From contig NZ_JALBGD010000007.1 of assembly GCF_023507705.1 (NCBI RefSeq), forward strand, positions 62,001 to 126,000: a stretch of 64,000 bases of DNA, given 5' to 3'. Shown one piece after another: positions 1-64,000 of this stretch. The DNA comes from Stappia sp. WLB 29. Its GTDB lineage: Bacteria; Pseudomonadota; Alphaproteobacteria; Rhizobiales; Stappiaceae. A model generated the notes under the pieces. That model had not been told where the DNA came from and searched no databases. It saw nothing but the letters and a program-made list of their open reading frames with translations. A program made the translations under genes and the position numbers. Numbering within the stretch: the stretch's first letter is position 1; the number at the start of each line of letters is the position of its first letter.

Positions 1-645
1 AACCTCGTCTCGGGCCAGCTGAAGGCCAGCGCCGGCACAGTGCGCCTCAACGGCGAGGACATCACCCGCCTTGGCGTCGCCGACCGCTGCGAGCGCGGCA
101 TCGGCCGGGCCTTCCAGCTGACCAACCTGTTTCCCAGCCTCAGCGTGCGCGAGAACGTCCGCCTGGTGGCGCAATCGCGCGCGCGGCGCGGCTTCGACCT
201 GTTCTCGCGGGCAAGCTCGCATGTGGAGCTGATCGAGCGGGCCGACCATGTGCTGGCCGAGGTGCGGCTTGCCGACAAGCGCGACGTCACCGTCTCCGCC
301 CTGCCGCATGGCGACCAGCGCAAGCTGGAGGTCGCCCTGATGATCGCGCTCGGCGCGCAGGTGCTGATGTTCGACGAGCCGACCGCCGGCATGAGCGTCG
401 ACGAGGTGCCGGTGATCCTCGACCTGATCCGCGAGCTGAAGGCCGACAAGGACCGCACGATCCTCCTGGTCGAGCACAAGATGGACGTGATCCGCACGCT
501 GGCCGACCGCATCGTCGTGCTGCACAACGGCGCGCTGGTCGCCGACGGCGAGCCCGGCGAGGTGATGCGCTCGGCCATCGTGCAGGAAGCCTATCTCGGC
601 AAGGCACCGGATGCCGCTGCCGCAACGGAGACAGCCCATGGCTGA
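1..645 (+). CDS. LivG-like ABC transporter ATP-binding protein (5' truncated)
   Basis: Cytoplasmic ATPase of a branched-chain-amino-acid-type (HAAT) importer. The reading frame is open from base 1, so the start and the Walker A P-loop lie upstream of the window. Visible are the Q-loop (RAFQLTNLF), a degenerate signature (LPHGDQRKLEVAL, usual in LivG/UrtD-type ATPases), Walker B (QVLMFDEPTAGM) and the switch histidine (LLVEHKMD). The last 8 bases overlap the start of the next ATPase, so the two are co-translated. The substrate cannot be told, because the binding protein is outside the window. Confidence 0.9.
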   Translation, partial: NLVSGQLKASAGTVRLNGEDITRLGVADRCERGIGRAFQLTNLFPSLSVRENVRLVAQSRARRGFDLFSRASSHVELIERADHVLAEVRLADKRDVTVSALPHGDQRKLEVALMIALGAQVLMFDEPTAGMSVDEVPVILDLIRELKADKDRTILLVEHKMDVIRTLADRIVVLHNGALVADGEPGEVMRSAIVQEAYLGKAPDAAAATETAHG

Positions 646-1363
646 CGCGCTGCTGACGCTGGAGGGCGTCCACACCCATATCGGCCCCTATCACATCCTG
701 CATGAGGTGAGCTTTGCCGTGCCGCGCGGCGGGGTGACCATGCTGCTGGGGCGCAACGGTGCCGGCAAGTCGACGACGCTGCGCACCATCATGGGCCTGT
801 GGAAGGCAAGCCGGGGCACCATCACCTTCGACGGCCGGCCGATCCAGTCGCTGGCGACACCGGACATCGCCCGTGCCGGCATTGCCTATGTGCCGGAGAA
901 CATGGGCATCTTCGCCGACCTCACGGTGGCGGAGAACATGCGCCTTGCCGCGACAAGCGGGCCGTTCGACGAGAGGCGCCTTGCCTGGATCAAGGAGCTG
1001 TTCCCGCCGATCGGCACGTTCTGGGACAAGGCCGCCGGCACGCTGTCGGGCGGACAGAAGCAGATGCTGTCGGTCGCCCGCGCGATCATCGAGCCGCGCC
1101 GCCTGATCCTGATCGACGAGCCGAGCAAGGGCCTGGCGCCGGCGATCATCGCCGCGATGACGGCAGCGCTCAAGCAACTGAAGGACACCGACACCACGAT
1201 CCTCCTGGTGGAGCAGAATTTCGCCATGGCCTCGGCGCTCGGCGACACGGTGGCGGTGATGGATGACGGGCGCATCGTCCATGCGGGCGCGATGGCGGAG
1301 CTGGCCGCCGACGCGTCGCTGCAGGAGAAGCTGATGGGCCTCAGCCTGGAGGTGCACCAGTGA
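638..1363 (+). CDS. LivF-like ABC transporter ATP-binding protein
   Basis: Second ATPase of the HAAT-type importer, 241 aa. Walker A is GRNGAGKST (residues 38-46), the signature LSGGQ (136-140), Walker B LILIDEP (about 156-162), and the H-loop is LLVEQNF. An open frame extends upstream to 611, but the ATG at 638 has a GGAG ribosome site 7 bases before it and overlaps the upstream stop, so 638 is preferred. The stop overlaps the GTG of the permease gene. The substrate could be an amino acid, urea or a carboxylate. Confidence 0.92.
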   Translation: MADALLTLEGVHTHIGPYHILHEVSFAVPRGGVTMLLGRNGAGKSTTLRTIMGLWKASRGTITFDGRPIQSLATPDIARAGIAYVPENMGIFADLTVAENMRLAATSGPFDERRLAWIKELFPPIGTFWDKAAGTLSGGQKQMLSVARAIIEPRRLILIDEPSKGLAPAIIAAMTAALKQLKDTDTTILLVEQNFAMASALGDTVAVMDDGRIVHAGAMAELAADASLQEKLMGLSLEVHQ

Positions 1364-2388
1364 GCGAAACCGCGATCCGCCCCCGCCTGGTGGGGCCGAC
1401 GGCGATGGAGCGGCTCGGCAAGGCGGCGCCGCTGCTGCTGGCGCCGGTGCTGGCCCTTGTCGGGCTTGTCGCCGTCGGCGATCCGTCCGTGTGGCTGACG
1501 CTGACGGTCGCCGGGCTCGCCATGGGGCTGATGATCTTCATCATGGCCTCGGGCCTCACCGTCGTCTTCGGCCTGATGGACGTGATCAATTTCGGCCATG
1601 GCGCCTTCGTCTCGGTCGGCGCCTTCGTCGGCTTCACGGTGCTGGCCTGGCTGTCCGGCTGGACGCAGAATCCGGCCGTGGTGCTGAACCTTGCCGCCGT
1701 TTTCCTGGCGATCCTCGCCTCCATGGCGGTGACCGGCGCGCTCGGACTCGCCTTCGAGCGGGTGATCGTCAAGCCGGTCTACGGCCATCACCTGAAGCAG
1801 ATCCTCGTCACCATGGGCGGGCTGATCGTCGCCCAGCAGCTGATCCATGTGGTCTGGGGGCCGGATGCGATCCATGTCGCCCGCCCGCCCTCGCTGCAGG
1901 GCTCGTTCATCGTCGGCGAGGCGGCCATCGAGAAATACCGCATGCTGGCGGTGGCCATCGGGCTGGTGCTGTTCCTCGCCATGCGCCACGTGCTGCGGGC
2001 GACCAAGCTCGGCCTGCTGGTGCGCGCCGGGGTGGAGAACGGCGAGATGGTCGAGGCGCTCGGCTACCGGATCAACCGGCTGTTCCTGCTGGTGTTCATG
2101 GCTGGATCGGCGCTGGCCGGCCTCGGCGGCATCATGTGGGGCCTCTATCAGGAGACGATCACCGCGCATATGGGCTCGGAGATCATGGTGCTGGTCTTCG
2201 TCGTGGTGATCATCGGCGGGCTCGGCTCCATCGAGGGCTGCTTCATCGGCGCGCTGCTGGTCGGGCTGCTCGCCAACTACATGGCGTTCCTGGCGCCCAA
2301 GGCGGCGCTGGTCTCCACCATCGCGCTGATGGTCGCCATCCTGATGTGGCGGCCGCAGGGCCTCTATCCCGTGGTCAAGGCGAAGTAG
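1360..2388 (+). CDS. LivH-like branched-chain-type ABC transporter permease
   Basis: Inner-membrane permease of 342 aa in the BPD_transp_2 (LivH/LivM) superfamily. It is hydrophobic with about eight predicted helices. It carries the family block FGLMDVINFGHGAFVSVGAF near residues 65-85 and ends in the typical MWRPQGLYP. It starts with GTG, four bases overlapping the ATPase stop (GTGA), which indicates translational coupling. It should form a heterodimer with the next gene product. Confidence 0.9.
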   Translation: MSETAIRPRLVGPTAMERLGKAAPLLLAPVLALVGLVAVGDPSVWLTLTVAGLAMGLMIFIMASGLTVVFGLMDVINFGHGAFVSVGAFVGFTVLAWLSGWTQNPAVVLNLAAVFLAILASMAVTGALGLAFERVIVKPVYGHHLKQILVTMGGLIVAQQLIHVVWGPDAIHVARPPSLQGSFIVGEAAIEKYRMLAVAIGLVLFLAMRHVLRATKLGLLVRAGVENGEMVEALGYRINRLFLLVFMAGSALAGLGGIMWGLYQETITAHMGSEIMVLVFVVVIIGGLGSIEGCFIGALLVGLLANYMAFLAPKAALVSTIALMVAILMWRPQGLYPVVKAK

Positions 2389-2395
2389 GCGCAAG

Positions 2396-3454
2396 ATGAT
2401 CGACACCCTCCTTTCCGGCGACCGCCCGCAAAGCCGCACGCTCGCGCTGCTGCTGATCGCAATCGGCCTTTGCCTCGCCTTCGCGCCGTTCCTGTTTCCC
2501 GGCACCAAGCCGCTCGATACGGCCGCGCGCATCTGCATCTTCATCGTGCTGGTGGCGAGCTACGACCTGCTGCTCGGCTATACCGGCATCGTCTCCTTCG
2601 CCCATACGATGTTCTTCGGCATCGGCGCCTATGGCGTGGCGCTGGCGCTCGGCAGTCTCGGCGCCTCGTTCGTGGCGATCCTCGTCGGCGTGCTGGCCGG
2701 AACGGCGCTGTCCTGCGCGCTGGCGCTCGCCATCGGCCTGTTCTCATTGCGGGTGAAGGCGATCTTCTTCGCCATGGTGACGCTGGCGGTGGCCAGCGCC
2801 TTCGCCGTGCTGGTCTCGCAGCTCTCCTCGATCACCGGCGGCGAGGACGGGCTGACCTACCGGATCCCGCGCGAGCTGACGCCGGCCTTCCGCCTGACCG
2901 ACCTGCGCCTCTTCGACGTGCGGATCGACGGGCGGCTGCTCGCCTATTACCTCGTCTTCCTCTGCGCGCTGGTGCTGTTCCTCGTGATGCTGCGCATCGT
3001 CAACTCGCCCTTCGGCACCACGCTGAAGGCGGTGCGCGACAATGCCTTCCGTGCCGAGGCGATCGGCTACCGGGTGGTGCTCTACCGCACCACGGCGACG
3101 GTGCTCTCCGCCGCCATGGCAAGCCTTGCCGGCGCGCTGCTCGCGATCTGGATCCGCTACACGGGACCGGCGACGACCCTGTCCATGGAGATCATGATCG
3201 ACATCCTGTTGATGGTGGTGATCGGCGGCATGGGCACCATGTACGGGGCGGTGATCGGGGCGAGCCTGTTCATCCTCGCCCAGACCTATCTGCAGAGCCT
3301 GATGGCGAGCGCCGAGGCGGCAACGCGCGGCCTGCCGCTGCTGCCCGACCTGGTGGCGCCCGAACGCTGGCTGCTGTGGCTCGGCACGCTGTTCATCCTG
3401 TCGGTCTATTTCTTCCCGGACGGCATCGTCGGCCGGCTGAGGAACCGTGGATGA
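2396..3454 (+). CDS. LivM-like branched-chain-type ABC transporter permease
   Basis: Second permease, 352 aa, with about ten hydrophobic segments. It has the LivM hallmarks: LLGYTGIVSFAHTMFFGIGAY near residues 58-78, an EAIGY-type cytoplasmic loop (VRDNAFRAEAIGY) that contacts the ATPase, and a GGMGTMYGAVIG block. ATG lies 8 bases after the LivH-like stop. The stop overlaps the next ATG (ATGA). With the three preceding genes this completes the membrane part of one importer. Confidence 0.9.
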   Translation: MIDTLLSGDRPQSRTLALLLIAIGLCLAFAPFLFPGTKPLDTAARICIFIVLVASYDLLLGYTGIVSFAHTMFFGIGAYGVALALGSLGASFVAILVGVLAGTALSCALALAIGLFSLRVKAIFFAMVTLAVASAFAVLVSQLSSITGGEDGLTYRIPRELTPAFRLTDLRLFDVRIDGRLLAYYLVFLCALVLFLVMLRIVNSPFGTTLKAVRDNAFRAEAIGYRVVLYRTTATVLSAAMASLAGALLAIWIRYTGPATTLSMEIMIDILLMVVIGGMGTMYGAVIGASLFILAQTYLQSLMASAEAATRGLPLLPDLVAPERWLLWLGTLFILSVYFFPDGIVGRLRNRG

Positions 3455-4275
3455 GGAGGCTGCATCTGCACCGGGCCGGCCGGCGGCGACCGGGCGTGCC
3501 CATCCTGATCCTGCTGCACGGCTGGTCCTGCCATGGCGGCTTCTTCGCCCCGCAGCTGGAGGAGCTGGCCGAGCTCACCGAGGTGATCGCCCCCGACCTG
3601 CCGGGCCACGGCAAGACCGGCGACCGTGTGACCCCGAGCATCGAGGCGGGCGCGGACGCGCTGGCGGCAATGATGCAGGAAGAGGATATCGCGCAAGCCG
3701 TGCTGGTCGGCTGGTCGATGGGCGCGCTCGTCGCCTGGTCGATGATCGAGCGCCACGGCAGCGGCCGGCTCGGCGCGCTGGTGGTGGAGGACATGGCGCC
3801 GCGGGTGATCAACGGGCCGGACTGGACGCTGGGCACGCTGAACGGTCTCGACGGGCCGCGCAACGCGGTGTTCCTCAAGGCCATCGAGGGCCAGTGGCCG
3901 CTGCTGGCGCCGGCAACCGCCCGGCGGAGCTTCGCCCTGGATGCGCCCCGGCAGCTCGTCGACTTCGCCGAACGGGAGATGCGCGGGGCGAACCCGCGGC
4001 TGCTCGCCGCCATGTGGCGCTCGCTGACGATCCAGGATTTCCGCCCTCTGACGCCGCGCATCCAGCTCCCCGTGGTTCTGGCGCGAGGCGCGCGCAGCCA
4101 GCTCTACGGCCTCGCTGCCGCCGAGTGGCAGGCGGCGCATCTGGCGCGCGCCCGCATAGAGACCTTCGCCCGCTCGGGCCACTCGCCGCATCTGGAGGAA
4201 TCCAGCAGCTTCAACGACATGCTGGCCGGGCTGCTGCGGCGGCACGGAACCCTGCAAGGCGCCGAACCTGCGTGA
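3451..4275 (+). CDS. alpha/beta hydrolase
   Basis: Cytoplasmic alpha/beta-hydrolase of 274 aa. The oxyanion region is LLHGWSCHGG (residues 21-30), followed by DLPGHG (49-54). The nucleophile elbow is GWSMG with Ser89, and the likely catalytic His244 lies in SGHSPH near the end. No signal peptide is present. It is translationally coupled to the LivM-like permease (ATGA), so it may process the imported compound (ester, lactone or C-C hydrolase). The exact reaction cannot be named. Confidence 0.85.
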   Translation: MRRLHLHRAGRRRPGVPILILLHGWSCHGGFFAPQLEELAELTEVIAPDLPGHGKTGDRVTPSIEAGADALAAMMQEEDIAQAVLVGWSMGALVAWSMIERHGSGRLGALVVEDMAPRVINGPDWTLGTLNGLDGPRNAVFLKAIEGQWPLLAPATARRSFALDAPRQLVDFAEREMRGANPRLLAAMWRSLTIQDFRPLTPRIQLPVVLARGARSQLYGLAAAEWQAAHLARARIETFARSGHSPHLEESSSFNDMLAGLLRRHGTLQGAEPA

Positions 4276-4532
4276 GGAAGCGCAGCGGACGCTGCGGCGG
4301 TGCTTGCCGGTCTCAGGGTTTTCGCATACACTTCGCCCGGTCGGTTTTCGGACCGACCTCAGCGGGCTTGAAAATTCGAACCCGGTTAAGAAAGTTTCGG
4401 TATGCGGCGCTTCCTGGTCCAAACGACCGGTTCTGTCGAACAGAACTGCCTTTCCCGTTTCTGAATGCCACGCTCGCGCAAGCAAGCGCGCTTACTTGCG
4501 CTTAACTATCGACACGGGACAGGAGTTTTCCC
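4276..4532 (+). promoter_or_regulatory. long structured leader upstream of the cold-shock gene
   Basis: This 257-base gene-free stretch precedes the cold-shock ATG. It holds a perfect 7-bp hairpin at 4339-4358 (GGTCGGT / ACCGACC), which lacks a T-run and is therefore a poor terminator. A 26-base near-perfect palindrome lies at 4476-4501 (GCGCAAG...CTTGCGC around AAGCGCGCTT). A short GGGA/TCCC pairing could place the AGGAG ribosome site in a loop. Long leaders that refold in the cold are known for cspA-type mRNAs; that this one does so is inference. The promoter is not clear. Confidence 0.45.
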
Positions 4533-4745
4533 ATGCGCCAGACCGGCACCCTGAAGTTCTTCAACCATGATCGCGGCTTCGGCTTCGTGACCCCGGCCGA
4601 GGGCGGCAAGGACGTGTTCGTTCACATCACGGCTTTCGAGCGTTCGGGCCTCGCCGTTCCGGCCGAGGGCACCACGCTGACCTTCGTGACCGAGGAAGAC
4701 CGTCGCGGTCGTGGCCTGCAGGCCGCCCAGCTCGAGCTCGCCTGA
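4533..4745 (+). CDS. cold-shock protein (CspA family)
   Basis: Single cold-shock domain of 70 aa, the usual length. RNP1 is seen as RGFGFV (residues 14-19) within KFFNHDRGFGFVT, and RNP2 as DVFVHI (27-32). It binds single-stranded RNA/DNA and acts as an RNA chaperone in the cytoplasm. An AGGAG site lies just upstream of the ATG. The gene stands alone between a long leader and a strong terminator. The usual Trp-Phe (KWFN) is replaced by KFFN, as in some alphaproteobacterial paralogues. Confidence 0.93.
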   Translation: MRQTGTLKFFNHDRGFGFVTPAEGGKDVFVHITAFERSGLAVPAEGTTLTFVTEEDRRGRGLQAAQLELA

Positions 4746-4782
4746 GCAGATCGGGCCGTTCCGCAAGGAACCCCAGGTTCTG

Positions 4783-4811
4783 ACGCCGCCGGCCCCGCCG
4801 GCGGCGTTTTT
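4783..4811 (+). terminator. rho-independent terminator after the cold-shock gene
   Basis: A 10-bp perfect stem (4783-4792 pairs with 4798-4807), very GC-rich, with a short loop and then TTTTT. It lies 37 bases after the cold-shock stop and also separates it from the convergent MaoC operon. Confidence 0.88.
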
Positions 4812-4825
4812 CGTTGCGGGGACCC

Positions 4826-5194
4826 TCAGGCGGCGACGGCATCCTCGACATAGACCAGCGCCCGGCCCTCGCAGATGCGCCGCCCGTCCTCGCCCAGACA
4901 CACGGTCTCGAGGTCCACGAGATGCTTTTCCGGGCGCAGGCGCGTGATCGTCACCCGCGCGCTCAGCATCTCGCCGAAGCGCGCCTCGGACAGGAAGGAC
5001 ATTTCCTGCTTCAGGTAGTTGGTGCCGAAGCCCGGCAGCCGGACGCCGAGCAGATAGGAGAACAGCCCGCCGATCAGCGGTTGCGGCACCGTCTCGGGAA
5101 GCGCATCCAGCCCGGCAAGGCCGGCGAAGACGGCCGCATCCGATGCCGGAAAGCGGCGGCTCACCTCGGCGCTCTGTCCCACGGTCAGCTTCAT
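4826..5194 (-). CDS. MaoC-family hotdog protein lacking the hydratase motif
   Basis: Protein of 122 aa with the hotdog features of MaoC dehydratases (PQPLIGGLFSYLLG helix, then GFGTNYLKQEMSFLSEARFGEML strands). The Asp-x-Asn-Pro-x-His active-site motif is absent; its place reads GLAGLDALPETVP. The ATG at 5194 overlaps the stop of the neighbouring MaoC gene (ATGA). Paired catalytic and non-catalytic MaoC subunits are known in steroid side-chain hydratases, so this is probably the structural or CoA-binding partner of the next protein. That pairing is inferred. Confidence 0.8.
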   Translation of the reverse strand: MKLTVGQSAEVSRRFPASDAAVFAGLAGLDALPETVPQPLIGGLFSYLLGVRLPGFGTNYLKQEMSFLSEARFGEMLSARVTITRLRPEKHLVDLETVCLGEDGRRICEGRALVYVEDAVAA

Positions 5195-5565
5195 CGTCCC
5201 GCCTCCAGCCTGCACTGCCCGACGAGCACGGGCGCCCCGTCGGCGACCCGCGAAACGGTGATCGCGACCTCGCCGGTATCGGCCGGCGAGAAGGCGAGCT
5301 CCAGCTCCTCCTCCGGATAGGCGGGATTGGGGAACATCAGGGCCTGCATCTCATGGCGGTGCTCCGGATAGCGCTGGCGCAGCAGGGCCCAGAGCCGCGA
5401 ATAGAGCAGCATGCCGTGCGAGACGGTGCGCCCGAAGCGGGTGCGCGCCGAGAACTCCGCATCGACATGGATCGGATTGTCGTCGCCCGACAGTTCCGCG
5501 AAGGCGTCGAAATCCGCCTGTGTCGGCACCCAGCGTGCCGAAAACTCGTCCGTTGCCGTCGTCAC
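5191..5565 (-). CDS. MaoC-family (R)-enoyl-CoA hydratase-like protein
   Basis: Protein of 124 aa with the hydratase-2 motif FAELSGDDNPIHVD (residues 22-35; likely Asp28 and His33) followed by SHGMLLYSRLW. It should hydrate an enoyl-CoA. I chose the GTG at 5565 because it overlaps the acyl-CoA synthetase stop (GTGA) and has a GGGGAGAG ribosome site. Upstream codons in this frame only shadow the ligase gene. The operon context (CoA ligase, crotonase, second MaoC) implies beta-oxidation of an unusual acid. Confidence 0.82.
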   Translation of the reverse strand: MTTATDEFSARWVPTQADFDAFAELSGDDNPIHVDAEFSARTRFGRTVSHGMLLYSRLWALLRQRYPEHRHEMQALMFPNPAYPEEELELAFSPADTGEVAITVSRVADGAPVLVGQCRLEAGR

Positions 5566-7100
5566 CGGCCGCTCTCCCCATGTCGTGTTCTCAGGATGTG
5601 TTTCTGGACCTTGCCGGCGGCGGTGCGCGGCAACTCGTCGACGACGCGGAAGCTGCGCGGCACCTTGTAGCCGGCGAGCTGCTCGCGGCACCAACGGGTC
5701 AGCGCGGCGACGTCGATCAGCGCGCCGGGGCGGGCGATCAGCCAGGCGGCGCCGACCTCGCCCCATTTTTCGTCCGGCACGCCGATCACCACCGCATCGA
5801 GCACGTCCTCATGGGCGACCAGCACCCGCTCGACCTCGGCCGGATAGACGTTCTCGCCGCCGGAGATGTACATGTCCTTGATGCGGTCGACGATGTAGTA
5901 GTAGCCCTCGGCATCGCGGCGGGCGACATCGCCCGACAAGAGCCAGCCGCCCGGCGCGAAGGCGACTTCACTCGCCTGCGGGTTGCCGAAATAGCCGGGC
6001 GTGACGCCGGGGCCGCGGATCTGCAATTCGCCCTCGCCTTCGCCCTCCACCACCTCGCCCGTCACCGAGACGAGACGCACCTCGGCGAGGATCTGCGCCT
6101 TGCCGACGGAGCCGATCTTGCGCGGCGCATTCTCCGGATCGGACAGGAACACGGTCGGCCCGGTCTCGGTCATGCCCATGCCGTTGCACACGGTGACGCC
6201 GCACGACAGATAGGTCTCAAGCAGGGGCGCGGGCATCGGCGCGCCGCCGCAGCCGAGCGAGCGCAGGGCGGAAAAGTCCGTTTCCGAAAAGCCCGGCTCC
6301 AGCGCGATTGCCTGGTAGATCGCCGGCACGCCGAAGAAGGCGGTGAGCCGGCCGGCGCCGATCAGTTTCAGCACCGCCGGGGCATCGAACTTGCGCAAGA
6401 CAATGCTCTCGCCGCCGGCGAGGAACAGCGGCAGGGTCATCAGGTTGATGCCGGCCGTGTGGAACAGCGGCAGGAAATTGACCGTACGGTCGGTGCCGGA
6501 AAGGCCGGTCGCCTGGGTGTAGTTGACCGCGTTGGCCCAGGCCATTTCCGCCGTCTGGATCACCAGTTTCGGGGTGCCGGTGGTGCCGGATGTGGCGAGC
6601 AGATACCACGGCCGGCCGGCCTCGACCCGCGTGTCACTGAGCGAGGCCGGGGAGAGATCCGCGGCAAGCTGATCAAGATGGGGCGCCTCGCCCGCAACGG
6701 GCGCATCGGCGAAGCCGACAAGATCCAGCGCGAGGTCACCGGCAAGCGCCTGCGCGGTCGCGGCCGTTGCGCCGTCATGCAGCAGCAGCCGCGCGCCGGA
6801 GGCGGCGACGACCGGGGCGAGTTCGGCCGGCGGCTGGCGCCAGTTGAGCGGCAGCAGGACGATGCCGGTCTTCTGGGCGGCGAAAAGCAGGACGAAGAAA
6901 TCCGCGTGATTGTGGCTAAGGACGGCGACACGCTCGCCGGCGGCAACGCCCCGCGCCAGCAGCGCCCGCGCGGTGCGGTTGGCCTTCGCCTCGACCTCGG
7001 CGAAGGTGAGTTGCGCGCCGGTCTCGTGGTCGGTGAAGGCGATGCGATCCGGCGTCAGCTCGGCGCGCCTGGCCGCCATATCGGTGACCCAGGACATCAT
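5562..7100 (-). CDS. AMP-dependent acyl-CoA synthetase (class I adenylate-forming)
   Basis: Enzyme of 512 aa that activates a carboxylic acid to its acyl-CoA. The ATP loop is LLATSGTTGTPK, then GMGMTETGPT, the hinge DRIKDMYISGGENVYPAEVE, and the C-terminal lysine in AAGKVQKH. The start is the first of two adjacent ATGs, overlapping the crotonase stop, with GGGGAGG upstream. The family covers medium-chain, cyclohexane-carboxylate and bile-acid-type ligases, and the acid here is unknown. It lies in a TetR-led operon with enoyl-CoA hydratases. Confidence 0.9.
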   Translation of the reverse strand: MMSWVTDMAARRAELTPDRIAFTDHETGAQLTFAEVEAKANRTARALLARGVAAGERVAVLSHNHADFFVLLFAAQKTGIVLLPLNWRQPPAELAPVVAASGARLLLHDGATAATAQALAGDLALDLVGFADAPVAGEAPHLDQLAADLSPASLSDTRVEAGRPWYLLATSGTTGTPKLVIQTAEMAWANAVNYTQATGLSGTDRTVNFLPLFHTAGINLMTLPLFLAGGESIVLRKFDAPAVLKLIGAGRLTAFFGVPAIYQAIALEPGFSETDFSALRSLGCGGAPMPAPLLETYLSCGVTVCNGMGMTETGPTVFLSDPENAPRKIGSVGKAQILAEVRLVSVTGEVVEGEGEGELQIRGPGVTPGYFGNPQASEVAFAPGGWLLSGDVARRDAEGYYYIVDRIKDMYISGGENVYPAEVERVLVAHEDVLDAVVIGVPDEKWGEVGAAWLIARPGALIDVAALTRWCREQLAGYKVPRSFRVVDELPRTAAGKVQKHILRTRHGESGR

Positions 7101-7903
7101 CGCCGCGCCTCCCCGGCCGCGAGCGGGGCGAGAAAGGCCTGCATCCGCTCCCGCGTCTGCGGCCGGGCGATCAAGGCGAGAAAGCCGTGAAGCTCGCGCT
7201 CGAGATCCCTGGCGACGGCGGCGAGACGATCCTCGTTCCAGATATTGGCGCGGGTCACGGCAAGGGTGCCGGGGTCCATCCCGGCGAGGGTGGCGAGCCG
7301 CGCGCAGACGCGGGCCTCCAGCTCGGACGGCAGGCAGGTCTCGCTCGCCAACCCGAGGCGCAGGCAGTCGGCGGCGGTCAGACGCTGGTTGAGATATTGC
7401 ACCTCCAGCGCCCGCGCGGTGCCGATGCGTTCCGGCAGCAGCGCCGTCCAGCCGCCGTCCGGCGCAAAGCCCATCTGCGCATAATAGGGCTGGAGGAATG
7501 CGTCCTCGCTCATCACCACCATGTCGGCGGCGAGCATCAGGCCGGCAGAGCCGCCGGTGACCGGACCGTTGAGCGCGGCGATCACCGGCATCGGGAAGGC
7601 GAGCAGGTCGAGAACCGCCGCATTGAGCGCGCCGACGATCTCGCGCGCGAAGTGCAGCAAATCGCTGCTGTCCCTGGAGAGCGCGGCAAAGCGGGCGACA
7701 TCGCCGCCGGCGGAAAAGGCCCGGCCGCGGCCGGTCAGCACCAGCGCAGCCGCCCCTGCCTGCCGCGCCTCGTCGATCCGTGCGCGCAAGGCGGCAAGAA
7801 GCTCCGGCGCCAGCGCGTTGCCGCGCCCCGGTCGGTCGAGCGTCAGCCATGCGGCACCCTCCCGCCAGTCGAGATGCACGGCACCGTCGGCGGCGGCGCT
7901 CAT
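7097..7903 (-). CDS. enoyl-CoA hydratase/isomerase (crotonase family)
   Basis: Crotonase-fold protein of 268 aa. The oxyanion-hole element is RAFSAGGDV and the second is NGPVTGGSAG. The glutamates of classical hydratases are not conserved. The segment MGFAPDGG carries the Asp typical of enoyl-CoA isomerases and PaaG-type enzymes, so an isomerase is as likely as a hydratase. ATGA overlaps occur with both neighbours. It acts on acyl-CoAs made by the downstream ligase. Confidence 0.88.
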   Translation of the reverse strand: MSAAADGAVHLDWREGAAWLTLDRPGRGNALAPELLAALRARIDEARQAGAAALVLTGRGRAFSAGGDVARFAALSRDSSDLLHFAREIVGALNAAVLDLLAFPMPVIAALNGPVTGGSAGLMLAADMVVMSEDAFLQPYYAQMGFAPDGGWTALLPERIGTARALEVQYLNQRLTAADCLRLGLASETCLPSELEARVCARLATLAGMDPGTLAVTRANIWNEDRLAAVARDLERELHGFLALIARPQTRERMQAFLAPLAAGEARR

Positions 7904-8679
7904 TCGCCGCCCCCTTTGCTGCCGCCGACCTTGAGGCCGTTCTCGATGAGATCGTGGGCGACCTCGACCATGGTGTCGACCGGAACCTCGCCGCCGAACA
8001 CCACCTGGAACTCGCCGAGCGAGCGGGCGATGCCCATCAGCGTCCAGGCGCGGATCTCGGCATCGCCGGGGCGGATGGTGCCCGCGCTCGCCGCCCGCTC
8101 CAGCCCCTCGCGATAGCCTTCGGCGAAGGTGCGAAAGTAGGCGAGATAGGCGTCGCGGTCGACGAACTGCGCCTCCTGGACGATGCGATAGAGCTCGGGA
8201 TGTGCGGAGACGAAGGCAAGGAAGGCGCGCAGGCCCTCGCGCTCGGCCTGCAGGCGGTCGGTATAGCCGGAGGTCGCCTCGCTGATCGCATGGCGCAGCA
8301 TGCGGCCCATTTCGGCGACGAGTTCGGAGAAGACCTCGTCCTTGCTGGCGAAGTAGATGTAGAAGGTTCCTTGCGCGACTCCGGCCTCGCGGGTGATGGA
8401 GCCGATGGAGGCCTCGTTGAAGCCCTGGCGGCCGATGACCCGTTCGGCTGCCTCGAGGATCGCCCGCCGGGTCGCCGCGCCGCGCGCGGTTTTCGGCATG
8501 CCGGAGGCGGCATCCTCGCCGGCCGGTGCGACAGCACTTGCCGGACCGGTTCCCGCTGCGTCATTCTTGGGTGCGCGCGGCTTGCCGGCCCCCGTCTTTG
8601 CAGGAGCCTTGCGCCCGCGCGCAGCCGTGCCGCGGGTTGCGGCCTGCCCCGCGCCTCTGCCCGTTTCCGCTCCGCCCAC
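7900..8679 (-). CDS. TetR/AcrR-family transcriptional regulator
   Basis: The TetR helix-turn-helix lies in RRAILEAAERVIGRQGFNEASIGSI to GTFYIYFASKDEVF, and the C-terminal part is a helical ligand domain. I start it at the GTG at 8679 (259 aa), 5 bases after GGAGG. A longer frame begins at a GTG at 8715, inside the palindromic operator. About 60 residues rich in Ala, Gly, Pro and Lys precede the DNA-binding domain, which is unusual. As first gene of the acyl-CoA operon it probably represses it and senses an acyl-CoA. Confidence 0.87.
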   Translation of the reverse strand: MGGAETGRGAGQAATRGTAARGRKAPAKTGAGKPRAPKNDAAGTGPASAVAPAGEDAASGMPKTARGAATRRAILEAAERVIGRQGFNEASIGSITREAGVAQGTFYIYFASKDEVFSELVAEMGRMLRHAISEATSGYTDRLQAEREGLRAFLAFVSAHPELYRIVQEAQFVDRDAYLAYFRTFAEGYREGLERAASAGTIRPGDAEIRAWTLMGIARSLGEFQVVFGGEVPVDTMVEVAHDLIENGLKVGGSKGGGE

Positions 8680-8706
8680 GACATCCTCCCCCAAACAATA
8701 TGAATT

Positions 8707-8722
8707 ATGAATCACTATTCAT
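8707..8722. promoter_or_regulatory. perfect palindromic operator upstream of the TetR-led operon
   Basis: ATGAAT-CACT-ATTCAT, a perfect 6+4+6 inverted repeat, 28 bases upstream of the chosen TetR start, in an AT-rich patch within GC-rich DNA. TetR-family regulators of fatty- or acyl-CoA degradation use such short palindromes. Binding by the adjacent TetR is inferred. Confidence 0.65.
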
Positions 8723-9038
8723 GTTCTGCCGACGAGTTTCAAGTGCAAAGCAAGGGAGATGCGGGATCGGAGAGCCGAGGGCGGATGAGGCACGGTCCCG
8801 AACGCCGCCGCGACCGACGTGCCTCCCCGATCCCGGGTCGCGCTTGCGCTTGCCCGAAGGACGCGGAAAGGCTCGAGCGAGGCAACACCTGCCGAGAGTG
8901 CCGGCTCTCCGGCTTCGCCTGCCGCCGGGGGGAGGCACGACATCACCTCCCGGCCTAGCCCCCCGACGAGGCGGACAATCCCGATCCGGCCCCGCTCCAC
9001 CCCGATCCGACGTAGCGGCACAAAGGCGCGGAAAAAGC
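8723..9038. other. intergenic region, no gene recognised
   Basis: About 316 bases between the TetR operator and the rirA control region. The frames here are short, and their translations (Arg/Pro/Ser-rich) look like high-GC noise. I see no RNA gene, repeat or clear terminator. Confidence 0.5.
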
Positions 9039-9053
9039 TGACTTTCTCCGTCA
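9039..9053. promoter_or_regulatory. candidate iron-responsive operator (TGA-N9-TCA) upstream of rirA
   Basis: The sequence is TGA-CTTTCTCCG-TCA. TGA-N9-TCA is, as I recall it, the pattern described for RirA-type iron-responsive operators in rhizobia. It lies 55 bases upstream of the rirA ATG. A TTGACG (9073-9078) follows and could be a -35 box, but the -10 is poor. By chance such a pattern occurs about once per 4 kb, so the support is mainly its position. Confidence 0.4.
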
Positions 9054-9108
9054 TGTTTTTCCATCAAAGCCGTTGACGTTCCCGCCCCGGCACCGCATAT
9101 CTATGCAC

Positions 9109-9594
9109 ATGCGCCTGACCCAGCAGACCAACTACGCCGTCCGCACCCTCATCTACTGTGCGGCAAACCCCGGATCCCCGAGCCGTGTCGCGGATATCGC
9201 GGCCAGCTTCGAGATGTCGGAGACGCATCTCTTCAAGATCCTCAAGGTTCTTGTCGACGGCGGATTCGTGCGCACCTTGCGCGGCCGCAACGGCGGCATC
9301 CTGCTCGCGCGCCCGGCGGCGGAGATTTCCGTCGGCGAGGTGGTGCGTGCAGCGGAAGAAAGCTTCCTGCTCGCCGAGTGTTTCGAATCCGGCCGCAAGG
9401 ACTGCCCGCTGATCACCTCCTGCGGCTTCAACGGGTTGCTGCACGAGGCGCTCGAGGCCTTCATGATGGTGCTCGATTCCCACACCATCGCCGAGCTGGC
9501 CGAGGACCGCACCGAGATCCGCTTCCTTCTGAAGATGGATGGCGAGATCCCCACTTCGGGCAAGATGGCGAGCCTGCAGGGCGCCGGCGCCTGA
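9109..9594 (+). CDS. rirA: RirA, Rrf2-family iron-sulfur iron-responsive regulator
   Basis: Protein of 161 aa from the ATG at 9109 (MRLTQQTNYAVR, the standard RirA N-terminus); upstream in-frame starts add only non-conserved residues. A winged-helix Rrf2 domain is followed by GGRNGG-like wing residues (RGRNGGILLARPA). Cysteines fall at 91, 99 and 105, exactly the spacing of the RirA cluster ligands. RirA represses iron uptake genes when iron is sufficient, using its Fe-S cluster as sensor. It is transcribed alone and probably autoregulated. Confidence 0.9.
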   Translation: MRLTQQTNYAVRTLIYCAANPGSPSRVADIAASFEMSETHLFKILKVLVDGGFVRTLRGRNGGILLARPAAEISVGEVVRAAEESFLLAECFESGRKDCPLITSCGFNGLLHEALEAFMMVLDSHTIAELAEDRTEIRFLLKMDGEIPTSGKMASLQGAGA

Positions 9595-9633
9595 GGCGTA
9601 CAGGCAGAGTTCAGGTTCCCGACCGCGACACGA

Positions 9634-9663
9634 AAACGGCGGCCCCTCGCAGGGCCGCCGTTT
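9634..9663. terminator. bidirectional terminator between rirA and the Liv-type binding-protein gene
   Basis: A perfect 12-bp stem (AAACGGCGGCCC, 9634-9645, pairs with 9652-9663) with a 6-base loop. T-rich ends occur on both strands, as expected between two convergent genes. Confidence 0.8.
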
Positions 9664-9730
9664 CGCGTTTCCGCTCCCCGCCAAGGGGAGGATCCGGCCG
9701 GGACGCGAGCGCCCCCGGCCGGACGAAGGC

Positions 9731-10930
9731 TCACTTCATCTCGGAGACGACCTCGAAGCCGTTGCCCGAGACCCTGAACAGGGCATAGGCGCCCGGAACG
9801 TCGCCGGCTTCGTCGAAATTGTGCTCGCCGGCCGCGCCCTTGTAGTCGATGGCCGTGCCGGCCGCGATCAGCTCCTTGGCCTTGGCCCACTCGCCCGGCA
9901 GGATCGGCTCGCCCTCGCCGTTGGAGATCTCGCGCAAGGAAGCGGCCACCTTGGCCTTGTCGCCGCCCGCCTTCTCGATGGCGAGCGCCAGCATGAAGGC
10001 CGCGTCGTAGGACGTGGTCACGAAGATCGCGCTCGGGTCGCCGCCGATATCGGAGAAGGCCTTGCTGAAGGCATCCAGCGAGGTGGACTGCTCGCCGACC
10101 GGAGCGGAGGCGAGGAAGGTCTCCAGGTTTTCCGCACCGAGCTCCTTGATCGGGGCGTCGGACTTCATCCCGTCGGCGCCGACGAAGTTCTCGAAGAAGC
10201 CGTTCTCCAGCGCCTGGCGCAGCATCGTCAGGCCCGAGCCGTCGCCGTAGTCGAGGATGACCAGCGTGTCGGCGCCACCGGACGCGAGGTCCGCGAGGTT
10301 GGAGCGGTAGGAGGCCTTCTCGCCCTCGTGGGCGGCATAGCCGGCGATCTCGCCGCCCTGCGCCTCGAACTCGGCGCGGAACGACTCGGCCAGGCCCTTG
10401 CCGTAGTCGTTGTTGAGATAGGCGACCGCCACCTTCTTGGTGCCGCGTTCCAGCAGCGTGCGGGCAAGCGCCCGGCCCTGGAAATCGTCGGACGGCACGG
10501 TGCGGAACACGGTGTCGTTGTCCTTGAGCGAAGTGATCTCCGGCGAGGTTCCCGACGGAGTGACGATGACGATGCCTGCGGGGATGGTCACCGAATTGGC
10601 GGCCGCCAGCACGGCGCCCGAGCAATGCGGGCCGACGACGGCGACGACACCCTCGATGTTGACCGCCTTGGTGGCCGCGTCGGTGGCGTTCTGCGGGTTG
10701 CAGGCGCTGTCGCCGACTACGCCGACCAGCTTCTGGCCGTCGAGAATGCCGCCGGCGTCGTTGACCTGGCTGATGGCGAGATTGGCGCTGTCGATCATCG
10801 CCGGCGCCATTGCCGCGATCGGACCGGAAACGCCGCCGAGCAGACCGATCTTCACGTCCGCATGGGCGGGCGCCGCCAGCGCCGTCGCACCCAGGAGAGC
10901 CGCAGCCGCGGCGATACGGAACGTCCTCAT
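9731..10930 (-). CDS. branched-chain-type ABC transporter substrate-binding protein (LivK-like)
   Basis: Periplasmic type I binding protein of 399 aa. A Sec signal peptide spans about residues 1-24 (hydrophobic, ending APAHA), followed by DVKIGLLGGVSGPIA, the usual Peripla_BP_6 start. The ATG at 10930 has GGAGG upstream. It is the last gene of the livGFHM-like set and, with the kyn genes just upstream, may bind tryptophan, kynurenine or a related aromatic amino acid. That substrate is inferred from position only. Confidence 0.9.
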   Translation of the reverse strand: MRTFRIAAAAALLGATALAAPAHADVKIGLLGGVSGPIAAMAPAMIDSANLAISQVNDAGGILDGQKLVGVVGDSACNPQNATDAATKAVNIEGVVAVVGPHCSGAVLAAANSVTIPAGIVIVTPSGTSPEITSLKDNDTVFRTVPSDDFQGRALARTLLERGTKKVAVAYLNNDYGKGLAESFRAEFEAQGGEIAGYAAHEGEKASYRSNLADLASGGADTLVILDYGDGSGLTMLRQALENGFFENFVGADGMKSDAPIKELGAENLETFLASAPVGEQSTSLDAFSKAFSDIGGDPSAIFVTTSYDAAFMLALAIEKAGGDKAKVAASLREISNGEGEPILPGEWAKAKELIAAGTAIDYKGAAGEHNFDEAGDVPGAYALFRVSGNGFEVVSEMK

Positions 10931-11051
10931 GATAAACCTCCACCTTGTGGTTATCCGGCCGGTGCGAAATCCTGCCGGCCGTTTGCTGTCTCGCGGAGGC
11001 GCTCCCCTCGGGCCATCCTGCCCGTCCCGGAACGGCGCCTTCCGCGCTTGC

Positions 11052-11073
11052 GGCAGCCGGATGCCCGGCTGCC
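11052..11073 (-). other. hairpin between permease and binding-protein genes
   Basis: A perfect 9-bp stem (GGCAGCCGG / CCGGCTGCC) with a 4-base loop, in the 187-base gap before the binding-protein gene. It has no T-run. It may stabilise or separate the abundant binding-protein mRNA; that role is inference. Confidence 0.45.
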
Positions 11074-11117
11074 CTGGTGGCGGCAGTTTCAACCGAAACG
11101 CGCCGCCCTCACAAGCC

Positions 11118-12101
11118 TCAATCGGGTGACGCCGGCGGGCGTGCACCGCTTGCCGCGGGGTCCGGCCGGGGCCCGCGCTTCTGCGGCTCGGGCAAAAGCC
11201 CCTCGGGCCGGAAGCGCAGCACCACCTGCAGCATCAGGCCGATCAGGAAGACGCGCAGGTACTTGGCCTTCACGGCATATTCGTGCGGCAGGCGGTCGGT
11301 GACGATCTCCGACATGGACCAGATGATCCAGACCACGGCGACGCCGAGGATGGCGCCGCGATTGTTGCCCGATCCGCCGAGGATCAGCATGATCCAGACG
11401 AGGAAGGTCGCGACCATCGGGTCGATCGCCTCCGGCGTGATCGTGCGGTTGAAATGGGCGAAGAGCGCGCCGCCGAGCCCCATCAGCGCCGATCCGAAGA
11501 TGAAGGCCTCGAGCCGCCGGTAGGGCACGTCCTTGCCCATGGCGCGGGCCGCGTCCTCGTTGTCGCGGATGGCGCGCATCATCCGGCCCCAGGGCGAGGC
11601 GAACTGCCGCTCGACCAGGAGATAGGCGACCAGCAGCACGCCGGCGACGATGGCCAGATAGGCCAGCTGCGACATGGTGTAGGCGAGATCTCCGAAGGGG
11701 CGCGGGATGTCGGTGATGCCGCGCGCGGCGTTGGTCAGCCAGCTTTCCGACTTGACGACGAGGCGGATGATCTCGGCAACGCCGATGGTGGCGATGGCCA
11801 GATAATCGGAGCGCAGGCGCAGGCAGATCTTGCCGATCGGCCAGGCGATCAGCCCGGCCGCCACCATCGCCCCGAGCCAGCCGACCGGCACCGGCAGGTC
11901 GAAGCCGCCGACGCGCCCTTCCGCGAAGGGCGAGGTGAGGATCGCCGAGGTGTAGGCGCCGACGGCGAAGAAGCCGGCAATGCCCGCGTTGAAGAGGCCG
12001 GTATAGCCCCACTGGATGTTCAGCCCCAGCGCCAGCAGCGCATAGATGCCGATGAAGATCGCCATGAAGACGGCGTAATTGACGAAGCCGAGCCATTCCA
12101 T
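11118..12101 (-). CDS. LivM-like branched-chain-type ABC transporter permease
   Basis: Integral membrane protein of 327 aa. It carries the LivM block GLNIQWGYTGLFNAGIAGFFAVGAYT (about residues 26-51), the coupling loop AIRDNEDAARAMGKDV, and a GGSGNNRGAILG segment. The ATG at 12101 follows AAGGAGGT at ideal distance, one of the best ribosome sites in the window. The C-terminus has an extra Pro/Arg-rich tail of about 25 residues. It pairs with the permease encoded just upstream. Confidence 0.9.
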   Translation of the reverse strand: MEWLGFVNYAVFMAIFIGIYALLALGLNIQWGYTGLFNAGIAGFFAVGAYTSAILTSPFAEGRVGGFDLPVPVGWLGAMVAAGLIAWPIGKICLRLRSDYLAIATIGVAEIIRLVVKSESWLTNAARGITDIPRPFGDLAYTMSQLAYLAIVAGVLLVAYLLVERQFASPWGRMMRAIRDNEDAARAMGKDVPYRRLEAFIFGSALMGLGGALFAHFNRTITPEAIDPMVATFLVWIMLILGGSGNNRGAILGVAVVWIIWSMSEIVTDRLPHEYAVKAKYLRVFLIGLMLQVVLRFRPEGLLPEPQKRGPRPDPAASGARPPASPD

Positions 12102-12115
12102 CGCGCGCGACCTCC

Positions 12116-12988
12116 TTACAGGACCTTGCCCTTGAGCAGGCCGGTCGGCCGCACAAGGAGCATCAACAGCAGGATGGCGAAGGCGGTGGCCGCCTTGTAC
12201 TCGGTCGGCAGGAACAGGGCCGACATCTCCTCGGCGATGCCGACGATCAACCCGCCGAGCACCGCGCCCTCGACCCGGCCGACGCCGCCGAGAATGGCGG
12301 CGGCGAACATCGGCAGCAGCATGGTCCAGCCCATCAGCGCCTTCAGCTCGTAATTGAGGCCGAGGAAGACGCCAGCCGCCGCGCACAGGCCTCCGACGAT
12401 CGTCCAGGTGAGCAGCACGACCTTGCGGTTGTCGACGCCCGACAGGAGCGCAAGGTCCGGGTTGTCGGACATCGCGCGCATGGCCTTGCCCCACTTGCTG
12501 TACTTGAGGAACAGCTGCAGGGCGACGACGAGGGCGATCATCGCCAGCACGGTGACGATCTCGCGGTCGCGGATGCGGATGCCGAACCAGTTCTCGGGGC
12601 GCACGATGCCGCGGGTGTAGGTCTGGGAATCGACGCCCCACACGATCTGCACCACCGCGCGCACCATCAGGGCGACGCCGAGCGAGGCCATCACCGTGAC
12701 GATCTTCGGCCGCTCGCGCAGATAGGCGTAGAAGGTCCTGTCGATGCCGACGGCGACCGCCGCCGTCACCGCCATCGCCACCGGCAGCGCCACATAGGGC
12801 GAGACGCCGCCCAGCGTGACCACGCCCAGCGCCAGGAAGGCGCCGAAGGTGGCAAGGTCGCCATGGGCGAGATGCGCATAGCGCAGGATCGCGAAGACGA
12901 GCGTGATGCCGACCGCGCCGAGCGCATAGATCGAGCCGACGACGATGCCCGGCACCAGGTAGAAGTTGATCAGTTCCATCGCGTCCAT
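12116..12988 (-). CDS. LivH-like branched-chain-type ABC transporter permease
   Basis: Permease of 290 aa, eight or so hydrophobic helices, with the LivH pattern VGSIYALGAVGITLVFAILRYAHLAHGDLATFGAFLA near the N-terminus and AAILGGVGRVEGAVLGGLIVG later. It starts at ATG 12988; an alternative ATG lies three codons in. Five bases separate it from the upstream ATPase stop, and 14 from the LivM-like start. Confidence 0.9.
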   Translation of the reverse strand: MDAMELINFYLVPGIVVGSIYALGAVGITLVFAILRYAHLAHGDLATFGAFLALGVVTLGGVSPYVALPVAMAVTAAVAVGIDRTFYAYLRERPKIVTVMASLGVALMVRAVVQIVWGVDSQTYTRGIVRPENWFGIRIRDREIVTVLAMIALVVALQLFLKYSKWGKAMRAMSDNPDLALLSGVDNRKVVLLTWTIVGGLCAAAGVFLGLNYELKALMGWTMLLPMFAAAILGGVGRVEGAVLGGLIVGIAEEMSALFLPTEYKAATAFAILLLMLLVRPTGLLKGKVL

Positions 12989-12993
12989 GTCGG

Positions 12994-13701
12994 TCAGCCT
13001 CCCAGGAACATGGCGGCGACATCCTCGTCGGCGAGGAGTTCGGCACCCGTTCCCTCGTGACGGTTGACGCCGGAGGCGAGCACATAGCCGCGGTCGGCGA
13101 AGGCCAGCGCCTGCTTGGCATGCTGCTCGACCAGCAAAATGGTGACGCCGGTGTCGCGCACGTCGCGGCAGATCCGGAAGATCTGCTCCATGTATTTCGG
13201 CGAAAGCCCCGCCGTCGGCTCGTCGAGCAGCAGCAGCTTGGGCTCCAGCATGAGCGCCCGGCCCATGGCGACCATCTGACGCTGGCCGCCGGACAGGTTG
13301 CCGGCAAGCGCCTTGCGCCGCTCCTTCAGGTCTGGGAACAGGGCATAGACCCGGTCGTAGGCGGCCGACAGGTCGCCGGAGCGCAGGAAGGCGCCCATCT
13401 CCAGGTTCTCGTGCACCGTCATCTCGCGGAAGACGTTGTTGACCTGCGGCACGTAGCACACGCCGGCCTCGACGATGCGGTTGGGCTCAAGGCCGGTGAT
13501 GTCGGCCCCGTCGACGCGGATCGTGCCGCCGCGCACATGCAGCAGGCCGAAGATCGCCTTCATCGCCGTCGACTTGCCGGCCCCGTTCGGGCCGACGATG
13601 ACGACGATTTCGGAAGGGGCGGCGCGCAGGGTCACGCCCAGCAGGATGTCGGCCTCGCCGTAGCCGCCGACGACATCGCGCATGTCGAGAATGTCGCTCA
13701 T
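12994..13701 (-). CDS. LivF-like ABC transporter ATP-binding protein
   Basis: ATPase of 235 aa. Walker A is GPNGAGKST, the signature LSGGQRQMVAMGRAL, Walker B LLLLDEPTAGLSP, and the H-loop LLVEQHAKQ. The ATG overlaps the stop of the LivG-like gene (ATGA). It is a cytoplasmic motor subunit of the importer encoded at 9731-14486. Confidence 0.92.
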   Translation of the reverse strand: MSDILDMRDVVGGYGEADILLGVTLRAAPSEIVVIVGPNGAGKSTAMKAIFGLLHVRGGTIRVDGADITGLEPNRIVEAGVCYVPQVNNVFREMTVHENLEMGAFLRSGDLSAAYDRVYALFPDLKERRKALAGNLSGGQRQMVAMGRALMLEPKLLLLDEPTAGLSPKYMEQIFRICRDVRDTGVTILLVEQHAKQALAFADRGYVLASGVNRHEGTGAELLADEDVAAMFLGG

Positions 13702-14486
13702 GCGGCGTCTCCCACCGTCTCGCCGAGATAGGCTTCCAGCACCCGCGGATCGGAGCGCACGGTCGCGAAATCGCCCTCGATCAGCACGCGCCCCTCGGCC
13801 ATGCAGACGACCGGATCGCAGAGCTTCTCGATCATCTCCATGTCGTGCTCGATGAGGACGAAGGTGTAGCCGCGCTCGCGGTTGAGGATGGCGATCTTCT
13901 CCTCCAGCTTGCGCAGGAGCGTGCGGTTGACGCCGGCGGCCGGCTCGTCGAGCAGCACCAGCTTCGCGTCCGTCATCATGGTGCGGCCGAGCTCCAGCAG
14001 CTTCTTCTGGCCGCCCGACAGGTTGCCGGCGCGCTCGTCCGCCACGTGGGTCAGTTCCAGGAAGGCGAGCGTCTCGACCGCTCTGGCACGCACACGCTCC
14101 TCGTCGGCGCGCACCCGGCCCGGCGACAGCCAGTTGGCGAGCAGCCCCTCGCCCGACTGGCGCGGCGGCACCATCATCAGGTTCTCCAGCGCCGTCAGCC
14201 GGTGGAATTCGTGCGGGATCTGGAAGGTGCGCACAAGACCGAGATGGAACCGCTTGTCGGTGGAAAGATCGGTGACGTCCTGCCCCAGATAGCGGATGCG
14301 CCCGGATGTCGGCGGAATGGCGCCGGCCACCATGTTGAACGTCGTCGTCTTGCCGGCGCCGTTGGGTCCGATCAAGCCGGTGATCGTTCCCTCGCGCACG
14401 GAGAAACTGCACCCGTCGACGGCGCGGAAGCCGCCATAGGTCATCACGAGGTCCTCGACCTCAAGCATCATGTCCTGTCCGCTCAT
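13698..14486 (-). CDS. LivG-like ABC transporter ATP-binding protein
   Basis: ATPase of 262 aa. Walker A is GPNGAGKTT, the Q-loop LVRTFQIPHEF, the signature LSGGQKKLLELGRTM, Walker B LVLLDEPAAGV, and the H-loop LIEHDMEMI; the family's C-terminal extension (VLEAYLGE) is present. I start at 14486, after GAGGGGAC. A longer frame to 14555 has no conserved residues. It is the first transporter gene, 81 bases after kynB on the same strand. Confidence 0.92.
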   Translation of the reverse strand: MSGQDMMLEVEDLVMTYGGFRAVDGCSFSVREGTITGLIGPNGAGKTTTFNMVAGAIPPTSGRIRYLGQDVTDLSTDKRFHLGLVRTFQIPHEFHRLTALENLMMVPPRQSGEGLLANWLSPGRVRADEERVRARAVETLAFLELTHVADERAGNLSGGQKKLLELGRTMMTDAKLVLLDEPAAGVNRTLLRKLEEKIAILNRERGYTFVLIEHDMEMIEKLCDPVVCMAEGRVLIEGDFATVRSDPRVLEAYLGETVGDAA

Positions 14487-14567
14487 CGTCCCCTCGCCAG
14501 GACCTTCCCGGTCCGATGTGGCGGCCTTGCCGGCCGCTCTGCCTGCCGGTGGCATTTTTCGCGCGTC

Positions 14568-15197
14568 CTAAAGGCGCCGCAACAGGGCGCGCACCGGCGC
14601 CGCGTCGAGCCCTTCTAGCTTCAATGGCGGGGCGATCAACTCATAATCCCCGGTTTCGACGTGGGCGAGGGCGAGATTCTCCAGAATCCGCATGTCGTGA
14701 CGCCGAAATGCCATATGGGCAGGCAGCTCCTTCGACGTGTCGGGATCGACGGAAGGGACGTCGACGCCGACGAGGCGCACGCCGCGGGAGGCGAGCAGCT
14801 CCACCGTCTCGGGGCTGAGCGCGCGAAAGCCCTCCGGCCAGACCTGCGGATCGAGCGCCTCGGCAAGGCGCAGCAGCACGCGCGGCGGCGCGCCGTCCAG
14901 ATGGTCCGCGATCTCCTGCGGCAGGCAGAGCGGGCCGTCCCCTCGCGCATCGATCACCCGGGCGGGGCCGATGAAGTCCTCCAGCGGCAGGGCATCGATG
15001 GGAGCGCCGTCCGCATCGTAATGCAAGGGCGCATCGGCATGGGCGCCGCAATGGGTGGAGAGCGAGACGGAGGTGACGTTGACCGGGCAGCCGGGGCCGA
15101 TGGCGAAGGTTCTCTCCACCCGGTAGGGCGCATCGCCCGGAAACACCGCCGCGCCAGGGCGCAGCGGCGGCGTGATGTCGATCAGTCCCGTCGGCAT
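14568..15197 (-). CDS. kynB: kynurenine formamidase (arylformamidase) KynB
   Basis: Cyclase-family metal-dependent hydrolase of 209 aa that converts N-formylkynurenine to kynurenine and formate. The metal motif H-x3-H-x-D (His49, His53, Asp55) is in STHCGAHADAPLHY. The N-terminal LIDITPPLRPGAAVFPGD is typical. It is the third gene of a kynU-kynA-kynB group, which supports the specific assignment over other cyclase-family amidases. Confidence 0.93.
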   Translation of the reverse strand: MPTGLIDITPPLRPGAAVFPGDAPYRVERTFAIGPGCPVNVTSVSLSTHCGAHADAPLHYDADGAPIDALPLEDFIGPARVIDARGDGPLCLPQEIADHLDGAPPRVLLRLAEALDPQVWPEGFRALSPETVELLASRGVRLVGVDVPSVDPDTSKELPAHMAFRRHDMRILENLALAHVETGDYELIAPPLKLEGLDAAPVRALLRRL

Positions 15198-15286
15198 GAA
15201 GCCCTCCCCATGAACCCCGTCCCCGTGCCCTTCCCGTCAGCCCCTCCCAGGACTGTCCGTTCCCAAGGGCATATAGCGCGCCGCGC

Positions 15287-16165
15287 TCACATGTCGGCGC
15301 GGATCTCCCACAATTCGGGAAACAGCACCACTTCCAGCATGCGGCGCAGATACATGACGCCGGAGGTGCCGCCGGTGCCGCGCTTGAAGCCGATGATGCG
15401 CTCCACCGTGGTGACATGGTTGAAGCGCCAGCGGCGGAAATAATCCTCGAAGTCGACCAGCTTCTCGGCCAGGTCGTAGAGCGGCCAATGGCGGTGCGGG
15501 TCGCGATAGACCTCGAGCCAGGCGCGCGCGACGCTGTCGTTGCGCTCGTAGGGCTGCGAGATGTCGCGGGCCAGATGCGCCTCGTCGATGGGCAGGCCCG
15601 AGCGGGCGAGCAGGCGGATCGCCTCGTCGTAGATGCTGGTGTCGCAACGGATCCGGTCGAGCCAGTCGTGCACCCGCGGCACATGGGCATGCGGGCGCAT
15701 CATCGCCGCGTTCTTGTTGCCGGCGAGGAACTCGATGGCCCGGTACTGGTGCGACTGGAAGCCCGAGGACTGGCCGAGATCGCCGCGGAACAGGGTGTAT
15801 TCCGAGGGCGTCATGGTGCGCAGGACCTGCCAGGCGCCGGTCAGCTGCTCGAAGATCCGCGACACGCGGGTCAGCATCTTGAAGGCCGGCTGCAGGTCGT
15901 CGGCGGCGATGCGCCCCTTGGCCGCCGCAAGCTCGTGGATGGCGAGCTTCATCCACAGTTCCGAGGTCTGATGCTGGATGATGAACAGCATCTCGTCATG
16001 GGCTTCGGACAGCGGGTTTTGCGCCGTCAGGATGCGGCTGAGGTTGAGATAGTCGCCATAGGACATGCGACCGTCGAATTCCATCTCGGCGCCGTCCTCG
16101 GCCGGATCGAAAGGTCCGCTCGCATAAGGGCTGCGCGTTTCCATCTCTCCCCCCGTCCCGCTCAT
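15287..16165 (-). CDS. kynA: tryptophan 2,3-dioxygenase KynA
   Basis: Heme enzyme of 292 aa, the usual length, that oxidises L-tryptophan to N-formylkynurenine. Family blocks seen are [41 protein letters not shown], then [12 protein letters not shown], and [29 protein letters not shown] near the C-terminus. ATG at 16165 overlaps the kynU stop (ATGA). A second ATG seven codons in, behind a GGGGGGAG stretch, is a possible start. Cytoplasmic. Confidence 0.95.
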
Positions 16166-17424
16166 GTGACCTTGGCCCGCTTGTGGAACTCAGGCCGATC
16201 CCAGGCGCGCGTCTCCATGATCTCCTGGAGGATGCCGCAAGCGGCCATCACGTCGGCATGGGAGAGGTAGAGCGGGGTGAAGCCGAAGCGGACGACATCG
16301 GGCGCGCGGAAGTCGCCGATGACGCCGCGGGCGATCAGCGCCTGCATCAGGGCATAGCCGTGCTCGAAGCGGAACGAGACCTGGCTGCCGCGCGCCTGCG
16401 GATCGCGCGGGCTGGCGAGTTCCAGTTCCGGGCAGCGTCGCTCGACCTCAGCGCGGAACAGCTCCGACAGGGAGATGGACTTTGCACGCAGCGCGGCCAT
16501 GTCGACGCCGTCGAAGGCGGCGAGCGCCGCCTCCAGCGCGACCAGCGACAGGATCGGCGGCGTGCCGACCCGCATGCGGCCGATGCCGGTATCGGCGCGG
16601 TAGTCGAGATCGAAGGCGAAGGGCGCGGCGTGGCCCATCCAGCCGGTCAGCGGCGGCGCGACACGGTCGAGATGGCGCTGCGCGACATAGAGAAAGGCCG
16701 GGGCGCCGGGGCCGCCGTTCAGATACTTGTAGCCGCAGCCGACGGCGAAATCCGCTCCGGCGGCATCCAGCTCCACCGGCAGGGCGCCGGCCGAGTGGGC
16801 AAGATCCCAGATGGTCAGCGCGCCGGCGGCATGAGCCATCGCGGTGATCGCCGCCATGTCGTGCAGGCGGCCGGTGCGGTAGTCGACCTCGGTCAGCATG
16901 ACGACGGCGACTTCCTCGCCGATGGCCGCCTCGACCTCCTCCGGCGCGACGATCTTCAATTCGTGCCCCTGGCCGAGCAGGTCGCGCAGGCCCTGTGCCA
17001 TGTAGAGATCGGTCGGGAAATTGCCGCTGTCGGAAAGGATCACCTTGCGCTCGGGGCGCAGCGCCAGCGCGGCGGCCAGCACCTTGAAGACGTTGACCGA
17101 GGTGCTGTCGCAGGCCGTCACCTGGCCGGGCGCGGCGCCGACGATCCGCGCGATACGGTCGCCGACGCGCTGCGGCAGGTCGATCCAGCCATGCTCGTTC
17201 CAGGCGCGGATGAGGCTTTCGCCCCATTCCCTGGTGACCGCCTCGGCCAGACGGTCGGGCACGGCTTTGGGCAGCACGCCGAGCGAATTGCCGTCGAGAT
17301 AGAGCACGCCCTCGGGGATCGAGAAGAGCGCGCGCTTGTCCTTGAGCGGGTCATTGCGGTCGAGTGCGGCAATGTCGGGCGCCTCCTTCGAGGCTCCGCC
17401 GGCCGCGCCATGGCCTGTCAGCAT
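16162..17424 (-). CDS. kynU: kynureninase KynU
   Basis: PLP enzyme of 420 aa that cleaves L-kynurenine to anthranilate and alanine. The PLP lysine is Lys233 in [12 protein letters not shown]; the pre-PLP segment [14 protein letters not shown] and [15 protein letters not shown] are characteristic. ACAGGAG lies six bases before the ATG at 17424, so that start is preferred over one two codons earlier and over the longer frame. It is first in the kynUAB operon, facing a GntR gene. No anthranilate-degrading gene is nearby. Confidence 0.94.
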
Positions 17425-17485
17425 GTCCATCTCCTGTCGTGACGCGGCGATCCTAACAGTGTGGACGACAAGTGCCAAGAATTAT

Positions 17486-17506
17486 ATATAATCAATCTGA
17501 TTATAT
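17486..17506. promoter_or_regulatory. perfect inverted repeat between kynU and gntR, candidate operator
   Basis: ATATAATC-AATCT-GATTATAT, 8-bp arms with a 5-base spacer, in a markedly AT-rich patch. It lies 62 bases upstream of kynU and 48 upstream of the gntR ATG, well placed to control both. It is probably bound by the divergent GntR protein. Confidence 0.7.
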
Positions 17507-17553
17507 CAAAATACCGTTTCCAAGCGGAAGCGGCGACAGAGCCCGGGGAGCCC

Positions 17554-18261
17554 ATGGCCAAGACCGAGGAAGCCTATGAGCGGCTGAAGGCCGACCTGCT
17601 GCGCAGCCGCATCGCGCCGGGCGCGCCGCTGGTCGTCGCCGGCCTGAAGGCGCGCTACGGCCTCGGCTGGACGCCGCTGCGCGAAGCGCTGTCGCGGCTG
17701 GAGGCGGAAGGTCTGGTGGTCTCCGAGCGCAATCGCGGCTACCGGGTCGCACCGGTCTCCGCCGCCGCGATCCGCGACCTGCAACTCGCCCGCCGCACCG
17801 TGGAGGAGACGCTGCTGGTGCGCTCCATCGAGGCGGGAGATGCGGACTGGGAAGCCCGAATCGTCGCCGCCCATCACCGCCTGTCGCTGACGCCCGCCCC
17901 CGAACCCGGCATCGACGATGCCGGCATGTCGCTGTGGGAGGAGCGGCACGATGCGTTCCACGCCGCGTTGCTGTCGGCCGGACGCTCCGAAAGCCTCTCC
18001 CGTTTCCAGCAACAGATCACGGAGCAGTTGCAGCGCCACCACCGGCACATGCTGTTCGACCCGCAGGCGCGCCAGGGCCTGTCGCAGGAGGCGATGGCCG
18101 GTTTTCGCGCCCTGGTCGAGCGCACGCTCGGCCTTGCCCACCACACGGACCTGATGGACGCGGCGCTCGCCCGCGACAGCGCCCGCGCGGCGGCGCTGCT
18201 CGTCGAGCACATCGGCTTTTCGCTCGCCGTCTACGCCTTCCTGTGGCCCGAGGACGCTTGA
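17554..18261 (+). CDS. GntR-family (FadR/FCD) regulator, probable kyn operon regulator
   Basis: Protein of 235 aa. The N-terminal winged helix includes RYGLGWTPLREALSRLEAEGLVVSERNRGYRVAPVS, followed by a helical FCD-type effector domain with HDAFHAALLSAG. The ATG at 17554 follows GGGGAG. The frame is open back to 17461, but that part contains the operator. It is divergent from kynU with a shared inverted repeat, so it probably controls kynurenine catabolism with a pathway metabolite as effector. Confidence 0.88.
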   Translation: MAKTEEAYERLKADLLRSRIAPGAPLVVAGLKARYGLGWTPLREALSRLEAEGLVVSERNRGYRVAPVSAAAIRDLQLARRTVEETLLVRSIEAGDADWEARIVAAHHRLSLTPAPEPGIDDAGMSLWEERHDAFHAALLSAGRSESLSRFQQQITEQLQRHHRHMLFDPQARQGLSQEAMAGFRALVERTLGLAHHTDLMDAALARDSARAAALLVEHIGFSLAVYAFLWPEDA

Positions 18262-18428
18262 CGCCGTTCTTCCGGTCTTTCGAAAGCGACAGGGATTTTC
18301 CCCTTTGCGTCACCGGACCCGGCAACGGGTGACACGGGCCGCGTCCCGACGCATGATCGCGGCCGCGCGACGGGTGCGGGAGAAACCCGAGCGCACCGGC
18401 GATACGCCGGCGGTTTCGGGAGGATCAC

Positions 18429-19811
18429 GTGTTCATCAGCGTCTTCGACATCTTCAAGATCGGGATCGGTCCATCGTCCTCGCATACGATGGGGCCGATG
18501 GTGGCGGCGGCACGCTTCCTGGATCTGCTGCGCGAAAGGGGCTTGAGGCCGGCGCGCCTTGCCATGTCGCTGCACGGCTCGCTCGCCTTCACCGGCAAGG
18601 GCCACGCCAGCGATCGGGCGATCTGCCTCGGCCTGCTCGGCCACGATCCGGCAACCATCGATCCCGACTGCGTGGAGGAGGAGATCGCGAGCCTCACGCG
18701 CGACAAGCGCCTTGCCGTCGAAGGCGTCGGCCATATGGATTTCGATCCGGCAACCGATCTCGTCTTCGACTACGGCCCGCCGCTGCCGGGCCACGCCAAC
18801 GGCATGATCTTCCGCGCCTTCGATGCGGACGGTACCGTGCTGGCGGAGGAAACGCTCTATTCGGTCGGCGGCGGCTTCGTCGTCAGCGAGGCGGAGCTTG
18901 CCGCGCAGAACGAGCCGATGGCCGGCACGGTGGAAACCGGCGTCCCCTTCCCCTTCAAGAGCGCGGCGGAAATGCTGGCGATGGGCCGCGACAGCGGGTT
19001 GTCCATCGCCGAGATGAAACGGCGGAACGAGATCGCGCGCAGCCCCGACAGCGATCTCGACGCCGGGCTCGACCGGATCTGGAGCGTGATGAACGCCTGC
19101 CTGGAGCGCGGGCTGTCGCGCAGCGGCACCCTGCCCGGCGGTCTCAACGTCAAGCGGCGGGCCCACCAGATCCACGCCAAGCTGGTGGGCGAAGCCGGAC
19201 AGAACCGCCCCTTCCAGCACACGGTGATGGACTGGCTCGGCGTCTATGCGATGGCGGTGAACGAGGAAAACGCGGCCGGCGGCACGCTGGTCACCGCGCC
19301 GACGAACGGGGCGGCCGGCGTCGTGCCGGCGGTGCTGCGCTACTATCTCGACCACTGCCCGGACTGCACCCAGGAAGGCATCCGCTCGTTCCTGCTGGTC
19401 GCGGCCGCGATCGGCGGCATCATCAAGGCGAACGCCTCGATCTCCGGCGCGGAGGTCGGCTGCCAGGGCGAGGTCGGGTCGGCCTCGGCGATGGCGGCGG
19501 CGGGCCTGTGCGCCGCGCTCGGCGGCACCAACGAGCAGGTGGAGAACGCGGCCGAGATCGCGCTGGAGCACCATCTCGGCATGACCTGCGATCCCATCGG
19601 CGGGCTGGTGCAGGTGCCCTGCATCGAGCGCAACGCCTTCGGCGCGGTGAAGGCGGTGACCGCCGCCTCCCTGTCGCTGAGGGGCGACGGCGCGCATTTC
19701 GTGCCGCTGGACAGCTGCATCGAGACGATGCGGCAGACCGGCCTCGACATGACCGACAAGTACAAGGAAACCTCGAAAGGCGGACTTGCGGTCAATGTCG
19801 TGGCCTGCTGA
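18429..19811 (+). CDS. sdaA: L-serine ammonia-lyase (iron-sulfur L-serine dehydratase)
   Basis: Single-chain enzyme of 460 aa that deaminates L-serine to pyruvate using a [4Fe-4S] cluster. The beta domain begins [19 protein letters not shown], and the alpha domain has [36 protein letters not shown] and [15 protein letters not shown]. The start is GTG, 5 bases after GGAGG. It lies 167 bases after the gntR gene on the same strand. Whether it belongs to the kyn regulon is unknown. Confidence 0.94.
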
Positions 19812-19822
19812 GGGCCGACGCG

Positions 19823-21166
19823 TCAGCCGGCGGTGAACGCGGCTTCCATCTCGCGGCGGATGCGCACCGCCGTCTGGGTCGTGTCGATGGCGACATCGTC
19901 CCAGCGCAGCATCTCGCCTTCAGCGATGTCGCGCACCAGCTTCACATGGGCGGCAAGGCCGAGCGGCAGCAGGCCGCGCTCCAGCGACACCGATGCCGGC
20001 TGCTGCTTACCCCATACGGTGGCGCCGCCCTCGCCGTCCAGCATCTCGCCGGCCTTGAGGTTGCGCTTGGCGGTCGCCACCACATCGGCGACGAAGCCGC
20101 GCGGCATGCCGGTCGGCTCCTTGCGCAGCACGGCGGAGGCGACCGATAGGCCGAGCTCCATGCCGATCATGTGGGTCGGGCGATAGAGCGCGGCATAGCG
20201 GCCGGTCTCGTCCTCCAACATGTGATATTCGCGGAAGCACTGGCGGGCGTAATCCGTCTCGCCCTCGATCACCACGAAGGTGCCCATGGCGAGGTGATGC
20301 GGCACGTCGGCGCCGTCGCGCGTCAGCGAGGAGACGACCTCGGTGGTGCCGGTGAACGGCAGGGTGCCGCCGGCCTCCTTCGGCCGCAGCACAGTGGACA
20401 GCTCGAAGCGGCTCGCCGGCGGGAAGGACAGCCCGTCCGGCTGGGGCAGCAGGCCGGTGGCGTTGCACACCGCCGTCATCTCGATGCCCGACTTGGTGCC
20501 GTCGAGAAACGAGTTGAACATCTTCGGATTGATCAGGCTGCGGTCTGTGATGCCGAGATACTGGACCAGGACGTCCCAGACCGTCTCCGGCGTCAGCTGG
20601 TGGTAGGTCGGGAGGTAGCGCGTGCCCTTGCCCGCGCACACGACCTTGAAGCCGCAGGCGCGCGCCCAATCGACATGCTCGCAGATCAGCGCCGGCTGAT
20701 CGCCCCAGGCCAGCGAATAGACGACGCCGGCCTGCTCTGCCCGGCGGGCGAGCAGCGGTCCGGCCAGCACGTCGGCCTCGACATTGACCATCACCACATG
20801 CTTGCCGGCCTCGATCACCGCCAGCGCATGGCGGATGCCGACCGACGGATCGCCCGTCGCCTCGATCACCACCTCGATGCGCCCGTCGGCGAGCACGGCG
20901 GCAAGATCGTCGGTAACAAAGGTCGCGCCGCCGGCACAGGCATCGTCCAGCGACATCGCCCGCGACTGCTCGTCCGGCCAGCCGCAGGTCGCCAGCGTGC
21001 GGCACGCGCGCGCAGGATCCAGATCGACGATGGCCGTGACATGGACGCCGACCGTCAGGCGCGCCTGGGTCAGGTACATGGAGCCGAACTTTCCCGCGCC
21101 GATCAGCGCAACGCGCACCGGGCGGCCCGTCTCCGCACGATGGGCAAGCATGTTGGACAGATTCAT
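19823..21166 (-). CDS. homoserine-dehydrogenase-like NAD(P)-binding oxidoreductase with C-terminal SAF domain
   Basis: Protein of 447 aa. A Rossmann fold opens with RVALIGAGKFGSMYLTQA, followed by VVIEATGDPSVGIRHALAVIEAGKHVVMVN, as in homoserine-dehydrogenase-like enzymes. The last 80 residues (NLKAGEMLDGEGGATVWGK to AEGEMLRWDDVAID) form an SAF domain. Family members occur in sugar-acid and tetronate catabolic operons, but the reaction is not established. The ATG at 21166 has GGGAGG upstream. It stands alone, convergent with sdaA. Confidence 0.8.
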   Translation of the reverse strand: MNLSNMLAHRAETGRPVRVALIGAGKFGSMYLTQARLTVGVHVTAIVDLDPARACRTLATCGWPDEQSRAMSLDDACAGGATFVTDDLAAVLADGRIEVVIEATGDPSVGIRHALAVIEAGKHVVMVNVEADVLAGPLLARRAEQAGVVYSLAWGDQPALICEHVDWARACGFKVVCAGKGTRYLPTYHQLTPETVWDVLVQYLGITDRSLINPKMFNSFLDGTKSGIEMTAVCNATGLLPQPDGLSFPPASRFELSTVLRPKEAGGTLPFTGTTEVVSSLTRDGADVPHHLAMGTFVVIEGETDYARQCFREYHMLEDETGRYAALYRPTHMIGMELGLSVASAVLRKEPTGMPRGFVADVVATAKRNLKAGEMLDGEGGATVWGKQQPASVSLERGLLPLGLAAHVKLVRDIAEGEMLRWDDVAIDTTQTAVRIRREMEAAFTAG

Positions 21167-21259
21167 GAAGTCCTCCCTTTTGCGCGAGCATGGACGGGAA
21201 AAAACCGATAATACAAGGCTGATTTCGCAATAAGTCATATCGGACAGGAGGCTTGACCG

Positions 21260-21916
21260 ATGATCGGAACGATGCCGTTCCTGATCCTGCTCGGCGGGGA
21301 TCTCGATCCGACGCCGCGACTTCTGCGGCAGATCGCCGGCGCGCGCACCATCGCCGCCGACGGCGGCATCCGCCATGCGGGACCGCTGGGCGTTCGCCCG
21401 GAGCTGTGGGTCGGCGACTTCGACTCAAGCGGCAGCGACATGGCGGCCGCGTGGCGCGACGTGCCGCGCCAGAGCCATCCGGTCGCCAAGGACATGACCG
21501 ACGGCGAACTGGCGGCAGCTGAAGCCATCGCCCGCGGCGCCAGCGGTCTCGTCCTCGCCGGCGTGTTCGGCGGCGCGCGCTCGGACCATGCGATGGGCAA
21601 CCTGCTGCAGGGGGCAGCGCTCCGGGCGCGCGGCATTCCCGTGCTGATGACCAGCGGCGACGAGGAAGGCTGGCCGCTGCTGCCGGGCGAGCAGGAGATC
21701 GACCTGCCCGCCGGCTCGCTGTTTTCCGTGCTGGCGCTGTCGGACCTTGCCGGCCTGACCCTGCGCGGGGTCGAGTGGCCGCTCACGAAACGCGACGTGC
21801 CGATGGGCTCGTCCCTCACCCTCTCCAACCGCGTGGCGGGCAGCGAGGGGTTGCGGGTCGGGCTCGGGCGCGGAAATGCGGTGCTGCTCGCCCGGCCGCA
21901 TCCGGACGGTGTTTAA
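21260..21916 (+). CDS. thiN: thiamine pyrophosphokinase
   Basis: Enzyme of 218 aa transferring pyrophosphate from ATP to thiamine to give TPP. Family motifs are AADGG, WVGDFDSS, KDMTDGELA and FGGARSDHAMGN, in the standard order, with a C-terminal beta domain that binds thiamine. It converges on the thiamine operon: its TAA stop overlaps the stop of thiX in the shared TTAA at 21913-21916. An AGGAGG site is near the ATG. No riboswitch was seen in front of it. Confidence 0.9.
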   Translation: MIGTMPFLILLGGDLDPTPRLLRQIAGARTIAADGGIRHAGPLGVRPELWVGDFDSSGSDMAAAWRDVPRQSHPVAKDMTDGELAAAEAIARGASGLVLAGVFGGARSDHAMGNLLQGAALRARGIPVLMTSGDEEGWPLLPGEQEIDLPAGSLFSVLALSDLAGLTLRGVEWPLTKRDVPMGSSLTLSNRVAGSEGLRVGLGRGNAVLLARPHPDGV

Positions 21917-22695
21917 AGCGTATCGAGGCTTTCGCGCGACCAGGACGTCATCCGCCGCGTTGCCACCGAGACAAGCCCGTAAAGCGCCACCGCGAAGGCG
22001 GCCAGCACGAACAGGCTGGCGAACATCAGATCGGTCTTGGCGCGTCCGTTGGCCAGCAGCATCAGGTAGCCGAGGCCGTTGGAGGCGCCCACCCACTCGC
22101 CGATCACCGCGCCGATGGGCGCATAGACGGCGGCGAGCCTCAGCCCCGAGCCGAAGGCCGGCAGGCCCGCCGGCAGGCGGATATGCAGCAGGGTGCGCGT
22201 GGGCGTCGCGCCCATCGTGCGGGCAAGATCGAGCAGGCCGGGATCGGTGCGGCGCAACCCGTCGTAGAAGGTGGAGACCACCGGAAAGTAGATGATCAGC
22301 AGCGCCATGGCGATCTTCGAAGCCATGCCGTAGCCGAGCCACAGGGTCAGCAGCGGCGCCAGCGCGAAGACCGGCACGGCCTGGCTGAACACCATGATCG
22401 GCAGGGCGATGCGGCGCGCGGCCGGCGAGACCATCAGATGCAGCGCGGTGGCAGCACCCAGCAGGGCACCGAAGACGAGACCGATCAGCACCTCGGCAAT
22501 GGTGATGAGCGCATGGTCGGCGATCAGGCCGATATTGTCGGCAAGCGTCACCGCCACCCGCCAGGGCCCCGGCAGGATGAAGGGCGGAACGCCGCTGAGC
22601 CAGACGATGGCCTGCCACAACGACAGGGCCGCCACGACCGCGACCAGCGCATCGCGCAGCCGCTGCAGCGGCGTCAGGCGGGTCGAGCTCGTCAT
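21913..22695 (-). CDS. thiX: ABC transporter permease, thiamine-precursor (hydroxymethylpyrimidine) type ThiX
   Basis: Inner-membrane permease of 260 aa in the BPD_transp_1 family, about six helices. The EAA loop reads ARTMGATPTRTLLHIRLPAGLPAFGSGLRLAAVYAPIGAVIGEW, typical of SsuC/ThiX-type permeases. It is the last gene of the thi operon and overlaps the upstream ATPase by 4 bases. Position with thiY, tenA and thiZ points to uptake of a formylaminopyrimidine salvaged for thiamine. Confidence 0.88.
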   Translation of the reverse strand: MTSSTRLTPLQRLRDALVAVVAALSLWQAIVWLSGVPPFILPGPWRVAVTLADNIGLIADHALITIAEVLIGLVFGALLGAATALHLMVSPAARRIALPIMVFSQAVPVFALAPLLTLWLGYGMASKIAMALLIIYFPVVSTFYDGLRRTDPGLLDLARTMGATPTRTLLHIRLPAGLPAFGSGLRLAAVYAPIGAVIGEWVGASNGLGYLMLLANGRAKTDLMFASLFVLAAFAVALYGLVSVATRRMTSWSRESLDTL

Positions 22696-23450
22696 GCCGG
22701 CCTCCCGCGCAGCGCATGGAACAGACGCGCCTGCATCTCCATCGTCTCCGGTGCGTCGACCGCGCGGATCGGCGGCGAGGCGGGCACATCGACCCGCGTC
22801 AGCCCGTCCTCCGACAGGATGAAGAGGTGATGGCCGAGACGGACGGCCTCCGCCGGATCGTGGGTGACGAGCAGCACGGTGCGTCCCTCCAGCACCTCGA
22901 AGGCCAGTTCCTGCATCTCCGCCCGCGTGCGGGCGTCGAGCGCGGCGAAAGGCTCGTCGAGCAGGACGATGGGGCGGTCTTCCATCAGCACGCGGGCGAG
23001 CGCCACCCGCTGGCGCATGCCGCCGGACAGGCTCGCCGGGCGCTTGTCGACATGACCGGCAAGGCCGACGCGCTCGATCAGGGCGCGGGCGCGGACAAGG
23101 TCGGGCGCCTCGCCGCGCAGCCGCGCGCCGAGCGTCACGTTGCCGACGACGTCGAGCCAGGGCGCCAGCAGGTCCGACTGGGCCATGAAGGCGATGCGGG
23201 TTGCGACCGGCGCCCCGTCGCTCGCCGAAATATCGCCGTCGAACGTGCCGCCGGTGTCGAGCCCCGCAAGCAAGCGCAGCACCGTCGACTTGCCGACGCC
23301 GGAGGGTCCGAGCAGGCAGGTCCAGCCACGGTCAGCAATGGCCAAGTCGAGGCCTGTAAACAGCGGCCGCCCGGCATGATGAAAGTCGCCGGTCAGCCGG
23401 AGGGCCGGAGCCGAAACCGAAGCCGGGGCGGGCGCGGGTGCCTTGCTCAC
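22692..23450 (-). CDS. thiZ: ABC transporter ATP-binding protein, thiamine-precursor type ThiZ
   Basis: ATPase of 252 aa. Walker A is GPSGVGKST, the signature LSGGMRQRVALARVL, Walker B IVLLDEPFAALD, and the H-loop LLVTHDPAEA; it resembles SsuB/TauB-type ATPases. I use the GTG at 23450, which overlaps the tenA stop (GTGA). About 20 Ala/Pro-rich residues precede the domain. It powers the ThiXY transporter. Confidence 0.88.
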   Translation of the reverse strand: MSKAPAPAPASVSAPALRLTGDFHHAGRPLFTGLDLAIADRGWTCLLGPSGVGKSTVLRLLAGLDTGGTFDGDISASDGAPVATRIAFMAQSDLLAPWLDVVGNVTLGARLRGEAPDLVRARALIERVGLAGHVDKRPASLSGGMRQRVALARVLMEDRPIVLLDEPFAALDARTRAEMQELAFEVLEGRTVLLVTHDPAEAVRLGHHLFILSEDGLTRVDVPASPPIRAVDAPETMEMQARLFHALRGRPA

Positions 23451-24175
23451 GTCAGGTCCGGAGCGATGGTCGGGCCGCGCAATCCCATCTCCCAGAAGCC
23501 GATTTCCAGCCGCGTGGCGGTGCGGAAGCGCTTCGACAGGCTGGCCCAGCGCGGCAGGGCGGCCGGCGCATCGCCGAGGCGGCCGCGAACGGACGTCTCG
23601 ATCAGCTCGCCGACGCTCGCGCAAAGGCCCTGGTAGTCGTCGCCGGCATAGGTGTCGATCCACTGGCGGTACGGCGTGTCGGCCGCGCCCTCGCGGGCGA
23701 GCCTTGCGCCGATCTCGCCATAGCCCATGACGCAGGGCGCCAGCGCGGCGACGAGGTCGAGGAAGTCGCCCGACATGCCGGCATCCAGCACGAAGCGGGT
23801 ATAGGCGAGGTTCTCCCGCTCCTCGGCGGCAGCCAGCAGGGCCGCCTCCGAAATGCCGGCCTTGCCGCAGATGTCGACATGCAGGCTCATCTCGGTGTTC
23901 ATCAGCCCGTCGACGATGGAGGAGGCAAAGCGCGCCTCGGCGATCGTCTCGGACTTCACCACCGCCAGCGCCCAGGCGCGGGCGAAGTGGAACAGGAAGA
24001 TATAGTCCTGCGTCAGGTAATGCAGGAAGATCTCCCGCGGCAGCGTGCCGGCGCCGAGCTGCTCGACGAAGGCATGGTGCGTGTAGGCCTGCCAGTCGCC
24101 GGCCGCCTCCTGACGCCAGGCGCCGTAGACCGGCGAGCCGTAGGCCGCCTCCACGATCCGCTCCGCGCCGCTCAT
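23447..24175 (-). CDS. tenA: TenA-family aminopyrimidine aminohydrolase (thiaminase II)
   Basis: Helical enzyme of 242 aa that hydrolyses aminomethylpyrimidine, a thiamine breakdown product, to hydroxymethylpyrimidine. The nucleophile is Cys148 in LAPCVMGYGEIG, and the acidic residue near the end is in GFWEMG. HYLTQDYIFLFHFARAWA is typical. It sits between thiY and thiZ with ATGA/GTGA overlaps, which supports pyrimidine salvage rather than thiamine destruction. Confidence 0.92.
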   Translation of the reverse strand: MSGAERIVEAAYGSPVYGAWRQEAAGDWQAYTHHAFVEQLGAGTLPREIFLHYLTQDYIFLFHFARAWALAVVKSETIAEARFASSIVDGLMNTEMSLHVDICGKAGISEAALLAAAEERENLAYTRFVLDAGMSGDFLDLVAALAPCVMGYGEIGARLAREGAADTPYRQWIDTYAGDDYQGLCASVGELIETSVRGRLGDAPAALPRWASLSKRFRTATRLEIGFWEMGLRGPTIAPDLT

Positions 24176-25107
24176 TGGACGCTCACATCGATGGCGATGT
24201 CGGACACCGGGCGGATCGTCTCGATCAGGCCGTGCTCCTTCAGGAACTCCTCGAAGCGGACGTAGCGGCCGTGGTCGAGCGCAGCCGGACGCAGGGCGAA
24301 CCGGCGGATCGTGTCGGCCCAGGAACGCTTGTTGAGCTCGTCGTTCAGCTCCGGCGCGGTGCCGGCATAGATCTCGAAGCTCTCCTGCGGATGGTTGACG
24401 ATATACTGGGTGGCGCGCTCGGTCGCGGCCAGGAAGCGGGCGATCTTCGCCTTGTCCATCAGCTCCGGATTGGCGACATAGATCAGCTCGTCATAGGAGG
24501 GCATGCCCTCCTCCTCGATGAAGAAGCAGCGGCCCTTGACGCCCTCGATCTCCATCTGGTGCAGCTCGACATTGCGATAGGCGCCGATGACCGCGTCGAC
24601 CTGCCCGGACATGACGGACGGGGCGAGCGACCAGTTGACGTTGACCATCTCGATGTCGTCCATCGTCAACCCGTGACGGGACAGCACGGCACGCATCTGC
24701 GCCTCCTCCACGCCGGCGACGGAGTAGCCGACCTTGCGGCCCTTGAGGTCGGCGATGGTCTTCACCGGGCCGTCGTCCTTGACCATCAGGCAGTTGAGCG
24801 GCGAGGCGATCAGCGTGCCGACGCGCTTCAGGGGCAGGCCCTCGGCGACCTGCAGATGGATCTGCGGCTGATAGGAGACCGCGAGCTCCGCCTTGCCGGC
24901 GGCAACCAGCTTCGGCGGGGCGGACGGGTCGGCCGGGGCGACGATCTCGACGTCGAGGCCTTCGTCGGCGAAGAAGCCCTTCTCCTTGGCGATGATGATC
25001 GGGCCGTGATCGGGGTTCACGTACCAGTCGAGCAGCAGCGTCATCTTGTCGGCGGCAACGGCCGGCAGGGCGACAAGGAGGGCGAGAACGAAAGTCAGGA
25101 TACGCAT
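24172..25107 (-). CDS. thiY: ABC transporter substrate-binding protein, ThiY/THI5-like
   Basis: Periplasmic type II binding protein of 311 aa. The signal peptide spans residues 1-19 (ends AVAA), followed by KMTLLLDWYVNPDHGPIIIAKEKGFF, the NMT1/THI5-like start. In related systems ThiY binds a formylaminopyrimidine. Located directly before tenA and within the riboswitch-led thi operon, so the ligand is probably a thiamine pyrimidine precursor. Confidence 0.9.
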   Translation of the reverse strand: MRILTFVLALLVALPAVAADKMTLLLDWYVNPDHGPIIIAKEKGFFADEGLDVEIVAPADPSAPPKLVAAGKAELAVSYQPQIHLQVAEGLPLKRVGTLIASPLNCLMVKDDGPVKTIADLKGRKVGYSVAGVEEAQMRAVLSRHGLTMDDIEMVNVNWSLAPSVMSGQVDAVIGAYRNVELHQMEIEGVKGRCFFIEEEGMPSYDELIYVANPELMDKAKIARFLAATERATQYIVNHPQESFEIYAGTAPELNDELNKRSWADTIRRFALRPAALDHGRYVRFEEFLKEHGLIETIRPVSDIAIDVSVQ

Positions 25108-25139
25108 TGGTGACGAACCTCGGCTGAAGGTGTGCAAGA

Positions 25140-25742
25140 TCAGGCGCGCGTTGCCGCGAGCCATTGCCGGACCCGGTCCTCGGGATCCGGGTTTAGGGTG
25201 ATGTCGGTGACGGCGGAGACGATGTCGGCCCCGGCGGCAAAGGCGCCGGCGGCGCGCTCGACGCTCATGCCGCCGATGGCGACCAGCGGGATGTCTCCGA
25301 TCCGGCGCTTCCAGTCGCCGAGCTTTTCCAGCCCCTGCGGCGCCCATTTCATCTGCTTCAGGATGGTCGGATAGACCGGCCCGAGCGCGATATAGTCCGG
25401 CGAGACGGCGAGCGCGGTCTCGAGCTCCTCCCCGTCGTGGCTGGAGAGGCCAAGGCCGAGGCCTGCGCGGCGGATCGCGCCGACATCGGCATCGGCAAGG
25501 TCTTCCTGGCCGAGATGGACGAAGCGGCAGCCCTCGTCGATGGCGAGCTGCCAGTAGTCGTTGACCACCAGCAGGCAGCCCTGCGCAAGGCAGGTCGCCT
25601 CCGCGGCGCGGATCTGCGCCCGCAGTTCCGCCGGGCTGCGGTCCTTGATCCGCAGCTGCACGAGACGCACGCCGAGCGGCACGATGCGGTCGATCCAGGC
25701 GGCGCTGTCGACAATGGGATAGAAGCGGTCGAGGGCGGTCAT
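25140..25742 (-). CDS. thiE: thiamine-phosphate synthase ThiE
   Basis: TIM-barrel enzyme of 200 aa that joins hydroxymethylpyrimidine-PP to thiazole phosphate. [39 protein letters not shown] and VAIGGM are the phosphate- and substrate-binding blocks. It is slightly short for ThiE, and the Gln-Met loop ([14 protein letters not shown]) matches the alphaproteobacterial form. ATG overlaps the thiG stop. Confidence 0.92.
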
Positions 25743-26512
25743 TCCAGAAAAGCCTTTCCGAGAACTGGCGTGGAGGGGGCAGCCATGTCGCGCGGCTCCA
25801 TCGCCCCGGCCGTGAAGGCAAGGCGGCCGGCCTCCACGGCCTTGGCGAAGGCGCGAGCCATGGCGACCGGATCGCCGGCCTTGGCGACCGCCGTGTTAAG
25901 CAGCACCGCGTCGTAGCCGAGTTCCATGGCGGCCGCCGCATGGGAGGGCACGCCGAGGCCGGCATCGACCACCAGCGGAATCTTCGGGAAATGCGCGCGC
26001 AGGGAGCGCAGGCCGTAGACATTGTTGAGCCCTCGCGCCGAGCCGATGGGCGCGCCCCAGGGCATCAGGACCTCGCAGCCCGCCTCGACCAGACGTTCGG
26101 CGACGCCGAGATCCTCGGTGCAATAGGGGAACACCTGGAACCCCTCGCCGGAGAGGATGCGTGCCGCTTCGACCAGGCCGAACACGTCGGGGGCCAGCGT
26201 CTCGGCGTCGTGGATGACCTCGAGCTTGATCCAGGGCGTGCCGAAAACCTCGCGCGCCATCTTTGCCGTGGTCACCGCCTCGCGCACCGAATGGCAGCCG
26301 GCGGTATTGGGCAGAACGCGGACGCCGAGGTCGCGGATGAAGCCCCAGAAGTCCTGGCCCGCGCGGGCCGAGCCGGACTCGCGCCGCAGCGACACGGTGA
26401 CGATGTCGCAGCCGCTGGCCCGCACCGCCTCGGCCATGATCGCCGGGGAGGGATAGAGCGCGGTGCCGAGCAGCAGCGGGCTCTCGACGGTTTCTCCGTA
26501 GAAGACGGGCAT
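25739..26512 (-). CDS. thiG: thiazole synthase ThiG
   Basis: Enzyme of 257 aa that forms the thiazole ring from deoxyxylulose phosphate, dehydroglycine and ThiS-thiocarboxylate. Family blocks are [11 protein letters not shown]-like ([14 protein letters not shown]), [37 protein letters not shown] and [18 protein letters not shown]. It is next to thiS, its sulfur carrier, with a gap of 3 bases. Confidence 0.94.
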
Positions 26513-26515
26513 GGG

Positions 26516-26713
26516 TCAGCCCCCCTGCATGGGGGCGAGGATCTCGACCCGGTCGCCGTCGCGCACCTGCGTGCCGGCGCGCTCCTCGGCCGGAACGAAA
26601 TCGCCGTTGAGGGCGGTGGCGACGATGGCATCGCCATAGTCGAGCGCCTCGAGGATCGCGGCCAGCGACCCCGGCGCAAGCTCAAGCGGAGCGCCGTTGA
26701 CGGTTATGGCCAT
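26516..26713 (-). CDS. thiS: sulfur carrier protein ThiS
   Basis: Ubiquitin-like protein of 65 aa ending in the required Gly-Gly (APMQGG), which becomes the thiocarboxylate sulfur donor for ThiG. The N-terminus MAITVNGAPLEL is typical. Its first 32 bases overlap the end of thiO in another frame, an unusually long overlap for this operon. Confidence 0.93.
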   Translation of the reverse strand: MAITVNGAPLELAPGSLAAILEALDYGDAIVATALNGDFVPAEERAGTQVRDGDRVEILAPMQGG

Positions 26714-27692
26714 GGAAGAACTCCGGTTCGGTTTCAGGATGGAGAAGCAGATCGGCCGCCTGCTGCGCCAGCGCCGGCGAAAGCAGGTAGCCGTGCCGAT
26801 AGGTGCCGTTGGCCCGCAGGATACGGCCGTCGCGCAACAGGCGCGGCAGGTTGTCGGGGAAGGCCGGGCGCGCGTCGACGCCGGTTTCCAGGATCTCGGC
26901 CTCGGCGAAGGCCGGCGTCAGTGTGTAGGCGGAGCCGAGCAGCTCCATCATCGAGCGGGCGGTGATGCGCCAGCGCTCGCTGCTCTCGATCATGGTGGCG
27001 CCGACCATGAACACCCCCTCGCCGCGCGGCACCACGTAAAGCGGGATGCGCGGATGCAGCAGGCGCACCGGCCGGGACAGCGACACCTCCGGCGCATGCA
27101 GGACCAGCATCTCGCCCTTGACGCCGCGCAGCTCCGGCACGTCGGCCGCAGCGCCGAGGCCCCGGCAGTCGACCACCCGGTCGCCCGGTGCGTCCTGCGG
27201 CAGCATGTCCGTGTTGAAGCGCAGGGCGGCGCCCAGCCCCTGCAGCCGGGCGACGAGATCGGCCAGCGCCCGGCGCGGATCGAGATGTCCTTCGCCGGCA
27301 AATAACAACCCCTGGCGGAAGCGGCCCGCAAGGTCCGGCTCCAGCTCGGCGATGCGCTCGCCGTCGACGCTCTCGTGGCAGTCGGTCATGCGAGCGAAGC
27401 GGCGCAGGTCCGCCGTGTCCCGTGGCGGGGCGACCACCAGGCTGCCGTTGAGCACGACGCCGCCGACACGCTGCGACCACCAGGAGATGGCGTCGCGGCC
27501 GAGCCGGACCACCGGCTCCTCGGCGCTCTCGCCCTCGCACCAGGGGGCGAGCATGCCGCCCGCCCACCAGGAACAGGAGGCGGGACCCGGCGCCTCGGCC
27601 CGTTCGAACAGCGTCACCTCCTGCCCGCGCTCGGCAAGCACGGTAGCAACGCAGAGGCCGACGACGCCGCCGCCGACGACGGAGATCTTCAT
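26682..27692 (-). CDS. thiO: glycine oxidase ThiO
   Basis: FAD enzyme of 336 aa of the DAO family; it oxidises glycine to dehydroglycine for the thiazole ring. The FAD motif is VVGGGVVGLCVATVLAERG at the N-terminus; SWWAGGMLAPWCE and the C-terminal RANGTYRHGYLLSPA are conserved. The ATG overlaps the thiD stop (ATGA). Its C-terminus overlaps thiS by 32 bases. Confidence 0.92.
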   Translation of the reverse strand: MKISVVGGGVVGLCVATVLAERGQEVTLFERAEAPGPASCSWWAGGMLAPWCEGESAEEPVVRLGRDAISWWSQRVGGVVLNGSLVVAPPRDTADLRRFARMTDCHESVDGERIAELEPDLAGRFRQGLLFAGEGHLDPRRALADLVARLQGLGAALRFNTDMLPQDAPGDRVVDCRGLGAAADVPELRGVKGEMLVLHAPEVSLSRPVRLLHPRIPLYVVPRGEGVFMVGATMIESSERWRITARSMMELLGSAYTLTPAFAEAEILETGVDARPAFPDNLPRLLRDGRILRANGTYRHGYLLSPALAQQAADLLLHPETEPEFFHGHNRQRRSA

Positions 27693-28549
27693 CGCGTATC
27701 CTCCCGCCACAGGGCATGGAAATGATGCACGGGACCATGCCCGGAACCGACGCGCAGCGTATCGGCGGCGGCGATGGCCGCGTGCAGCCAGGAATGCGCT
27801 TCGGCGACGGCCGCCGCGAGCGGCAGCCCCTTGGCAAGGCCCGCGGCGATGGCCGAGGAGAGCGTGCAGCCGGTGCCGTGCGTGTTGCGGGTCTCGATCC
27901 GCGGCGAGGTGAAGGCGAGCGGCGGCTCGCCGGGAACCAGCAGAAGATCGGTGCACTGCTCCCCTTCGGCATGGCCGCCCTTCATCAACACGGCGCCGGA
28001 GCCGAGCGCCAGCAGTGCATGGCCCTGTCGCTCCGCCGCATCAGTGTCGCGGACCGGACCCTCTCCGAGCAGGCTGGCGGCTTCCGGCAGGTTCGGCGTG
28101 ATCAGCGTCGCACGCGGCAGCAGCTGCTCCTTCAGCGCGGCGATGGCCTCCTCGCGCAGGAGCTTGGCGCCGGACTTGGCGACGATGACCGGATCGACCA
28201 CCACCGGGCCCGCATAGTCGGCAAGCGCGGCGGCGACACAGGCGACGATCTCCGGCGAGGACAGCATGCCGATCTTCACCGCGCCGACCTCGAGATCGTC
28301 GAGAACGGCGGCGATCTGGCCTGCGACCACATCGAGCGGGATGTCGTGGATATGCGTCACCGCGCGGGTGTTCTGCGCCGTGATCGCCGTGATCGCGCTG
28401 GCGCCATAGACGCCGAGCGCGGAGAAGGTCTTGAGATCCGCCTGAATGCCGGCGCCGCCGCTGCTGTCCGAGCCGGCGATGGTCAGTGCGATGGCCGGGC
28501 CTCTGCCCGAGCCGCCTGCAGCATGTTCCGGTTTCGTGTCCCTGGCCAC
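27689..28549 (-). CDS. thiD: hydroxymethylpyrimidine/phosphomethylpyrimidine kinase ThiD
   Basis: Ribokinase-fold kinase that phosphorylates HMP and HMP-P. Motifs are ALTIAGSDSSGGAGIQADLKTF, DPVIVAKSG, LITPNLPEA and TRNTHGTGCTLSSAIAAGLA. I choose the GTG at 28549 (286 aa), which follows GGGGAG. The frame is open to a GTG at 28612, but the added residues are not conserved. It is the first gene of the thi operon, 148 bases downstream of the TPP riboswitch. Confidence 0.9.
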   Translation of the reverse strand: MARDTKPEHAAGGSGRGPAIALTIAGSDSSGGAGIQADLKTFSALGVYGASAITAITAQNTRAVTHIHDIPLDVVAGQIAAVLDDLEVGAVKIGMLSSPEIVACVAAALADYAGPVVVDPVIVAKSGAKLLREEAIAALKEQLLPRATLITPNLPEAASLLGEGPVRDTDAAERQGHALLALGSGAVLMKGGHAEGEQCTDLLLVPGEPPLAFTSPRIETRNTHGTGCTLSSAIAAGLAKGLPLAAAVAEAHSWLHAAIAAADTLRVGSGHGPVHHFHALWREDTR

Positions 28550-28664
28550 GGCGCTCCCCGCTCCTGCCAGGCGCGCCTTCGGCAAGAAGGTGGCGCGCCG
28601 CGTGAATGGCACGATCCGGACTGCGGTTTCGGGGCGACGGATGGCCGCATCGATCTTGCGGCAG

Positions 28665-28691
28665 AGCCCGGCCTTGCGGCCGTTCGGGCTT
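28665..28691 (-). other. hairpin between TPP riboswitch and thiD
   Basis: On the minus strand, GGCC-GCAA-GGCC forms a tetraloop stem extended by AGCCC/GGGCT with an internal bulge. It directly follows the aptamer and could be part of the expression platform. No T-run follows, so the mechanism is undecided. Confidence 0.4.
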
Positions 28692-28697
28692 GCATTC

Positions 28698-28780
28698 GTT
28701 CCCTACGCCGGCATGACCCGGATCAGGTTCAGTGGGTTGACGCGGTTCGCGTCTCTCAGCCGGTGAAGGCACCCCAACGA
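28698..28780 (-). promoter_or_regulatory. TPP riboswitch (THI-box)
   Basis: Read on the minus strand, the aptamer shows its conserved elements in order: GGGGTGCC, GGCTGAGA, ACCTGATCCGGGTCATGCC and GGCGTAGGGA. It binds thiamine pyrophosphate and lowers expression of the downstream genes. It lies 148 bases before thiD and should control the whole thiD-to-thiX operon. Confidence 0.95.
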
Positions 28781-28791
28781 ATTTTGCGGCA

Positions 28792-28820
28792 CGATAGGAG
28801 GGTCGGGAGGGAACGTCAAG
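28792..28820 (-). promoter_or_regulatory. sigma-70-type promoter of the thi operon
   Basis: On the minus strand TTGACG (28815-28820) and TATCGT (28792-28797) are separated by 17 bases. Transcription would begin about 28785, just ahead of the riboswitch and downstream of the membrane-fusion gene stop. Confidence 0.75.
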
Positions 28821-28832
28821 CGGGGGGGCGGC

Positions 28833-30173
28833 TCACCGCTCGCGCAAGGCGTGGGCGATCTGGTCGGTGACGGGGCGCACCAGGTAGGACAGCACCGTGC
28901 GGTCTTCGGTGGTAATGAAGGCCTCCGCCGGCATGCCGGGCACCAGGAGCTCGCCGTCGAGGCGCGACAGTTCCTCGTCCGGAATGACGAGACGGGCGAC
29001 GAAGTAGCGGGCGCCGGTAACGTTGTCCCTCGCAAGGTCGGCCGAGATAGTGTGCACGCGAGCGGCAAGCTCCGGCGTCGTGCGCTGGTCGAAGCCGGGG
29101 AAGCGCACGCGCGCCTCCTGCCCCGGCACGATCTGCGAGATGTCGCGCGGCTGCACCTGCGCCTCGATCACCAGCAGGTCGCCCTGCGGCACGATCAGCA
29201 TCAAGGTCTCGCCCTGACCGACCACGCCGCCGATGGTGTGCACGGCAAGCTGGTGGACCGTGCCGGCCTGCGGACTGCGCACCTCGACACGGCGCAGCTG
29301 GTCCTCGGCGGCGATCTTCTGCTCCTCCAGCCGAGCGATGCGGGCGCGAGTGTCCTGCAACTGCTCCAGCACCTCGGCGCGGGACTGCTCGTCGATCTGC
29401 AGCATCAGGATGCGCCGCTCGCTGATCGCCTCGTTGACCTCGGCGATCTTGGCGACGAGCCCGCCATGCTCGCCCTTGAGGCGGGTGCGGTCCCGCTGCA
29501 GGGCGGTGACGCGGGCGCGCGACACGAGCCGCTTTTCGAGGAGGGCGGTGAGATCCTTCAGCTCGTCCTCGATCAGGGCGATCTCCTCGCCCTTGGCGGA
29601 AAGCTGCGCATCGAGCCCCTCGATCTGCCGGCGATACTGGACGATCTGCTCGCCCAACTGGTCCTTACGGCCGGTGACGGACTTGCGCCGCGCATCCATC
29701 AGGCTTTTCTGGCTGTCCTCGACCAGCGCCAGCTGCTCGGTATCGGCAAGCTCGCGGGCGCGCTCGTTGAAGGCGATTTCCTCGCTCTCGTCGCGCTCGG
29801 CGACGAGGCGCGCTTCCTGGGCGTAGAGATCGACGAGCTGGCGCGTCACGACGGCCAGGTTGGCGCGGGTCACCGTATCGTCCAGGCGCACGAGAAGGTC
29901 GCCGGCGGCCACGCGGTCGCCGTTCTGCACGGCGATCTCGCGGACGATGCCGCCTTCCTGGTGCTGGATGCGGCGCACGTTGCTCTCCACCACCACGGTG
30001 GCGGGCGCGACGACCGCGCCGGAAATGCGCGCCATCGCCGCCCAGCCGCCGAAGCCGCCGAGCAGCAGAACCGCAACCAGCAGCGAGGCGAGCAGGTGAC
30101 GGCGGACGCTGCGGGTCAGCTGACGGTCGATGGAGGGCGCGGCGAGGCGCCCGTCGGCTTCGCGGCGGACCAT
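28833..30173 (-). CDS. type I secretion membrane fusion protein (HlyD/PrtE family)
   Basis: Periplasmic adaptor of 446 aa. One N-terminal membrane helix lies at about residues 28-50, then a biotinyl-lipoyl half-motif (IQHQEGGIVREIAVQNGDRVAAGDLLVRLDD), a long coiled coil (about 100-290), and the second lipoyl half with RSPQAGTVHQL. It links the inner-membrane ABC exporter to an outer-membrane channel, which is not in the window. One base separates it from the exporter gene. It is the last gene of the cluster. Confidence 0.92.
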   Translation of the reverse strand: MVRREADGRLAAPSIDRQLTRSVRRHLLASLLVAVLLLGGFGGWAAMARISGAVVAPATVVVESNVRRIQHQEGGIVREIAVQNGDRVAAGDLLVRLDDTVTRANLAVVTRQLVDLYAQEARLVAERDESEEIAFNERARELADTEQLALVEDSQKSLMDARRKSVTGRKDQLGEQIVQYRRQIEGLDAQLSAKGEEIALIEDELKDLTALLEKRLVSRARVTALQRDRTRLKGEHGGLVAKIAEVNEAISERRILMLQIDEQSRAEVLEQLQDTRARIARLEEQKIAAEDQLRRVEVRSPQAGTVHQLAVHTIGGVVGQGETLMLIVPQGDLLVIEAQVQPRDISQIVPGQEARVRFPGFDQRTTPELAARVHTISADLARDNVTGARYFVARLVIPDEELSRLDGELLVPGMPAEAFITTEDRTVLSYLVRPVTDQIAHALRER

Positions 30174-30174
30174 G

Positions 30175-31887
30175 TCACGCCACTCCCGACTGCGGCACCG
30201 GCGCGACCACGCGCTTCAGCACCTCGTCCTTCGGTCCGAAGGCCGCCATGCGTCCATCGCGCAGGCACAGGACCTTGTCGACGGCGGAGATGGCACTCGG
30301 CCGATGGGCGATGACCACGACGATGCAGCCCGCATTGCGCATTTCTCGGATCGCCCGCGTCAGCGCGGCCTCCCCGTCGGAATCGAGATTGGAATTGGGC
30401 TCGTCCAGCACCACCAGGAACGGCTTGCGGAACAGGGCGCGGGCAAGGGCGATGCGCTGCTGCTGCCCGCCCGACAGGACCATGCCTTCCGACCCGATCA
30501 GCGTGTTGTACCCGTCCGGCAGACCGGTTGCAAAATCGTGGATATCGGCCATGCGGGCCGCCTCGATCACCGCATCCGCCTCCGCATCCGGATCGAAGCG
30601 GGCGATGTTTTCCGCAACCGTCCCGTCGAACAGCTGCACGTCCTGCGGCAGATAGCCGATGATGCGGCCGCGGCGGGCGGGCGCCCATTGCGACAGCTCC
30701 GCCCCGTCGAGGCGGACCGAGCCATGCAGCGGCGGCACCAGGCCGACTAGGGCACGGGCCAGCGTCGACTTGCCCGAGCCGGACGGGCCGATGATGCCGA
30801 GCCCGTCGCCGGCGGAAAGCTCCAGCGCAACGCCCTGCACCACCGGGCGCGGCACGCCGGCCGGGCCGCAGGCCAGCTGCTCGACCGTCAGGGAGCGCTG
30901 CGGCAACGGCAACTCCAGGCGCTCGACGTCCGGCTCCGACAGCTGGGCGAACACCTCGCGCAGGCGCCGGCGACCGAGACGAGCCGCCGCAAAGGGGCGC
31001 CACTGGGCGACCGCCTGCTCCACCGGGGCGAGCGCGCGGGAGGTGAGAATGGATCCGGCGATGACGACGCCAGGAGTGACCTCGCCCAGGATGGCGAGCC
31101 AGGCGCCGAGGCCCAGCACCGCCGACTGCAGCAGGAAGCGGACGGTCTTGATCCCCGTGGCGAAGAAGCCGGACCAGTCCTGCGCCCGGCGCTGCACCTC
31201 GAGGAAGGCCTCGTTCTCGCGCTCCCAACGCTGCACCAGGGGGCCGTCCATCGCCATGGCACCCAGCGCCTCGGCATTGCGGCGGCCGGCCTCTTCCACC
31301 GACGCCCGGCGGCTGGCGGCGCGGGCGGCTTCCGTTGCCGGCTTGCGGGACGTCGCCTCGTTGAGGCCGATCAGGATGCAGATCAGCACTGCACCGCCGA
31401 TGGCCAGCCAGCCGAGCAACGGATGAAACAGGAAAAGCAGGGCGAAATAGACCGGCATCCACGGCAGGTCGAAGATCGCCGCCGGGCCGGGGCCGGACAT
31501 GAAGGTGCGGACCGCGTCAAGATCCTGCACCGGACGCAGTTTCGCCGCTCCCGCGCCCATGCGCAGCGGCAGCCGGGACGAGATGGCGAAGGCAAGACCG
31601 GACAGCTGGGCATCGATGCGCTGGCCGATGCGCGAAAGGATGCGCGAGCGCAGGCCTTCCAGGAGGCCGAAGACGCCATAGAGCAGCAGGGCGAAGCCGC
31701 TGATCACCAGCAGGGTCGGCACGGAGCCGCTGGCCAGGACCCGGTCATAGACCTGCAGCATGTAGACCGGCCCGGTGAGCATCAAGAGGTTGACCAAGAG
31801 GCTGACCAGCGCCACGCCGAAAAGCGCGGAGCGCACCGCACGGAAAACCCGGTCCACCACCGTGGCGCCCGCCGGCGCCTGCGTCAT
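30175..31887 (-). CDS. type I secretion system permease/ATPase (PrtD family)
   Basis: ABC exporter half-transporter of 570 aa. An N-terminal transmembrane domain (from about residue 20; LLMLTGPVYMLQVYDRVLASGSVPTLL is the PrtD hallmark) precedes the ATPase with GPSGSGKST, LSGGQQQRIALARAL and VVLDEPNSNLD. The start at 31887 is inside a longer open frame with no conserved residues. Usual substrates are RTX-type proteins, but none is visible nearby. It follows the NRPS gene by 137 bases. Confidence 0.92.
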   Translation of the reverse strand: MTQAPAGATVVDRVFRAVRSALFGVALVSLLVNLLMLTGPVYMLQVYDRVLASGSVPTLLVISGFALLLYGVFGLLEGLRSRILSRIGQRIDAQLSGLAFAISSRLPLRMGAGAAKLRPVQDLDAVRTFMSGPGPAAIFDLPWMPVYFALLFLFHPLLGWLAIGGAVLICILIGLNEATSRKPATEAARAASRRASVEEAGRRNAEALGAMAMDGPLVQRWERENEAFLEVQRRAQDWSGFFATGIKTVRFLLQSAVLGLGAWLAILGEVTPGVVIAGSILTSRALAPVEQAVAQWRPFAAARLGRRRLREVFAQLSEPDVERLELPLPQRSLTVEQLACGPAGVPRPVVQGVALELSAGDGLGIIGPSGSGKSTLARALVGLVPPLHGSVRLDGAELSQWAPARRGRIIGYLPQDVQLFDGTVAENIARFDPDAEADAVIEAARMADIHDFATGLPDGYNTLIGSEGMVLSGGQQQRIALARALFRKPFLVVLDEPNSNLDSDGEAALTRAIREMRNAGCIVVVIAHRPSAISAVDKVLCLRDGRMAAFGPKDEVLKRVVAPVPQSGVA

Positions 31888-32024
31888 CGACTTGTCCTTG
31901 CGCAAGATCCCGTCCCAGTCCGCATACCTGCCGCAACCGACATCGTCGGTCGCATGCCACGCTAGCTGTCGGAAAACTAGCACTTTCTCGCTGCGGACGG
32001 GCTTATTTTTTGGCCACGACCGCG

Positions 32025-35000
32025 CTAGGAACACTGCAGAGCACGGCGACCGGTCTCCGCTGCCTCAAAGGCCTCCCGCGCGCCCTCCGCCAGTTCCTGC
32101 AGGATCGTTTCACGCATATGCGCGGCGATGGCGCGGATATCGGCGTCGGAAAAGGCCTTCGCGCGGTAGAGGAACCGCAGCACGCAGCCGTCGCTATAGG
32201 TGCGGGCGAAGACCAGCGCCTCATGCGGGAGCGACGCCCGGACGACCTGCGGAATCGCGTCGAGGGAAAGGCCGGCCGGCATCGCCTCGCTGACGTCGTA
32301 GCCGTCGAGCGCGAAGCTGATGCCGGTGACCGGGTGGACATGCTCGTCGTCCGGCTCGCCGGCCAGTCGGGCGAGATCGCGGAAGCACACGTCCTGGTGA
32401 TCGCGGGCGGCCTCCAGCATGCGCGACAGGCTGGCGACGATGGCAGGCGTGCTCTTTCCAGCCCCGTCGATGCGCAAGGGCACGGCGCTGAACAGCAGGC
32501 CCAGCGTGTCGAGCAGTTCCGGGCGGTAGCGCCCGTGGGTGGTGACCCGGATGATCAGGTCGGATGCACCGGAATGGGCCGCCATTGCCCGGTAGAAATG
32601 CGCCATCAGAAAGGGAAAGACGCTGGCGTTGAGCGCGCGGGCATGGGCCAGCAGCGCGTCGTGATCAACGCCGAGCGGCACGGTGAGCATGCGCGCCGAC
32701 AGGTTCTCCCGGTCGGGCCCGGAGACGAAGCGCGGCATCGGCGGCGCGCCCGCGATATGCGCATGCCAGAAGGCGGTGGCGCGGGCACGGCTTTCGCCGG
32801 TTTCGGCGGCGATGGCCGAGCGGAACGGCCCGCGCACCGGTACCGGCGCGCCGGCCAGCGCGTCCTCGATGTCGCGGCGGATATATTCGCGCGACATGCC
32901 GTCGCTGATGAGGTGATGCATGGACAGGACGAGGCGGCCGGCACCCGACGGGCTGGTGAGCAGCAGGATCCGGAAGGGGCGCTCGCCGTCGAGGTCGAAG
33001 GTCCGCTCGCCGAAAAGGGTGGACCGCCGGTCGAACTCGGCATCGTCCGCCTCGACCTCCTCGAAGTCCTCAGGACTAAAGCCTTCGGCAACCATCGTCT
33101 GCAGCAGCGTGTCGCCATCCCGCCGGAAGCGCAGGTGGAAGCAGTCGTTGAGTTCGATCAGCCGCAGCAACACGCGCTTCAGCCGCTCGGCCTCGGCGGC
33201 GCGAAACGGCATCTGCAGGATCATGTTGATGGCCGCGCCGAAGATGTCCTTGCAGAAGATGTCGAAGATCGTCTGCTGGCGGCTGGTGAGCGGCCGGTAA
33301 GTCGCCACCGCCGCTTCCGGCAAAGCGGGGGCGCCGCCCGTGTCCGCAGTTTTCCCCGTCTGGCGAAGCCGCCCGCCATTGGCGAGGAACCAGGCCGCGA
33401 TGGCACGCGGCGTGCCGGCCTCGTAGAAGCGCGGCTGGGGAATGGCGATGCCGAAGGCCGTCTCCAGTTGCAGGGCGATCAGTCCGAACATCAGCGAATT
33501 GCCGCCAAGGCCGATGAAATCCGTATCGAGGCCGCAAGGACGGCGCAGCACCTGCGAGATCACCTGCTGGACATGCCGCTCGGCCGGGTTGCCGTGAAGG
33601 GGCTCGCCAGGATCCGCCTGCGCTTCGGCGAGCAAGGCTGCCGCATCCGCAGCAAGGGCCTTGCGATCCACCTTGCCGTTGAGGGTGACGGGGAAGCTGG
33701 CAAGACGCGTGTAGAGCGAGGGCATCACGGCCGGATGAAGAGCATCGGACAGCTGCTCGCGGAGCAACGCCTCCCGGTCCGGCGCGCCCTGCCAGAACAG
33801 GGCGAGCGTCTCGCCCGGCGCCTCGGGCGGCGCCAGCTTGACGGCGACCGCGCGCTCGACGCCCTCGCAAGCTTCGGCAAGACGCTCGACCTCGCCGGCC
33901 TCGATGCGGATGCCGTTGACCTTCATCTGGTTGTCGAGGCGGCCGAGCAGGAAGAGGTCGTCTCCGGAAACCTCGCCCCGGTCTCCCGTGCGATAGGCGT
34001 ACCAGCCCGGCCGGACCTGCGGGAACGGCTCGGCCGCCCCGTCGCGGCGCCGGTAGCCGTTGGTCAGGTAAGGCGAGGCGAGCACGATTTCGCCGGTCCC
34101 GGCGAGTTCGAAGGACACATCGTCGCCGATGGGACGGCCCACGGGATAGAGCGCGCCGCGCGTCGGGCAGTCTTCGTCGATCAGGCGGCAGAACTTCGCC
34201 ATCGTGCCCTCGGAGGGGCCGTAGAGATTGTAGACGCGCCCGGCATAGCGGCGGCGCAGCGCCGCGACCAGCGGCACCTTCAAAGGTTCCCCGGCAAAGA
34301 ACAGGGCACGGACGTCCAGGCGCGGCAGCTCGCCGGCCGCCAGCCAGGCAGAGACGATGGACGGAACGACATGGGCAATGTCGATCCGCTCTGCCGTCAG
34401 CCATTGCCAGCCCGAGGCGATGTTGAACCCGGCCTCGACATCGGGAACGACCAGCGTGCCGCCGGTCACCAACGGCAGCAACAGGTCGCGATACATCACG
34501 TCGAAGGACAGCGGCGTCAGCCAGGAGACACGCGGCGCCTCGCAGAATCTGCCGACGAGGCCCGACTGCCAGGCCATGAAATGGTCGATACCCTCCATCG
34601 TGCCTTCGATGGCCTTGGGCTCGCCGGTGGTGCCGGAAGTGAAGGCGATATAGGCCGCCTGACGCGGGAGGCGCGGCGCGATGCAGCCCGCGGGATCGGG
34701 CTGCGGCACCTTGCCGTCGAGATCTGCGACGATCCCGGCGATGTCGCGTTGATCGCTCAAGGTGTCGCACCAGTCGAGCAGCGCATGCTGTCGGGCGAGC
34801 GGCAGGCGCCCGTCGACCGGAACGGCGACATCGCCCGAGGCCAGCGCCGCAAGCATGCCGACGCCGGCCTCGATCGAGGGACGTCCGTTGATCCCGACAA
34901 GTCCGGGGGCGGAACGGGAGAGGCCTTGGCGGCCGGTCCTGCGGATCGCCTCATAGAGGCCGGCATAGGTCAGCCGGCGCGGCCCCTCTTCCATCGCGAC

Positions 35001-35057
35001 GCGGTCGCCACGATCGAAGGCAAGTTCCTCGATCCGCCGCAACACCGAATATGTCAT
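32025..35057 (-). CDS. non-ribosomal peptide synthetase module, order A-T-C
   Basis: Cytoplasmic enzyme of 1010 aa. The adenylation domain (about 1-490) has AFTSGTTGEPKA, NLYGPSEGTMAKF, YRTGDRGE and LNGKVDRKAL. The carrier domain has its phosphopantetheine serine at 521 (LGGNS). The condensation domain (about 590-1000) has MHHLISDG (His714, His715, Asp719). The Asp of SFDVMYRD matches the Asp that holds the alpha-amino group, so an amino acid is probably activated. No thioesterase domain is present. GGGAG precedes the ATG. Confidence 0.93.
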   Translation of the reverse strand: MTYSVLRRIEELAFDRGDRVAMEEGPRRLTYAGLYEAIRRTGRQGLSRSAPGLVGINGRPSIEAGVGMLAALASGDVAVPVDGRLPLARQHALLDWCDTLSDQRDIAGIVADLDGKVPQPDPAGCIAPRLPRQAAYIAFTSGTTGEPKAIEGTMEGIDHFMAWQSGLVGRFCEAPRVSWLTPLSFDVMYRDLLLPLVTGGTLVVPDVEAGFNIASGWQWLTAERIDIAHVVPSIVSAWLAAGELPRLDVRALFFAGEPLKVPLVAALRRRYAGRVYNLYGPSEGTMAKFCRLIDEDCPTRGALYPVGRPIGDDVSFELAGTGEIVLASPYLTNGYRRRDGAAEPFPQVRPGWYAYRTGDRGEVSGDDLFLLGRLDNQMKVNGIRIEAGEVERLAEACEGVERAVAVKLAPPEAPGETLALFWQGAPDREALLREQLSDALHPAVMPSLYTRLASFPVTLNGKVDRKALAADAAALLAEAQADPGEPLHGNPAERHVQQVISQVLRRPCGLDTDFIGLGGNSLMFGLIALQLETAFGIAIPQPRFYEAGTPRAIAAWFLANGGRLRQTGKTADTGGAPALPEAAVATYRPLTSRQQTIFDIFCKDIFGAAINMILQMPFRAAEAERLKRVLLRLIELNDCFHLRFRRDGDTLLQTMVAEGFSPEDFEEVEADDAEFDRRSTLFGERTFDLDGERPFRILLLTSPSGAGRLVLSMHHLISDGMSREYIRRDIEDALAGAPVPVRGPFRSAIAAETGESRARATAFWHAHIAGAPPMPRFVSGPDRENLSARMLTVPLGVDHDALLAHARALNASVFPFLMAHFYRAMAAHSGASDLIIRVTTHGRYRPELLDTLGLLFSAVPLRIDGAGKSTPAIVASLSRMLEAARDHQDVCFRDLARLAGEPDDEHVHPVTGISFALDGYDVSEAMPAGLSLDAIPQVVRASLPHEALVFARTYSDGCVLRFLYRAKAFSDADIRAIAAHMRETILQELAEGAREAFEAAETGRRALQCS

Positions 35058-35360
35058 GCCCGTCTCCCGATGGCCGCAACCAACCCTTCGCCAGAACGAG
35101 AGAAAGCTCGATGCAAAACGGCATCAGATCGGCCTCTTGGCGTCCTGAACGGATTTTTTCTTGAAACTACTTGAGATTACGGATGTTCCGCACTTTTGCA
35201 GGATCTGAAGAGGGGTATCACGACAACGTGGCGATGTAAAATATCCGTATCACCAACCGGTATCCACACTCCGTATTTCAGGATATGCAACCCTTGGGCG
35301 GGCGCAAGGGACCCTTGCCGGGCGCGCACCGCCCGGTTGCCCCTTCTTCGGTCAAAGAGG
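35058..35360 (-). promoter_or_regulatory. 303-base gap before the NRPS gene, possible internal promoter
   Basis: This is the only large gap inside the cluster. It is AT-richer than its neighbours between 35140 and 35285. It has CCGTAT/GGTATCC-like short repeats (around 35250-35280) and a 7-bp GC hairpin at 35318-35336 (CCGGGCG / CGCCCGG) near the end of the upstream gene. I could not fix a -35/-10 pair. No gene is seen. Confidence 0.4.
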
Positions 35361-36299
35361 TCAGCAGTCCGGCCGGTCGGTACAGCCGATCTCCTGCCGG
35401 GCCGCAACCCGCCGCGATCCGGCAACTTCGACGCGGCTGCGCACGCTCAGGACGTCGGCCATATGCTTGCCGTCGGTAGCCCGGGTCACCCGGCAGCGGT
35501 GCCGCCAGAGCAGATCACCCCGCTCGAAGTCGACGAGCTCGATGGAGATCGCCTCGCCGGGATCGATGTTGGCGTGATAGGCGACGCTGCGCCAGCGGGT
35601 GATCGCATTGCGCGCGAAGTCCGGATCGACGTTCCATTCGGCCCGGTCGACGAAAGCCGGGACGTTGGCGAAGTAGAGAAAGCCCGCCCCGTTGAAGTCC
35701 TGCGAGGGGCAGGGAAAAAACAGCTGCGGCCGGTGGTCGGCGGCAACGATCGTTCCCTCGTCCCAGGCCCACAAGGTGCCGTCGAGGCCCGACAGATCCG
35801 ACTTGCCGGCTTCGGAGACCGGCGGCAGGCCCTGGATCTCGACGCGGACCACCGAGCGGTTCGAGGTCTGGCCGTTGCGGTGCACGAAGACCGAGACCAT
35901 GCGCACGATGCCGAGCATCGCCCCGCCGATGCTCAGACGGTGCTCGCTCTGCACCTGGGTGCGCGACAGGCGGAACAGGCTGGAGCGGATCACCAGCGTG
36001 TCGTTCTCCTTGGCCATATCGAAGCGCGCGCCCTCGATCCGCACCGAACGGAACGCGGCATAGACCGTGTGTCCCGCCTCGTCGTAGAAGTCGGGAAAGT
36101 CGTATTCCGCCATGCGCGCCAGCTGGATCCAGTGGCGGTGGCCCAGTTCCTTCAGCAGCCAGGCCTCCGAAAGCCCGCTGAAGGCCAGATGCGGCATGCC
36201 GAGATGGACCCGGTGAGTGCTCGCCCAGCCTGTCGCCCGATCCCGGTGGGACGCCACCCCTGGCCCGGACCGGGGCCGGTTTCTCTCTTGCAGTGTCAC
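35361..36299 (-). CDS. LnmK-like biosynthetic protein (Pnap_2097 family)
   Basis: Protein of 312 aa (GTG start at 36299) resembling LnmK, the double-hotdog acyltransferase/decarboxylase that makes propionyl-ACP in leinamycin biosynthesis, and the related Pnap_2097 group. The recognisable block is VHLGMPHLAFSGLSEAWLLKELGHRHW (residues 31-57). Such proteins occur in NRPS/PKS loci. Here it may load or transfer an acyl group on a carrier protein. The start is uncertain within the first 30 residues, and the substrate is unknown. Confidence 0.72.
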   Translation of the reverse strand: MTLQERNRPRSGPGVASHRDRATGWASTHRVHLGMPHLAFSGLSEAWLLKELGHRHWIQLARMAEYDFPDFYDEAGHTVYAAFRSVRIEGARFDMAKENDTLVIRSSLFRLSRTQVQSEHRLSIGGAMLGIVRMVSVFVHRNGQTSNRSVVRVEIQGLPPVSEAGKSDLSGLDGTLWAWDEGTIVAADHRPQLFFPCPSQDFNGAGFLYFANVPAFVDRAEWNVDPDFARNAITRWRSVAYHANIDPGEAISIELVDFERGDLLWRHRCRVTRATDGKHMADVLSVRSRVEVAGSRRVAARQEIGCTDRPDC

Positions 36300-36349
36300 G
36301 GGACATGATCCTCCGCGATTTCGGGGTCGGCAGGCCGGCGGGACGCCGC

Positions 36350-37159
36350 CTATTCGAGCCGGTCGGTTCCCGTATCCCTGGCCCAGAGAGGGCCGCGGTC
36401 ACGGCGTACCTTGCGCACCATCGCGTCGAAGAGCTTGGCGGCGAACGCATCGCCCGCGACGAGCTCCTCGGCCGCTGCCGCGCTGCGCAGACGCACTTCG
36501 TCGGTGAGCGGGGTATTGGCGCCGGGCAGCATGCCCGCCTGGCACTGGATTTCGGCCGCGCGCTGCGCGTTGTAGAGCAGCCAGAAGGTGCGCGGCACGT
36601 CGCGCTCGCCGACCGCGATGCCGTGGTTGCGCAGCACAAGGACACTCTTGTCGCCAAGGCTCGCGACCATGCGCGGGCGCTCGTCGGCAAAGACCGTCAC
36701 CCCCTCGAAGGCGTGATAGCCGACCCGGCCGAAGAGCTGCGCCCCGTAGAAGTCGTCATAGGTGAAACCGCCCTCCTTCAGCGCGATGGCGGAGATCGGC
36801 GTCGTGTGGGTGTGGGCGATGCAATGGATGTCGTCGCGCGCCTCGTGGATCGCCCCGTGCAGGGCAAAGCCCGTCCGGTTGGCCGGGTAGTCCGACGGCT
36901 CGACCAGATTGCCCTCGACGTCGACCTTCACCAGGTTGTCCGGGGTGATCTCCTCGTAGTGCAGCCCGAAGGGATTGACGAGGTAGTGTCGGTGGGGACC
37001 GGGCACGCGCAGCGAGATGTGGTTGAAGATCATCTCGGTCCAGCCGAGATAGGCGACGAGATGGTAGAACTCGGCAAGCTGGACGCGCATGCGCCGCTCC
37101 TCGGCGGCCATCTCGTCCCGCGCCTCGCCGGACTTTGTGCTGGAAACCGTCTTCAGCAT
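36350..37159 (-). CDS. class II aldolase/adducin-family protein
   Basis: Protein of 269 aa. The zinc-type histidines are in CIAHTHTTPISA and LRNHGIAVGE; LGWTEMIFNHISLRVPG and NRTGFALHGAIHEARDDIH are family blocks. Class II aldolase-fold proteins act as aldolases, epimerases or decarboxylases. In this cluster it probably tailors a small precursor or the amino-acid unit. It is 50 bases upstream of the LnmK-like gene. Confidence 0.85.
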   Translation of the reverse strand: MLKTVSSTKSGEARDEMAAEERRMRVQLAEFYHLVAYLGWTEMIFNHISLRVPGPHRHYLVNPFGLHYEEITPDNLVKVDVEGNLVEPSDYPANRTGFALHGAIHEARDDIHCIAHTHTTPISAIALKEGGFTYDDFYGAQLFGRVGYHAFEGVTVFADERPRMVASLGDKSVLVLRNHGIAVGERDVPRTFWLLYNAQRAAEIQCQAGMLPGANTPLTDEVRLRSAAAAEELVAGDAFAAKLFDAMVRKVRRDRGPLWARDTGTDRLE

Positions 37160-37222
37160 GGCTGTCTCCCGTTCGGATGGGGTTGGGCCCAGCGGACACG
37201 CCGCCGGGCCTTGGCACGAGTG

Positions 37223-38248
37223 TCAGTGGGCGTGCTGGATCAGCGCGGTGAGCACGCTGCGGTCGCCGGAGAAGCGCTTGCGGCCATGGGCGACGAGGAT
37301 ATTGTCCAGGACGAGCACGTCGCCCTTCTGCCACTGCACCGGCTTCTCGTTCTCCAGCAGCACGTCGTAGATGTGCAGCACATCCTCGGCCGAGATCTCG
37401 GTGCCATCGCCGTAGCGCATGTGGTCGAGAAGCTGCGGCGCCTCTTCCAGCGCCCGCGCCAGCCGGTCGGCGGCCTCGGTGCGACCATCGAGCCGCGCCC
37501 ATTTCAGCGCCGAGACGGGCGAGAAGATATGCACCTGGTTGAACCAGACATCGTCGCCGGAGCGCGGGTGCTGCCGGGTGGTCGGACGCACCTCCTGCCA
37601 GAGCTGCATCGACCCGTCGTCCAGCCATTCGAAGCGCCAGCCGGACTTGGCGGCGACCTTCTCGGCCTCCTCGCGCCGGTCGGTCGCGAACACCTCGTGC
37701 CAGGTCTTGGGCACGCCCGGCCGGGAGGCGACCTTCTCCGGCAGCGGCAGGTTGCGGCAGAGCTGCACGCCGCCATGGGTCTCGAAGCGCTCGCGGACCT
37801 TCGGATCGATGGCGCGGGTGATGGCGCGCATGTCGCCGATGGTGGTCTGGCCGCCCTCTTCGGGCGGGCGCTCGCAGAAGAAGGAGATGCGGTCGGGCGA
37901 ATTGTCCGTGTAGGACATCTCCTGGTGCAGCGGGATCGAGTAGGAGCCGGGGATCTCGGTCGCGGTCATGATCCGGCCGTTGACGACCTTGCGCGGCGAG
38001 GTGCCGCCGACATAGTCCATCAGGTCGGGCGCGACCACGTCGAGCACCTTCTGATAGTCGCTGGAGGTGTGCACGCAGTCGAACCCGCGCAGCAGGACGC
38101 CGCCGTTTTCATCGAGCTGGGCGGAGATGCGGTCCTTGGCCTCGGCGAGGTAGGCGGCGAGCTCGTCGAGGCTGAAACGGGTGCCGTCGCGCGGCGACCA
38201 GACCACGATCGGAACGTCGGGACCGAGAGTGCTTTCAACGTGCTGCAT
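37223..38248 (-). CDS. TauD/TfdA-family Fe(II)/2-oxoglutarate-dependent dioxygenase (SyrP-like)
   Basis: Protein of 341 aa. The iron motif starts with His-x-Glu in PLHQEMSYTDNSPDRISFFC, and the distal His with the 2-oxoglutarate Arg is in LDNILVAHGRKRF. The His-x-Glu form and GGTSPRKVVNG are seen in SyrP/clavaminate-synthase-like hydroxylases of NRPS clusters. It would hydroxylate a carrier- or free amino acid or an acyl chain. Confidence 0.87.
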   Translation of the reverse strand: MQHVESTLGPDVPIVVWSPRDGTRFSLDELAAYLAEAKDRISAQLDENGGVLLRGFDCVHTSSDYQKVLDVVAPDLMDYVGGTSPRKVVNGRIMTATEIPGSYSIPLHQEMSYTDNSPDRISFFCERPPEEGGQTTIGDMRAITRAIDPKVRERFETHGGVQLCRNLPLPEKVASRPGVPKTWHEVFATDRREEAEKVAAKSGWRFEWLDDGSMQLWQEVRPTTRQHPRSGDDVWFNQVHIFSPVSALKWARLDGRTEAADRLARALEEAPQLLDHMRYGDGTEISAEDVLHIYDVLLENEKPVQWQKGDVLVLDNILVAHGRKRFSGDRSVLTALIQHAH

Positions 38249-38286
38249 GACGCGAACTCCTGGTTGGGGTGGATCGGAAGGTCGCC

Positions 38287-38712
38287 TTACGGCTTGACCT
38301 GGAAGATCGTGGCGAGCGCCGTCGCCACCAGCTTCTTGCGCGTGCCCGAAAGGGCGTAGACATCGGCACGGCAGACCGCATGGCGCCCGCCGTAGTTGAG
38401 CACCTGGCCGTGGCCGACGAGCGTCTGGCCGACGGCGGGTGCGAACATGTTGAGCTTATATTCGGAGGTCACGACATCGCCGGCGACGGAGGCGGCCGCC
38501 CAGGCACAGGCGCTGTCGGCCAGGAATCCGATGATCGCGCCATGGCCGAAGCCGTGATGCTGGGTCAGCTCGCGGCGCATCGGGATGCTGATCTCGACCT
38601 CGCCGTGGCGATAGGTGTCGAGGCTGGCCCCGACCCAGACCGCAAACGGCGTCTTGCCGATCACCGCTCCGATCTCGTCCCGCGAGAGAACCGGCTGCTT
38701 TTCCTCGGACAT
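38287..38712 (-). CDS. PaaI-family hotdog thioesterase
   Basis: Protein of 141 aa. The 4HBT/PaaI pattern is HHGFGHGAIIGFLADSACAWAAAS followed by TSEYKLNMFAPAVG. It hydrolyses acyl thioesters on CoA or a carrier protein, possibly releasing or proofreading intermediates. It is 75 bases after the acyl-AMP ligase gene and 38 before the dioxygenase gene. Confidence 0.85.
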   Translation of the reverse strand: MSEEKQPVLSRDEIGAVIGKTPFAVWVGASLDTYRHGEVEISIPMRRELTQHHGFGHGAIIGFLADSACAWAAASVAGDVVTSEYKLNMFAPAVGQTLVGHGQVLNYGGRHAVCRADVYALSGTRKKLVATALATIFQVKP

Positions 38713-38787
38713 GGTCCTTTATTCACCTCGTCACGATTGCAAGTTCCGCGAACCGGGCGGGCCGTGCCGGCCCGGTTCCGCGTTCGG

Positions 38788-40587
38788 TCAGTCGTCGCCG
38801 CTCGCCGCTCTGGCGGGCTCCGCCTCGGCAGCCTGGGACGGCCGGCGGGCAAGGATCGCCAGCGTCTCGTCGAGATAGCGCTTGCGCGTCTCGGCCCGGC
38901 GGATCTTGCCGCTCGACGTCTTGGGGATGGAGCCCGGCTCCAGCAGGACGATCTTGTGGAAGGTGACGTCGGCCTCGCGCAGGATCTCCTGGCGGATCGC
39001 CCGTGTTGCCGCGTCGATATCGATCGACTGGCGATTGCCCATCCGCACCTCCTGGGCGAGCACCAGCGTCTGGATGCCGCTGTCGGGATCCTCCACCGCG
39101 AAGGCGGCGCCGGAGTTGGTCTTCAGCCCCGGCCAGGCGCGCTCCGCCACATATTCGATGTCCTGCGGATAGACGTTGTGGCCGCGGACGATGATGAGAT
39201 CTTTGTATCGGCCCGTGACATAGAGCTCGCCCTCAAGAACGAAGCCGAGGTCGCCGGTGCGCAGGTAACGCTCGCCGTCTGCCTCGCCCTTGATGCGCGC
39301 GTGGAAGGTGCGCTGGGAGACCTCCTCATTGTCGAAATAGCCGAGCGGCACATGCGGTCCTGCCACCCAGATCTCGCCGATCTCGCCGTCGGGCATGGCG
39401 GCGAAAGTCTCCGGGTCGACGATGCGCAGCGTCTCGTCGCGCAGCGCGCGGCCGCAGCCTATCGCCTGTGTCTCGTCTTTCTCGTCGGCCGGCGCGACGG
39501 CCGCCCCTCGCGCAAGGCCGGCACGGCTGACCGGACGCAGGATCGGAACCTCGCTGCGGCTGCCGCCGGTGATCAGGAGCGTCGCCTCCGCCATGCCGAA
39601 GCAGGGGTAGAAGGTCTGCGGGCGAAAGCCGATGCCGGCGAAGGCCTCGGTGAAGCGCTGCAGGGTGCCGGCGCGCACCGGCTCGGCGCTGTTGAACGCC
39701 AGCTTCCACGACGACAGGTCGAGACCGGCATCGATGATCAGGTCGCGGCGCTCGATGCACAGGTCGTAGGCATAGTTCGGTCCGCCGCTGACCACCGCGC
39801 GATAGTCGCTGATCGCCTTCGGCCAAAGCCAGGGCCGGTGGGCGAACAGGTTGGGCGACATCAGGATGCAGAAGGTGCCGAGATAGAACGGCTCCAGCAC
39901 ATTCGCGATCAGCCCCATGTCGTGATAGAGCGGCGCCCAGCCGACATAGGTGGGATTGTCGTCGTTGCCGAAGGCCTCGGCCATCATCTCCAGGTTGGCG
40001 GCCAGATTGGCGTGGCTCACCATTACGCCGCGCGGCACCGACGTGGAGCCGGACGTATACTGGATGAAGGCGAGTTCGTGCGGCAGCGCCTCGTGCGGGT
40101 CGGCCGTCGGTGCGGCGCCGGCTTCGTCGAGATCGATGGCGATGAAAGTGGCGTCTCGGTAGCTCGGCAGCGGGCTCAGCTGAGCGTGGACGAGCGAGGC
40201 CTGGTCGAGATTGCTGAACACCACGGCGGCAGCGGCATTCTCGGCGATGGCATGCACCGTGTTGCGCAGGCGCGAGCCCTTCAACGGCACCATCGGCACC
40301 GGCACCACGCCGGCGAAATGGCAGGCGAAGAAGGCGACGACGAAGGCAAGGCCGGTCGGGAACATCAGGATCGCCCGGTCGCCGGGGCGCGTGTGCCGCC
40401 GCAGCCGCTGGCCGTAGATGCGCGCCAGCCGGTGCAGCTCGGCGTAAGTCAGCGCCTCCTGCTCGATATTGTCCGGCCCCAGATAGAGGAAGGCCCGGTC
40501 GTCGGGCCGTGCGGCCGCATAGGTGTCGAGGAGGCCCCACAGGGTGGGAACGCCGACGCTGCTCAGATCCCGGCTCTTGTCCAGCAT
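38788..40587 (-). CDS. fatty acyl-AMP ligase (FAAL)
   Basis: Enzyme of 599 aa that activates a fatty acid as acyl-AMP and passes it to a carrier protein. FAAL-type blocks are FIQYTSGSTSVPRGVMVSHANL, GWAPLYHDMGLIANVLEP, YPCFGMAEATLLITGG, TGDLGFVLEGELYVTGR and KTSSGKIRR. Its length and the YHDMGLI block separate it from acyl-CoA synthetases. The ATG follows GGAGGAG and lies within the last 25 bases of the thioesterase gene. The likely partner is the stand-alone ACP of this cluster. Confidence 0.92.
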   Translation of the reverse strand: MLDKSRDLSSVGVPTLWGLLDTYAAARPDDRAFLYLGPDNIEQEALTYAELHRLARIYGQRLRRHTRPGDRAILMFPTGLAFVVAFFACHFAGVVPVPMVPLKGSRLRNTVHAIAENAAAAVVFSNLDQASLVHAQLSPLPSYRDATFIAIDLDEAGAAPTADPHEALPHELAFIQYTSGSTSVPRGVMVSHANLAANLEMMAEAFGNDDNPTYVGWAPLYHDMGLIANVLEPFYLGTFCILMSPNLFAHRPWLWPKAISDYRAVVSGGPNYAYDLCIERRDLIIDAGLDLSSWKLAFNSAEPVRAGTLQRFTEAFAGIGFRPQTFYPCFGMAEATLLITGGSRSEVPILRPVSRAGLARGAAVAPADEKDETQAIGCGRALRDETLRIVDPETFAAMPDGEIGEIWVAGPHVPLGYFDNEEVSQRTFHARIKGEADGERYLRTGDLGFVLEGELYVTGRYKDLIIVRGHNVYPQDIEYVAERAWPGLKTNSGAAFAVEDPDSGIQTLVLAQEVRMGNRQSIDIDAATRAIRQEILREADVTFHKIVLLEPGSIPKTSSGKIRRAETRKRYLDETLAILARRPSQAAEAEPARAASGDD

Positions 40588-41393
40588 GGTCTCTCCTCCG
40601 GAAGGCTGATGGGACGGGCGGACGTGCCCGCAGGTTCGAAGTCGGCCCAGCGGGCCAGGGTCCTGACGAGGATCGCCTCCAGGCGGCGCGTGCCCTCGGC
40701 ATCGAAGAAATGCGCGCCCGGCAGCTGGCCGCAGGTGAAATTGCCGGTGGTGTGGGCCGACCATTCGATGAGCTCGCGCAGCGACATGATCGGGTCGTCG
40801 AAGCCCTTCACCGCCAGCATGGGACACTCGAGCGGCGGCTGGCCGGCGTAACGATAAATGTCGGACAGCTGCAGGTCGGCGCGGATCACGGGCAGCACCT
40901 GGCGCAGCCAGTCCTCCTTGCCGCGCATGAGCGCCGGCACGCCGCCGAGACGATGGAGCGCGGCAACAAGCTCGTCGTCGGGCAGGCTGAACAGCTCGCC
41001 ATGGCTGAGTTCGCAGTGGGGCGCGCGCCGGCTGGCGACGACGAGGCCGGCGGGCATGTCCTCGCCGATCAGCCGCAGGAAGCGGGTCAGCTCGAAGGCG
41101 ATCAATGCGCCGAGGCTGTGGCCGTAGAAGACGAAAGGCCGCCGGGATCCGGCGCGGGACGCTAGGAAGTTGCGGACGAGGCCGGGAACCAGCGCGCCGG
41201 CCCATTTCGGCAGGACATTGCAGGTCTCCGCCGTGCGGCCGGGAAGCTGCACCCGGTGCAGCGCGACCTCCGGGGGAAACTTCGCCTGCCAGGCCGCAAA
41301 GGAGTGGCGGCTGCCACCGGCATGGTGGAAGACGTAGAGGTCGACCGCCGCCCGCGCGCGGTCGCTGGCAAAGATCTCCGCCTGCGCGCTCAC
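40563..41393 (-). CDS. type II thioesterase (GrsT-like alpha/beta hydrolase)
   Basis: Protein of 276 aa. It opens with DLYVFHHAGGSRHSFAAWQ, the nucleophile Ser93 lies in YGHSLGA, and the catalytic His is in LPGAHFF. Type II thioesterases clear misprimed carrier proteins or release products in NRPS systems. The GTG at 41393 overlaps the P450 stop (GTGA). Its last 25 bases overlap the FAAL start. Confidence 0.9.
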   Translation of the reverse strand: MSAQAEIFASDRARAAVDLYVFHHAGGSRHSFAAWQAKFPPEVALHRVQLPGRTAETCNVLPKWAGALVPGLVRNFLASRAGSRRPFVFYGHSLGALIAFELTRFLRLIGEDMPAGLVVASRRAPHCELSHGELFSLPDDELVAALHRLGGVPALMRGKEDWLRQVLPVIRADLQLSDIYRYAGQPPLECPMLAVKGFDDPIMSLRELIEWSAHTTGNFTCGQLPGAHFFDAEGTRRLEAILVRTLARWADFEPAGTSARPISLPEERPCWTRAGI

Positions 41394-42682
41394 GCCGTCC
41401 CCCGTTGACTGGAGAAGCGGATGTCGAGCCGCTCGGGACCGCGCAGGATCAGGCTGTTGGCCTGCCAGCGGCGCTCTGGATCGACACGCTCGAAGTCGCC
41501 GTAGCCGTTCAGCAGCACCTTGAGAAAGGCATCGCCCTGGACGCGGGCAAGCAGCGCGCCGAGACAGGAATGCATGCCGAAGCCGAAGCCGATATGGGCG
41601 GTGCCCTTGCGGTCGAAGCGCAGCTCGTCGGGAGCCTCGAAGACCTCGCCGTCGCGATTGGCCGAGCCGAGGCAGAGCAGGATCTGCTCGCCGGCGGCAA
41701 TGTCGATGCCACCGACGGTGCAGTCCTCGACGGCAAGGCGCTTGGTGAACTGCAGCGGCGTCTCGTAGCGCGTCACTTCCTCGATCGCGGCGCGGATCGA
41801 GGCTCCGTCGTCGCCCAGCGCCTCGAACTTCTCGCGGTGATCGAGGATGGCATCGACGAGATTGCCGATGAGGCACTGGGTCGTCTCGGTGCCGGCGACG
41901 AAGGACATGACGCAGGCGAAGGCGATCTCCTCCTCCGTCAGGCCGGCGCCGTCGACCTGCGCCTCGCAGAGGCGGGCGATGATCGTGTCCTTGCCCGACT
42001 TGCGGATGCGGGCCGCATGCTCGCCGAAATAGCCGGTCAGCTCGCGCATGCTGCTTGCCGCCTTCTGGAAGGCGGAGCGGTTCATCATGCCGGGGTCGAG
42101 CAGGTAGCGGACGGCATGGACCTTCTCGGCGATACCGGGGCGGGCTTCGTCATCGACCGCCATCCAGTCGCACAGGATGTCGATGGGCAGCGGCACGGCG
42201 ATGTCCGCCATGACGTCGCAGCCGCCGCGGGCGGCATGGGTGGCGAGCAGGCGCTCGATCCGGTCGGTCAGCACCGGCAGGAGAGCGTTGATCGCCTCAT
42301 TGGAATAGGCCTGGTTCACCAGCCGGCGCAGACGCATGTGCTCCGGATTGTCGGTGAAGACGATGGAGGTCTGCAGGAAGCGCAGCATCTGGCCGTAGTC
42401 CTCGAACCGCAGGCGGGCGGCCTGCTTGACCACCGTGTCGGGGATCAGGCGCACGCTGAACTTGCGGCTGCGCATGACCGCGAGCACGTCTTCGTAGCGC
42501 GACAGGATGAGCGTACCCTTGGTGCGCAGGATCGGCGCCTCGCGGCGCAGGCGCGCATAGACCGGATAGGGATCGGCGCGGAACGCGGGATCAAGTGGGT
42601 TGAAGACGATGTCCTGGCCGCCCGGCACGCGGGAGGCAGCGCTGCCTGGCTGGGTTTGTGCTGCTGGGGCGGTGACGGTCAT
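41390..42682 (-). CDS. cytochrome P450
   Basis: Soluble bacterial P450 of 430 aa. The heme motif is FGFGMHSCLG with the axial cysteine at 373. The I-helix has SFVAGTETTQ, with Glu in place of the usual Asp before Thr, and the K-helix EVTR gives E-x-x-R. It probably hydroxylates, epoxidises or desaturates the acyl chain or the product. ATG at 42682 is preferred over an upstream in-frame start. No ferredoxin gene is nearby. 130 bases separate it from the methyltransferase gene. Confidence 0.93.
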   Translation of the reverse strand: MTVTAPAAQTQPGSAASRVPGGQDIVFNPLDPAFRADPYPVYARLRREAPILRTKGTLILSRYEDVLAVMRSRKFSVRLIPDTVVKQAARLRFEDYGQMLRFLQTSIVFTDNPEHMRLRRLVNQAYSNEAINALLPVLTDRIERLLATHAARGGCDVMADIAVPLPIDILCDWMAVDDEARPGIAEKVHAVRYLLDPGMMNRSAFQKAASSMRELTGYFGEHAARIRKSGKDTIIARLCEAQVDGAGLTEEEIAFACVMSFVAGTETTQCLIGNLVDAILDHREKFEALGDDGASIRAAIEEVTRYETPLQFTKRLAVEDCTVGGIDIAAGEQILLCLGSANRDGEVFEAPDELRFDRKGTAHIGFGFGMHSCLGALLARVQGDAFLKVLLNGYGDFERVDPERRWQANSLILRGPERLDIRFSSQRGTA

Positions 42683-42812
42683 GGCACGGTTCCCTGTTGC
42701 TGGACGCGGGCAAGACGGAGACAAGACGGGGGCGTCCGGCGGCACGGCTCGCGCAGCCGGGGGTGTTGCCGATGCGTGCGGCGGGCCGGCGAGGGACGCC
42801 GGCCCGGCTCCC

Positions 42813-43715
42813 TCACATCCTCGACAGTTCGGAGACGGGGCGATCGGTCGGGCGCAGCGAGATGCGCAGCAGCCCGATCTTGCCCGTGTAGAAGCCGATG
42901 GAGGTCTGCTTGAGATAGCGCTCGTACCGCTCGGTGACGGTTTCTCCGACCAGCTTCACCGCCTCGTCGCGCCGCCGGCGCAGGTTGCGCGCCCACGCAT
43001 CGTAGGTGCGGGCGTAGTGCAGGCGGTGGTTGACCAGATAGGTCACCTCCATCACCCCGTCCGCCGCCGCGGCGATCTCGTCCAGCCGCGGAAGGTCGGC
43101 GGCCGGGAAGATCTCCTCGTTGATGAACTGGCTGGCTTCCTCGTTGCGCATGGTGCCGTAGACGAAGGTCTGCAGCGACATGCGCCCGCCCGGCGTCAGC
43201 CACGAGGCACAGGTGGCGAAGAAGTCGCGATAGGTCTCGATCTTCACCTGACGGCTGTCCTCGGGCTTGGCGAAATGCTCGAAAGCGCCGACGGAGATGA
43301 TGCTGTCATAAGGCCGGTCCGGCTTGTGCTGGGTCCAGCTTTCCAGGCGCACCTCGATCTGCGGGATGCCGAAGCTGCGCACGTTGTCCGCCTGGTCCTC
43401 GCTGAGCGTCAGGCCGACGATCCGCTTCAGGCCGGAATAGCTGCTGGCCTTGCGTACCAGGGCGCCCCAGCCGCAGCCGACGTCGAGCAGGGATTCAGCC
43501 TTCTCCGCCCGGGCCTCGCGCAGGTGATGGTCGATCTTGCGCTGCTGGGCGGCGGCCAGCGTGTCGTCCTCGCCCTCCCACAGGGCGCTGGAGTAGGTGA
43601 GCGACTCGTCGAGCCACAGACGGTAGAAGTCGCGGCTGACGTCGTAGTGGTACTGGACCGCGGCCATCGAGCCGCCGTAGTCGGGCTGTTCCGTCTTCAT
43701 GGTATCGGCCCTCAT
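42813..43715 (-). CDS. cyclopropane-fatty-acid-synthase-like SAM methyltransferase
   Basis: Protein of 300 aa. QYHYDVSRDFYRLWLDESLTYSSALW (21-46) is the CFA/mycolic-acid-synthase N-terminal signature, and VGCGWGAL (79-86) binds SAM; VGAFEHF follows. Such enzymes add a methylene or methyl to a double bond. It is shorter than CfaS (about 380 aa), lacking the N-terminal lipid-binding part. Its start overlaps the ACP stop, so an ACP-bound unsaturated chain made by the desaturase is a likely substrate. Confidence 0.87.
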   Translation of the reverse strand: MRADTMKTEQPDYGGSMAAVQYHYDVSRDFYRLWLDESLTYSSALWEGEDDTLAAAQQRKIDHHLREARAEKAESLLDVGCGWGALVRKASSYSGLKRIVGLTLSEDQADNVRSFGIPQIEVRLESWTQHKPDRPYDSIISVGAFEHFAKPEDSRQVKIETYRDFFATCASWLTPGGRMSLQTFVYGTMRNEEASQFINEEIFPAADLPRLDEIAAAADGVMEVTYLVNHRLHYARTYDAWARNLRRRRDEAVKLVGETVTERYERYLKQTSIGFYTGKIGLLRISLRPTDRPVSELSRM

Positions 43716-43999
43716 CCTGCCGTGACGTGCTGGCGCTCGGCCTCACGGGCGACGCCGGCGGCGATGTTGTCGAGCGTTTCCGCCTCGAACAGGATCGCCA
43801 GCGGGATCTCCACGCCGAGCCAGGTCTCCAGATCCATCGCCAGCGCCGTGGTCAGGGCGGAGTCGAGACCGAGGGAATCGAGTCCATCGCTGCCCTTGAT
43901 GGACGCCTGGTCCATGCCCAGCACATTGGAGATGTAGGTCTTGAGCCAGGCAAACACGGCGGCCTCGTCGACCTTTTCCGCAATCTGAACGTGATCCAT
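43712..43999 (-). CDS. acyl carrier protein
   Basis: Four-helix carrier protein of 95 aa. The phosphopantetheine attachment serine is Ser47 in DSLGLDSA. It lies between the desaturase and methyltransferase genes and overlaps the latter by 4 bases. It probably holds the fatty acyl chain delivered by the FAAL while it is desaturated, methylated or oxidised, before condensation by the NRPS. Confidence 0.92.
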   Translation of the reverse strand: MDHVQIAEKVDEAAVFAWLKTYISNVLGMDQASIKGSDGLDSLGLDSALTTALAMDLETWLGVEIPLAILFEAETLDNIAAGVAREAERQHVTAG

Positions 44000-44032
44000 G
44001 GGAACTCCTCCTCTTCCTGCAATTGCGTCGGG

Positions 44033-45010
44033 TCAGGCGCTGCGAATTTCCCGGCGCTCGATCTGCTCTTTCGTCGGGACCTTGATGTCCCAGGCCTGGC
44101 CGAAAAGAGCGAGCAAGCGGATGACCCAGTAACCGGGATCGATGCGGTACCAGGCGAGCCCGAAGGACGCGGAACCGGGGAAGGCGTGGTGGTTGTGGTG
44201 CCAGGACTCGCCGAAGATGAAGGGGGCGAGCCAGCTGATGTTGGTGCTCTGGTCGTCGGTGACGAAGCGGCGGCGGCCGATCAGGTGGCAAAGCGAGTTG
44301 AGTGCGAAGATGCCCTGCTCGACCACGAACATGCGCACCATGCCGCCCCACAGGAAGCCCGTCAGCGCACCCATCCAGGACTGGCTCACCAGCCCGCCGA
44401 TGGCGGTCGGGATCAGCAGGCCCAGCACGATCCAGGTGTAGTAGTGGCGGTTCACCCAGATCATCACCCGGTCCTTGAGCAGGTCCGGCGCGTAGTGGAC
44501 GACGTTGGGATAGGGATGCGCCACCATCCAGGTGAAATGCGCGTGGACGAAGCCCTTGAGCTTGCCCTTGAGCCCGCTGCCATGCAGGTTCGGCGAGTGG
44601 AGGTCGCCTTCCTGGTCGCCGAGCTCGTGGTGTCGCCGGTGCATCGCCGTCCAGGAGATCACCCCGCCCTGCCCCGCCATCGACCCGAAGATGCCGAGAG
44701 CCGCGCGAACCGGCGCGGAGGCCTTGAAGCTGCGATGAGTGAAGAGACGGTGGTAGCCGATCGAGATCCCCAGACCGCTCAACGCCCAGAAGACGAGGAA
44801 GAGCGTCAGGTCGAGAGACGTGATCGGGTGGAAGAACAGCAACACGATCGCGCAGGCGGTGCCGAGGATCGGCAACACGTCGAACAGGAAAAAATGCATT
44901 CTCTGCATCTTGTGCAGGTGCGGACTGTCGATAACCTTCTGGCGCGGCTGCCCTGGCAGTTGCACCTCCTGGAACATCTGATGAGCGATCTGGTCGCCTC
45001 TGTTCAGCAT
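44033..45010 (-). CDS. membrane fatty-acyl desaturase (delta-9/stearoyl-CoA type)
   Basis: Integral membrane di-iron enzyme of 325 aa. The three histidine boxes are HRLFTH (87-92), HRRHH (124-128) and HHNHH (271-275), with four or so hydrophobic helices. It inserts a double bond (possibly a triple bond) into an acyl chain. The ATG at 45010 follows GGAGGAAG. It is the first gene of the cluster, 33 bases before the ACP gene, so an ACP-bound substrate is plausible. A housekeeping lipid desaturase is the alternative. Confidence 0.92.
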   Translation of the reverse strand: MLNRGDQIAHQMFQEVQLPGQPRQKVIDSPHLHKMQRMHFFLFDVLPILGTACAIVLLFFHPITSLDLTLFLVFWALSGLGISIGYHRLFTHRSFKASAPVRAALGIFGSMAGQGGVISWTAMHRRHHELGDQEGDLHSPNLHGSGLKGKLKGFVHAHFTWMVAHPYPNVVHYAPDLLKDRVMIWVNRHYYTWIVLGLLIPTAIGGLVSQSWMGALTGFLWGGMVRMFVVEQGIFALNSLCHLIGRRRFVTDDQSTNISWLAPFIFGESWHHNHHAFPGSASFGLAWYRIDPGYWVIRLLALFGQAWDIKVPTKEQIERREIRSA

Positions 45011-45474
45011 GACTCTTCCTCCAATCGCAGCCCGCAAGTCGCCGGAACGGACCGTCGGATGACCTGTGCACGCGAAGTATTTATCGCGTAAATACACCGT
45101 ATTTTTTTGGAAAAACTCTATTTATCACTTGATCACGCTAGCAGTACGACTGTTTTTGCCGAAATTCTTTAAATATATCATGTGAGTCACTTCAAATATG
45201 AAGGCCCGAATCAAGAAATAAATAGGCGATTCCTTGCGTAGATTTATCAATATTGTTATTAATTACGATATTGATTTCTTCTTCCGCGCAAAGAAGTGTT
45301 TCGCACTGATCGGCGGGACACTCGCGAGCATCTCGCGCAACGGGGGAGGAAACGGCAAGGCTACGCCCAGCGCGAGCAAGCGATTTCCTACAATCTAGAC
45401 TTGCACCGCCTGTCGGCGCCCCTGTAAAGGAAGCGCCGCGACCCGCCACTCCTTCCTGAGAGCCCTTGCCGATC
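45011..45474. promoter_or_regulatory. AT-rich divergent control region, cluster vs LysE-type gene
   Basis: This 464-base stretch has no convincing gene and is far AT-richer than its surroundings, especially 45070-45290. It contains the palindrome at 45077-45095 and runs such as TAAATATATCA (45170s) and TATTGTTATTAATTACGATATTG (about 45250). A minus-strand frame at 45192-45476 lacks coding character. It probably holds the main promoter of the 45010-to-28833 cluster and that of the exporter. Confidence 0.55.
45077..45095. promoter_or_regulatory. perfect inverted repeat upstream of the biosynthetic cluster
   Basis: GTATTTA-TCGCG-TAAATAC, 7-bp arms, 67 bases upstream of the desaturase ATG. A further half-site, GTATTT, follows at 45099. 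No regulator gene lies in the cluster, so the binding protein is unknown. Confidence 0.6.
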
Positions 45475-46122
45475 ATGACCTACGACGACGCCAACATGAT
45501 CTCGGCGTTTCTCATCTACATCGTGGGGGCAGCCAGCCCCGGCCTCGGCAACATGACGATCGCAACGACCGCGATCCGCCAGGGCCGCCCGTCCGGCTTC
45601 GCCGTGATGGCCGGGGTGATGGCCGCGGGGCAGACCTGGGCCCTGCTCGCCGCCTTCGGCCTGTCGTCGGTGCTGGTCGCCATGCCGGCGGCGATGATGG
45701 CTGTCGGCATCGCCGGCGGGGCCTATCTCGTCTGGCTGGCCTGGAAGACCTTTCGCCAGTGGAAACCGTCAATGGGGCCGGCCGGCGGACCGGAGACAGG
45801 GCAGAACGGCACGGAAACAGGGCTTGCCGGCCATTTCCGCCGGGGCTTCCTGATCCAGATCCTCAACCCCAAGGCGAGCGTCGGCTGGATCCTTATCATC
45901 ACCGCCGGGGTGCGTCCGGATTCGCCCTGGTATGCGCCGCTGGCGATCGTGCTCGGGTGCCTCGTTCTCGGCCTGTGCATCTTCTCGGCCTATGTGCTGC
46001 TGTTTTCCTCGCGCGTGCTGAACCGCGAGGAGGTCGCCAATTCGACCGGCTTCCGCTACGCGCTGGCGGCCGTCTACGGCCTGTCCGGCCTGTGGCTGAT
46101 CGTCGACAGCCTGAAAATCTGA
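45475..46122 (+). CDS. LysE/RhtB-family amino-acid exporter
   Basis: Membrane protein of 215 aa with about six hydrophobic helices. GAASPGLGNMTIATTAIRQGRPSGFAVMAGVMAAGQTWALLAAFG carries the LysE-family N-terminal pattern (SPGP-like SPGL, G-x-R-x-G). NPKASVGWILI matches the family's NPKA motif. It faces away from the biosynthetic cluster. It might export an amino acid or the product; this is speculation. No good ribosome site is seen at the chosen ATG. Confidence 0.85.
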   Translation: MTYDDANMISAFLIYIVGAASPGLGNMTIATTAIRQGRPSGFAVMAGVMAAGQTWALLAAFGLSSVLVAMPAAMMAVGIAGGAYLVWLAWKTFRQWKPSMGPAGGPETGQNGTETGLAGHFRRGFLIQILNPKASVGWILIITAGVRPDSPWYAPLAIVLGCLVLGLCIFSAYVLLFSSRVLNREEVANSTGFRYALAAVYGLSGLWLIVDSLKI

Positions 46123-46134
46123 GCCTGGCAATAC

Positions 46135-46169
46135 GAAAAGGGCGCGGACCCTTTGCGGATCCGCGCCCT
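46135..46169 (-). terminator. terminator of the GST gene (minus strand)
   Basis: A perfect 10-bp stem (AGGGCGCGGA 46139-46148 with 46160-46169) with an 11-base loop. On the minus strand it ends in CCCTTTT, so it mainly serves the GST transcript and may also stop the convergent exporter transcript. Confidence 0.7.
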
Positions 46170-46207
46170 GATCGTTGAGAGGCGGCTGCCTGTCCGCCCG
46201 AGGCGCC

Positions 46208-46822
46208 TCAGCCCTTCGGCATCGTTGCCTGCATGGACGGGCGTTCGGAGACCGCCTTGAACCACGCCGCGAGGCCCGGATGGGTGCTGCGCCAGTCCTT
46301 GTCGGGGAAGCGGAAGTCGAGATAGCCGAGGGTGCAGGCAGCCGCGATCGATCCCATCGACAGCGGCCCCTCCAGATGCGACAACCAGACCGTCTCGAGC
46401 GCATCGAGGCCGCTGTCGATCTTCTCCATCTGGCCGCGGTGCCAGTCGTCCCAGTAGAGCGCTTCGGGCCGCATGATCTTCTCGTAGCGGGCGAGAAGCG
46501 CCGCATCGAGGATCGCGTCGGCGAGCGCCTCCAGCGTCATCACCGCAAAGCGCTCGTTGCCCTCGGCCGGCACCAGCACCGGCGAGGCGGCCTGCGCATC
46601 CACATAGGCGCAGATCACCCGGCTGTCATAGAGAGCGGATCCGTCGTCCAGCAGCATGGTCGGCACCTTGCCGGACGGGTTGCTGGCGACGATGGTCTTG
46701 TCGCGGTTGACGGGGTTTGCCGCCGAACCGAGAAGTTCGATCCGGTCGGCCACGCCCTTTTCATGGGCGACGACCATCACCTTACGCACATAGGGCGAGG
46801 CGGGGGAAAAATAGAGCTTCAT
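46208..46822 (-). CDS. glutathione S-transferase family protein
   Basis: Protein of 204 aa. The thioredoxin-like N-terminal domain has KLYFSPASPYVRKVMVVAHEKG, with Ser in the usual activating position, and NPSGKVPTMLLDDGSALYDSRVI for glutathione binding; an all-helical C-terminal domain follows. The ATG at 46822 follows GGAGAG. It is 20 bases downstream of the GntR gene on the same strand, so co-transcribed. Substrate unknown. Confidence 0.9.
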   Translation of the reverse strand: MKLYFSPASPYVRKVMVVAHEKGVADRIELLGSAANPVNRDKTIVASNPSGKVPTMLLDDGSALYDSRVICAYVDAQAASPVLVPAEGNERFAVMTLEALADAILDAALLARYEKIMRPEALYWDDWHRGQMEKIDSGLDALETVWLSHLEGPLSMGSIAAACTLGYLDFRFPDKDWRSTHPGLAAWFKAVSERPSMQATMPKG

Positions 46823-46842
46823 CAACACTCTCCAGTGGGTTT

Positions 46843-47586
46843 TCAGAAATGTCCGGCCTGTGCCTGGCTCGCCTGGCGCAGCGCGGCTTCCGGGTCGGCC
46901 TCCAGCCGGTCGGCAAGGAGCTGGCCGGCGAATATGACATGTTCGCTCATCAGGTTCTGCGCCCGCGTGCCGTCCCTGTCGCCCAGCGCCTTGAGAATGC
47001 GGCGGTGGTCGTCATGCGAGCGGTGGATGACCTCGAAGTCGTCCCAGAGGATCACGCGGTCGGAGACGAGCGGCACGTTGTGCGACTGGTGCACGAAGCG
47101 GCCGATCCAGTGGTTCCCGGCGGCGCCGATGATGGTCTCGTGAAACTCGACATTCATCCGTCGGTAGGCAGGCAGTTGCTCAGGGTCGAGGCGGCCGGCC
47201 GAGAGGATCGCGTCGCCCTCAAGGACCAGCGCCTCCATGCGCGCCAGCTGCCCCTTGCTGAGCCCCGCCTCCGCCGCCAGCCGGCAGGCGAGCCCTTCCA
47301 GGTTCGCCCGTACGGTGAAGGCCTGCCGGATGTCGGAGACCATGAAGCGGCGGATTCGATAGCCGCGATTGGGCTCGTAGTCGATCAGCCCGTCCTGGGC
47401 GAGCCGAGCCAGAGCGGTGCGCAGGGGCGTGCGCGAAACGCCAAGGATTTCCGCAAGCTGGTCCTGATGCAGCCGTTCGCCGGGGGCAAACCTGCCTTCC
47501 AGGATCATCTCGCGAATGGCGGTTGCCGCAGCATCCGCGCTGGTGACGTCGGCTGTGGATGCCGGAGCCTGATCGAGTGGTGTCAT
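46843..47586 (-). CDS. GntR-family (FadR/FCD) transcriptional regulator
   Basis: Protein of 247 aa. The winged helix has GERLHQDQLAEILGVSRTPLRTALARLAQDGLIDYEPNRGYRIRRF, and the FCD domain has the metal-type residues RRMNVEFHETIIGAAGN and SHDDHRRILKAL. The ATG at 47586 begins the protein; an upstream frame reaches 47652. Divergent from the SDR/TRAP operon, which it likely controls in response to the imported acid or its product. Confidence 0.88.
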   Translation of the reverse strand: MTPLDQAPASTADVTSADAAATAIREMILEGRFAPGERLHQDQLAEILGVSRTPLRTALARLAQDGLIDYEPNRGYRIRRFMVSDIRQAFTVRANLEGLACRLAAEAGLSKGQLARMEALVLEGDAILSAGRLDPEQLPAYRRMNVEFHETIIGAAGNHWIGRFVHQSHNVPLVSDRVILWDDFEVIHRSHDDHRRILKALGDRDGTRAQNLMSEHVIFAGQLLADRLEADPEAALRQASQAQAGHF

Positions 47587-47727
47587 GGGTCCAAAATGAC
47601 CTGTTTCATGCCCTCTGGCAAGTTCGCCAAACATCGAATTTATCCAAAACAATCAAAAATCCTCATATTCACGATTGACAACCGCAATAATGTATCCAAT
47701 CCTGGGAACAAATATGGGAGGATACGG
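47587..47727. promoter_or_regulatory. divergent gntR / SDR-TRAP control region
   Basis: AT-rich 141 bases. A TTGACA (47675-47680) on the plus strand may be a -35 box, but no -10 fits at the normal spacing. TATCCAA is directly repeated at 47641-47647 and 47693-47699, 52 bases (about five helical turns) apart, and could be a GntR target. Confidence 0.4.
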
Positions 47728-48486
47728 ATGGCGCTCACAGCGTTCGTCACCGGCGCGGCAGGCGGAATAGGCCGCGCCGTCGCACAGCGGCTTGCCGCGG
47801 ACGGTTTCTCGATCATTGCCACCGACATGGACGCGGGACGGGCCCGCGAGGTTGCCGCCTCGCTGCCGGGAACCGGCCATGCCGGCCTTGCGCTCGACGT
47901 CAGCAGCGAAGAGGCGGTGATCGCCTGTCTTCGCGAGGTCGAGAGCGGCATCGCCCCGATCAACGTGCTCGTCGCGGCGGCCGGCATCCTGATCCTCGAC
48001 GAGACCGGCCAACGCCGCCCCCTCACCGAGACCAGCTTCGAGGAATGGGACAAGACGCAGACGATCAACAGCACGGGCACGTTCCTGCTGCTGCGCGAGT
48101 ACCTGCGCCACCGCACCCGCGCCCCGCTGGAGCACGCCCGTTTCGTCGGCTTTTCCTCCGTTGCGGCCCAGCTCGGTGGCTACCGGTCGAGCTCGGCCTA
48201 CATCGCCAGCAAGAGCGCGATCCTCGGGCTCATCAAGGCCGGCGCCCGCGAGGCCGCGCCCCTCGGCGTCACCGTCAATGCGGTCGCTCCCGGCCTGATC
48301 GACGCGCCGATGCTGCGCCTGTCACTCGACCCGTCCCAAGACGCGGAGATTTCCCGCAACATCCCCATGGGCCGGATCGGCACACCGGAAGACGTCGCCG
48401 GTGCCGTGTCCTATCTCGCCGGTCCGGACGGTGCCTATGTGACCGGCGCCACGCTGGACATCAACGGCGGCTACCGGATGCAATGA
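47728..48486 (+). CDS. short-chain dehydrogenase/reductase (SDR)
   Basis: NAD(P)-dependent oxidoreductase of 252 aa. The cofactor motif is TGAAGGIGRAVA near residues 8-19, AAAGIL is present, the catalytic YIASK lies near residue 158 with serine in FSSVAA, and a VAPGLIDAPM loop follows. First gene of the operon that includes a TRAP transporter. It overlaps the small TRAP subunit gene by 4 bases. Substrate unknown. Confidence 0.9.
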   Translation: MALTAFVTGAAGGIGRAVAQRLAADGFSIIATDMDAGRAREVAASLPGTGHAGLALDVSSEEAVIACLREVESGIAPINVLVAAAGILILDETGQRRPLTETSFEEWDKTQTINSTGTFLLLREYLRHRTRAPLEHARFVGFSSVAAQLGGYRSSSAYIASKSAILGLIKAGAREAAPLGVTVNAVAPGLIDAPMLRLSLDPSQDAEISRNIPMGRIGTPEDVAGAVSYLAGPDGAYVTGATLDINGGYRMQ

Positions 48487-49013
48487 CCATGCTGGAGCGC
48501 GCCCTCAACCGGATCGCCGCCCTGCTCGCCGGGCTGGCGGCCCTCGCCCTGCTGGCGATGATGCTGCACGTGACGGCGGACGTCGCCGGCAAGTACTTCC
48601 TGAATGCGCCGATCCCGGGTACCGCCGAGGTGGTGGCCAGCTACTACATGATCTCGGTCGTGTTCCTCCCGCTGGCCTGGCTCGAAGTGAAGAACGGCCC
48701 GATCGTGGTGGAGCTGTTCTTCGACATGGCGAACCCCACGGCGCGGCGCATGATGCTGCTGCTCGGCACGCTGCTGTCGCTCGCCGTCTACGGGCTGATC
48801 GCCTGGCTGTCCTGGCAGCCGGCCGTGCATGCCTGGGAAATCGGCGAGATCGTCGAAGGCGCCTGGAAGGTCGTCGTCTGGCCGACCAAATTCCTCCTGC
48901 CGCTCGGCCTCGGCCTCGCCTGCCTCGCCCAGTTCACCCGCCTCGTGCTGATCCTGTCCGGCCGCGACGTCCTGCCGGCGGACGACCAGCCCCAACACGC
49001 AGATCCAGTCTGA
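48483..49013 (+). CDS. TRAP transporter small permease (DctQ type)
   Basis: Four-helix membrane protein of 176 aa. The DctQ family pattern is VTADVAGKYFLNAPIPGTAEVVASYYMISVVFLPLAW followed by VELFFD. It couples the large permease to the binding protein in a sodium-driven uptake system for an organic acid. Starts in ATGA overlap with the SDR gene. Confidence 0.9.
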   Translation: MTMLERALNRIAALLAGLAALALLAMMLHVTADVAGKYFLNAPIPGTAEVVASYYMISVVFLPLAWLEVKNGPIVVELFFDMANPTARRMMLLLGTLLSLAVYGLIAWLSWQPAVHAWEIGEIVEGAWKVVVWPTKFLLPLGLGLACLAQFTRLVLILSGRDVLPADDQPQHADPV

Positions 49014-49023
49014 GGCCCCGATC

Positions 49024-50328
49024 ATGGACCGTCTCGAAATCGGCTTCGTCGGCATCGTCCTGACGCTCGTCCTCATCGGCCTGCGCGTTCCCATCGGCGT
49101 CGCCATGGGCGCGGTCGCCGTCGGCGGCATCTTCGCGATGCTCGGCGCGATGCCGGCCATCGGCATCGTCAAGGCCGTTCCCTACGATCTCGTCGGCGAC
49201 TGGAACCTGTCGGCCGTGCCGATGTTCCTGCTGATGGGCTACATCGCCTCCGGCGCCGGCCTGACCAAGGGCCTGTTCGCCGCTGCCCGCGTGTTCCTCA
49301 ACCGGGTGCCGGGCGGGCTCGCCTCGGCGACGGTCGCCTCCAGCGCGCTGTTCGCCTCGGCCAGCGGATCGAGCGTCGCGACCGCCGCCGCCTTCTCGCG
49401 CATCGCCATCCCGGAAATGCTGAAGGCCGGCTATGCCCCCTCGCTCGCGGCCGGCTCGGTCGCGGCGGCCGGCACGCTCGGCTCGCTGATCCCGCCGAGC
49501 GTCCTGCTGATCGTCTTCGGCCTGATGATGGACGTGTCGATCAGCGAGCTGTTCATCGCCGGCCTCATCCCCGGCCTGCTGTCGGCCGTCATGTTCGTCG
49601 GCTTGATCTCGCTGCGCACCATGCTCAATCCCGAGCTGGCGCCCAAGAGCGACGCCGTCTACAGCTGGGCCGAGAAGCTCGAGCTGATCAAGGACGTGTG
49701 GCCGCTTCCGGTGCTGATCGCCGGCGTGCTCGGCGGCATCTTCACCGGCATCTTCACCGCCACCGAGGCCGGAGCCATCGGCGCGTTCCTCGCCTGCATC
49801 ATCGCCGCCGCCCGCCGCCAGCTCGACATCCGGGTGATGCGCTGCGCGCTCATCGATACGGCAATGGGGACAGCCGCAATCTTCATCATCGTCGTCGGCG
49901 CGGCCCTGTTCGCCCGTTTCATCGCCCTGTCCACGGTGCCGGTCTGGGTCACCAACTTCTTCGACGGCTACAGCGCGATCACCGTGATCCTGATGATCGG
50001 CGCGCTGTATCTGGTGCTCGGCTGCTTCCTGGAAAGCATCTCGATCATGCTGCTGACCCTGCCGGTGCTGGCGCCGATGCTGGCGCTGCTGGGCGTCGAC
50101 CTGATCTGGTTCGGCATCCTGACCGTCAAGCTGCTGGAGATCGGCCTCGTCACGCCGCCGGTCGGAATGAACGTCTACGTCATCCGATCCAGTCTCGGCA
50201 GCACCATACCTCTCGGCCAGATCTTCGCCGGCGTCAGCTGGTTCATCCTGGCCGACTTCATCACGCTGGCCCTGCTGATCGCCTTCCCGGCCATCAGCCT
50301 GTGGCTGCCCGCAATCATGGCGAACTGA
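49024..50328 (+). CDS. TRAP transporter large permease (DctM type)
   Basis: Membrane protein of 434 aa with about 12 helices. DctM blocks are PMFLLMGYIASGAGLTKGLFAAARVFLNRVPGGLA, ASASGSSVATAAAFSRIAIPEM, GSLIPPSVLLIVFG and GCFLESISIMLLTLPVLAPM. It is the transport channel of the TRAP system, 10 bases after dctQ-like. Confidence 0.93.
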   Translation: MDRLEIGFVGIVLTLVLIGLRVPIGVAMGAVAVGGIFAMLGAMPAIGIVKAVPYDLVGDWNLSAVPMFLLMGYIASGAGLTKGLFAAARVFLNRVPGGLASATVASSALFASASGSSVATAAAFSRIAIPEMLKAGYAPSLAAGSVAAAGTLGSLIPPSVLLIVFGLMMDVSISELFIAGLIPGLLSAVMFVGLISLRTMLNPELAPKSDAVYSWAEKLELIKDVWPLPVLIAGVLGGIFTGIFTATEAGAIGAFLACIIAAARRQLDIRVMRCALIDTAMGTAAIFIIVVGAALFARFIALSTVPVWVTNFFDGYSAITVILMIGALYLVLGCFLESISIMLLTLPVLAPMLALLGVDLIWFGILTVKLLEIGLVTPPVGMNVYVIRSSLGSTIPLGQIFAGVSWFILADFITLALLIAFPAISLWLPAIMAN

Positions 50329-50358
50329 CCCCCGAACACCTCGTTCGCCTGATCCGAT

Positions 50359-50380
50359 CGGCGCCCGACAAGAAGCGCCG
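50359..50380 (+). other. small hairpin before the TRAP binding-protein gene
   Basis: CGGCGC (50359-50364) pairs with GCGCCG (50375-50380), loop 10. It lies between the large permease and binding-protein genes and might set their expression ratio. Weak evidence. Confidence 0.3.
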
Positions 50381-50397
50381 GAACATGGGAGGAAGAC

Positions 50398-51519
50398 ATG
50401 AAGAAACTGCTCGCCCTTGCGACCCTGACTGCCGGCCTGATGGGCTCAGCCGCCTATGCGGACGTGTACCAGGCCACCAACTGGATGGCGCCGGTCCACA
50501 TCCTCAACGAAGAGACCTACCAGAAGTTCTCCAAGGATGTGGCGGCCGCGACGGACAGCGCCATCACCTTCGAGGTCTATTCCAGCGGCGCGCTGGTGCC
50601 GGCCAAGTCGACCATGCAGGCGATCCGCGACGGCGTTGCCCAGCTCGGCATCGTCTATCCGGGCTACACCCCCTCGGAACTGCCGCTGAACAACGTGCTC
50701 AACGACCTCGTCTTCGTCTCCGACGACGATATCGCCTCGGCCTTCGCCTATACCGAAATGGGCATGACCAACGAGCGCATCGTCGGCGAGTGGAAGAAGA
50801 ACGGCGGCATCTTCGCCGGCGGCTACTCGACCCCGGTCTACAACTTCGTCTGCGTCAAGCCGATCCGCGCGGCAGCCGATGCCAACGGCCTGAAGATCCG
50901 CACCGCCGGCGGCGCCCAGACCTCCTGGGTCGAGAGTCTCGGCGGCGTGCCGGTCTCCGTGCCGATCGGCGATGTCTATTCGGGCCTCAGCCGCGGCTCC
51001 ATCGACTGCACCATGTCGGACCCGACCAACCTCGACAAGGGCAACAAGTTCTGGGAAGTCGCGAAGTCCGTGACCACCCTGCCGATGGGCGTGGTGCTGG
51101 GCGCCAACTACGTGATCAACCCGGGCTTCTGGCAGGGGCTCGCCCCCGAACAGCGCCGCGTGCTGCTCGACAACATGGCCATCGGCAATGCCCGTGCGCA
51201 GGTCGCCTATCACGTCGGCGTCGCCGCGGCGATGGAAGGCTCCAAGGAGCGCGGCCTCGAGATCATCGAGCCGTCCGAGGACCTGAGCGCCAAGCTCAAG
51301 GAGTTCCAGGCCGATTTCGTCGCAGGCCTGCCGAAGAAGTCCATGGACGACCGCAAGGTCGAGGATCCGACCGATCTCATCGAAGAGTTCCAGGCGCTTC
51401 AGACGAAGTGGAAGGGGCTGCTTGAAGGGGTCGACCGTACCGACGCTGATGCGCTGGCCAAGATCCTCCAGGAGAACCTGTACTCGAAGATCGACGAAAA
51501 CAGCTTCGGCATGAACTGA
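50398..51519 (+). CDS. TRAP transporter substrate-binding protein (DctP type)
   Basis: Periplasmic protein of 373 aa. The signal peptide ends at about residue 21 (AAYA). The mature part has YQKFSKDVAAATDSAITFEVYSSGALVPAKSTMQAIRDGVAQLG and LKIRTAGGAQTSWVESLGGVPVSVPIGDVYSGLSRGSIDCT, the usual DctP ligand region. GGGAGGAAG precedes the ATG. The ligand is unknown, likely a carboxylate. Confidence 0.92.
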   Translation: MKKLLALATLTAGLMGSAAYADVYQATNWMAPVHILNEETYQKFSKDVAAATDSAITFEVYSSGALVPAKSTMQAIRDGVAQLGIVYPGYTPSELPLNNVLNDLVFVSDDDIASAFAYTEMGMTNERIVGEWKKNGGIFAGGYSTPVYNFVCVKPIRAAADANGLKIRTAGGAQTSWVESLGGVPVSVPIGDVYSGLSRGSIDCTMSDPTNLDKGNKFWEVAKSVTTLPMGVVLGANYVINPGFWQGLAPEQRRVLLDNMAIGNARAQVAYHVGVAAAMEGSKERGLEIIEPSEDLSAKLKEFQADFVAGLPKKSMDDRKVEDPTDLIEEFQALQTKWKGLLEGVDRTDADALAKILQENLYSKIDENSFGMN

Positions 51520-51529
51520 CGACGCAGCG

Positions 51530-51561
51530 GCGGGCGCCGGACCTCTCCCCACGGCGCCCGC
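51530..51561 (+). other. hairpin after the TRAP binding-protein gene
   Basis: A 10-bp perfect GC stem (51530-51539 with 51552-51561) and 12-base loop. It has no T-run, so more likely an mRNA-stabilising or partial-termination element than a full terminator. Confidence 0.45.
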
Positions 51562-51601
51562 TGCCTCCCTGCCTCCCCTTCGACCTGACGGATCATTGCC
51601 A

Positions 51602-52336
51602 ATGACACAGAACCCCATCGCCATCGTGACCGGCGGCGGCGCGGGAATTGGCGCGGCCATTTCCCGTGTCCTCGCCGAGTACGGCCATCAGGTCATCGTC
51701 GCCGATCTTGCCGCGGACAACGCGGAAGCGGTTGCCTCCGCCATCCGCGCAAGCGGCGGCAGCGCCCGCGCCTATGCGCTCGACGTCACGGACGCGGCTG
51801 CCGTCGCCCGCCTTGCCGAGGAGGTCGGAGACGTGCGCCTGCTCGTCAACAATGCCGGCATCTTCAATGTGAAGGGCTTCTTCGAACTGGTGCCCGATGA
51901 TTTCCGCAAAATGTACGAGGTCAACCTCGTCGCCCTGTTCGACCTGTCGCAGAAGATCGCCGCGCGCATGCAGCCGGGCGGCGCCATCGTCAACATCGCC
52001 TCGCGGGCGATGCTCGGCGCGCGCCACTACGCCCATTACGTCGCCTCCAAGGCGGCCGTCGCCGGCCTTACCCGCGCCATGGCGCTCGACCTTTCCGAAC
52101 GCAAGATCCGCGTCAACGCGGTCGCCCCCGGCGTCATCGAGACCGACATGCTGAAGGCCCGCTCGGACACCGATCTGGACGGCCTGCGGGCGCAGCAGCC
52201 CATGGGCCAGCTCGGCGCGCCGGACGACATCGCCCATGCCGTCGCCTTTCTCGGCTCGCCGCAGGCCGGCTTCATCACAGGTCAGGTGCTGCTTGTCGAC
52301 GGCGGCCGCTCGCTCGGCGGCACCACGAGCTTCTGA
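51602..52336 (+). CDS. short-chain dehydrogenase/reductase (SDR)
   Basis: Protein of 244 aa. The cofactor motif is TGGGAGIGAAI, NNAGIF is present, and the catalytic Tyr-x3-Lys is in YVASKAAVAGLTRAMALDL. The C-terminal FITGQVLLVDGG is typical of FabG-like SDRs. The ATG at 51602 is used; a TTG two codons earlier is possible. It is the second SDR of the TRAP operon. Confidence 0.9.
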   Translation: MTQNPIAIVTGGGAGIGAAISRVLAEYGHQVIVADLAADNAEAVASAIRASGGSARAYALDVTDAAAVARLAEEVGDVRLLVNNAGIFNVKGFFELVPDDFRKMYEVNLVALFDLSQKIAARMQPGGAIVNIASRAMLGARHYAHYVASKAAVAGLTRAMALDLSERKIRVNAVAPGVIETDMLKARSDTDLDGLRAQQPMGQLGAPDDIAHAVAFLGSPQAGFITGQVLLVDGGRSLGGTTSF

Positions 52337-52360
52337 CCATCTCGACCCGAGGACGGGATC

Positions 52361-53122
52361 ATGGACACCAATCGCTTCACCGGCCGTCTGGCCATCGTCA
52401 CGGGTGCCGCGTCCGGCATCGGCTTTGCCATCGCGGAGCGTCTTGCTGCGCAAGGGGCCACGGTCATCGCCGTCGACCGCGACGCGGACGGACTGGCCCG
52501 GCTGCCGCAGGGCATCGAGGCGGTGACGGCCGACGTCACCGATCCGGCGCTGCCCGACACGCTGTCCGCAGCGCTCGCCGGGCGCCCGCTCGCCATTCTG
52601 GTCAACAATGCCGGGGTGGGCGGCGGCGGGCGCGCCGACGAGACCAGCGCGGAGGACGTGCGGCGCTATTTCGAGATCAACGTCCTGCCGGTGTTCCTGC
52701 TCAGCAAGTTCGCGGTCGGCGAGATGCGCCGCACCGGGGGCGGCGCCATCGTCAACATCGCCTCGATCTACGCCATCGTCGGGGCGACGGGCAGCGCCGG
52801 CTACAGCACCAGCAAGGCTGCCGTCGACGGCATGACGCGCCAGATGGCGACCGACTTCGGGCCGGAGAACATCCGCGTCAACGCGGTCGCCCCCGGCCTG
52901 ATCGAGACGCCGCTGACCGCCGAGCGAATCCGCACGGAGACCTGGCGCAAGCATGTCTTCATCGAGCAGGCGCCGCTGCGCCGGGTCGGAACGCCGGGCG
53001 AGGTGGCCGATGCCGTTGCCTTCCTCGCCAGCGACGAAGCCGCCTTCATCACCGGCGCGACGCTTCGCGTCGACGGCGGCTGGGCCGTCGGCCGCTATCC
53101 GCGCCCGGGAGATGCCGCATGA
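52361..53122 (+). CDS. short-chain dehydrogenase/reductase (SDR)
   Basis: Protein of 253 aa. The cofactor motif is TGAASGIGFAIAERL, then VNNAGVG, NIASIYAIVG, the catalytic YSTSKAAVDGMTRQMA, and FITGATLRVDGGW. It is the third SDR in this operon, suggesting successive oxidations or epimerisation of a polyhydroxylated or alicyclic compound. Its stop overlaps the FAD-dehydrogenase start (ATGA). Confidence 0.9.
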   Translation: MDTNRFTGRLAIVTGAASGIGFAIAERLAAQGATVIAVDRDADGLARLPQGIEAVTADVTDPALPDTLSAALAGRPLAILVNNAGVGGGGRADETSAEDVRRYFEINVLPVFLLSKFAVGEMRRTGGGAIVNIASIYAIVGATGSAGYSTSKAAVDGMTRQMATDFGPENIRVNAVAPGLIETPLTAERIRTETWRKHVFIEQAPLRRVGTPGEVADAVAFLASDEAAFITGATLRVDGGWAVGRYPRPGDAA

Positions 53123-54819
53123 CACGGAACGATCCGGTCCTGAAGGAGGCGTACGACCTGATCGTCGTCGGCTCGGGCGCCGCCGGCATGGCGGCCGCCA
53201 TCGCCGCGCGGCTTGCCGGGCTCGACGTTGCGATCCTCGAGAAGTCCGCCCATTTCGGCGGCTCGACGGCGGTCTCCGGCGGGGCGATCTGGATCCCCGA
53301 CAATCCGAAGATGCGCGCCGGCGGCATGAGCGACGACAGGCAGGAGGCCTTCCACTACATCGAGGCGGAGACCGGCAACCGGCTCAACGCCGATGTGGTG
53401 TGCGCCTTTCTCGACAACGGCCCGCGCATGGTCGACTTCTTCGAGAAGCACACCGCGCTGCAGTTCGACTACCGGGCCTACTCGCCCGACTATCATCCGG
53501 ACACACCGGGCGCGGCGCTCGGCGGACGCGTTCTGGATGCCAAGGATTACGACGGCCGCCGGCTCGGCCGCTGGTTCTCGAAGCTGCGTCCTCCCATCGC
53601 CGATTTCACCGTCTTCGGCGGGCTGCTGCTGAACCGGTTCGACATCGGTCACTTCATGAAGATGACGCGCTCGCTCCCTTCCGCGATGCATGCGGCGCGG
53701 CTGATGGCCCGGCACCTGCGCGACCGGCTGACCCATCCGCGCGGCACCCGGCTGGTGCTCGGACAGGCCGTCGCCGGTCGCTTGGCCGAAAGCGTTCTGG
53801 CGCTCGACATCCCGATCTTCCTGGAAACGCCGCTTGCCGGCATCCGCCGCAGCGAAGGCCGGGTCGACGGCGTGGAGGTCACCCATGGCGGCGCGGCGCG
53901 CACGCTCGCTGCACGGCGCGGCGTGGTGCTGGCAGCCGGCGGATTTCCGCAGAACGCGGCCCGGCGCAAGGAGGTGATGCCGCATGTCGCGGCCGGCGCC
54001 CCGCACTATTCCATGTCGCCGGCCGACAGCACCGGCGACACGCTGGACCTTGCGACCAGGGTCGGCGCGGCGATCACCGAAGGCAACAGCAATGCCGCGT
54101 TCTGGACGCCGGTCTCGCTGCTGCCGGGCAAGGGCGGCCCGCGCCCCTTCCCGCACCTCTTTCTCGACCGGGCAAAGCCCGGCGTCATCGCGGTCGGCCC
54201 CGACGGCCGGCGCTTTGCCAACGAGGCGATGTCCTATCACGACTTCGTCCAGGCGATGCTGTCGAGCGGCAATACCTCGGCCTGGCTGGTCTGCGACCAC
54301 CATGCGCTGCGGCGCTACGGCATGGGCGCGGTGCGTCCGTTCCCCGCGCCGTTCGGCCATCACCTGCGCTCAGGCTACCTGAAGCGCGGCCGCGATACAG
54401 CGGAGCTCGCCCGTGCGATGAAGGTGCCGGAAGCCGCGCTTGCGCAGACCATCGCCGGCTTCAACACGGATGCGGCCGAGGGCACCGACCGTGCTTTCGG
54501 CAAGGGATCGACCGCCTACCAGACCTATCTGGGCGATGCGGAAAACGCTCCCAATCCCTGCCTGCGGCCGCTCGACCAGGCGCCGCTCTATGCCATCGAG
54601 ATCTTCCCCGGCGACATCGGCACCAGCATCGGCCTGTCGGCGAACGGGCGCGGCGAGGTCCTCGCCACCGACGGCACGCCGATCCCCGGTCTCTATACCT
54701 GCGGCAATGACATGAACTCGATCATGGCCGGCAGCTATCCGGGCGCCGGCATCACCCTCGGCCCGGCCCTCACCTTCGGCTATATCGTCGGCCACACGGC
54801 CGCGGGGCTGGAGCCCTGA
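53119..54819 (+). CDS. FAD-dependent oxidoreductase (3-ketosteroid dehydrogenase/fumarate reductase flavoprotein type)
   Basis: Flavoprotein of 566 aa. The FAD motif is LIVVGSGAAGMAAAIAARLAGLDVAILEKSAHFGGSTAVSGGAIWIP near the N-terminus. The C-terminal LYTCGNDMNSIMAGSYPGAGITLGPALTFGYI matches KstD-like 1,2-dehydrogenases. It would dehydrogenate a CH-CH bond next to a carbonyl. It is the last gene of the SDR-TRAP operon; the substrate need not be a steroid. Confidence 0.87.
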   Translation: MTRNDPVLKEAYDLIVVGSGAAGMAAAIAARLAGLDVAILEKSAHFGGSTAVSGGAIWIPDNPKMRAGGMSDDRQEAFHYIEAETGNRLNADVVCAFLDNGPRMVDFFEKHTALQFDYRAYSPDYHPDTPGAALGGRVLDAKDYDGRRLGRWFSKLRPPIADFTVFGGLLLNRFDIGHFMKMTRSLPSAMHAARLMARHLRDRLTHPRGTRLVLGQAVAGRLAESVLALDIPIFLETPLAGIRRSEGRVDGVEVTHGGAARTLAARRGVVLAAGGFPQNAARRKEVMPHVAAGAPHYSMSPADSTGDTLDLATRVGAAITEGNSNAAFWTPVSLLPGKGGPRPFPHLFLDRAKPGVIAVGPDGRRFANEAMSYHDFVQAMLSSGNTSAWLVCDHHALRRYGMGAVRPFPAPFGHHLRSGYLKRGRDTAELARAMKVPEAALAQTIAGFNTDAAEGTDRAFGKGSTAYQTYLGDAENAPNPCLRPLDQAPLYAIEIFPGDIGTSIGLSANGRGEVLATDGTPIPGLYTCGNDMNSIMAGSYPGAGITLGPALTFGYIVGHTAAGLEP

Positions 54820-54844
54820 GCCTTTCGGCAAGGCCCTGAAATGA

Positions 54845-54878
54845 CTGCGGCCTGCCCCGTTGCCGAGGCAGGCCGCAG
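54845..54878. terminator. hairpin between convergent FAD-dehydrogenase and FAH-family genes
   Basis: A perfect 12-bp stem (CTGCGGCCTGCC, 54845-54856, pairs with 54867-54878) with a 10-base loop between convergent genes. No strong T-run on either strand, so terminator strength is uncertain. Confidence 0.55.
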
Positions 54879-54904
54879 CCGTTGCGCGCGAACTGTCCGG
54901 GCGA

Positions 54905-55600
54905 TCAGCCGCGCGGTCCGATTGTCGTGGTCACCGGCGCCAGGCCGGAAATCTCGACACGGCAGACATCGCCCGGCACCATCGCGCCGACGCCGGCCGG
55001 CGTGCCGGTGTAGACGAGATCGCCGGGGCGGATGGTCACGGACGAGGACAGCGCCGCGATGATCTCCGGCACCGACCAGATCAGGAGGTCGAGCGTCGCA
55101 TCCTGGCGGGTCTCGCCGTTGACCGTGAGCAGCACGCGGGTCTCGTCCGGCAGCGCCTTGCCCGGCATCGCGGTGATCTCGCCGCAGACGGCGGAACGGT
55201 CGAACGCCTTGCTCCAGTCCCACGGGCGGCCACGGTCGCGCAGCGCGATCTGGATGTCGCGGCGCGTCAGGTCGTTGCCGGTCGCATAGCCGTAGACATG
55301 CTCCAGCGCGCGCTCGACCGGAATGTCCGCGCCTTCCTTGCCGATGGCGATCACCAGTTCGGCCTCGTGGTGGAAGTTCTCGGTCAGCGGCGGATAGGCG
55401 ACCGTCTCGCCGTCCTGCACCAGCGCGTCGGCCGGCTTGGTGAAGAAAAACGGCGGCTCGCGCTCCGGCTGGAAGCCCATCTCGCGAATGTGGTCGGCGT
55501 AGTTGCGGCCGACGCAGAAGATCCGGCGTACCGGAAACCGCCCAGTCTCGCCGGCGACCGGCAAGCTGCTGACCGGCGTCGGCTCGAAAATGTAATCCAT
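54905..55600 (-). CDS. fumarylacetoacetate hydrolase family protein
   Basis: Metal-dependent enzyme of 231 aa of the FAH C-terminal fold. FCVGRNYADHIREMG, the metal ligands in FHHEAELVIAIG, GYATGNDLTRRDIQ and GDLVYTGTPAGVGAM are the family blocks. Members hydrolyse C-C bonds, decarboxylate oxaloacetate or isomerise homoprotocatechuate products. It is third in a minus-strand group of three FAH-fold genes. Confidence 0.88.
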   Translation of the reverse strand: MDYIFEPTPVSSLPVAGETGRFPVRRIFCVGRNYADHIREMGFQPEREPPFFFTKPADALVQDGETVAYPPLTENFHHEAELVIAIGKEGADIPVERALEHVYGYATGNDLTRRDIQIALRDRGRPWDWSKAFDRSAVCGEITAMPGKALPDETRVLLTVNGETRQDATLDLLIWSVPEIIAALSSSVTIRPGDLVYTGTPAGVGAMVPGDVCRVEISGLAPVTTTIGPRG

Positions 55601-55626
55601 GGTCTTTCCTTCCCTCGTCGTCGCGG

Positions 55627-56478
55627 TCAGCGGACCGCGACCGTCATGGTTCCGATGCTGCTGATGCGCGCACGCATCTCGTCGCCGGCCTTCACCTCGC
55701 TGACGCCTTCCGGCGTGCCGGTGAACAGCAGGTCGCCCGGCATCAGAGTGTAGAAGGACGAGGCGCGCTCGATCAGCGTTGCCAGATCGCGGATGAGATC
55801 GGACGTGCGGGCCTTCTGGCGCGTCTCGCCGTTCACGGTCAGCTGCAGTTCCAGCGCGGACGGGTCGGAGATCTCGTCCGCCGTCACCATCCAGGGCCCG
55901 AGCACCGAATAGCTGTCGCAGGACTTGCGCATGCTGCGCTCCTGCGTACCGCGCACGGTCATGTCGAGCCCGATCGCATAGCCGGCGACATGGTCCAGCG
56001 CGCGCTCCCGCGACACTCGGTCGGCCTTGCGGCCGATCACCGCCACCAGCTCGACCTCGTGGTCGTTGCGCAAGTCCGGGAAACGGATCGTCACCGGGTC
56101 GCCCGCGCCGATCAGCGAACTTGTCGCCTTGAGGAAGAGGCCCGCCTTGTCGATCGGCATGATGTTGGTGCCGTGGTGGATGTTCGGGTCTTCCAGCGCC
56201 TCGTCGAGATGCAGCCGATAGTTCACCGGCGCACCGATGATCTTGCGCGGCGAGGCGACCGGCGGCAGCAGGCGAACGCTGGAAAGCGGCACGGCCGGCG
56301 TCTCGTCGGCCAGCGCCTCCATCTTCGAGCGCAATTCGTCCAGAGCGGCGATCAGCGGATCGTGATCGGGCAGCGGATAGGTGTGGGCCGGCAGGGCTTC
56401 CAGCACGGCTGAGACGTCATGCACGCCGTTCCCGCGCACCACGCCGAGGCGGTTCTCTCCAAAACGGCACAGTTTCAT
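55627..56478 (-). CDS. fumarylacetoacetate hydrolase family protein
   Basis: Protein of 283 aa with an N-terminal FAH-associated domain (MKLCRFGENRLGVVRG) and a catalytic fold: IIGAPVNYRLHLDEA, metal residues in RNDHEVELVAVIG, GYAIGLDMTVRGTQER, and PGDLLFTGTPEGVSEV. Its ATG shares one base with the stop of the fumarylacetoacetase-like gene (TAATG). It probably acts in the same ring-cleavage-product pathway. Confidence 0.88.
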   Translation of the reverse strand: MKLCRFGENRLGVVRGNGVHDVSAVLEALPAHTYPLPDHDPLIAALDELRSKMEALADETPAVPLSSVRLLPPVASPRKIIGAPVNYRLHLDEALEDPNIHHGTNIMPIDKAGLFLKATSSLIGAGDPVTIRFPDLRNDHEVELVAVIGRKADRVSRERALDHVAGYAIGLDMTVRGTQERSMRKSCDSYSVLGPWMVTADEISDPSALELQLTVNGETRQKARTSDLIRDLATLIERASSFYTLMPGDLLFTGTPEGVSEVKAGDEMRARISSIGTMTVAVR

Positions 56479-57755
56479 TATCCGGTCCTCCCAACCTTTT
56501 GCGGCGCGGGCAGGATCGTTCCCTCGCACCGTCCGAATCCGATCCGCTGGCCGTTCACCTCGCCCCAGCCGGTCAGCGTCACGCTGTCGCCGTCCTCCAG
56601 GAAGACCCGCGAGCCGCCGGCGGACAGCTCCACGGAATCGCGGCCGCCCCAGGTCTGCTCCATCAGGCAGCCGAAGGCCTCCCGCTCGGGGCCGGAGATG
56701 GTGCCGGATCCGAGCAGGTCGCCGGTCTGCATCCGGCAGCCGCACAGGGCGTGATGGGTCAAGAGCTGCGGTGCGCAATAGTAAAGGTGCTTGGTGTTGG
56801 TGCGCACGATGCGGCTCGGCGTCCCGCCCTCTGGCGTCAGATGCGCCTCCAGCGTCAGGTCGAAGAAATAGTCCTCCGGCTCCTGCAGATAGGGCAGCAG
56901 CGGGATGTCGCGCTCCGGCGGACCGCAACGGAACGGCTCGAGCGCCGCTCGCGTCACGACCCAGGGGCTGATCGAGGTGGCAAAGGCCTTGGACTGGAAC
57001 GGCCCGAGCGGCTGACCCTCCCAGCGCTGGATGTCGCGGGCCGACCAGTCGTTGAGCAGCACGAAACCGAACAGGTGCTCCCACGCCTCGGCGACCGACA
57101 GGGTCTCGCCCATCTGCGTCGGCGTAGCTACGACGGCGCCGAACTCGACCTCGATGTCCAGCCGGCGGCAGGCGGTCAGTTCGGGCATTTCGGCGCCCTC
57201 GGCCCGCACCTGGCCGAGCGGCCGGCGCACCGGCGTGCCCGAGACGACGACGGTCGATATCCGGCCGTTGTAGCCGATGGGCATGTGCGGCCAGTTCGGC
57301 GTCAGTGCGTTCTGGGGACCGCGCAGGATCGAGCCCGAGTTGAAGGCGTGCTGGCGGCCGGCATAGAAATCCGTATAGCCGGTGACGCGGAACGGCAGAT
57401 GCATGGACACCCCGTTCATCGGCACCAGCGCCTGCGCGCGGAGCTCCGCATTGTCGCGCAGGTCCGCCGAGCCGTCCTCGGCCAGCAGGTCGGTCAGGCG
57501 GGCGCGCAGCGCGGCCCAGGCCTCGGGGCCGGCTGCCATGAAGGAATTGATGCCGGGCTCGTCCAGTCCCCAGCCGCCGGCAGCCTCGCCGAGCAGACCG
57601 GATGCCGCCAGCGCGGCGAGGTCGACCACATGATCGCCGATGGCGACACCGCAGCACGGAGCGTCCCCGCCACGCGAAAACACCCCGTACGGCAGATTTG
57701 CCAAGGGAAAGTCTCCCGAGGGCGAGTTGGCCCCAGGTACCCATGAAGATTGCAT
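56478..57755 (-). CDS. fumarylacetoacetase-like protein
   Basis: Protein of 425 aa with the full two-domain fumarylacetoacetase layout: N-terminal domain (DFPLANLPYGVFSRGG) and catalytic domain with YTDFYAGRQHAFN, RLDIEVEFGAVVATPT, NDWSARDIQRWEGQPLGPFQSKAFATSISPWVV, and MQTGDLLGSGTISGP. It hydrolyses 4-fumarylacetoacetate or a similar beta-diketone. No homogentisate dioxygenase or maleylacetoacetate isomerase is adjacent. ATG at 57755 follows GGGAGG. Confidence 0.9.
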   Translation of the reverse strand: MQSSWVPGANSPSGDFPLANLPYGVFSRGGDAPCCGVAIGDHVVDLAALAASGLLGEAAGGWGLDEPGINSFMAAGPEAWAALRARLTDLLAEDGSADLRDNAELRAQALVPMNGVSMHLPFRVTGYTDFYAGRQHAFNSGSILRGPQNALTPNWPHMPIGYNGRISTVVVSGTPVRRPLGQVRAEGAEMPELTACRRLDIEVEFGAVVATPTQMGETLSVAEAWEHLFGFVLLNDWSARDIQRWEGQPLGPFQSKAFATSISPWVVTRAALEPFRCGPPERDIPLLPYLQEPEDYFFDLTLEAHLTPEGGTPSRIVRTNTKHLYYCAPQLLTHHALCGCRMQTGDLLGSGTISGPEREAFGCLMEQTWGGRDSVELSAGGSRVFLEDGDSVTLTGWGEVNGQRIGFGRCEGTILPAPQKVGRTG

Positions 57756-57837
57756 TTTTTCCTCCCAGAAACGCCGCCCAAAGGGTGTTCGCCCCTGTCC
57801 GTCCTCCGGCTTGCGCCGGCTGGCAACGTTGTATTGC

Positions 57838-57912
57838 ATTCACTTTTGACATTGATGGCAGGAAATCAAGATAGAAATCATTGACAGTCCGCATTTTCGT
57901 ATACACTTTTGA
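57838..57912. promoter_or_regulatory. paired direct repeats in the FAH / ABC-transporter divergent region
   Basis: AT(T/A)CACTTTTGA occurs at 57838-57849 and 57901-57912, 63 bases (six helical turns) apart, with a TTGACA at 57881-57886 between them. The region divides the fumarylacetoacetase gene (-) from the dipeptide-type transporter (+), and the repeats may bind a shared regulator. No regulator gene is adjacent. Confidence 0.5.
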
Positions 57913-58013
57913 TCAGCACCTACCGAAACGAGGGGCCCGAAGCGTGCGGCAAAGTCGCATCGTTCCGGTCCTGAGGAGGAAACAAGGCAAGGTGCGTGGG
58001 AGGAAACAACGCT

Positions 58014-59639
58014 ATGACTACCAAGATCAGGCGGTTGGCCGCGACGCTGTCGCTGTCGACCGGTATTGCCGCGCTTTGCGCGCCCGCCATGGCCCAGGAT
58101 CTCGGAGAGCCGGTTCCCCAGCTCCAGATCGCCTATTACGCGGCCGACATGGGTCCGATGTACGAACAATCCGCTCGCGTCCTGAGCGAGGAATGGGCCA
58201 AGCTCGGCCTGTCCTTCCAGATGCAGCCGGTCCAGTTCAGCAGCTTCATCTCCAACATCATGGTCGGGGGCGGCCTCGAGGACATGGCCGTCTTCACCGT
58301 CGGCGCGGATCCGGACCGCGTGGATCCGACCTACTGGCTTCACGACCTCGGCGCCTGCGGCGCCCGGCGCAACGGCGCCAAGTGGTGCGACGAAGCCTAT
58401 ACCGAGATGGTCAAGAAGCAGCGCGAGCTGGTGAAGCAGGACGAGCGCCTGCAGCTGGTTCACGAGGCGCAGAAGTATTTCCACGACGTCGCGCCGTGGT
58501 GGCCGGCGACGAACACCGTCTACGGCATCCTGTGGAACAGCGACAAGTGGGACAACGTCACCAGCCCGGCGCCGGTCGCCGCGCATGAGGGGCTTGTCGA
58601 CCCGTGGCTTTCGGCCAAGCCGAAGACCGACGACCGGATCCTCGACTGGGCGCACTACGAGGACGTCACCACCTACAACCCGATGGCGGAAGAAGGCGCC
58701 GTCGGCTGGGTGCGCTTCATCTTCGACACGTTCGCCAAGAACAACTCCAAGGGCGAGACCGTGCCGTGGGCCGCAGCCGCGTGGGAGTTCACCGATCCGC
58801 AGACGGTGAAGGTCACCTTGCGCGAAGGCATGAAGTTCCATGACGGCGAAGCCGTCACCGCGGACGATGCCGTCTTCACCATCAACACAGTGGTCGAGCT
58901 GCAGCCGCCGGCAATGTCCTCGCGCATCGCCAACCTGGCGGGTGCGGAGAAGGTCGACGACCTCACCTTCAACGTGAAGCTGAAGGCCCCGGACGCGTCC
59001 TTCATCACCACCGTCCTGACTTACCTGTTCATCCTGCCCGAGCATCACTGGGCGAACTATGACGGTGACAAGGTCGCCCGCGACGTCGTCGCCGACGGTG
59101 CGGTGATCGGTTCCGGTCCCTTCAAGTTCAAGAGCTGGCGCGTGAACGAGACGCATGAACTCGAGACCTTCGCCGAGCACTTCCATGCTGCCGAATACGA
59201 CGGCGTGCGTCGTCTGGCGCTCGGCCAGGCGGACGCGATCCGCTCGGCCATGCTGTCCGGCACCGGCGACATCGCCAGCATGGTGCTGCCGGTTGCCGCG
59301 ATGAGCGACCTTGCCGCGCAGAACGACCATCTCGACTTCCTCGAGATCCCCTCGCACGGCTCCATGCTCGTCTGGCTGAACAACCAGAAGGCTCCGTTCA
59401 CCGACCCTGCGTTCCGCAAGGCCTTGCGCGTCGCCACCGCCAAGCAGCGGGCCGCGATCGAAGGCTGGCTCGGCTTCGCCGTCCCGGCCGGCGAGGGCCC
59501 GGTGCCGGTCCAGCTCGGCATGTGGCACAACTCCGAGCTGCCGGAGGTTCCCTTCGACGTCGACGCCGCCCGCAAGATCCTCGAGGACGCGGGTTACGGC
59601 TGGGACGGCCAGGGCCGCCTGCACTTCCCCAAGAAGTAA
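58014..59639 (+). CDS. ABC transporter substrate-binding protein, family 5, apparently circularly permuted
   Basis: Periplasmic binding protein of 541 aa with a signal peptide (residues 1-28, ends APAMAQ). The block order is unusual. Residues 36-182 (ARVLSEEWAKLGLSFQMQPVQF, GADPDRVDPTYW, DERLQLVHEAQKYFHDVAPWWP) match the usual C-terminal third of SBP_bac_5. Residues 208-541 (PWAAAAWEFTDPQTVKVTLREGMKFHDGEAVTADD, GSGPFKFKSW, FRKALRVATAKQRAAIEGW, DAARKILEDAGY) match the usual N-terminal two thirds, and the protein ends there. Linker about 183-207. It feeds the permeases downstream. Confidence 0.88.
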   Translation: MTTKIRRLAATLSLSTGIAALCAPAMAQDLGEPVPQLQIAYYAADMGPMYEQSARVLSEEWAKLGLSFQMQPVQFSSFISNIMVGGGLEDMAVFTVGADPDRVDPTYWLHDLGACGARRNGAKWCDEAYTEMVKKQRELVKQDERLQLVHEAQKYFHDVAPWWPATNTVYGILWNSDKWDNVTSPAPVAAHEGLVDPWLSAKPKTDDRILDWAHYEDVTTYNPMAEEGAVGWVRFIFDTFAKNNSKGETVPWAAAAWEFTDPQTVKVTLREGMKFHDGEAVTADDAVFTINTVVELQPPAMSSRIANLAGAEKVDDLTFNVKLKAPDASFITTVLTYLFILPEHHWANYDGDKVARDVVADGAVIGSGPFKFKSWRVNETHELETFAEHFHAAEYDGVRRLALGQADAIRSAMLSGTGDIASMVLPVAAMSDLAAQNDHLDFLEIPSHGSMLVWLNNQKAPFTDPAFRKALRVATAKQRAAIEGWLGFAVPAGEGPVPVQLGMWHNSELPEVPFDVDAARKILEDAGYGWDGQGRLHFPKK

Positions 59640-59650
59640 GCCATCCCGGA

Positions 59651-59724
59651 CCGGGGCGTTCCGCGCCCCGGCCCTCCGACTGACCTGACCGCCCCGCCGT
59701 GCATCGTCGCGGCGGGGAGCGGTC
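59651..59724 (+). other. two hairpins between binding-protein and permease genes
   Basis: First hairpin: CCGGGGCG (59651-59658) with CGCCCCGG (59664-59671). Second: 59687-59699 with 59710-59724, a longer stem with a small bulge. Neither has a T-run. Such elements often let the binding protein be made in excess of the membrane parts. Confidence 0.5.
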
Positions 59725-59749
59725 CCGCACAAGCCAGCCCGAGTGAGCC

Positions 59750-60715
59750 ATGCGCGCCTATATCCTTCGACGTCTCGCCCAGAGCGTGCTCGTCGTATGG
59801 GCCGTCACGACGATCATGTTCTTCATGTTCCGCGTGATGCCCGCCGACCCGACCGCGATCCTGCTTGAACGCGGTCTGACCGACGAGGCACGCCAGGCGC
59901 TGCTGGAACAGTGGGGCCTGACCGGCTCCATGTGGGACCAGTATCTGGCCTATCTCGGCAACCTCATCCAGGGCGATTTCGGCTCATCCTTCTTCTACCG
60001 CAAGCCGGTATGGGAGGTACTGTGGCCGCTGATCGTCAACACGCTGTGGATCGCCATTCCCGGTCTGCTGCTGGGCGCAGCCATCGGCGCGGCCATCGGC
60101 ACGGCCGTCGGCTGGGCCCGGCGCGGCGGCAAGCTGGAGCGGTCGGGCATCTTCCTTGCCACCGTCATCCGCGGCGTGCCGAACTTCGTCATCGGCATCG
60201 CGCTGCTCACCATATTTTCCTCGACGCTCGGCTGGTTCCCCGGCTTCGGCATGGGCGATCCGGGCGCAACGACGGGCTTTGCCCGCTACTTCACGCTCGA
60301 CTTCCTGCACCATCTGGCGCTGCCGCTGATCGCGGTCATCATCTACTTCATGCCCGAGAACCTGCTGTTGATGCGCTCGGGCGTCGTGGAGAACCGGACG
60401 GAGGACTATATCGAGCTGGTCCGCGCCAAAGGCGTGCCGCAGCGGCGCGTCGCCTGGCATGCCGCGCGCAACTCGATGCTGCCGCTGATCACCTGGCTGT
60501 TCCCGGCGCTGGCCGAGACCATCGCCGGCATCGTGGTCATCGAGATCGTCTTCTCCTGGCCGGGCGTCGGCCGCGAGCTGGTGCTCGCCGTGACCCGCCA
60601 GGACTACCCGCTTGCGCAGGCGGCCTTCTTCCTTCTCGCCGTGATGATCGTGCTGGCCAACCTCGCCGCCGACCTCGTCTACGGCAAGCTCGATCCCAGG
60701 GTTGTCTACAAATGA
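59750..60715 (+). CDS. ABC transporter permease (DppB/OppB type)
   Basis: Membrane protein of 321 aa, about six helices. It opens with MRAYILRRLAQSVLVVWAVTTIMFFMFRVMPADPT, the DppB-type N-terminus. The EAA loop is RAKGVPQRRVAWHAARNSMLPLITWLFPALAETIAGIVVIEIVFSWPGVG. It overlaps the second permease gene by 4 bases. Despite the family name the substrate may be a small glycoside, opine or aromatic amide. Confidence 0.92.
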   Translation: MRAYILRRLAQSVLVVWAVTTIMFFMFRVMPADPTAILLERGLTDEARQALLEQWGLTGSMWDQYLAYLGNLIQGDFGSSFFYRKPVWEVLWPLIVNTLWIAIPGLLLGAAIGAAIGTAVGWARRGGKLERSGIFLATVIRGVPNFVIGIALLTIFSSTLGWFPGFGMGDPGATTGFARYFTLDFLHHLALPLIAVIIYFMPENLLLMRSGVVENRTEDYIELVRAKGVPQRRVAWHAARNSMLPLITWLFPALAETIAGIVVIEIVFSWPGVGRELVLAVTRQDYPLAQAAFFLLAVMIVLANLAADLVYGKLDPRVVYK

Positions 60716-61617
60716 CGCAAGTTCCCGACCAGGGCGCCATTCGAGGGCGCAGCCTCTTCAGCTCGGCGCGCGACTCGTTCCGCTTGCTGATGGAAGACAA
60801 TTTCGCGGTCGTGGGCGTGGCAATCCTCGCGATCTTCGTCCTGCTGGCCATCATCGGTCCCTGGCTCGCCCCGTACGAGCCGTTCAAGGCGATGATGACG
60901 GAGACCGGACGACTCAACCGCCTGTCGCCGCCCAACGCAACCCATCTGCTCGGCACCACCGCCTTCGGCAACGATGTGCTCAGCCAATTCCTGCACGGCT
61001 TCCGGGTGGCGCTGATCGTCGGCCTGGTCGCGGCCCTCGCCGTCGGCTTCATCTCCACCGTCTTCGGCGTGCTGTCCGGCTATTTCGGCGGCTATGTCGA
61101 CGACGTCCTGATGCGCCTCACCGATATCGCGCTGTCGATCCCGACCCTGCCCTTCGCCATCGTCGCAGTGGCGCTGCTGGGACCGAGCATCGAGAACATC
61201 ATTCTGGTCATCACCATCCTGTTCTGGCGCAACGGCGCGCGCATCATCCGCTCCGCCGTGCTGACGGAGCGCGAGCGCATCTACGTGAAGTGGGCCCGCG
61301 CCGCCGGTGCCTCGCACTTTCACATCATCATGCGGCACATCCTGCCGAACATCGTGCGCATCGTCTTCCTGTGGGTGACCATGTCGGTCGCCTTCGCGAT
61401 CCTGACGGAGGCGAGTCTGTCGTTCCTCGGTCTCGGCGACCCGACCGTCGTGAGTTGGGGCCAGATGCTGAACACCGCCTTCAGCAGCGGCAACCTGCGC
61501 ACAGCCTGGTGGTGGGTGGTGCCGCCCTCGCTGGCGCTGGTGCTGCTCGTCTCCTCGCTCTACCTCATCGGCCGCGCCTATGAGGAACAGACCAACCCGC
61601 GACTGAGGAGGCGCTGA
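60712..61617 (+). CDS. ABC transporter permease (DppC/OppC type)
   Basis: Membrane protein of 301 aa. An N-terminal OppC-type segment (MEDNFAVVGVAILAIFVLLAIIGPWLAPYEP) is followed by HLLGTTAFGNDVLSQFLHGFRVALIVG and the EAA loop KWARAAGASHFHIIMRHILPNI; TEASLSFLGLGDPTVVSWGQML closes the family pattern. Its stop shares a base with the next ATG (TGATG). Confidence 0.92.
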   Translation: MTQVPDQGAIRGRSLFSSARDSFRLLMEDNFAVVGVAILAIFVLLAIIGPWLAPYEPFKAMMTETGRLNRLSPPNATHLLGTTAFGNDVLSQFLHGFRVALIVGLVAALAVGFISTVFGVLSGYFGGYVDDVLMRLTDIALSIPTLPFAIVAVALLGPSIENIILVITILFWRNGARIIRSAVLTERERIYVKWARAAGASHFHIIMRHILPNIVRIVFLWVTMSVAFAILTEASLSFLGLGDPTVVSWGQMLNTAFSSGNLRTAWWWVVPPSLALVLLVSSLYLIGRAYEEQTNPRLRRR

Positions 61618-62717
61618 TGGCACCCGCCAGAACACGCTCCCCCGCCCTTGCGCGGGATCTTGCCCGGCTCGACGAACGGCTCTCGGCAAAGCCGGCCGCC
61701 CACCTGAAGGTGAACGGCCTGTCCATCGGCTACTCGACCCTGCGCGGACGCTTCCACGCGGTGGAGGATGTCAGCTTCGAGGTGCGCGCCGGCACCAATC
61801 TCGGCCTTGTCGGCGAGAGCGGCTGCGGCAAGAGCACCGTGGTCAAGGCGCTGATGGGTCTGCTGCCCGAGTTCACCGGCATTTCCGGCGAGGCACTGCT
61901 GGACGGCCAGAACATCCTCGGCCTGTCGGACGCGCAGCTCGAGCCGATCCGCTGGAACCGCATCTCGCTCATCACCCAGAGCGCGATGAACTCGCTCGAT
62001 CCGGTCTACTGCATCGGCGACCAGATCTGCGAGGCGATCCTCGCCCATGAGAAGGTCGGCAAGGCCGTCGCCTGGGCGCGGGCGGAGGAAATGTTCGCCC
62101 TCGTCGGCCTGCCGGCGGAGCGTCTCTACGAATTCCCGCACCAGTTCTCCGGCGGCATGCGCCAGCGCGCGGTGATCGCCATGGCGCTGGCGCTCAATGC
62201 CGGCATGCTGCTGGCCGACGAACCGACCACCGCGCTCGACCCGATCATGCAGTCGCAGATCATGTCGCGCATCCGCGGCATCCACGAGCACATGCGCCGC
62301 TCGATGATCCTCGTCACCCACGACATCGCCGTGGTGGCGGAGACCTGCGAGGCCGTCGTCGTCATGTATGCCGGCAAGGTCGCCGAGAGCGGGCCGACGG
62401 CCGACGTGCTGGAGCGCCCCTTGCACCCCTACACGATGGGCCTGCAGAACGCCTTTCCGCGCCTGCCGGTGCGCGGCCAGCCGCGCCAGCCGCTGATCTC
62501 GATCCCCGGCACCGTGCCGAACCTGCTGCTGCCGCCCTCGGGTTGCCGCTTCGCCAGCCGCTGCCCGTTCGCGACGGACCTGTGCCGCACCACGGCACCG
62601 CAGCTCCACACCGTCGGCGCCCAGTCGGCGGCCTGCCATTACACCGAGCGCGCAGACGAGTTTCGCGCGGCGGCCGCCCGCCCAGAAACCTGGCGCAACA
62701 TGAGGGTAGGCGCATGA
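61617..62717 (+). CDS. ABC transporter ATP-binding protein (DppD/OppD type)
   Basis: ATPase of 366 aa. Walker A is GESGCGKST, the signature FSGGMRQRAVIAMAL, Walker B LLADEPTTALD, and the C-terminal oligopeptide-type domain has HPYTMGLQNAFP and the cysteine cluster GCRFASRCPFATDLC. The N-terminus has about 30 extra residues (AP/R-rich) before the domain. GAGGAGG precedes the ATG. Confidence 0.92.
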   Translation: MAPARTRSPALARDLARLDERLSAKPAAHLKVNGLSIGYSTLRGRFHAVEDVSFEVRAGTNLGLVGESGCGKSTVVKALMGLLPEFTGISGEALLDGQNILGLSDAQLEPIRWNRISLITQSAMNSLDPVYCIGDQICEAILAHEKVGKAVAWARAEEMFALVGLPAERLYEFPHQFSGGMRQRAVIAMALALNAGMLLADEPTTALDPIMQSQIMSRIRGIHEHMRRSMILVTHDIAVVAETCEAVVVMYAGKVAESGPTADVLERPLHPYTMGLQNAFPRLPVRGQPRQPLISIPGTVPNLLLPPSGCRFASRCPFATDLCRTTAPQLHTVGAQSAACHYTERADEFRAAAARPETWRNMRVGA

Positions 62718-63808
62718 CCGACACCACCGCCACTCGCCCGGTGATCGAGGCCCGCGATCTCAAGACCCATTTCCAGGGTCGCACCGGCATCTTCACCGCG
62801 CTGGCCGGCGTCACGCCGCCGGTCGCCCGGGCGCTCGACGGCGTCGACATTTCCATTCGCGAGAAGGAGATCGTCGGCCTGGTCGGGGAATCGGGCTGCG
62901 GCAAGTCCACGCTCGGCATGTCCCTGGTGCGCATGTACCAGCCGACCTCCGGCAGCATCACCTTCAGTGGCGACGACATCACCCATGTGGAAGGGCGCAA
63001 GCTGAAGGACTATCGCCGGCAGGCTCAGATCATCTTCCAGGATCCCTACAGCTCGCTCAATCCGCGCCTGACCATCGGCCAGATCATCGAGGAGCCGCTC
63101 GTCATCCACGGCATCGGCTCGGCGACGGAGCGACGCGCAAAGGTCGAGCGGGCGCTCGATCTGGTGCGCATTCCGGCAGCGGAGAACATCCACCGCTTCC
63201 CGAGCGACCTGTCCGGCGGCCAGCGCCAGCGCATCGCCATTGCCCGCGCGCTGGTGCTCGAACCGCGCTTCATCGTCGCCGACGAGCCGGTGTCGATGCT
63301 GGACGTGTCGATCCAGGCAAGCGTGCTGGAACTGCTCGACGAGCTGTCGCGCGAGCTCGGCCTTGCCGTGCTCTACATCTCCCACGACATCGCCACCGTC
63401 GGCTACATCTGCAAGCATGTGGCGGTGATGTATCTCGGCCGCATCGTCGAGGAAGGCCGGGCCGAGGACATTCTGGCCCAGCCGCTGCACCCCTATACCC
63501 AGCGTCTGATGGCAGCGATCCCGCGCATGGACCCCGGCGAGGTGCCCGAGCGTGTGGAGCTGCGCGGCGACGTGCCCTCGCCGATGAACGTGCCGCCGGG
63601 CTGCCGCTTCTCGTCCCGCTGCCCCTATGCGACCGAGCTGTGCCGGGCGGTGGAGCCGGATCTCACCGACCAGCCGGGCGGCCAGCGGGTGCGCTGCCAT
63701 ATCCACGACGACCGCGCCGCCAAGGCACGGCCGGAGCTCGAACGCCCGCAGGCGGGCCGCATCACCGAAATCGAAGATGCCGGGCTGCTGGCCCAGACTG
63801 CCGGCTGA
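62714..63808 (+). CDS. ABC transporter ATP-binding protein (DppF/OppF type)
   Basis: ATPase of 364 aa. Walker A is GESGCGKST, the Q-loop IIFQDPYSSLNPRL is the OppF hallmark, the signature LSGGQRQRIAIARAL, Walker B IVADEPVSMLD, and the C-terminal HPYTQRLMAAIP with GCRFSSRCPYATELC. ATGA overlap with the previous ATPase. It completes a five-gene importer. Confidence 0.92.
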   Translation: MTDTTATRPVIEARDLKTHFQGRTGIFTALAGVTPPVARALDGVDISIREKEIVGLVGESGCGKSTLGMSLVRMYQPTSGSITFSGDDITHVEGRKLKDYRRQAQIIFQDPYSSLNPRLTIGQIIEEPLVIHGIGSATERRAKVERALDLVRIPAAENIHRFPSDLSGGQRQRIAIARALVLEPRFIVADEPVSMLDVSIQASVLELLDELSRELGLAVLYISHDIATVGYICKHVAVMYLGRIVEEGRAEDILAQPLHPYTQRLMAAIPRMDPGEVPERVELRGDVPSPMNVPPGCRFSSRCPYATELCRAVEPDLTDQPGGQRVRCHIHDDRAAKARPELERPQAGRITEIEDAGLLAQTAG

Positions 63809-63826
63809 GCGACAGGACAAGACGCG

Positions 63827-64000
63827 ATGAGCGACCTCGCCTTCGACTGGAAACATATCGCCTTCGCGGCGAAGCAGGCCTTCACGGAGACTTACGGCTT
63901 CAACGGCTCGCAGGGCATGACCCATCTGGAAGGCGTGCTGATCCGCCCCGCGAACCGCCCCTCGCAGACGCTGCTGATCTTCATGCACCCCTCCTCCACC
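63827..64000 (+). CDS. start of an alpha/beta-hydrolase-like protein (3' truncated)
   Basis: 58 codons are visible, open to the window edge. The protein begins MSDLAFDWKHIAFAAKQAF and reaches LLIFMHPSST, which looks like the first beta strand and oxyanion loop of an alpha/beta hydrolase. It is 18 bases after the transporter ATPase gene, so likely cotranscribed and involved in processing the imported compound. The family call is tentative. Confidence 0.6.
   Translation, partial: MSDLAFDWKHIAFAAKQAFTETYGFNGSQGMTHLEGVLIRPANRPSQTLLIFMHPSST

Follow-up and report, generated by a model that had tools for sequence, protein, structure and literature searches.

The question raised by this locus is whether a compact run of genes at positions 28833-45010 of a 64-kb stretch of the genome of Stappia sp. 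WLB 29 (hereafter the window) constitutes a single biosynthetic cluster, and what such a cluster would make. A total of 13 ORFs were identified there, all on the minus strand, with intergenic distances of -25 to +137 bases except for 303 bases preceding the gene of the nonribosomal peptide synthetase (NRPS). The ORFs and family searches bore out the positions and existence of the thirteen tightly packed minus-strand genes given in a preliminary description made from the sequence, and searches against NCBIfam and Pfam agreed with its gene names. The features below also include a LysE-type transporter gene that was absent from that description. Eleven of the genes, spanning 45010 to 32025, probably form one two-module biosynthetic cluster whose product would be a fatty-acyl amino acid (or ester).

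45466..46122, plus strand: LysE-type transporter (PF01810, 79.7 bits, cut-off 25.6), divergent from the cluster
44033..45010, minus strand: membrane fatty acid desaturase, 325 aa (PF00487)
43712..43999, minus strand: dedicated acyl carrier protein (ACP), 95 aa (PF00550)
42813..43715, minus strand: SAM methyltransferase of the cyclopropane/mycolic type, 300 aa (PcaA and MmaA2 matches; NCBIfam matches below cut-off)
41390..42682, minus strand: cytochrome P450, 430 aa (PF00067)
40563..41393, minus strand: type II thioesterase, 276 aa (PF00975; GTG start picked by eye)
38788..40587, minus strand: fatty acyl-AMP ligase (FAAL), 599 aa (solved FAAL matches)
38287..38712, minus strand: PaaI-like hotdog thioesterase, 141 aa (PF03061; TIGR00369 over cut-off)
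37223..38248, minus strand: TauD-type Fe/2OG oxygenase of the At3g21360 type, 341 aa (PF02668)
36350..37159, minus strand: class II aldolase/adducin-family protein, 269 aa (PF00596; NF005451 over cut-off)
35361..36299, minus strand: Pnap_2097/LnmK-family protein, 312 aa (TIGR04099 and TIGR04098 over cut-off)
32025..35057, minus strand: A-T-C NRPS with a divergent C domain, 1010 aa
30175..31887, minus strand: PrtD-type T1SS ABC transporter (TIGR01842), probably not part of the pathway
28833..30173, minus strand: HlyD-family T1SS adaptor (TIGR01843), probably not part of the pathway

The eleven genes from the desaturase through the NRPS were found in a single order at all seven carrier loci, which places the cluster beyond chance and shows that the acyl and NRPS halves travel together. 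The carriers were six of the 14 Stappia genomes and one Thalassospira marina plasmid, the single sample of its genus, with 50-75% identity; L001, L002 and L003 were treated as identical to G458, G468 and G465 and counted once. Identities in T. marina were alike at the front (desaturase 75%, methyltransferase 74%) and at the back (TauD 70%, aldolase 73%), a pattern that transfer as one unit would produce; the ACP is 58% identical. The gene-order comparison in related genomes thus upheld the cluster proposed in the preliminary description, against which it would have counted if the two halves never occurred together elsewhere; both are present in the distant genus Thalassospira. The NRPS search at 1e-60 among 385 genomes of the class produced three matches besides its own genome, at 32-35%. 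The TauD search at 1e-90 among 397 genomes of the order gave four with a match, all Stappia, and the methyltransferase profile search at 1e-80 among 398 genomes of the phylum returned its own genome as the one match.

The acyl half was also found on its own. All six of its genes (desaturase, ACP, methyltransferase, P450, type II thioesterase and FAAL) were present in order in Pseudonocardia, and a shorter or rearranged set was present in Rhodococcus, Polaromonas, Tistrella and two Sphingobium plasmids, without the NRPS half and with PKS genes or an AHL-synthase-like gene as neighbours. These loci came from 43 plasmid records matched by the desaturase (best 30 of 43 inspected as a list) and 155 matched by the methyltransferase (best 20 of 155); seven records besides T. 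marina were examined in detail, of which six are acyl-module loci. The other, from Streptomyces goshikiensis (L035), has desaturases, a FAAL, an ACP and rubredoxin, but was left out because it has no methyltransferase match. The ACP-methyltransferase-FAAL core of Sphingobium sits after a gene annotated as an AHL synthase, which scored 79.6 and 78.7 bits in NCBIfam, short of the respective cut-offs (292 and 250). AHL synthases use acyl-ACP to acylate an amine, so this neighbour fits acyl-ACP as the donor. The acyl half looks like a portable acyl-ACP module. Within the Stappia cluster, the desaturase passed Pfam FA_desaturase (63.9 bits, cut-off 29.7) and was below the cut-off of the NCBIfam DesA model (85.8 bits vs 400), the ACP serine was present as read by eye, and the best solved matches of the FAAL include FadD32, FadD23 and FadD28.

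The methyltransferase matched PcaA (1l1e) with 150 bits, showed the family fold and SAM motifs of the CFA/CmaA group, and aligned to CFA synthase 5z9o (399 residues) over residues 110-373 of the latter. Passages of two papers give cyclopropane synthases three bicarbonate ligands, Glu, His and Tyr (PMC9821293, PMC11387697). Glu and Tyr were retained in all 13 ACP-linked methyltransferase sequences, and His was replaced by Gln in every one. Since one of the three ligands is replaced, a cyclopropane product is doubtful as judged from sequence; the "methylated or cyclopropanated" chain of the preliminary description is therefore kept for the methyltransferase family and left in doubt for the cyclopropane. 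The question posed is which reaction would be carried out by a cyclopropane-synthase fold with a replaced bicarbonate ligand and an ACP-borne substrate.

For the NRPS, the motifs HHxxxDG in the C domain and GGNSL in the T domain were read by eye, and domain matches and gene order supported the earlier assignment of a one-module A-T-C NRPS within a conserved cluster. The A-domain code, read by eye as D-V-R-H-F-A-L-M-A-K, was the same in all seven carriers in the alignment and, to our knowledge, fits no standard code. The C domain was at most 29% identical to anything in the plasmid collection, T. marina aside, and its solved-structure profile matches were led by PvdL (97 bits) and included the AmbB C domain (43.8 bits). 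A fatty-acyl starter C domain, considered through the PvdL match, was dropped because the 97 bits span two stretches and the PvdL domains were not assignable. The position of the domain after A-T also raised the possibility of an epimerization domain; two C domains searched against NCBIfam at E up to 10 matched no model recognised as an E-domain model, such as TIGR01720, which the release presumably includes, and the C label was kept.

The location of the C domain after its own A-T makes the aminoacyl group an equally possible donor. In that direction, the aminoacyl group on the NRPS T domain would be transferred to a hydroxyl that the P450 or TauD had placed on the ACP-bound fatty acid, and the product would be a hydroxy fatty acid carrying the amino acid as an ester on that hydroxyl. 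AmbB shares the A-T-C order, with the C domain downstream of its own T domain as in Stappia, and the solved matches above include its C domain. The AMB cluster, in the portion of its description drawn on here, likewise has a LysE-type transporter, Fe/2OG oxygenases and a one-T-domain NRPS, AmbB (PMC4357302). However, AmbE, the second AMB NRPS (with MT and TE domains), was without counterpart in the window cluster and in the T. marina annotation, each with one NRPS gene, and the Sphingobium arrangement points to an acyl-ACP donor, which leaves the ester by this direction somewhat unlikely.

The T1SS pair scored above the cut-offs of its models (TIGR01842 PrtD, 677 bits, cut-off 510; TIGR01843 HlyD, 378 bits, cut-off 209), and the preliminary description had regarded it as a dedicated exporter. 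The pair adjoins the NRPS on the same strand in four of the seven carriers, at 137 bases in the Stappia window, and a fifth carrier (G463) has a 94% relative 8.2 kb away. However, the pair does not adjoin the cluster in G465 or T. marina, and ABC relatives at 44-65% occur in four of the eight Stappia genomes without the NRPS, so that a dedicated role is improbable and the pair is probably a neighbour rather than part of the pathway. No frame of the 64-kb window carried three or more GGxGxD motifs, as sought for an RTX-repeat substrate. A LysE relative (1e-40) was present in exactly the six of 14 Stappia genomes that hold the NRPS, and a 57.5% relative lies 1.6 kb upstream of the cluster in T. 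marina. The strongest candidate for an exporter belonging to the cluster is the LysE protein.

The best solved matches of TauD were 1y0z and 9yut, and its H108, E110 and H321 were invariant in all five sequences. The Pnap_2097 protein passed both TIGR04099 (278 bits, cut-off 125) and TIGR04098 LnmK (230 bits, cut-off 100); the name "LnmK-like" therefore stands, with TIGR04099 Pnap_2097 as the more exact family. Its Y80 was invariant in all eight sequences and showed a weak, non-significant alignment to a LnmK Tyr. The pathway roles of this protein, the aldolase and PaaI are guesses. One possibility is a TqaL/TqaM-like pair, with TauD and the aldolase supplying the A domain with a special amino acid (e.g. 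a dialkyl amino acid) that they make. According to part of one account, fungal TqaL converts valine to an aziridine, TqaF opens the ring and TqaM gives Aib by oxidative decarboxylation (PMC11880133). The two Stappia genes are adjacent in 7/7 carriers and TqaM appears among the solved structures related to the aldolase (75.6 bits), but the aldolase scores higher with 3ocr (176 bits) and with adducin (135 bits), no chain named TqaL was among the solved-structure matches of TauD, and the conserved gene set has no TqaF-like hydrolase, which makes such a pair quite improbable. An isonitrile fatty acyl amide, made by the isonitrile lipopeptide route of FAAL, ACP, hotdog thioesterase, TauD oxygenase and NRPS, is most improbable even though all five protein kinds are encoded in the Stappia cluster, because its TauD is of the At3g21360 type and solved structures searched with a TauD profile (E up to 10) gave 10 sequences, none named ScoE, the isonitrile enzyme whose structures are presumably in the PDB.

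For the two-module cluster, we infer substrates, step order, bond, release and export as follows. In module 1 (desaturase to FAAL), a free fatty acid would be activated and then loaded on the dedicated ACP, and the bound chain would be desaturated, methylated at the double bond with SAM and oxidised by the P450. In module 2 (TauD, aldolase, Pnap_2097 protein and NRPS), the NRPS would activate one unusual amino acid, which its single C domain would join to the acyl chain, while TauD and the aldolase may act by oxidation or trimming, either on the amino acid or on the product of the joining. The NRPS lacks a domain for release, so the product is probably set free by a stand-alone thioesterase; export of the product, or of an amino-acid-like part, is probably by the LysE protein.

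A wider reading is put forward tentatively, as possible rather than probable. The desaturase-ACP-methyltransferase-(P450-thioesterase)-FAAL set would be a mobile acyl-ACP editing module of Pseudomonadota and Actinomycetota, coupled to at least three back ends: a one-module NRPS in Stappia and Thalassospira, PKS in Polaromonas and perhaps Pseudonocardia, and an AHL-synthase-like protein in Sphingobium. The methyltransferase would be a distinct ACP-acting branch that alkylates an alkene without the usual cyclopropane outcome, and the Stappia version would feed a divergent-C NRPS to give an undescribed class of acyl amino acid with LysE-type export. The cluster also suggests that a portable block for fatty-acid editing has been reused ahead of NRPS, PKS and signal-synthase genes, and, being small, complete and kept in two distant marine genera, it is a good place to look for a new metabolite.

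Parts of the cluster resemble known pathways, and full-text literature searches named no cluster that matched the whole gene set, in line with the preliminary description, which had recognised none. The portion consulted of a survey of 17 Stappia strains, which may not include carriers, joined only the sesbanimide and ectoine families to MIBiG (PMC12997852). The jamABC-type cassette is defined, in the part of the source used, by a FAAL, a fatty acid desaturase and an ACP encoded together (PMC8406139), and the three are encoded together in Stappia. By gene kinds, the jamABC alkyne cassette and bacterial polyyne clusters have these and a thioesterase in common with Stappia, one polyyne subclade also having a P450, but carry three desaturases to its one, whereas Stappia adds a SAM methyltransferase and an NRPS module (same source); neither the two further desaturases nor the rubredoxin expected of a polyyne cluster were among the eleven genes in the window or in the T. 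marina annotation. The AMB cluster ambABCDE, as far as the cited portion describes it (PMC4357302), has the LysE-type transporter, Fe/2OG oxygenase and one-T-domain NRPS in common and differs by its second NRPS, while Stappia adds a whole fatty-acyl module. With LnmK, a methylmalonyl-CoA:ACP acyltransferase/decarboxylase, the likeness is by sequence: TIGR04098 is passed in common, and the Stappia protein belongs to the Pnap_2097 branch (TIGR04099). Isonitrile lipopeptide clusters have the FAAL, ACP, hotdog thioesterase, TauD and NRPS kinds in common, whereas the Stappia TauD is of another subfamily and Stappia adds the desaturase, methyltransferase, P450, aldolase and Pnap_2097 protein. Finally, CFA and cyclopropane mycolic acid synthases share the methyltransferase family and two of the three ligands with the Stappia enzyme, which differs by Gln for His, the lack of an N-terminal lipid-binding domain and an adjoining ACP gene.

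All thirteen minus-strand genes of the preliminary description were located in the window, and their named families agreed with the family searches. The host genome was 4.75 Mb (contig 35). Overlaps were found for ACP/methyltransferase, P450/type II thioesterase (TEII) and TEII/fatty acyl-AMP ligase (FAAL), and the remaining intergenic gaps were 1 to 137 bases except for 303 bases before the NRPS gene. The cluster core comprises eleven genes (desaturase to NRPS) and probably a LysE-type transporter gene.

28833..45010, minus strand: run of thirteen genes, the eleven core genes and the T1SS pair (PrtD-type ABC transporter and HlyD adaptor)
45466..46122, plus strand: LysE-type transporter gene, divergent from the cluster

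With the NRPS as query at 1e-100, 6 of the 87 family genomes matched, and each of them belongs to the genus (6/14 genus genomes, own genome counted). At 1e-60, the 72,556 plasmid records gave a single match, Thalassospira marina pCSC3H3. The gene-order check showed that the eleven genes of both halves were present in the same single order in 7/7 carriers (the window, the genus genomes G458, G459, G463, G465 and G468, and T. marina): desaturase-ACP-methyltransferase-P450-TEII-FAAL-PaaI-TauD-aldolase-Pnap_2097-NRPS. A TauD search at 1e-90 matched 4 of 397 order genomes, all of the genus. In the genomes and plasmids sampled, the range of the cluster was narrow with one jump between orders. Since the identities to T. 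marina fell in similar ranges, the front half (desaturase to FAAL) and the back half probably moved together.

Identity (%) of the window proteins to those of T. marina
Desaturase to FAAL: desaturase 75, ACP 58, methyltransferase 74, P450 62, TEII 56, FAAL 66
PaaI to NRPS: PaaI 69, TauD 70, aldolase 73, Pnap_2097 52, NRPS 50

A gene for a 4'-phosphopantetheinyl transferase (L004:332-1033) lies about 4 kb upstream of the T. marina cluster, and no relative of it was found at 1e-40 among 372 class genomes (own genome counted).

Of the 14 genus genomes, precisely the six that carry the NRPS gave a LysE relative at 1e-40 (0/8 of the rest), a co-occurrence of 1 in 3003 by simple counting, which is an overstatement because the genus genomes are related. 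In T. marina, a 57.5% relative was located 1.6 kb upstream of the cluster, past a LysR gene. The T1SS pair had been described as a dedicated exporter, a claim that was not supported, as the pair adjoins the NRPS gene in only four of the seven carriers (window, G458, G459, G468). In G463 it lies 8.2 kb from the NRPS gene, beyond six opposite-strand genes, so that the pair is <9 kb from the cluster in 5/7 carriers. In G465, the ABC relative (64%) is on a different contig from the cluster. No ABC or HlyD gene was found within about 10 kb of the T. marina cluster. Of the eight genus genomes that lack the NRPS, four also have ABC relatives, at 65, 51, 46 and 44%. The link to the pathway is weak because the pair is not beside all carrier clusters and has ABC relatives in NRPS-less genomes, and the T1SS pair is probably a neighbour and not a cluster member.

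Of the six genes between the NRPS gene and the T1SS pair in G463 (L026:383-8402), three encode trypsin-like proteins (one weakly so) and two of the six are related to each other (34%); the four carriers with an adjoining T1SS pair have no room for these genes. In G462 (L039:5067-11675), a relative of the pair follows a small protein resembling the haemophore HasA and a large receptor-like protein, both named from the sequence, which makes this a haem-uptake type of context. Downstream of the T1SS pair in the window (23450-28549) is a block presumably of thiamine genes, named from the sequence as thiD, thiO, thiG, thiE and tenA-like, of which thiD, thiO and thiG hold the same place in L001, L002 and L028.

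Plasmid searches with the desaturase and methyltransferase showed at least six loci encoding the methyltransferase together with ACP and FAAL. Seven of the records listed, plus T. marina, were examined.

Front-half gene orders on plasmids
Pseudonocardia alni: desaturase-ACP-methyltransferase-P450-TEII-FAAL, the six-gene order of the window; the start of a type I PKS gene lies about 8 kb further along
Rhodococcus opacus: desaturase-ACP-methyltransferase-P450-gap-FAAL-PaaI
Polaromonas JS666: FAAL, transposase, desaturase-ACP-methyltransferase-desaturase-PKS
Tistrella mobilis: desaturase-ACP-methyltransferase-FAAL, followed by genes for an acyl-CoA dehydrogenase and an enoyl-CoA hydratase
Two Sphingobium plasmids (L031:10920-14800, Sphingobium indicum pSRL2; L034:10902-14663): AHL-synthase gene-ACP-methyltransferase-FAAL, with divergent P450

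TauD, aldolase, Pnap_2097 and NRPS gave no match at 1e-4 in the stretches read of the six front-half loci, bar one weak hit to the NRPS in L034, where it overlaps the FAAL. As read from gene content, the front half is a module in its own right. After Thalassospira, the closest desaturases and methyltransferases among the matches listed were actinobacterial (56-58%), which suggests transfer between phyla. The AHL-synthase label is the annotation in S. indicum, where NCBIfam matches of the protein were below cut-offs, and L034 has a same-size hypothetical protein at that position. The Sphingobium loci possibly make a candidate quorum signal with an edited acyl chain loaded by FAAL.

Placed by counting along the aligned PcaA row, the window methyltransferase keeps E140 and Y232 and has Gln at 167 and Ser at C35, which we take to be a pocket residue. 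Gln at 167 was found in 13/13 ACP-linked methyltransferases, with Ser at position 35 in nine (the 7 carriers and 2 Sphingobium sequences) and Cys in the other four. This group was rare in the phylum sample (1/398 genomes at 1e-80, the own genome). In the available part of the source, the CmaA1 bicarbonate ligands H167, E140 and Y232 are described as strictly conserved and essential for ring formation (PMC9821293). The chain had been proposed to be methylated or cyclopropanated; a methylated chain is still the most likely outcome, while cyclopropanation cannot safely be inferred because Gln replaces the ligand H167. The product may carry a methyl branch or a methylene group.

The NRPS domain order was A-T-C, as first described. 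The A-domain code, taken by eye from the alignment at PheA positions (numbering as we assume it), was D-V-R-H-F-A-L-M-A-K in 7/7 carriers and holds both the Asp and the Lys expected for alpha-amino acids; to our knowledge, no standard code matches it. The Arg at position 239 may lie opposite an acidic side chain. The HHxxxDG motif of the C domain retained its second His and its Asp-Gly in 7/7, the first His being Tyr in T. marina, and the best plasmid identity of the domain beyond T. marina was 29%. TauD was of the At3g21360 type (H108, E110 and H321 invariant in 5/5). The aldolase was nearest to 3ocr and adducins, and more distant from TqaM, an oxidative decarboxylase in the part of the source available (PMC11880133), and NovR, which carries the name decarboxylase in the structure-match listing. 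The closest named relative of the Pnap_2097 protein was in Stappia indica (93%), and relatives outside the cluster lay in nitrilase/radical-SAM clusters in 3/3 neighbourhoods examined. In one of these (Paraburkholderia largidicola, L006:8016-10915), the gene abuts one annotated as methylmalonyl-CoA mutase, which hints at what the family acts on; LnmK is named methylmalonyl-CoA:ACP acyltransferase/decarboxylase in PDB.

Overall, a fatty-acyl amino acid or ester whose chain is methylated is the most likely predicted product. Full-text searches on the enzyme combination and on Stappia and Thalassospira clusters named no such cluster. In the accessible part of a 2026 survey of 181 clusters in 17 Stappia strains, which may not include the present carriers, the sesbanimide and ectoine families were the only ones to join MIBiG entries (PMC12997852). 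The AMB cluster, for which the portion available proposes product export via a LysE-type protein (PMC4357302), resembles the window cluster in the LysE gene beside it. By parts, the window cluster resembles the jamABC cassette, as far as the source excerpt describes it (PMC8406139), joined to a one-module NRPS.
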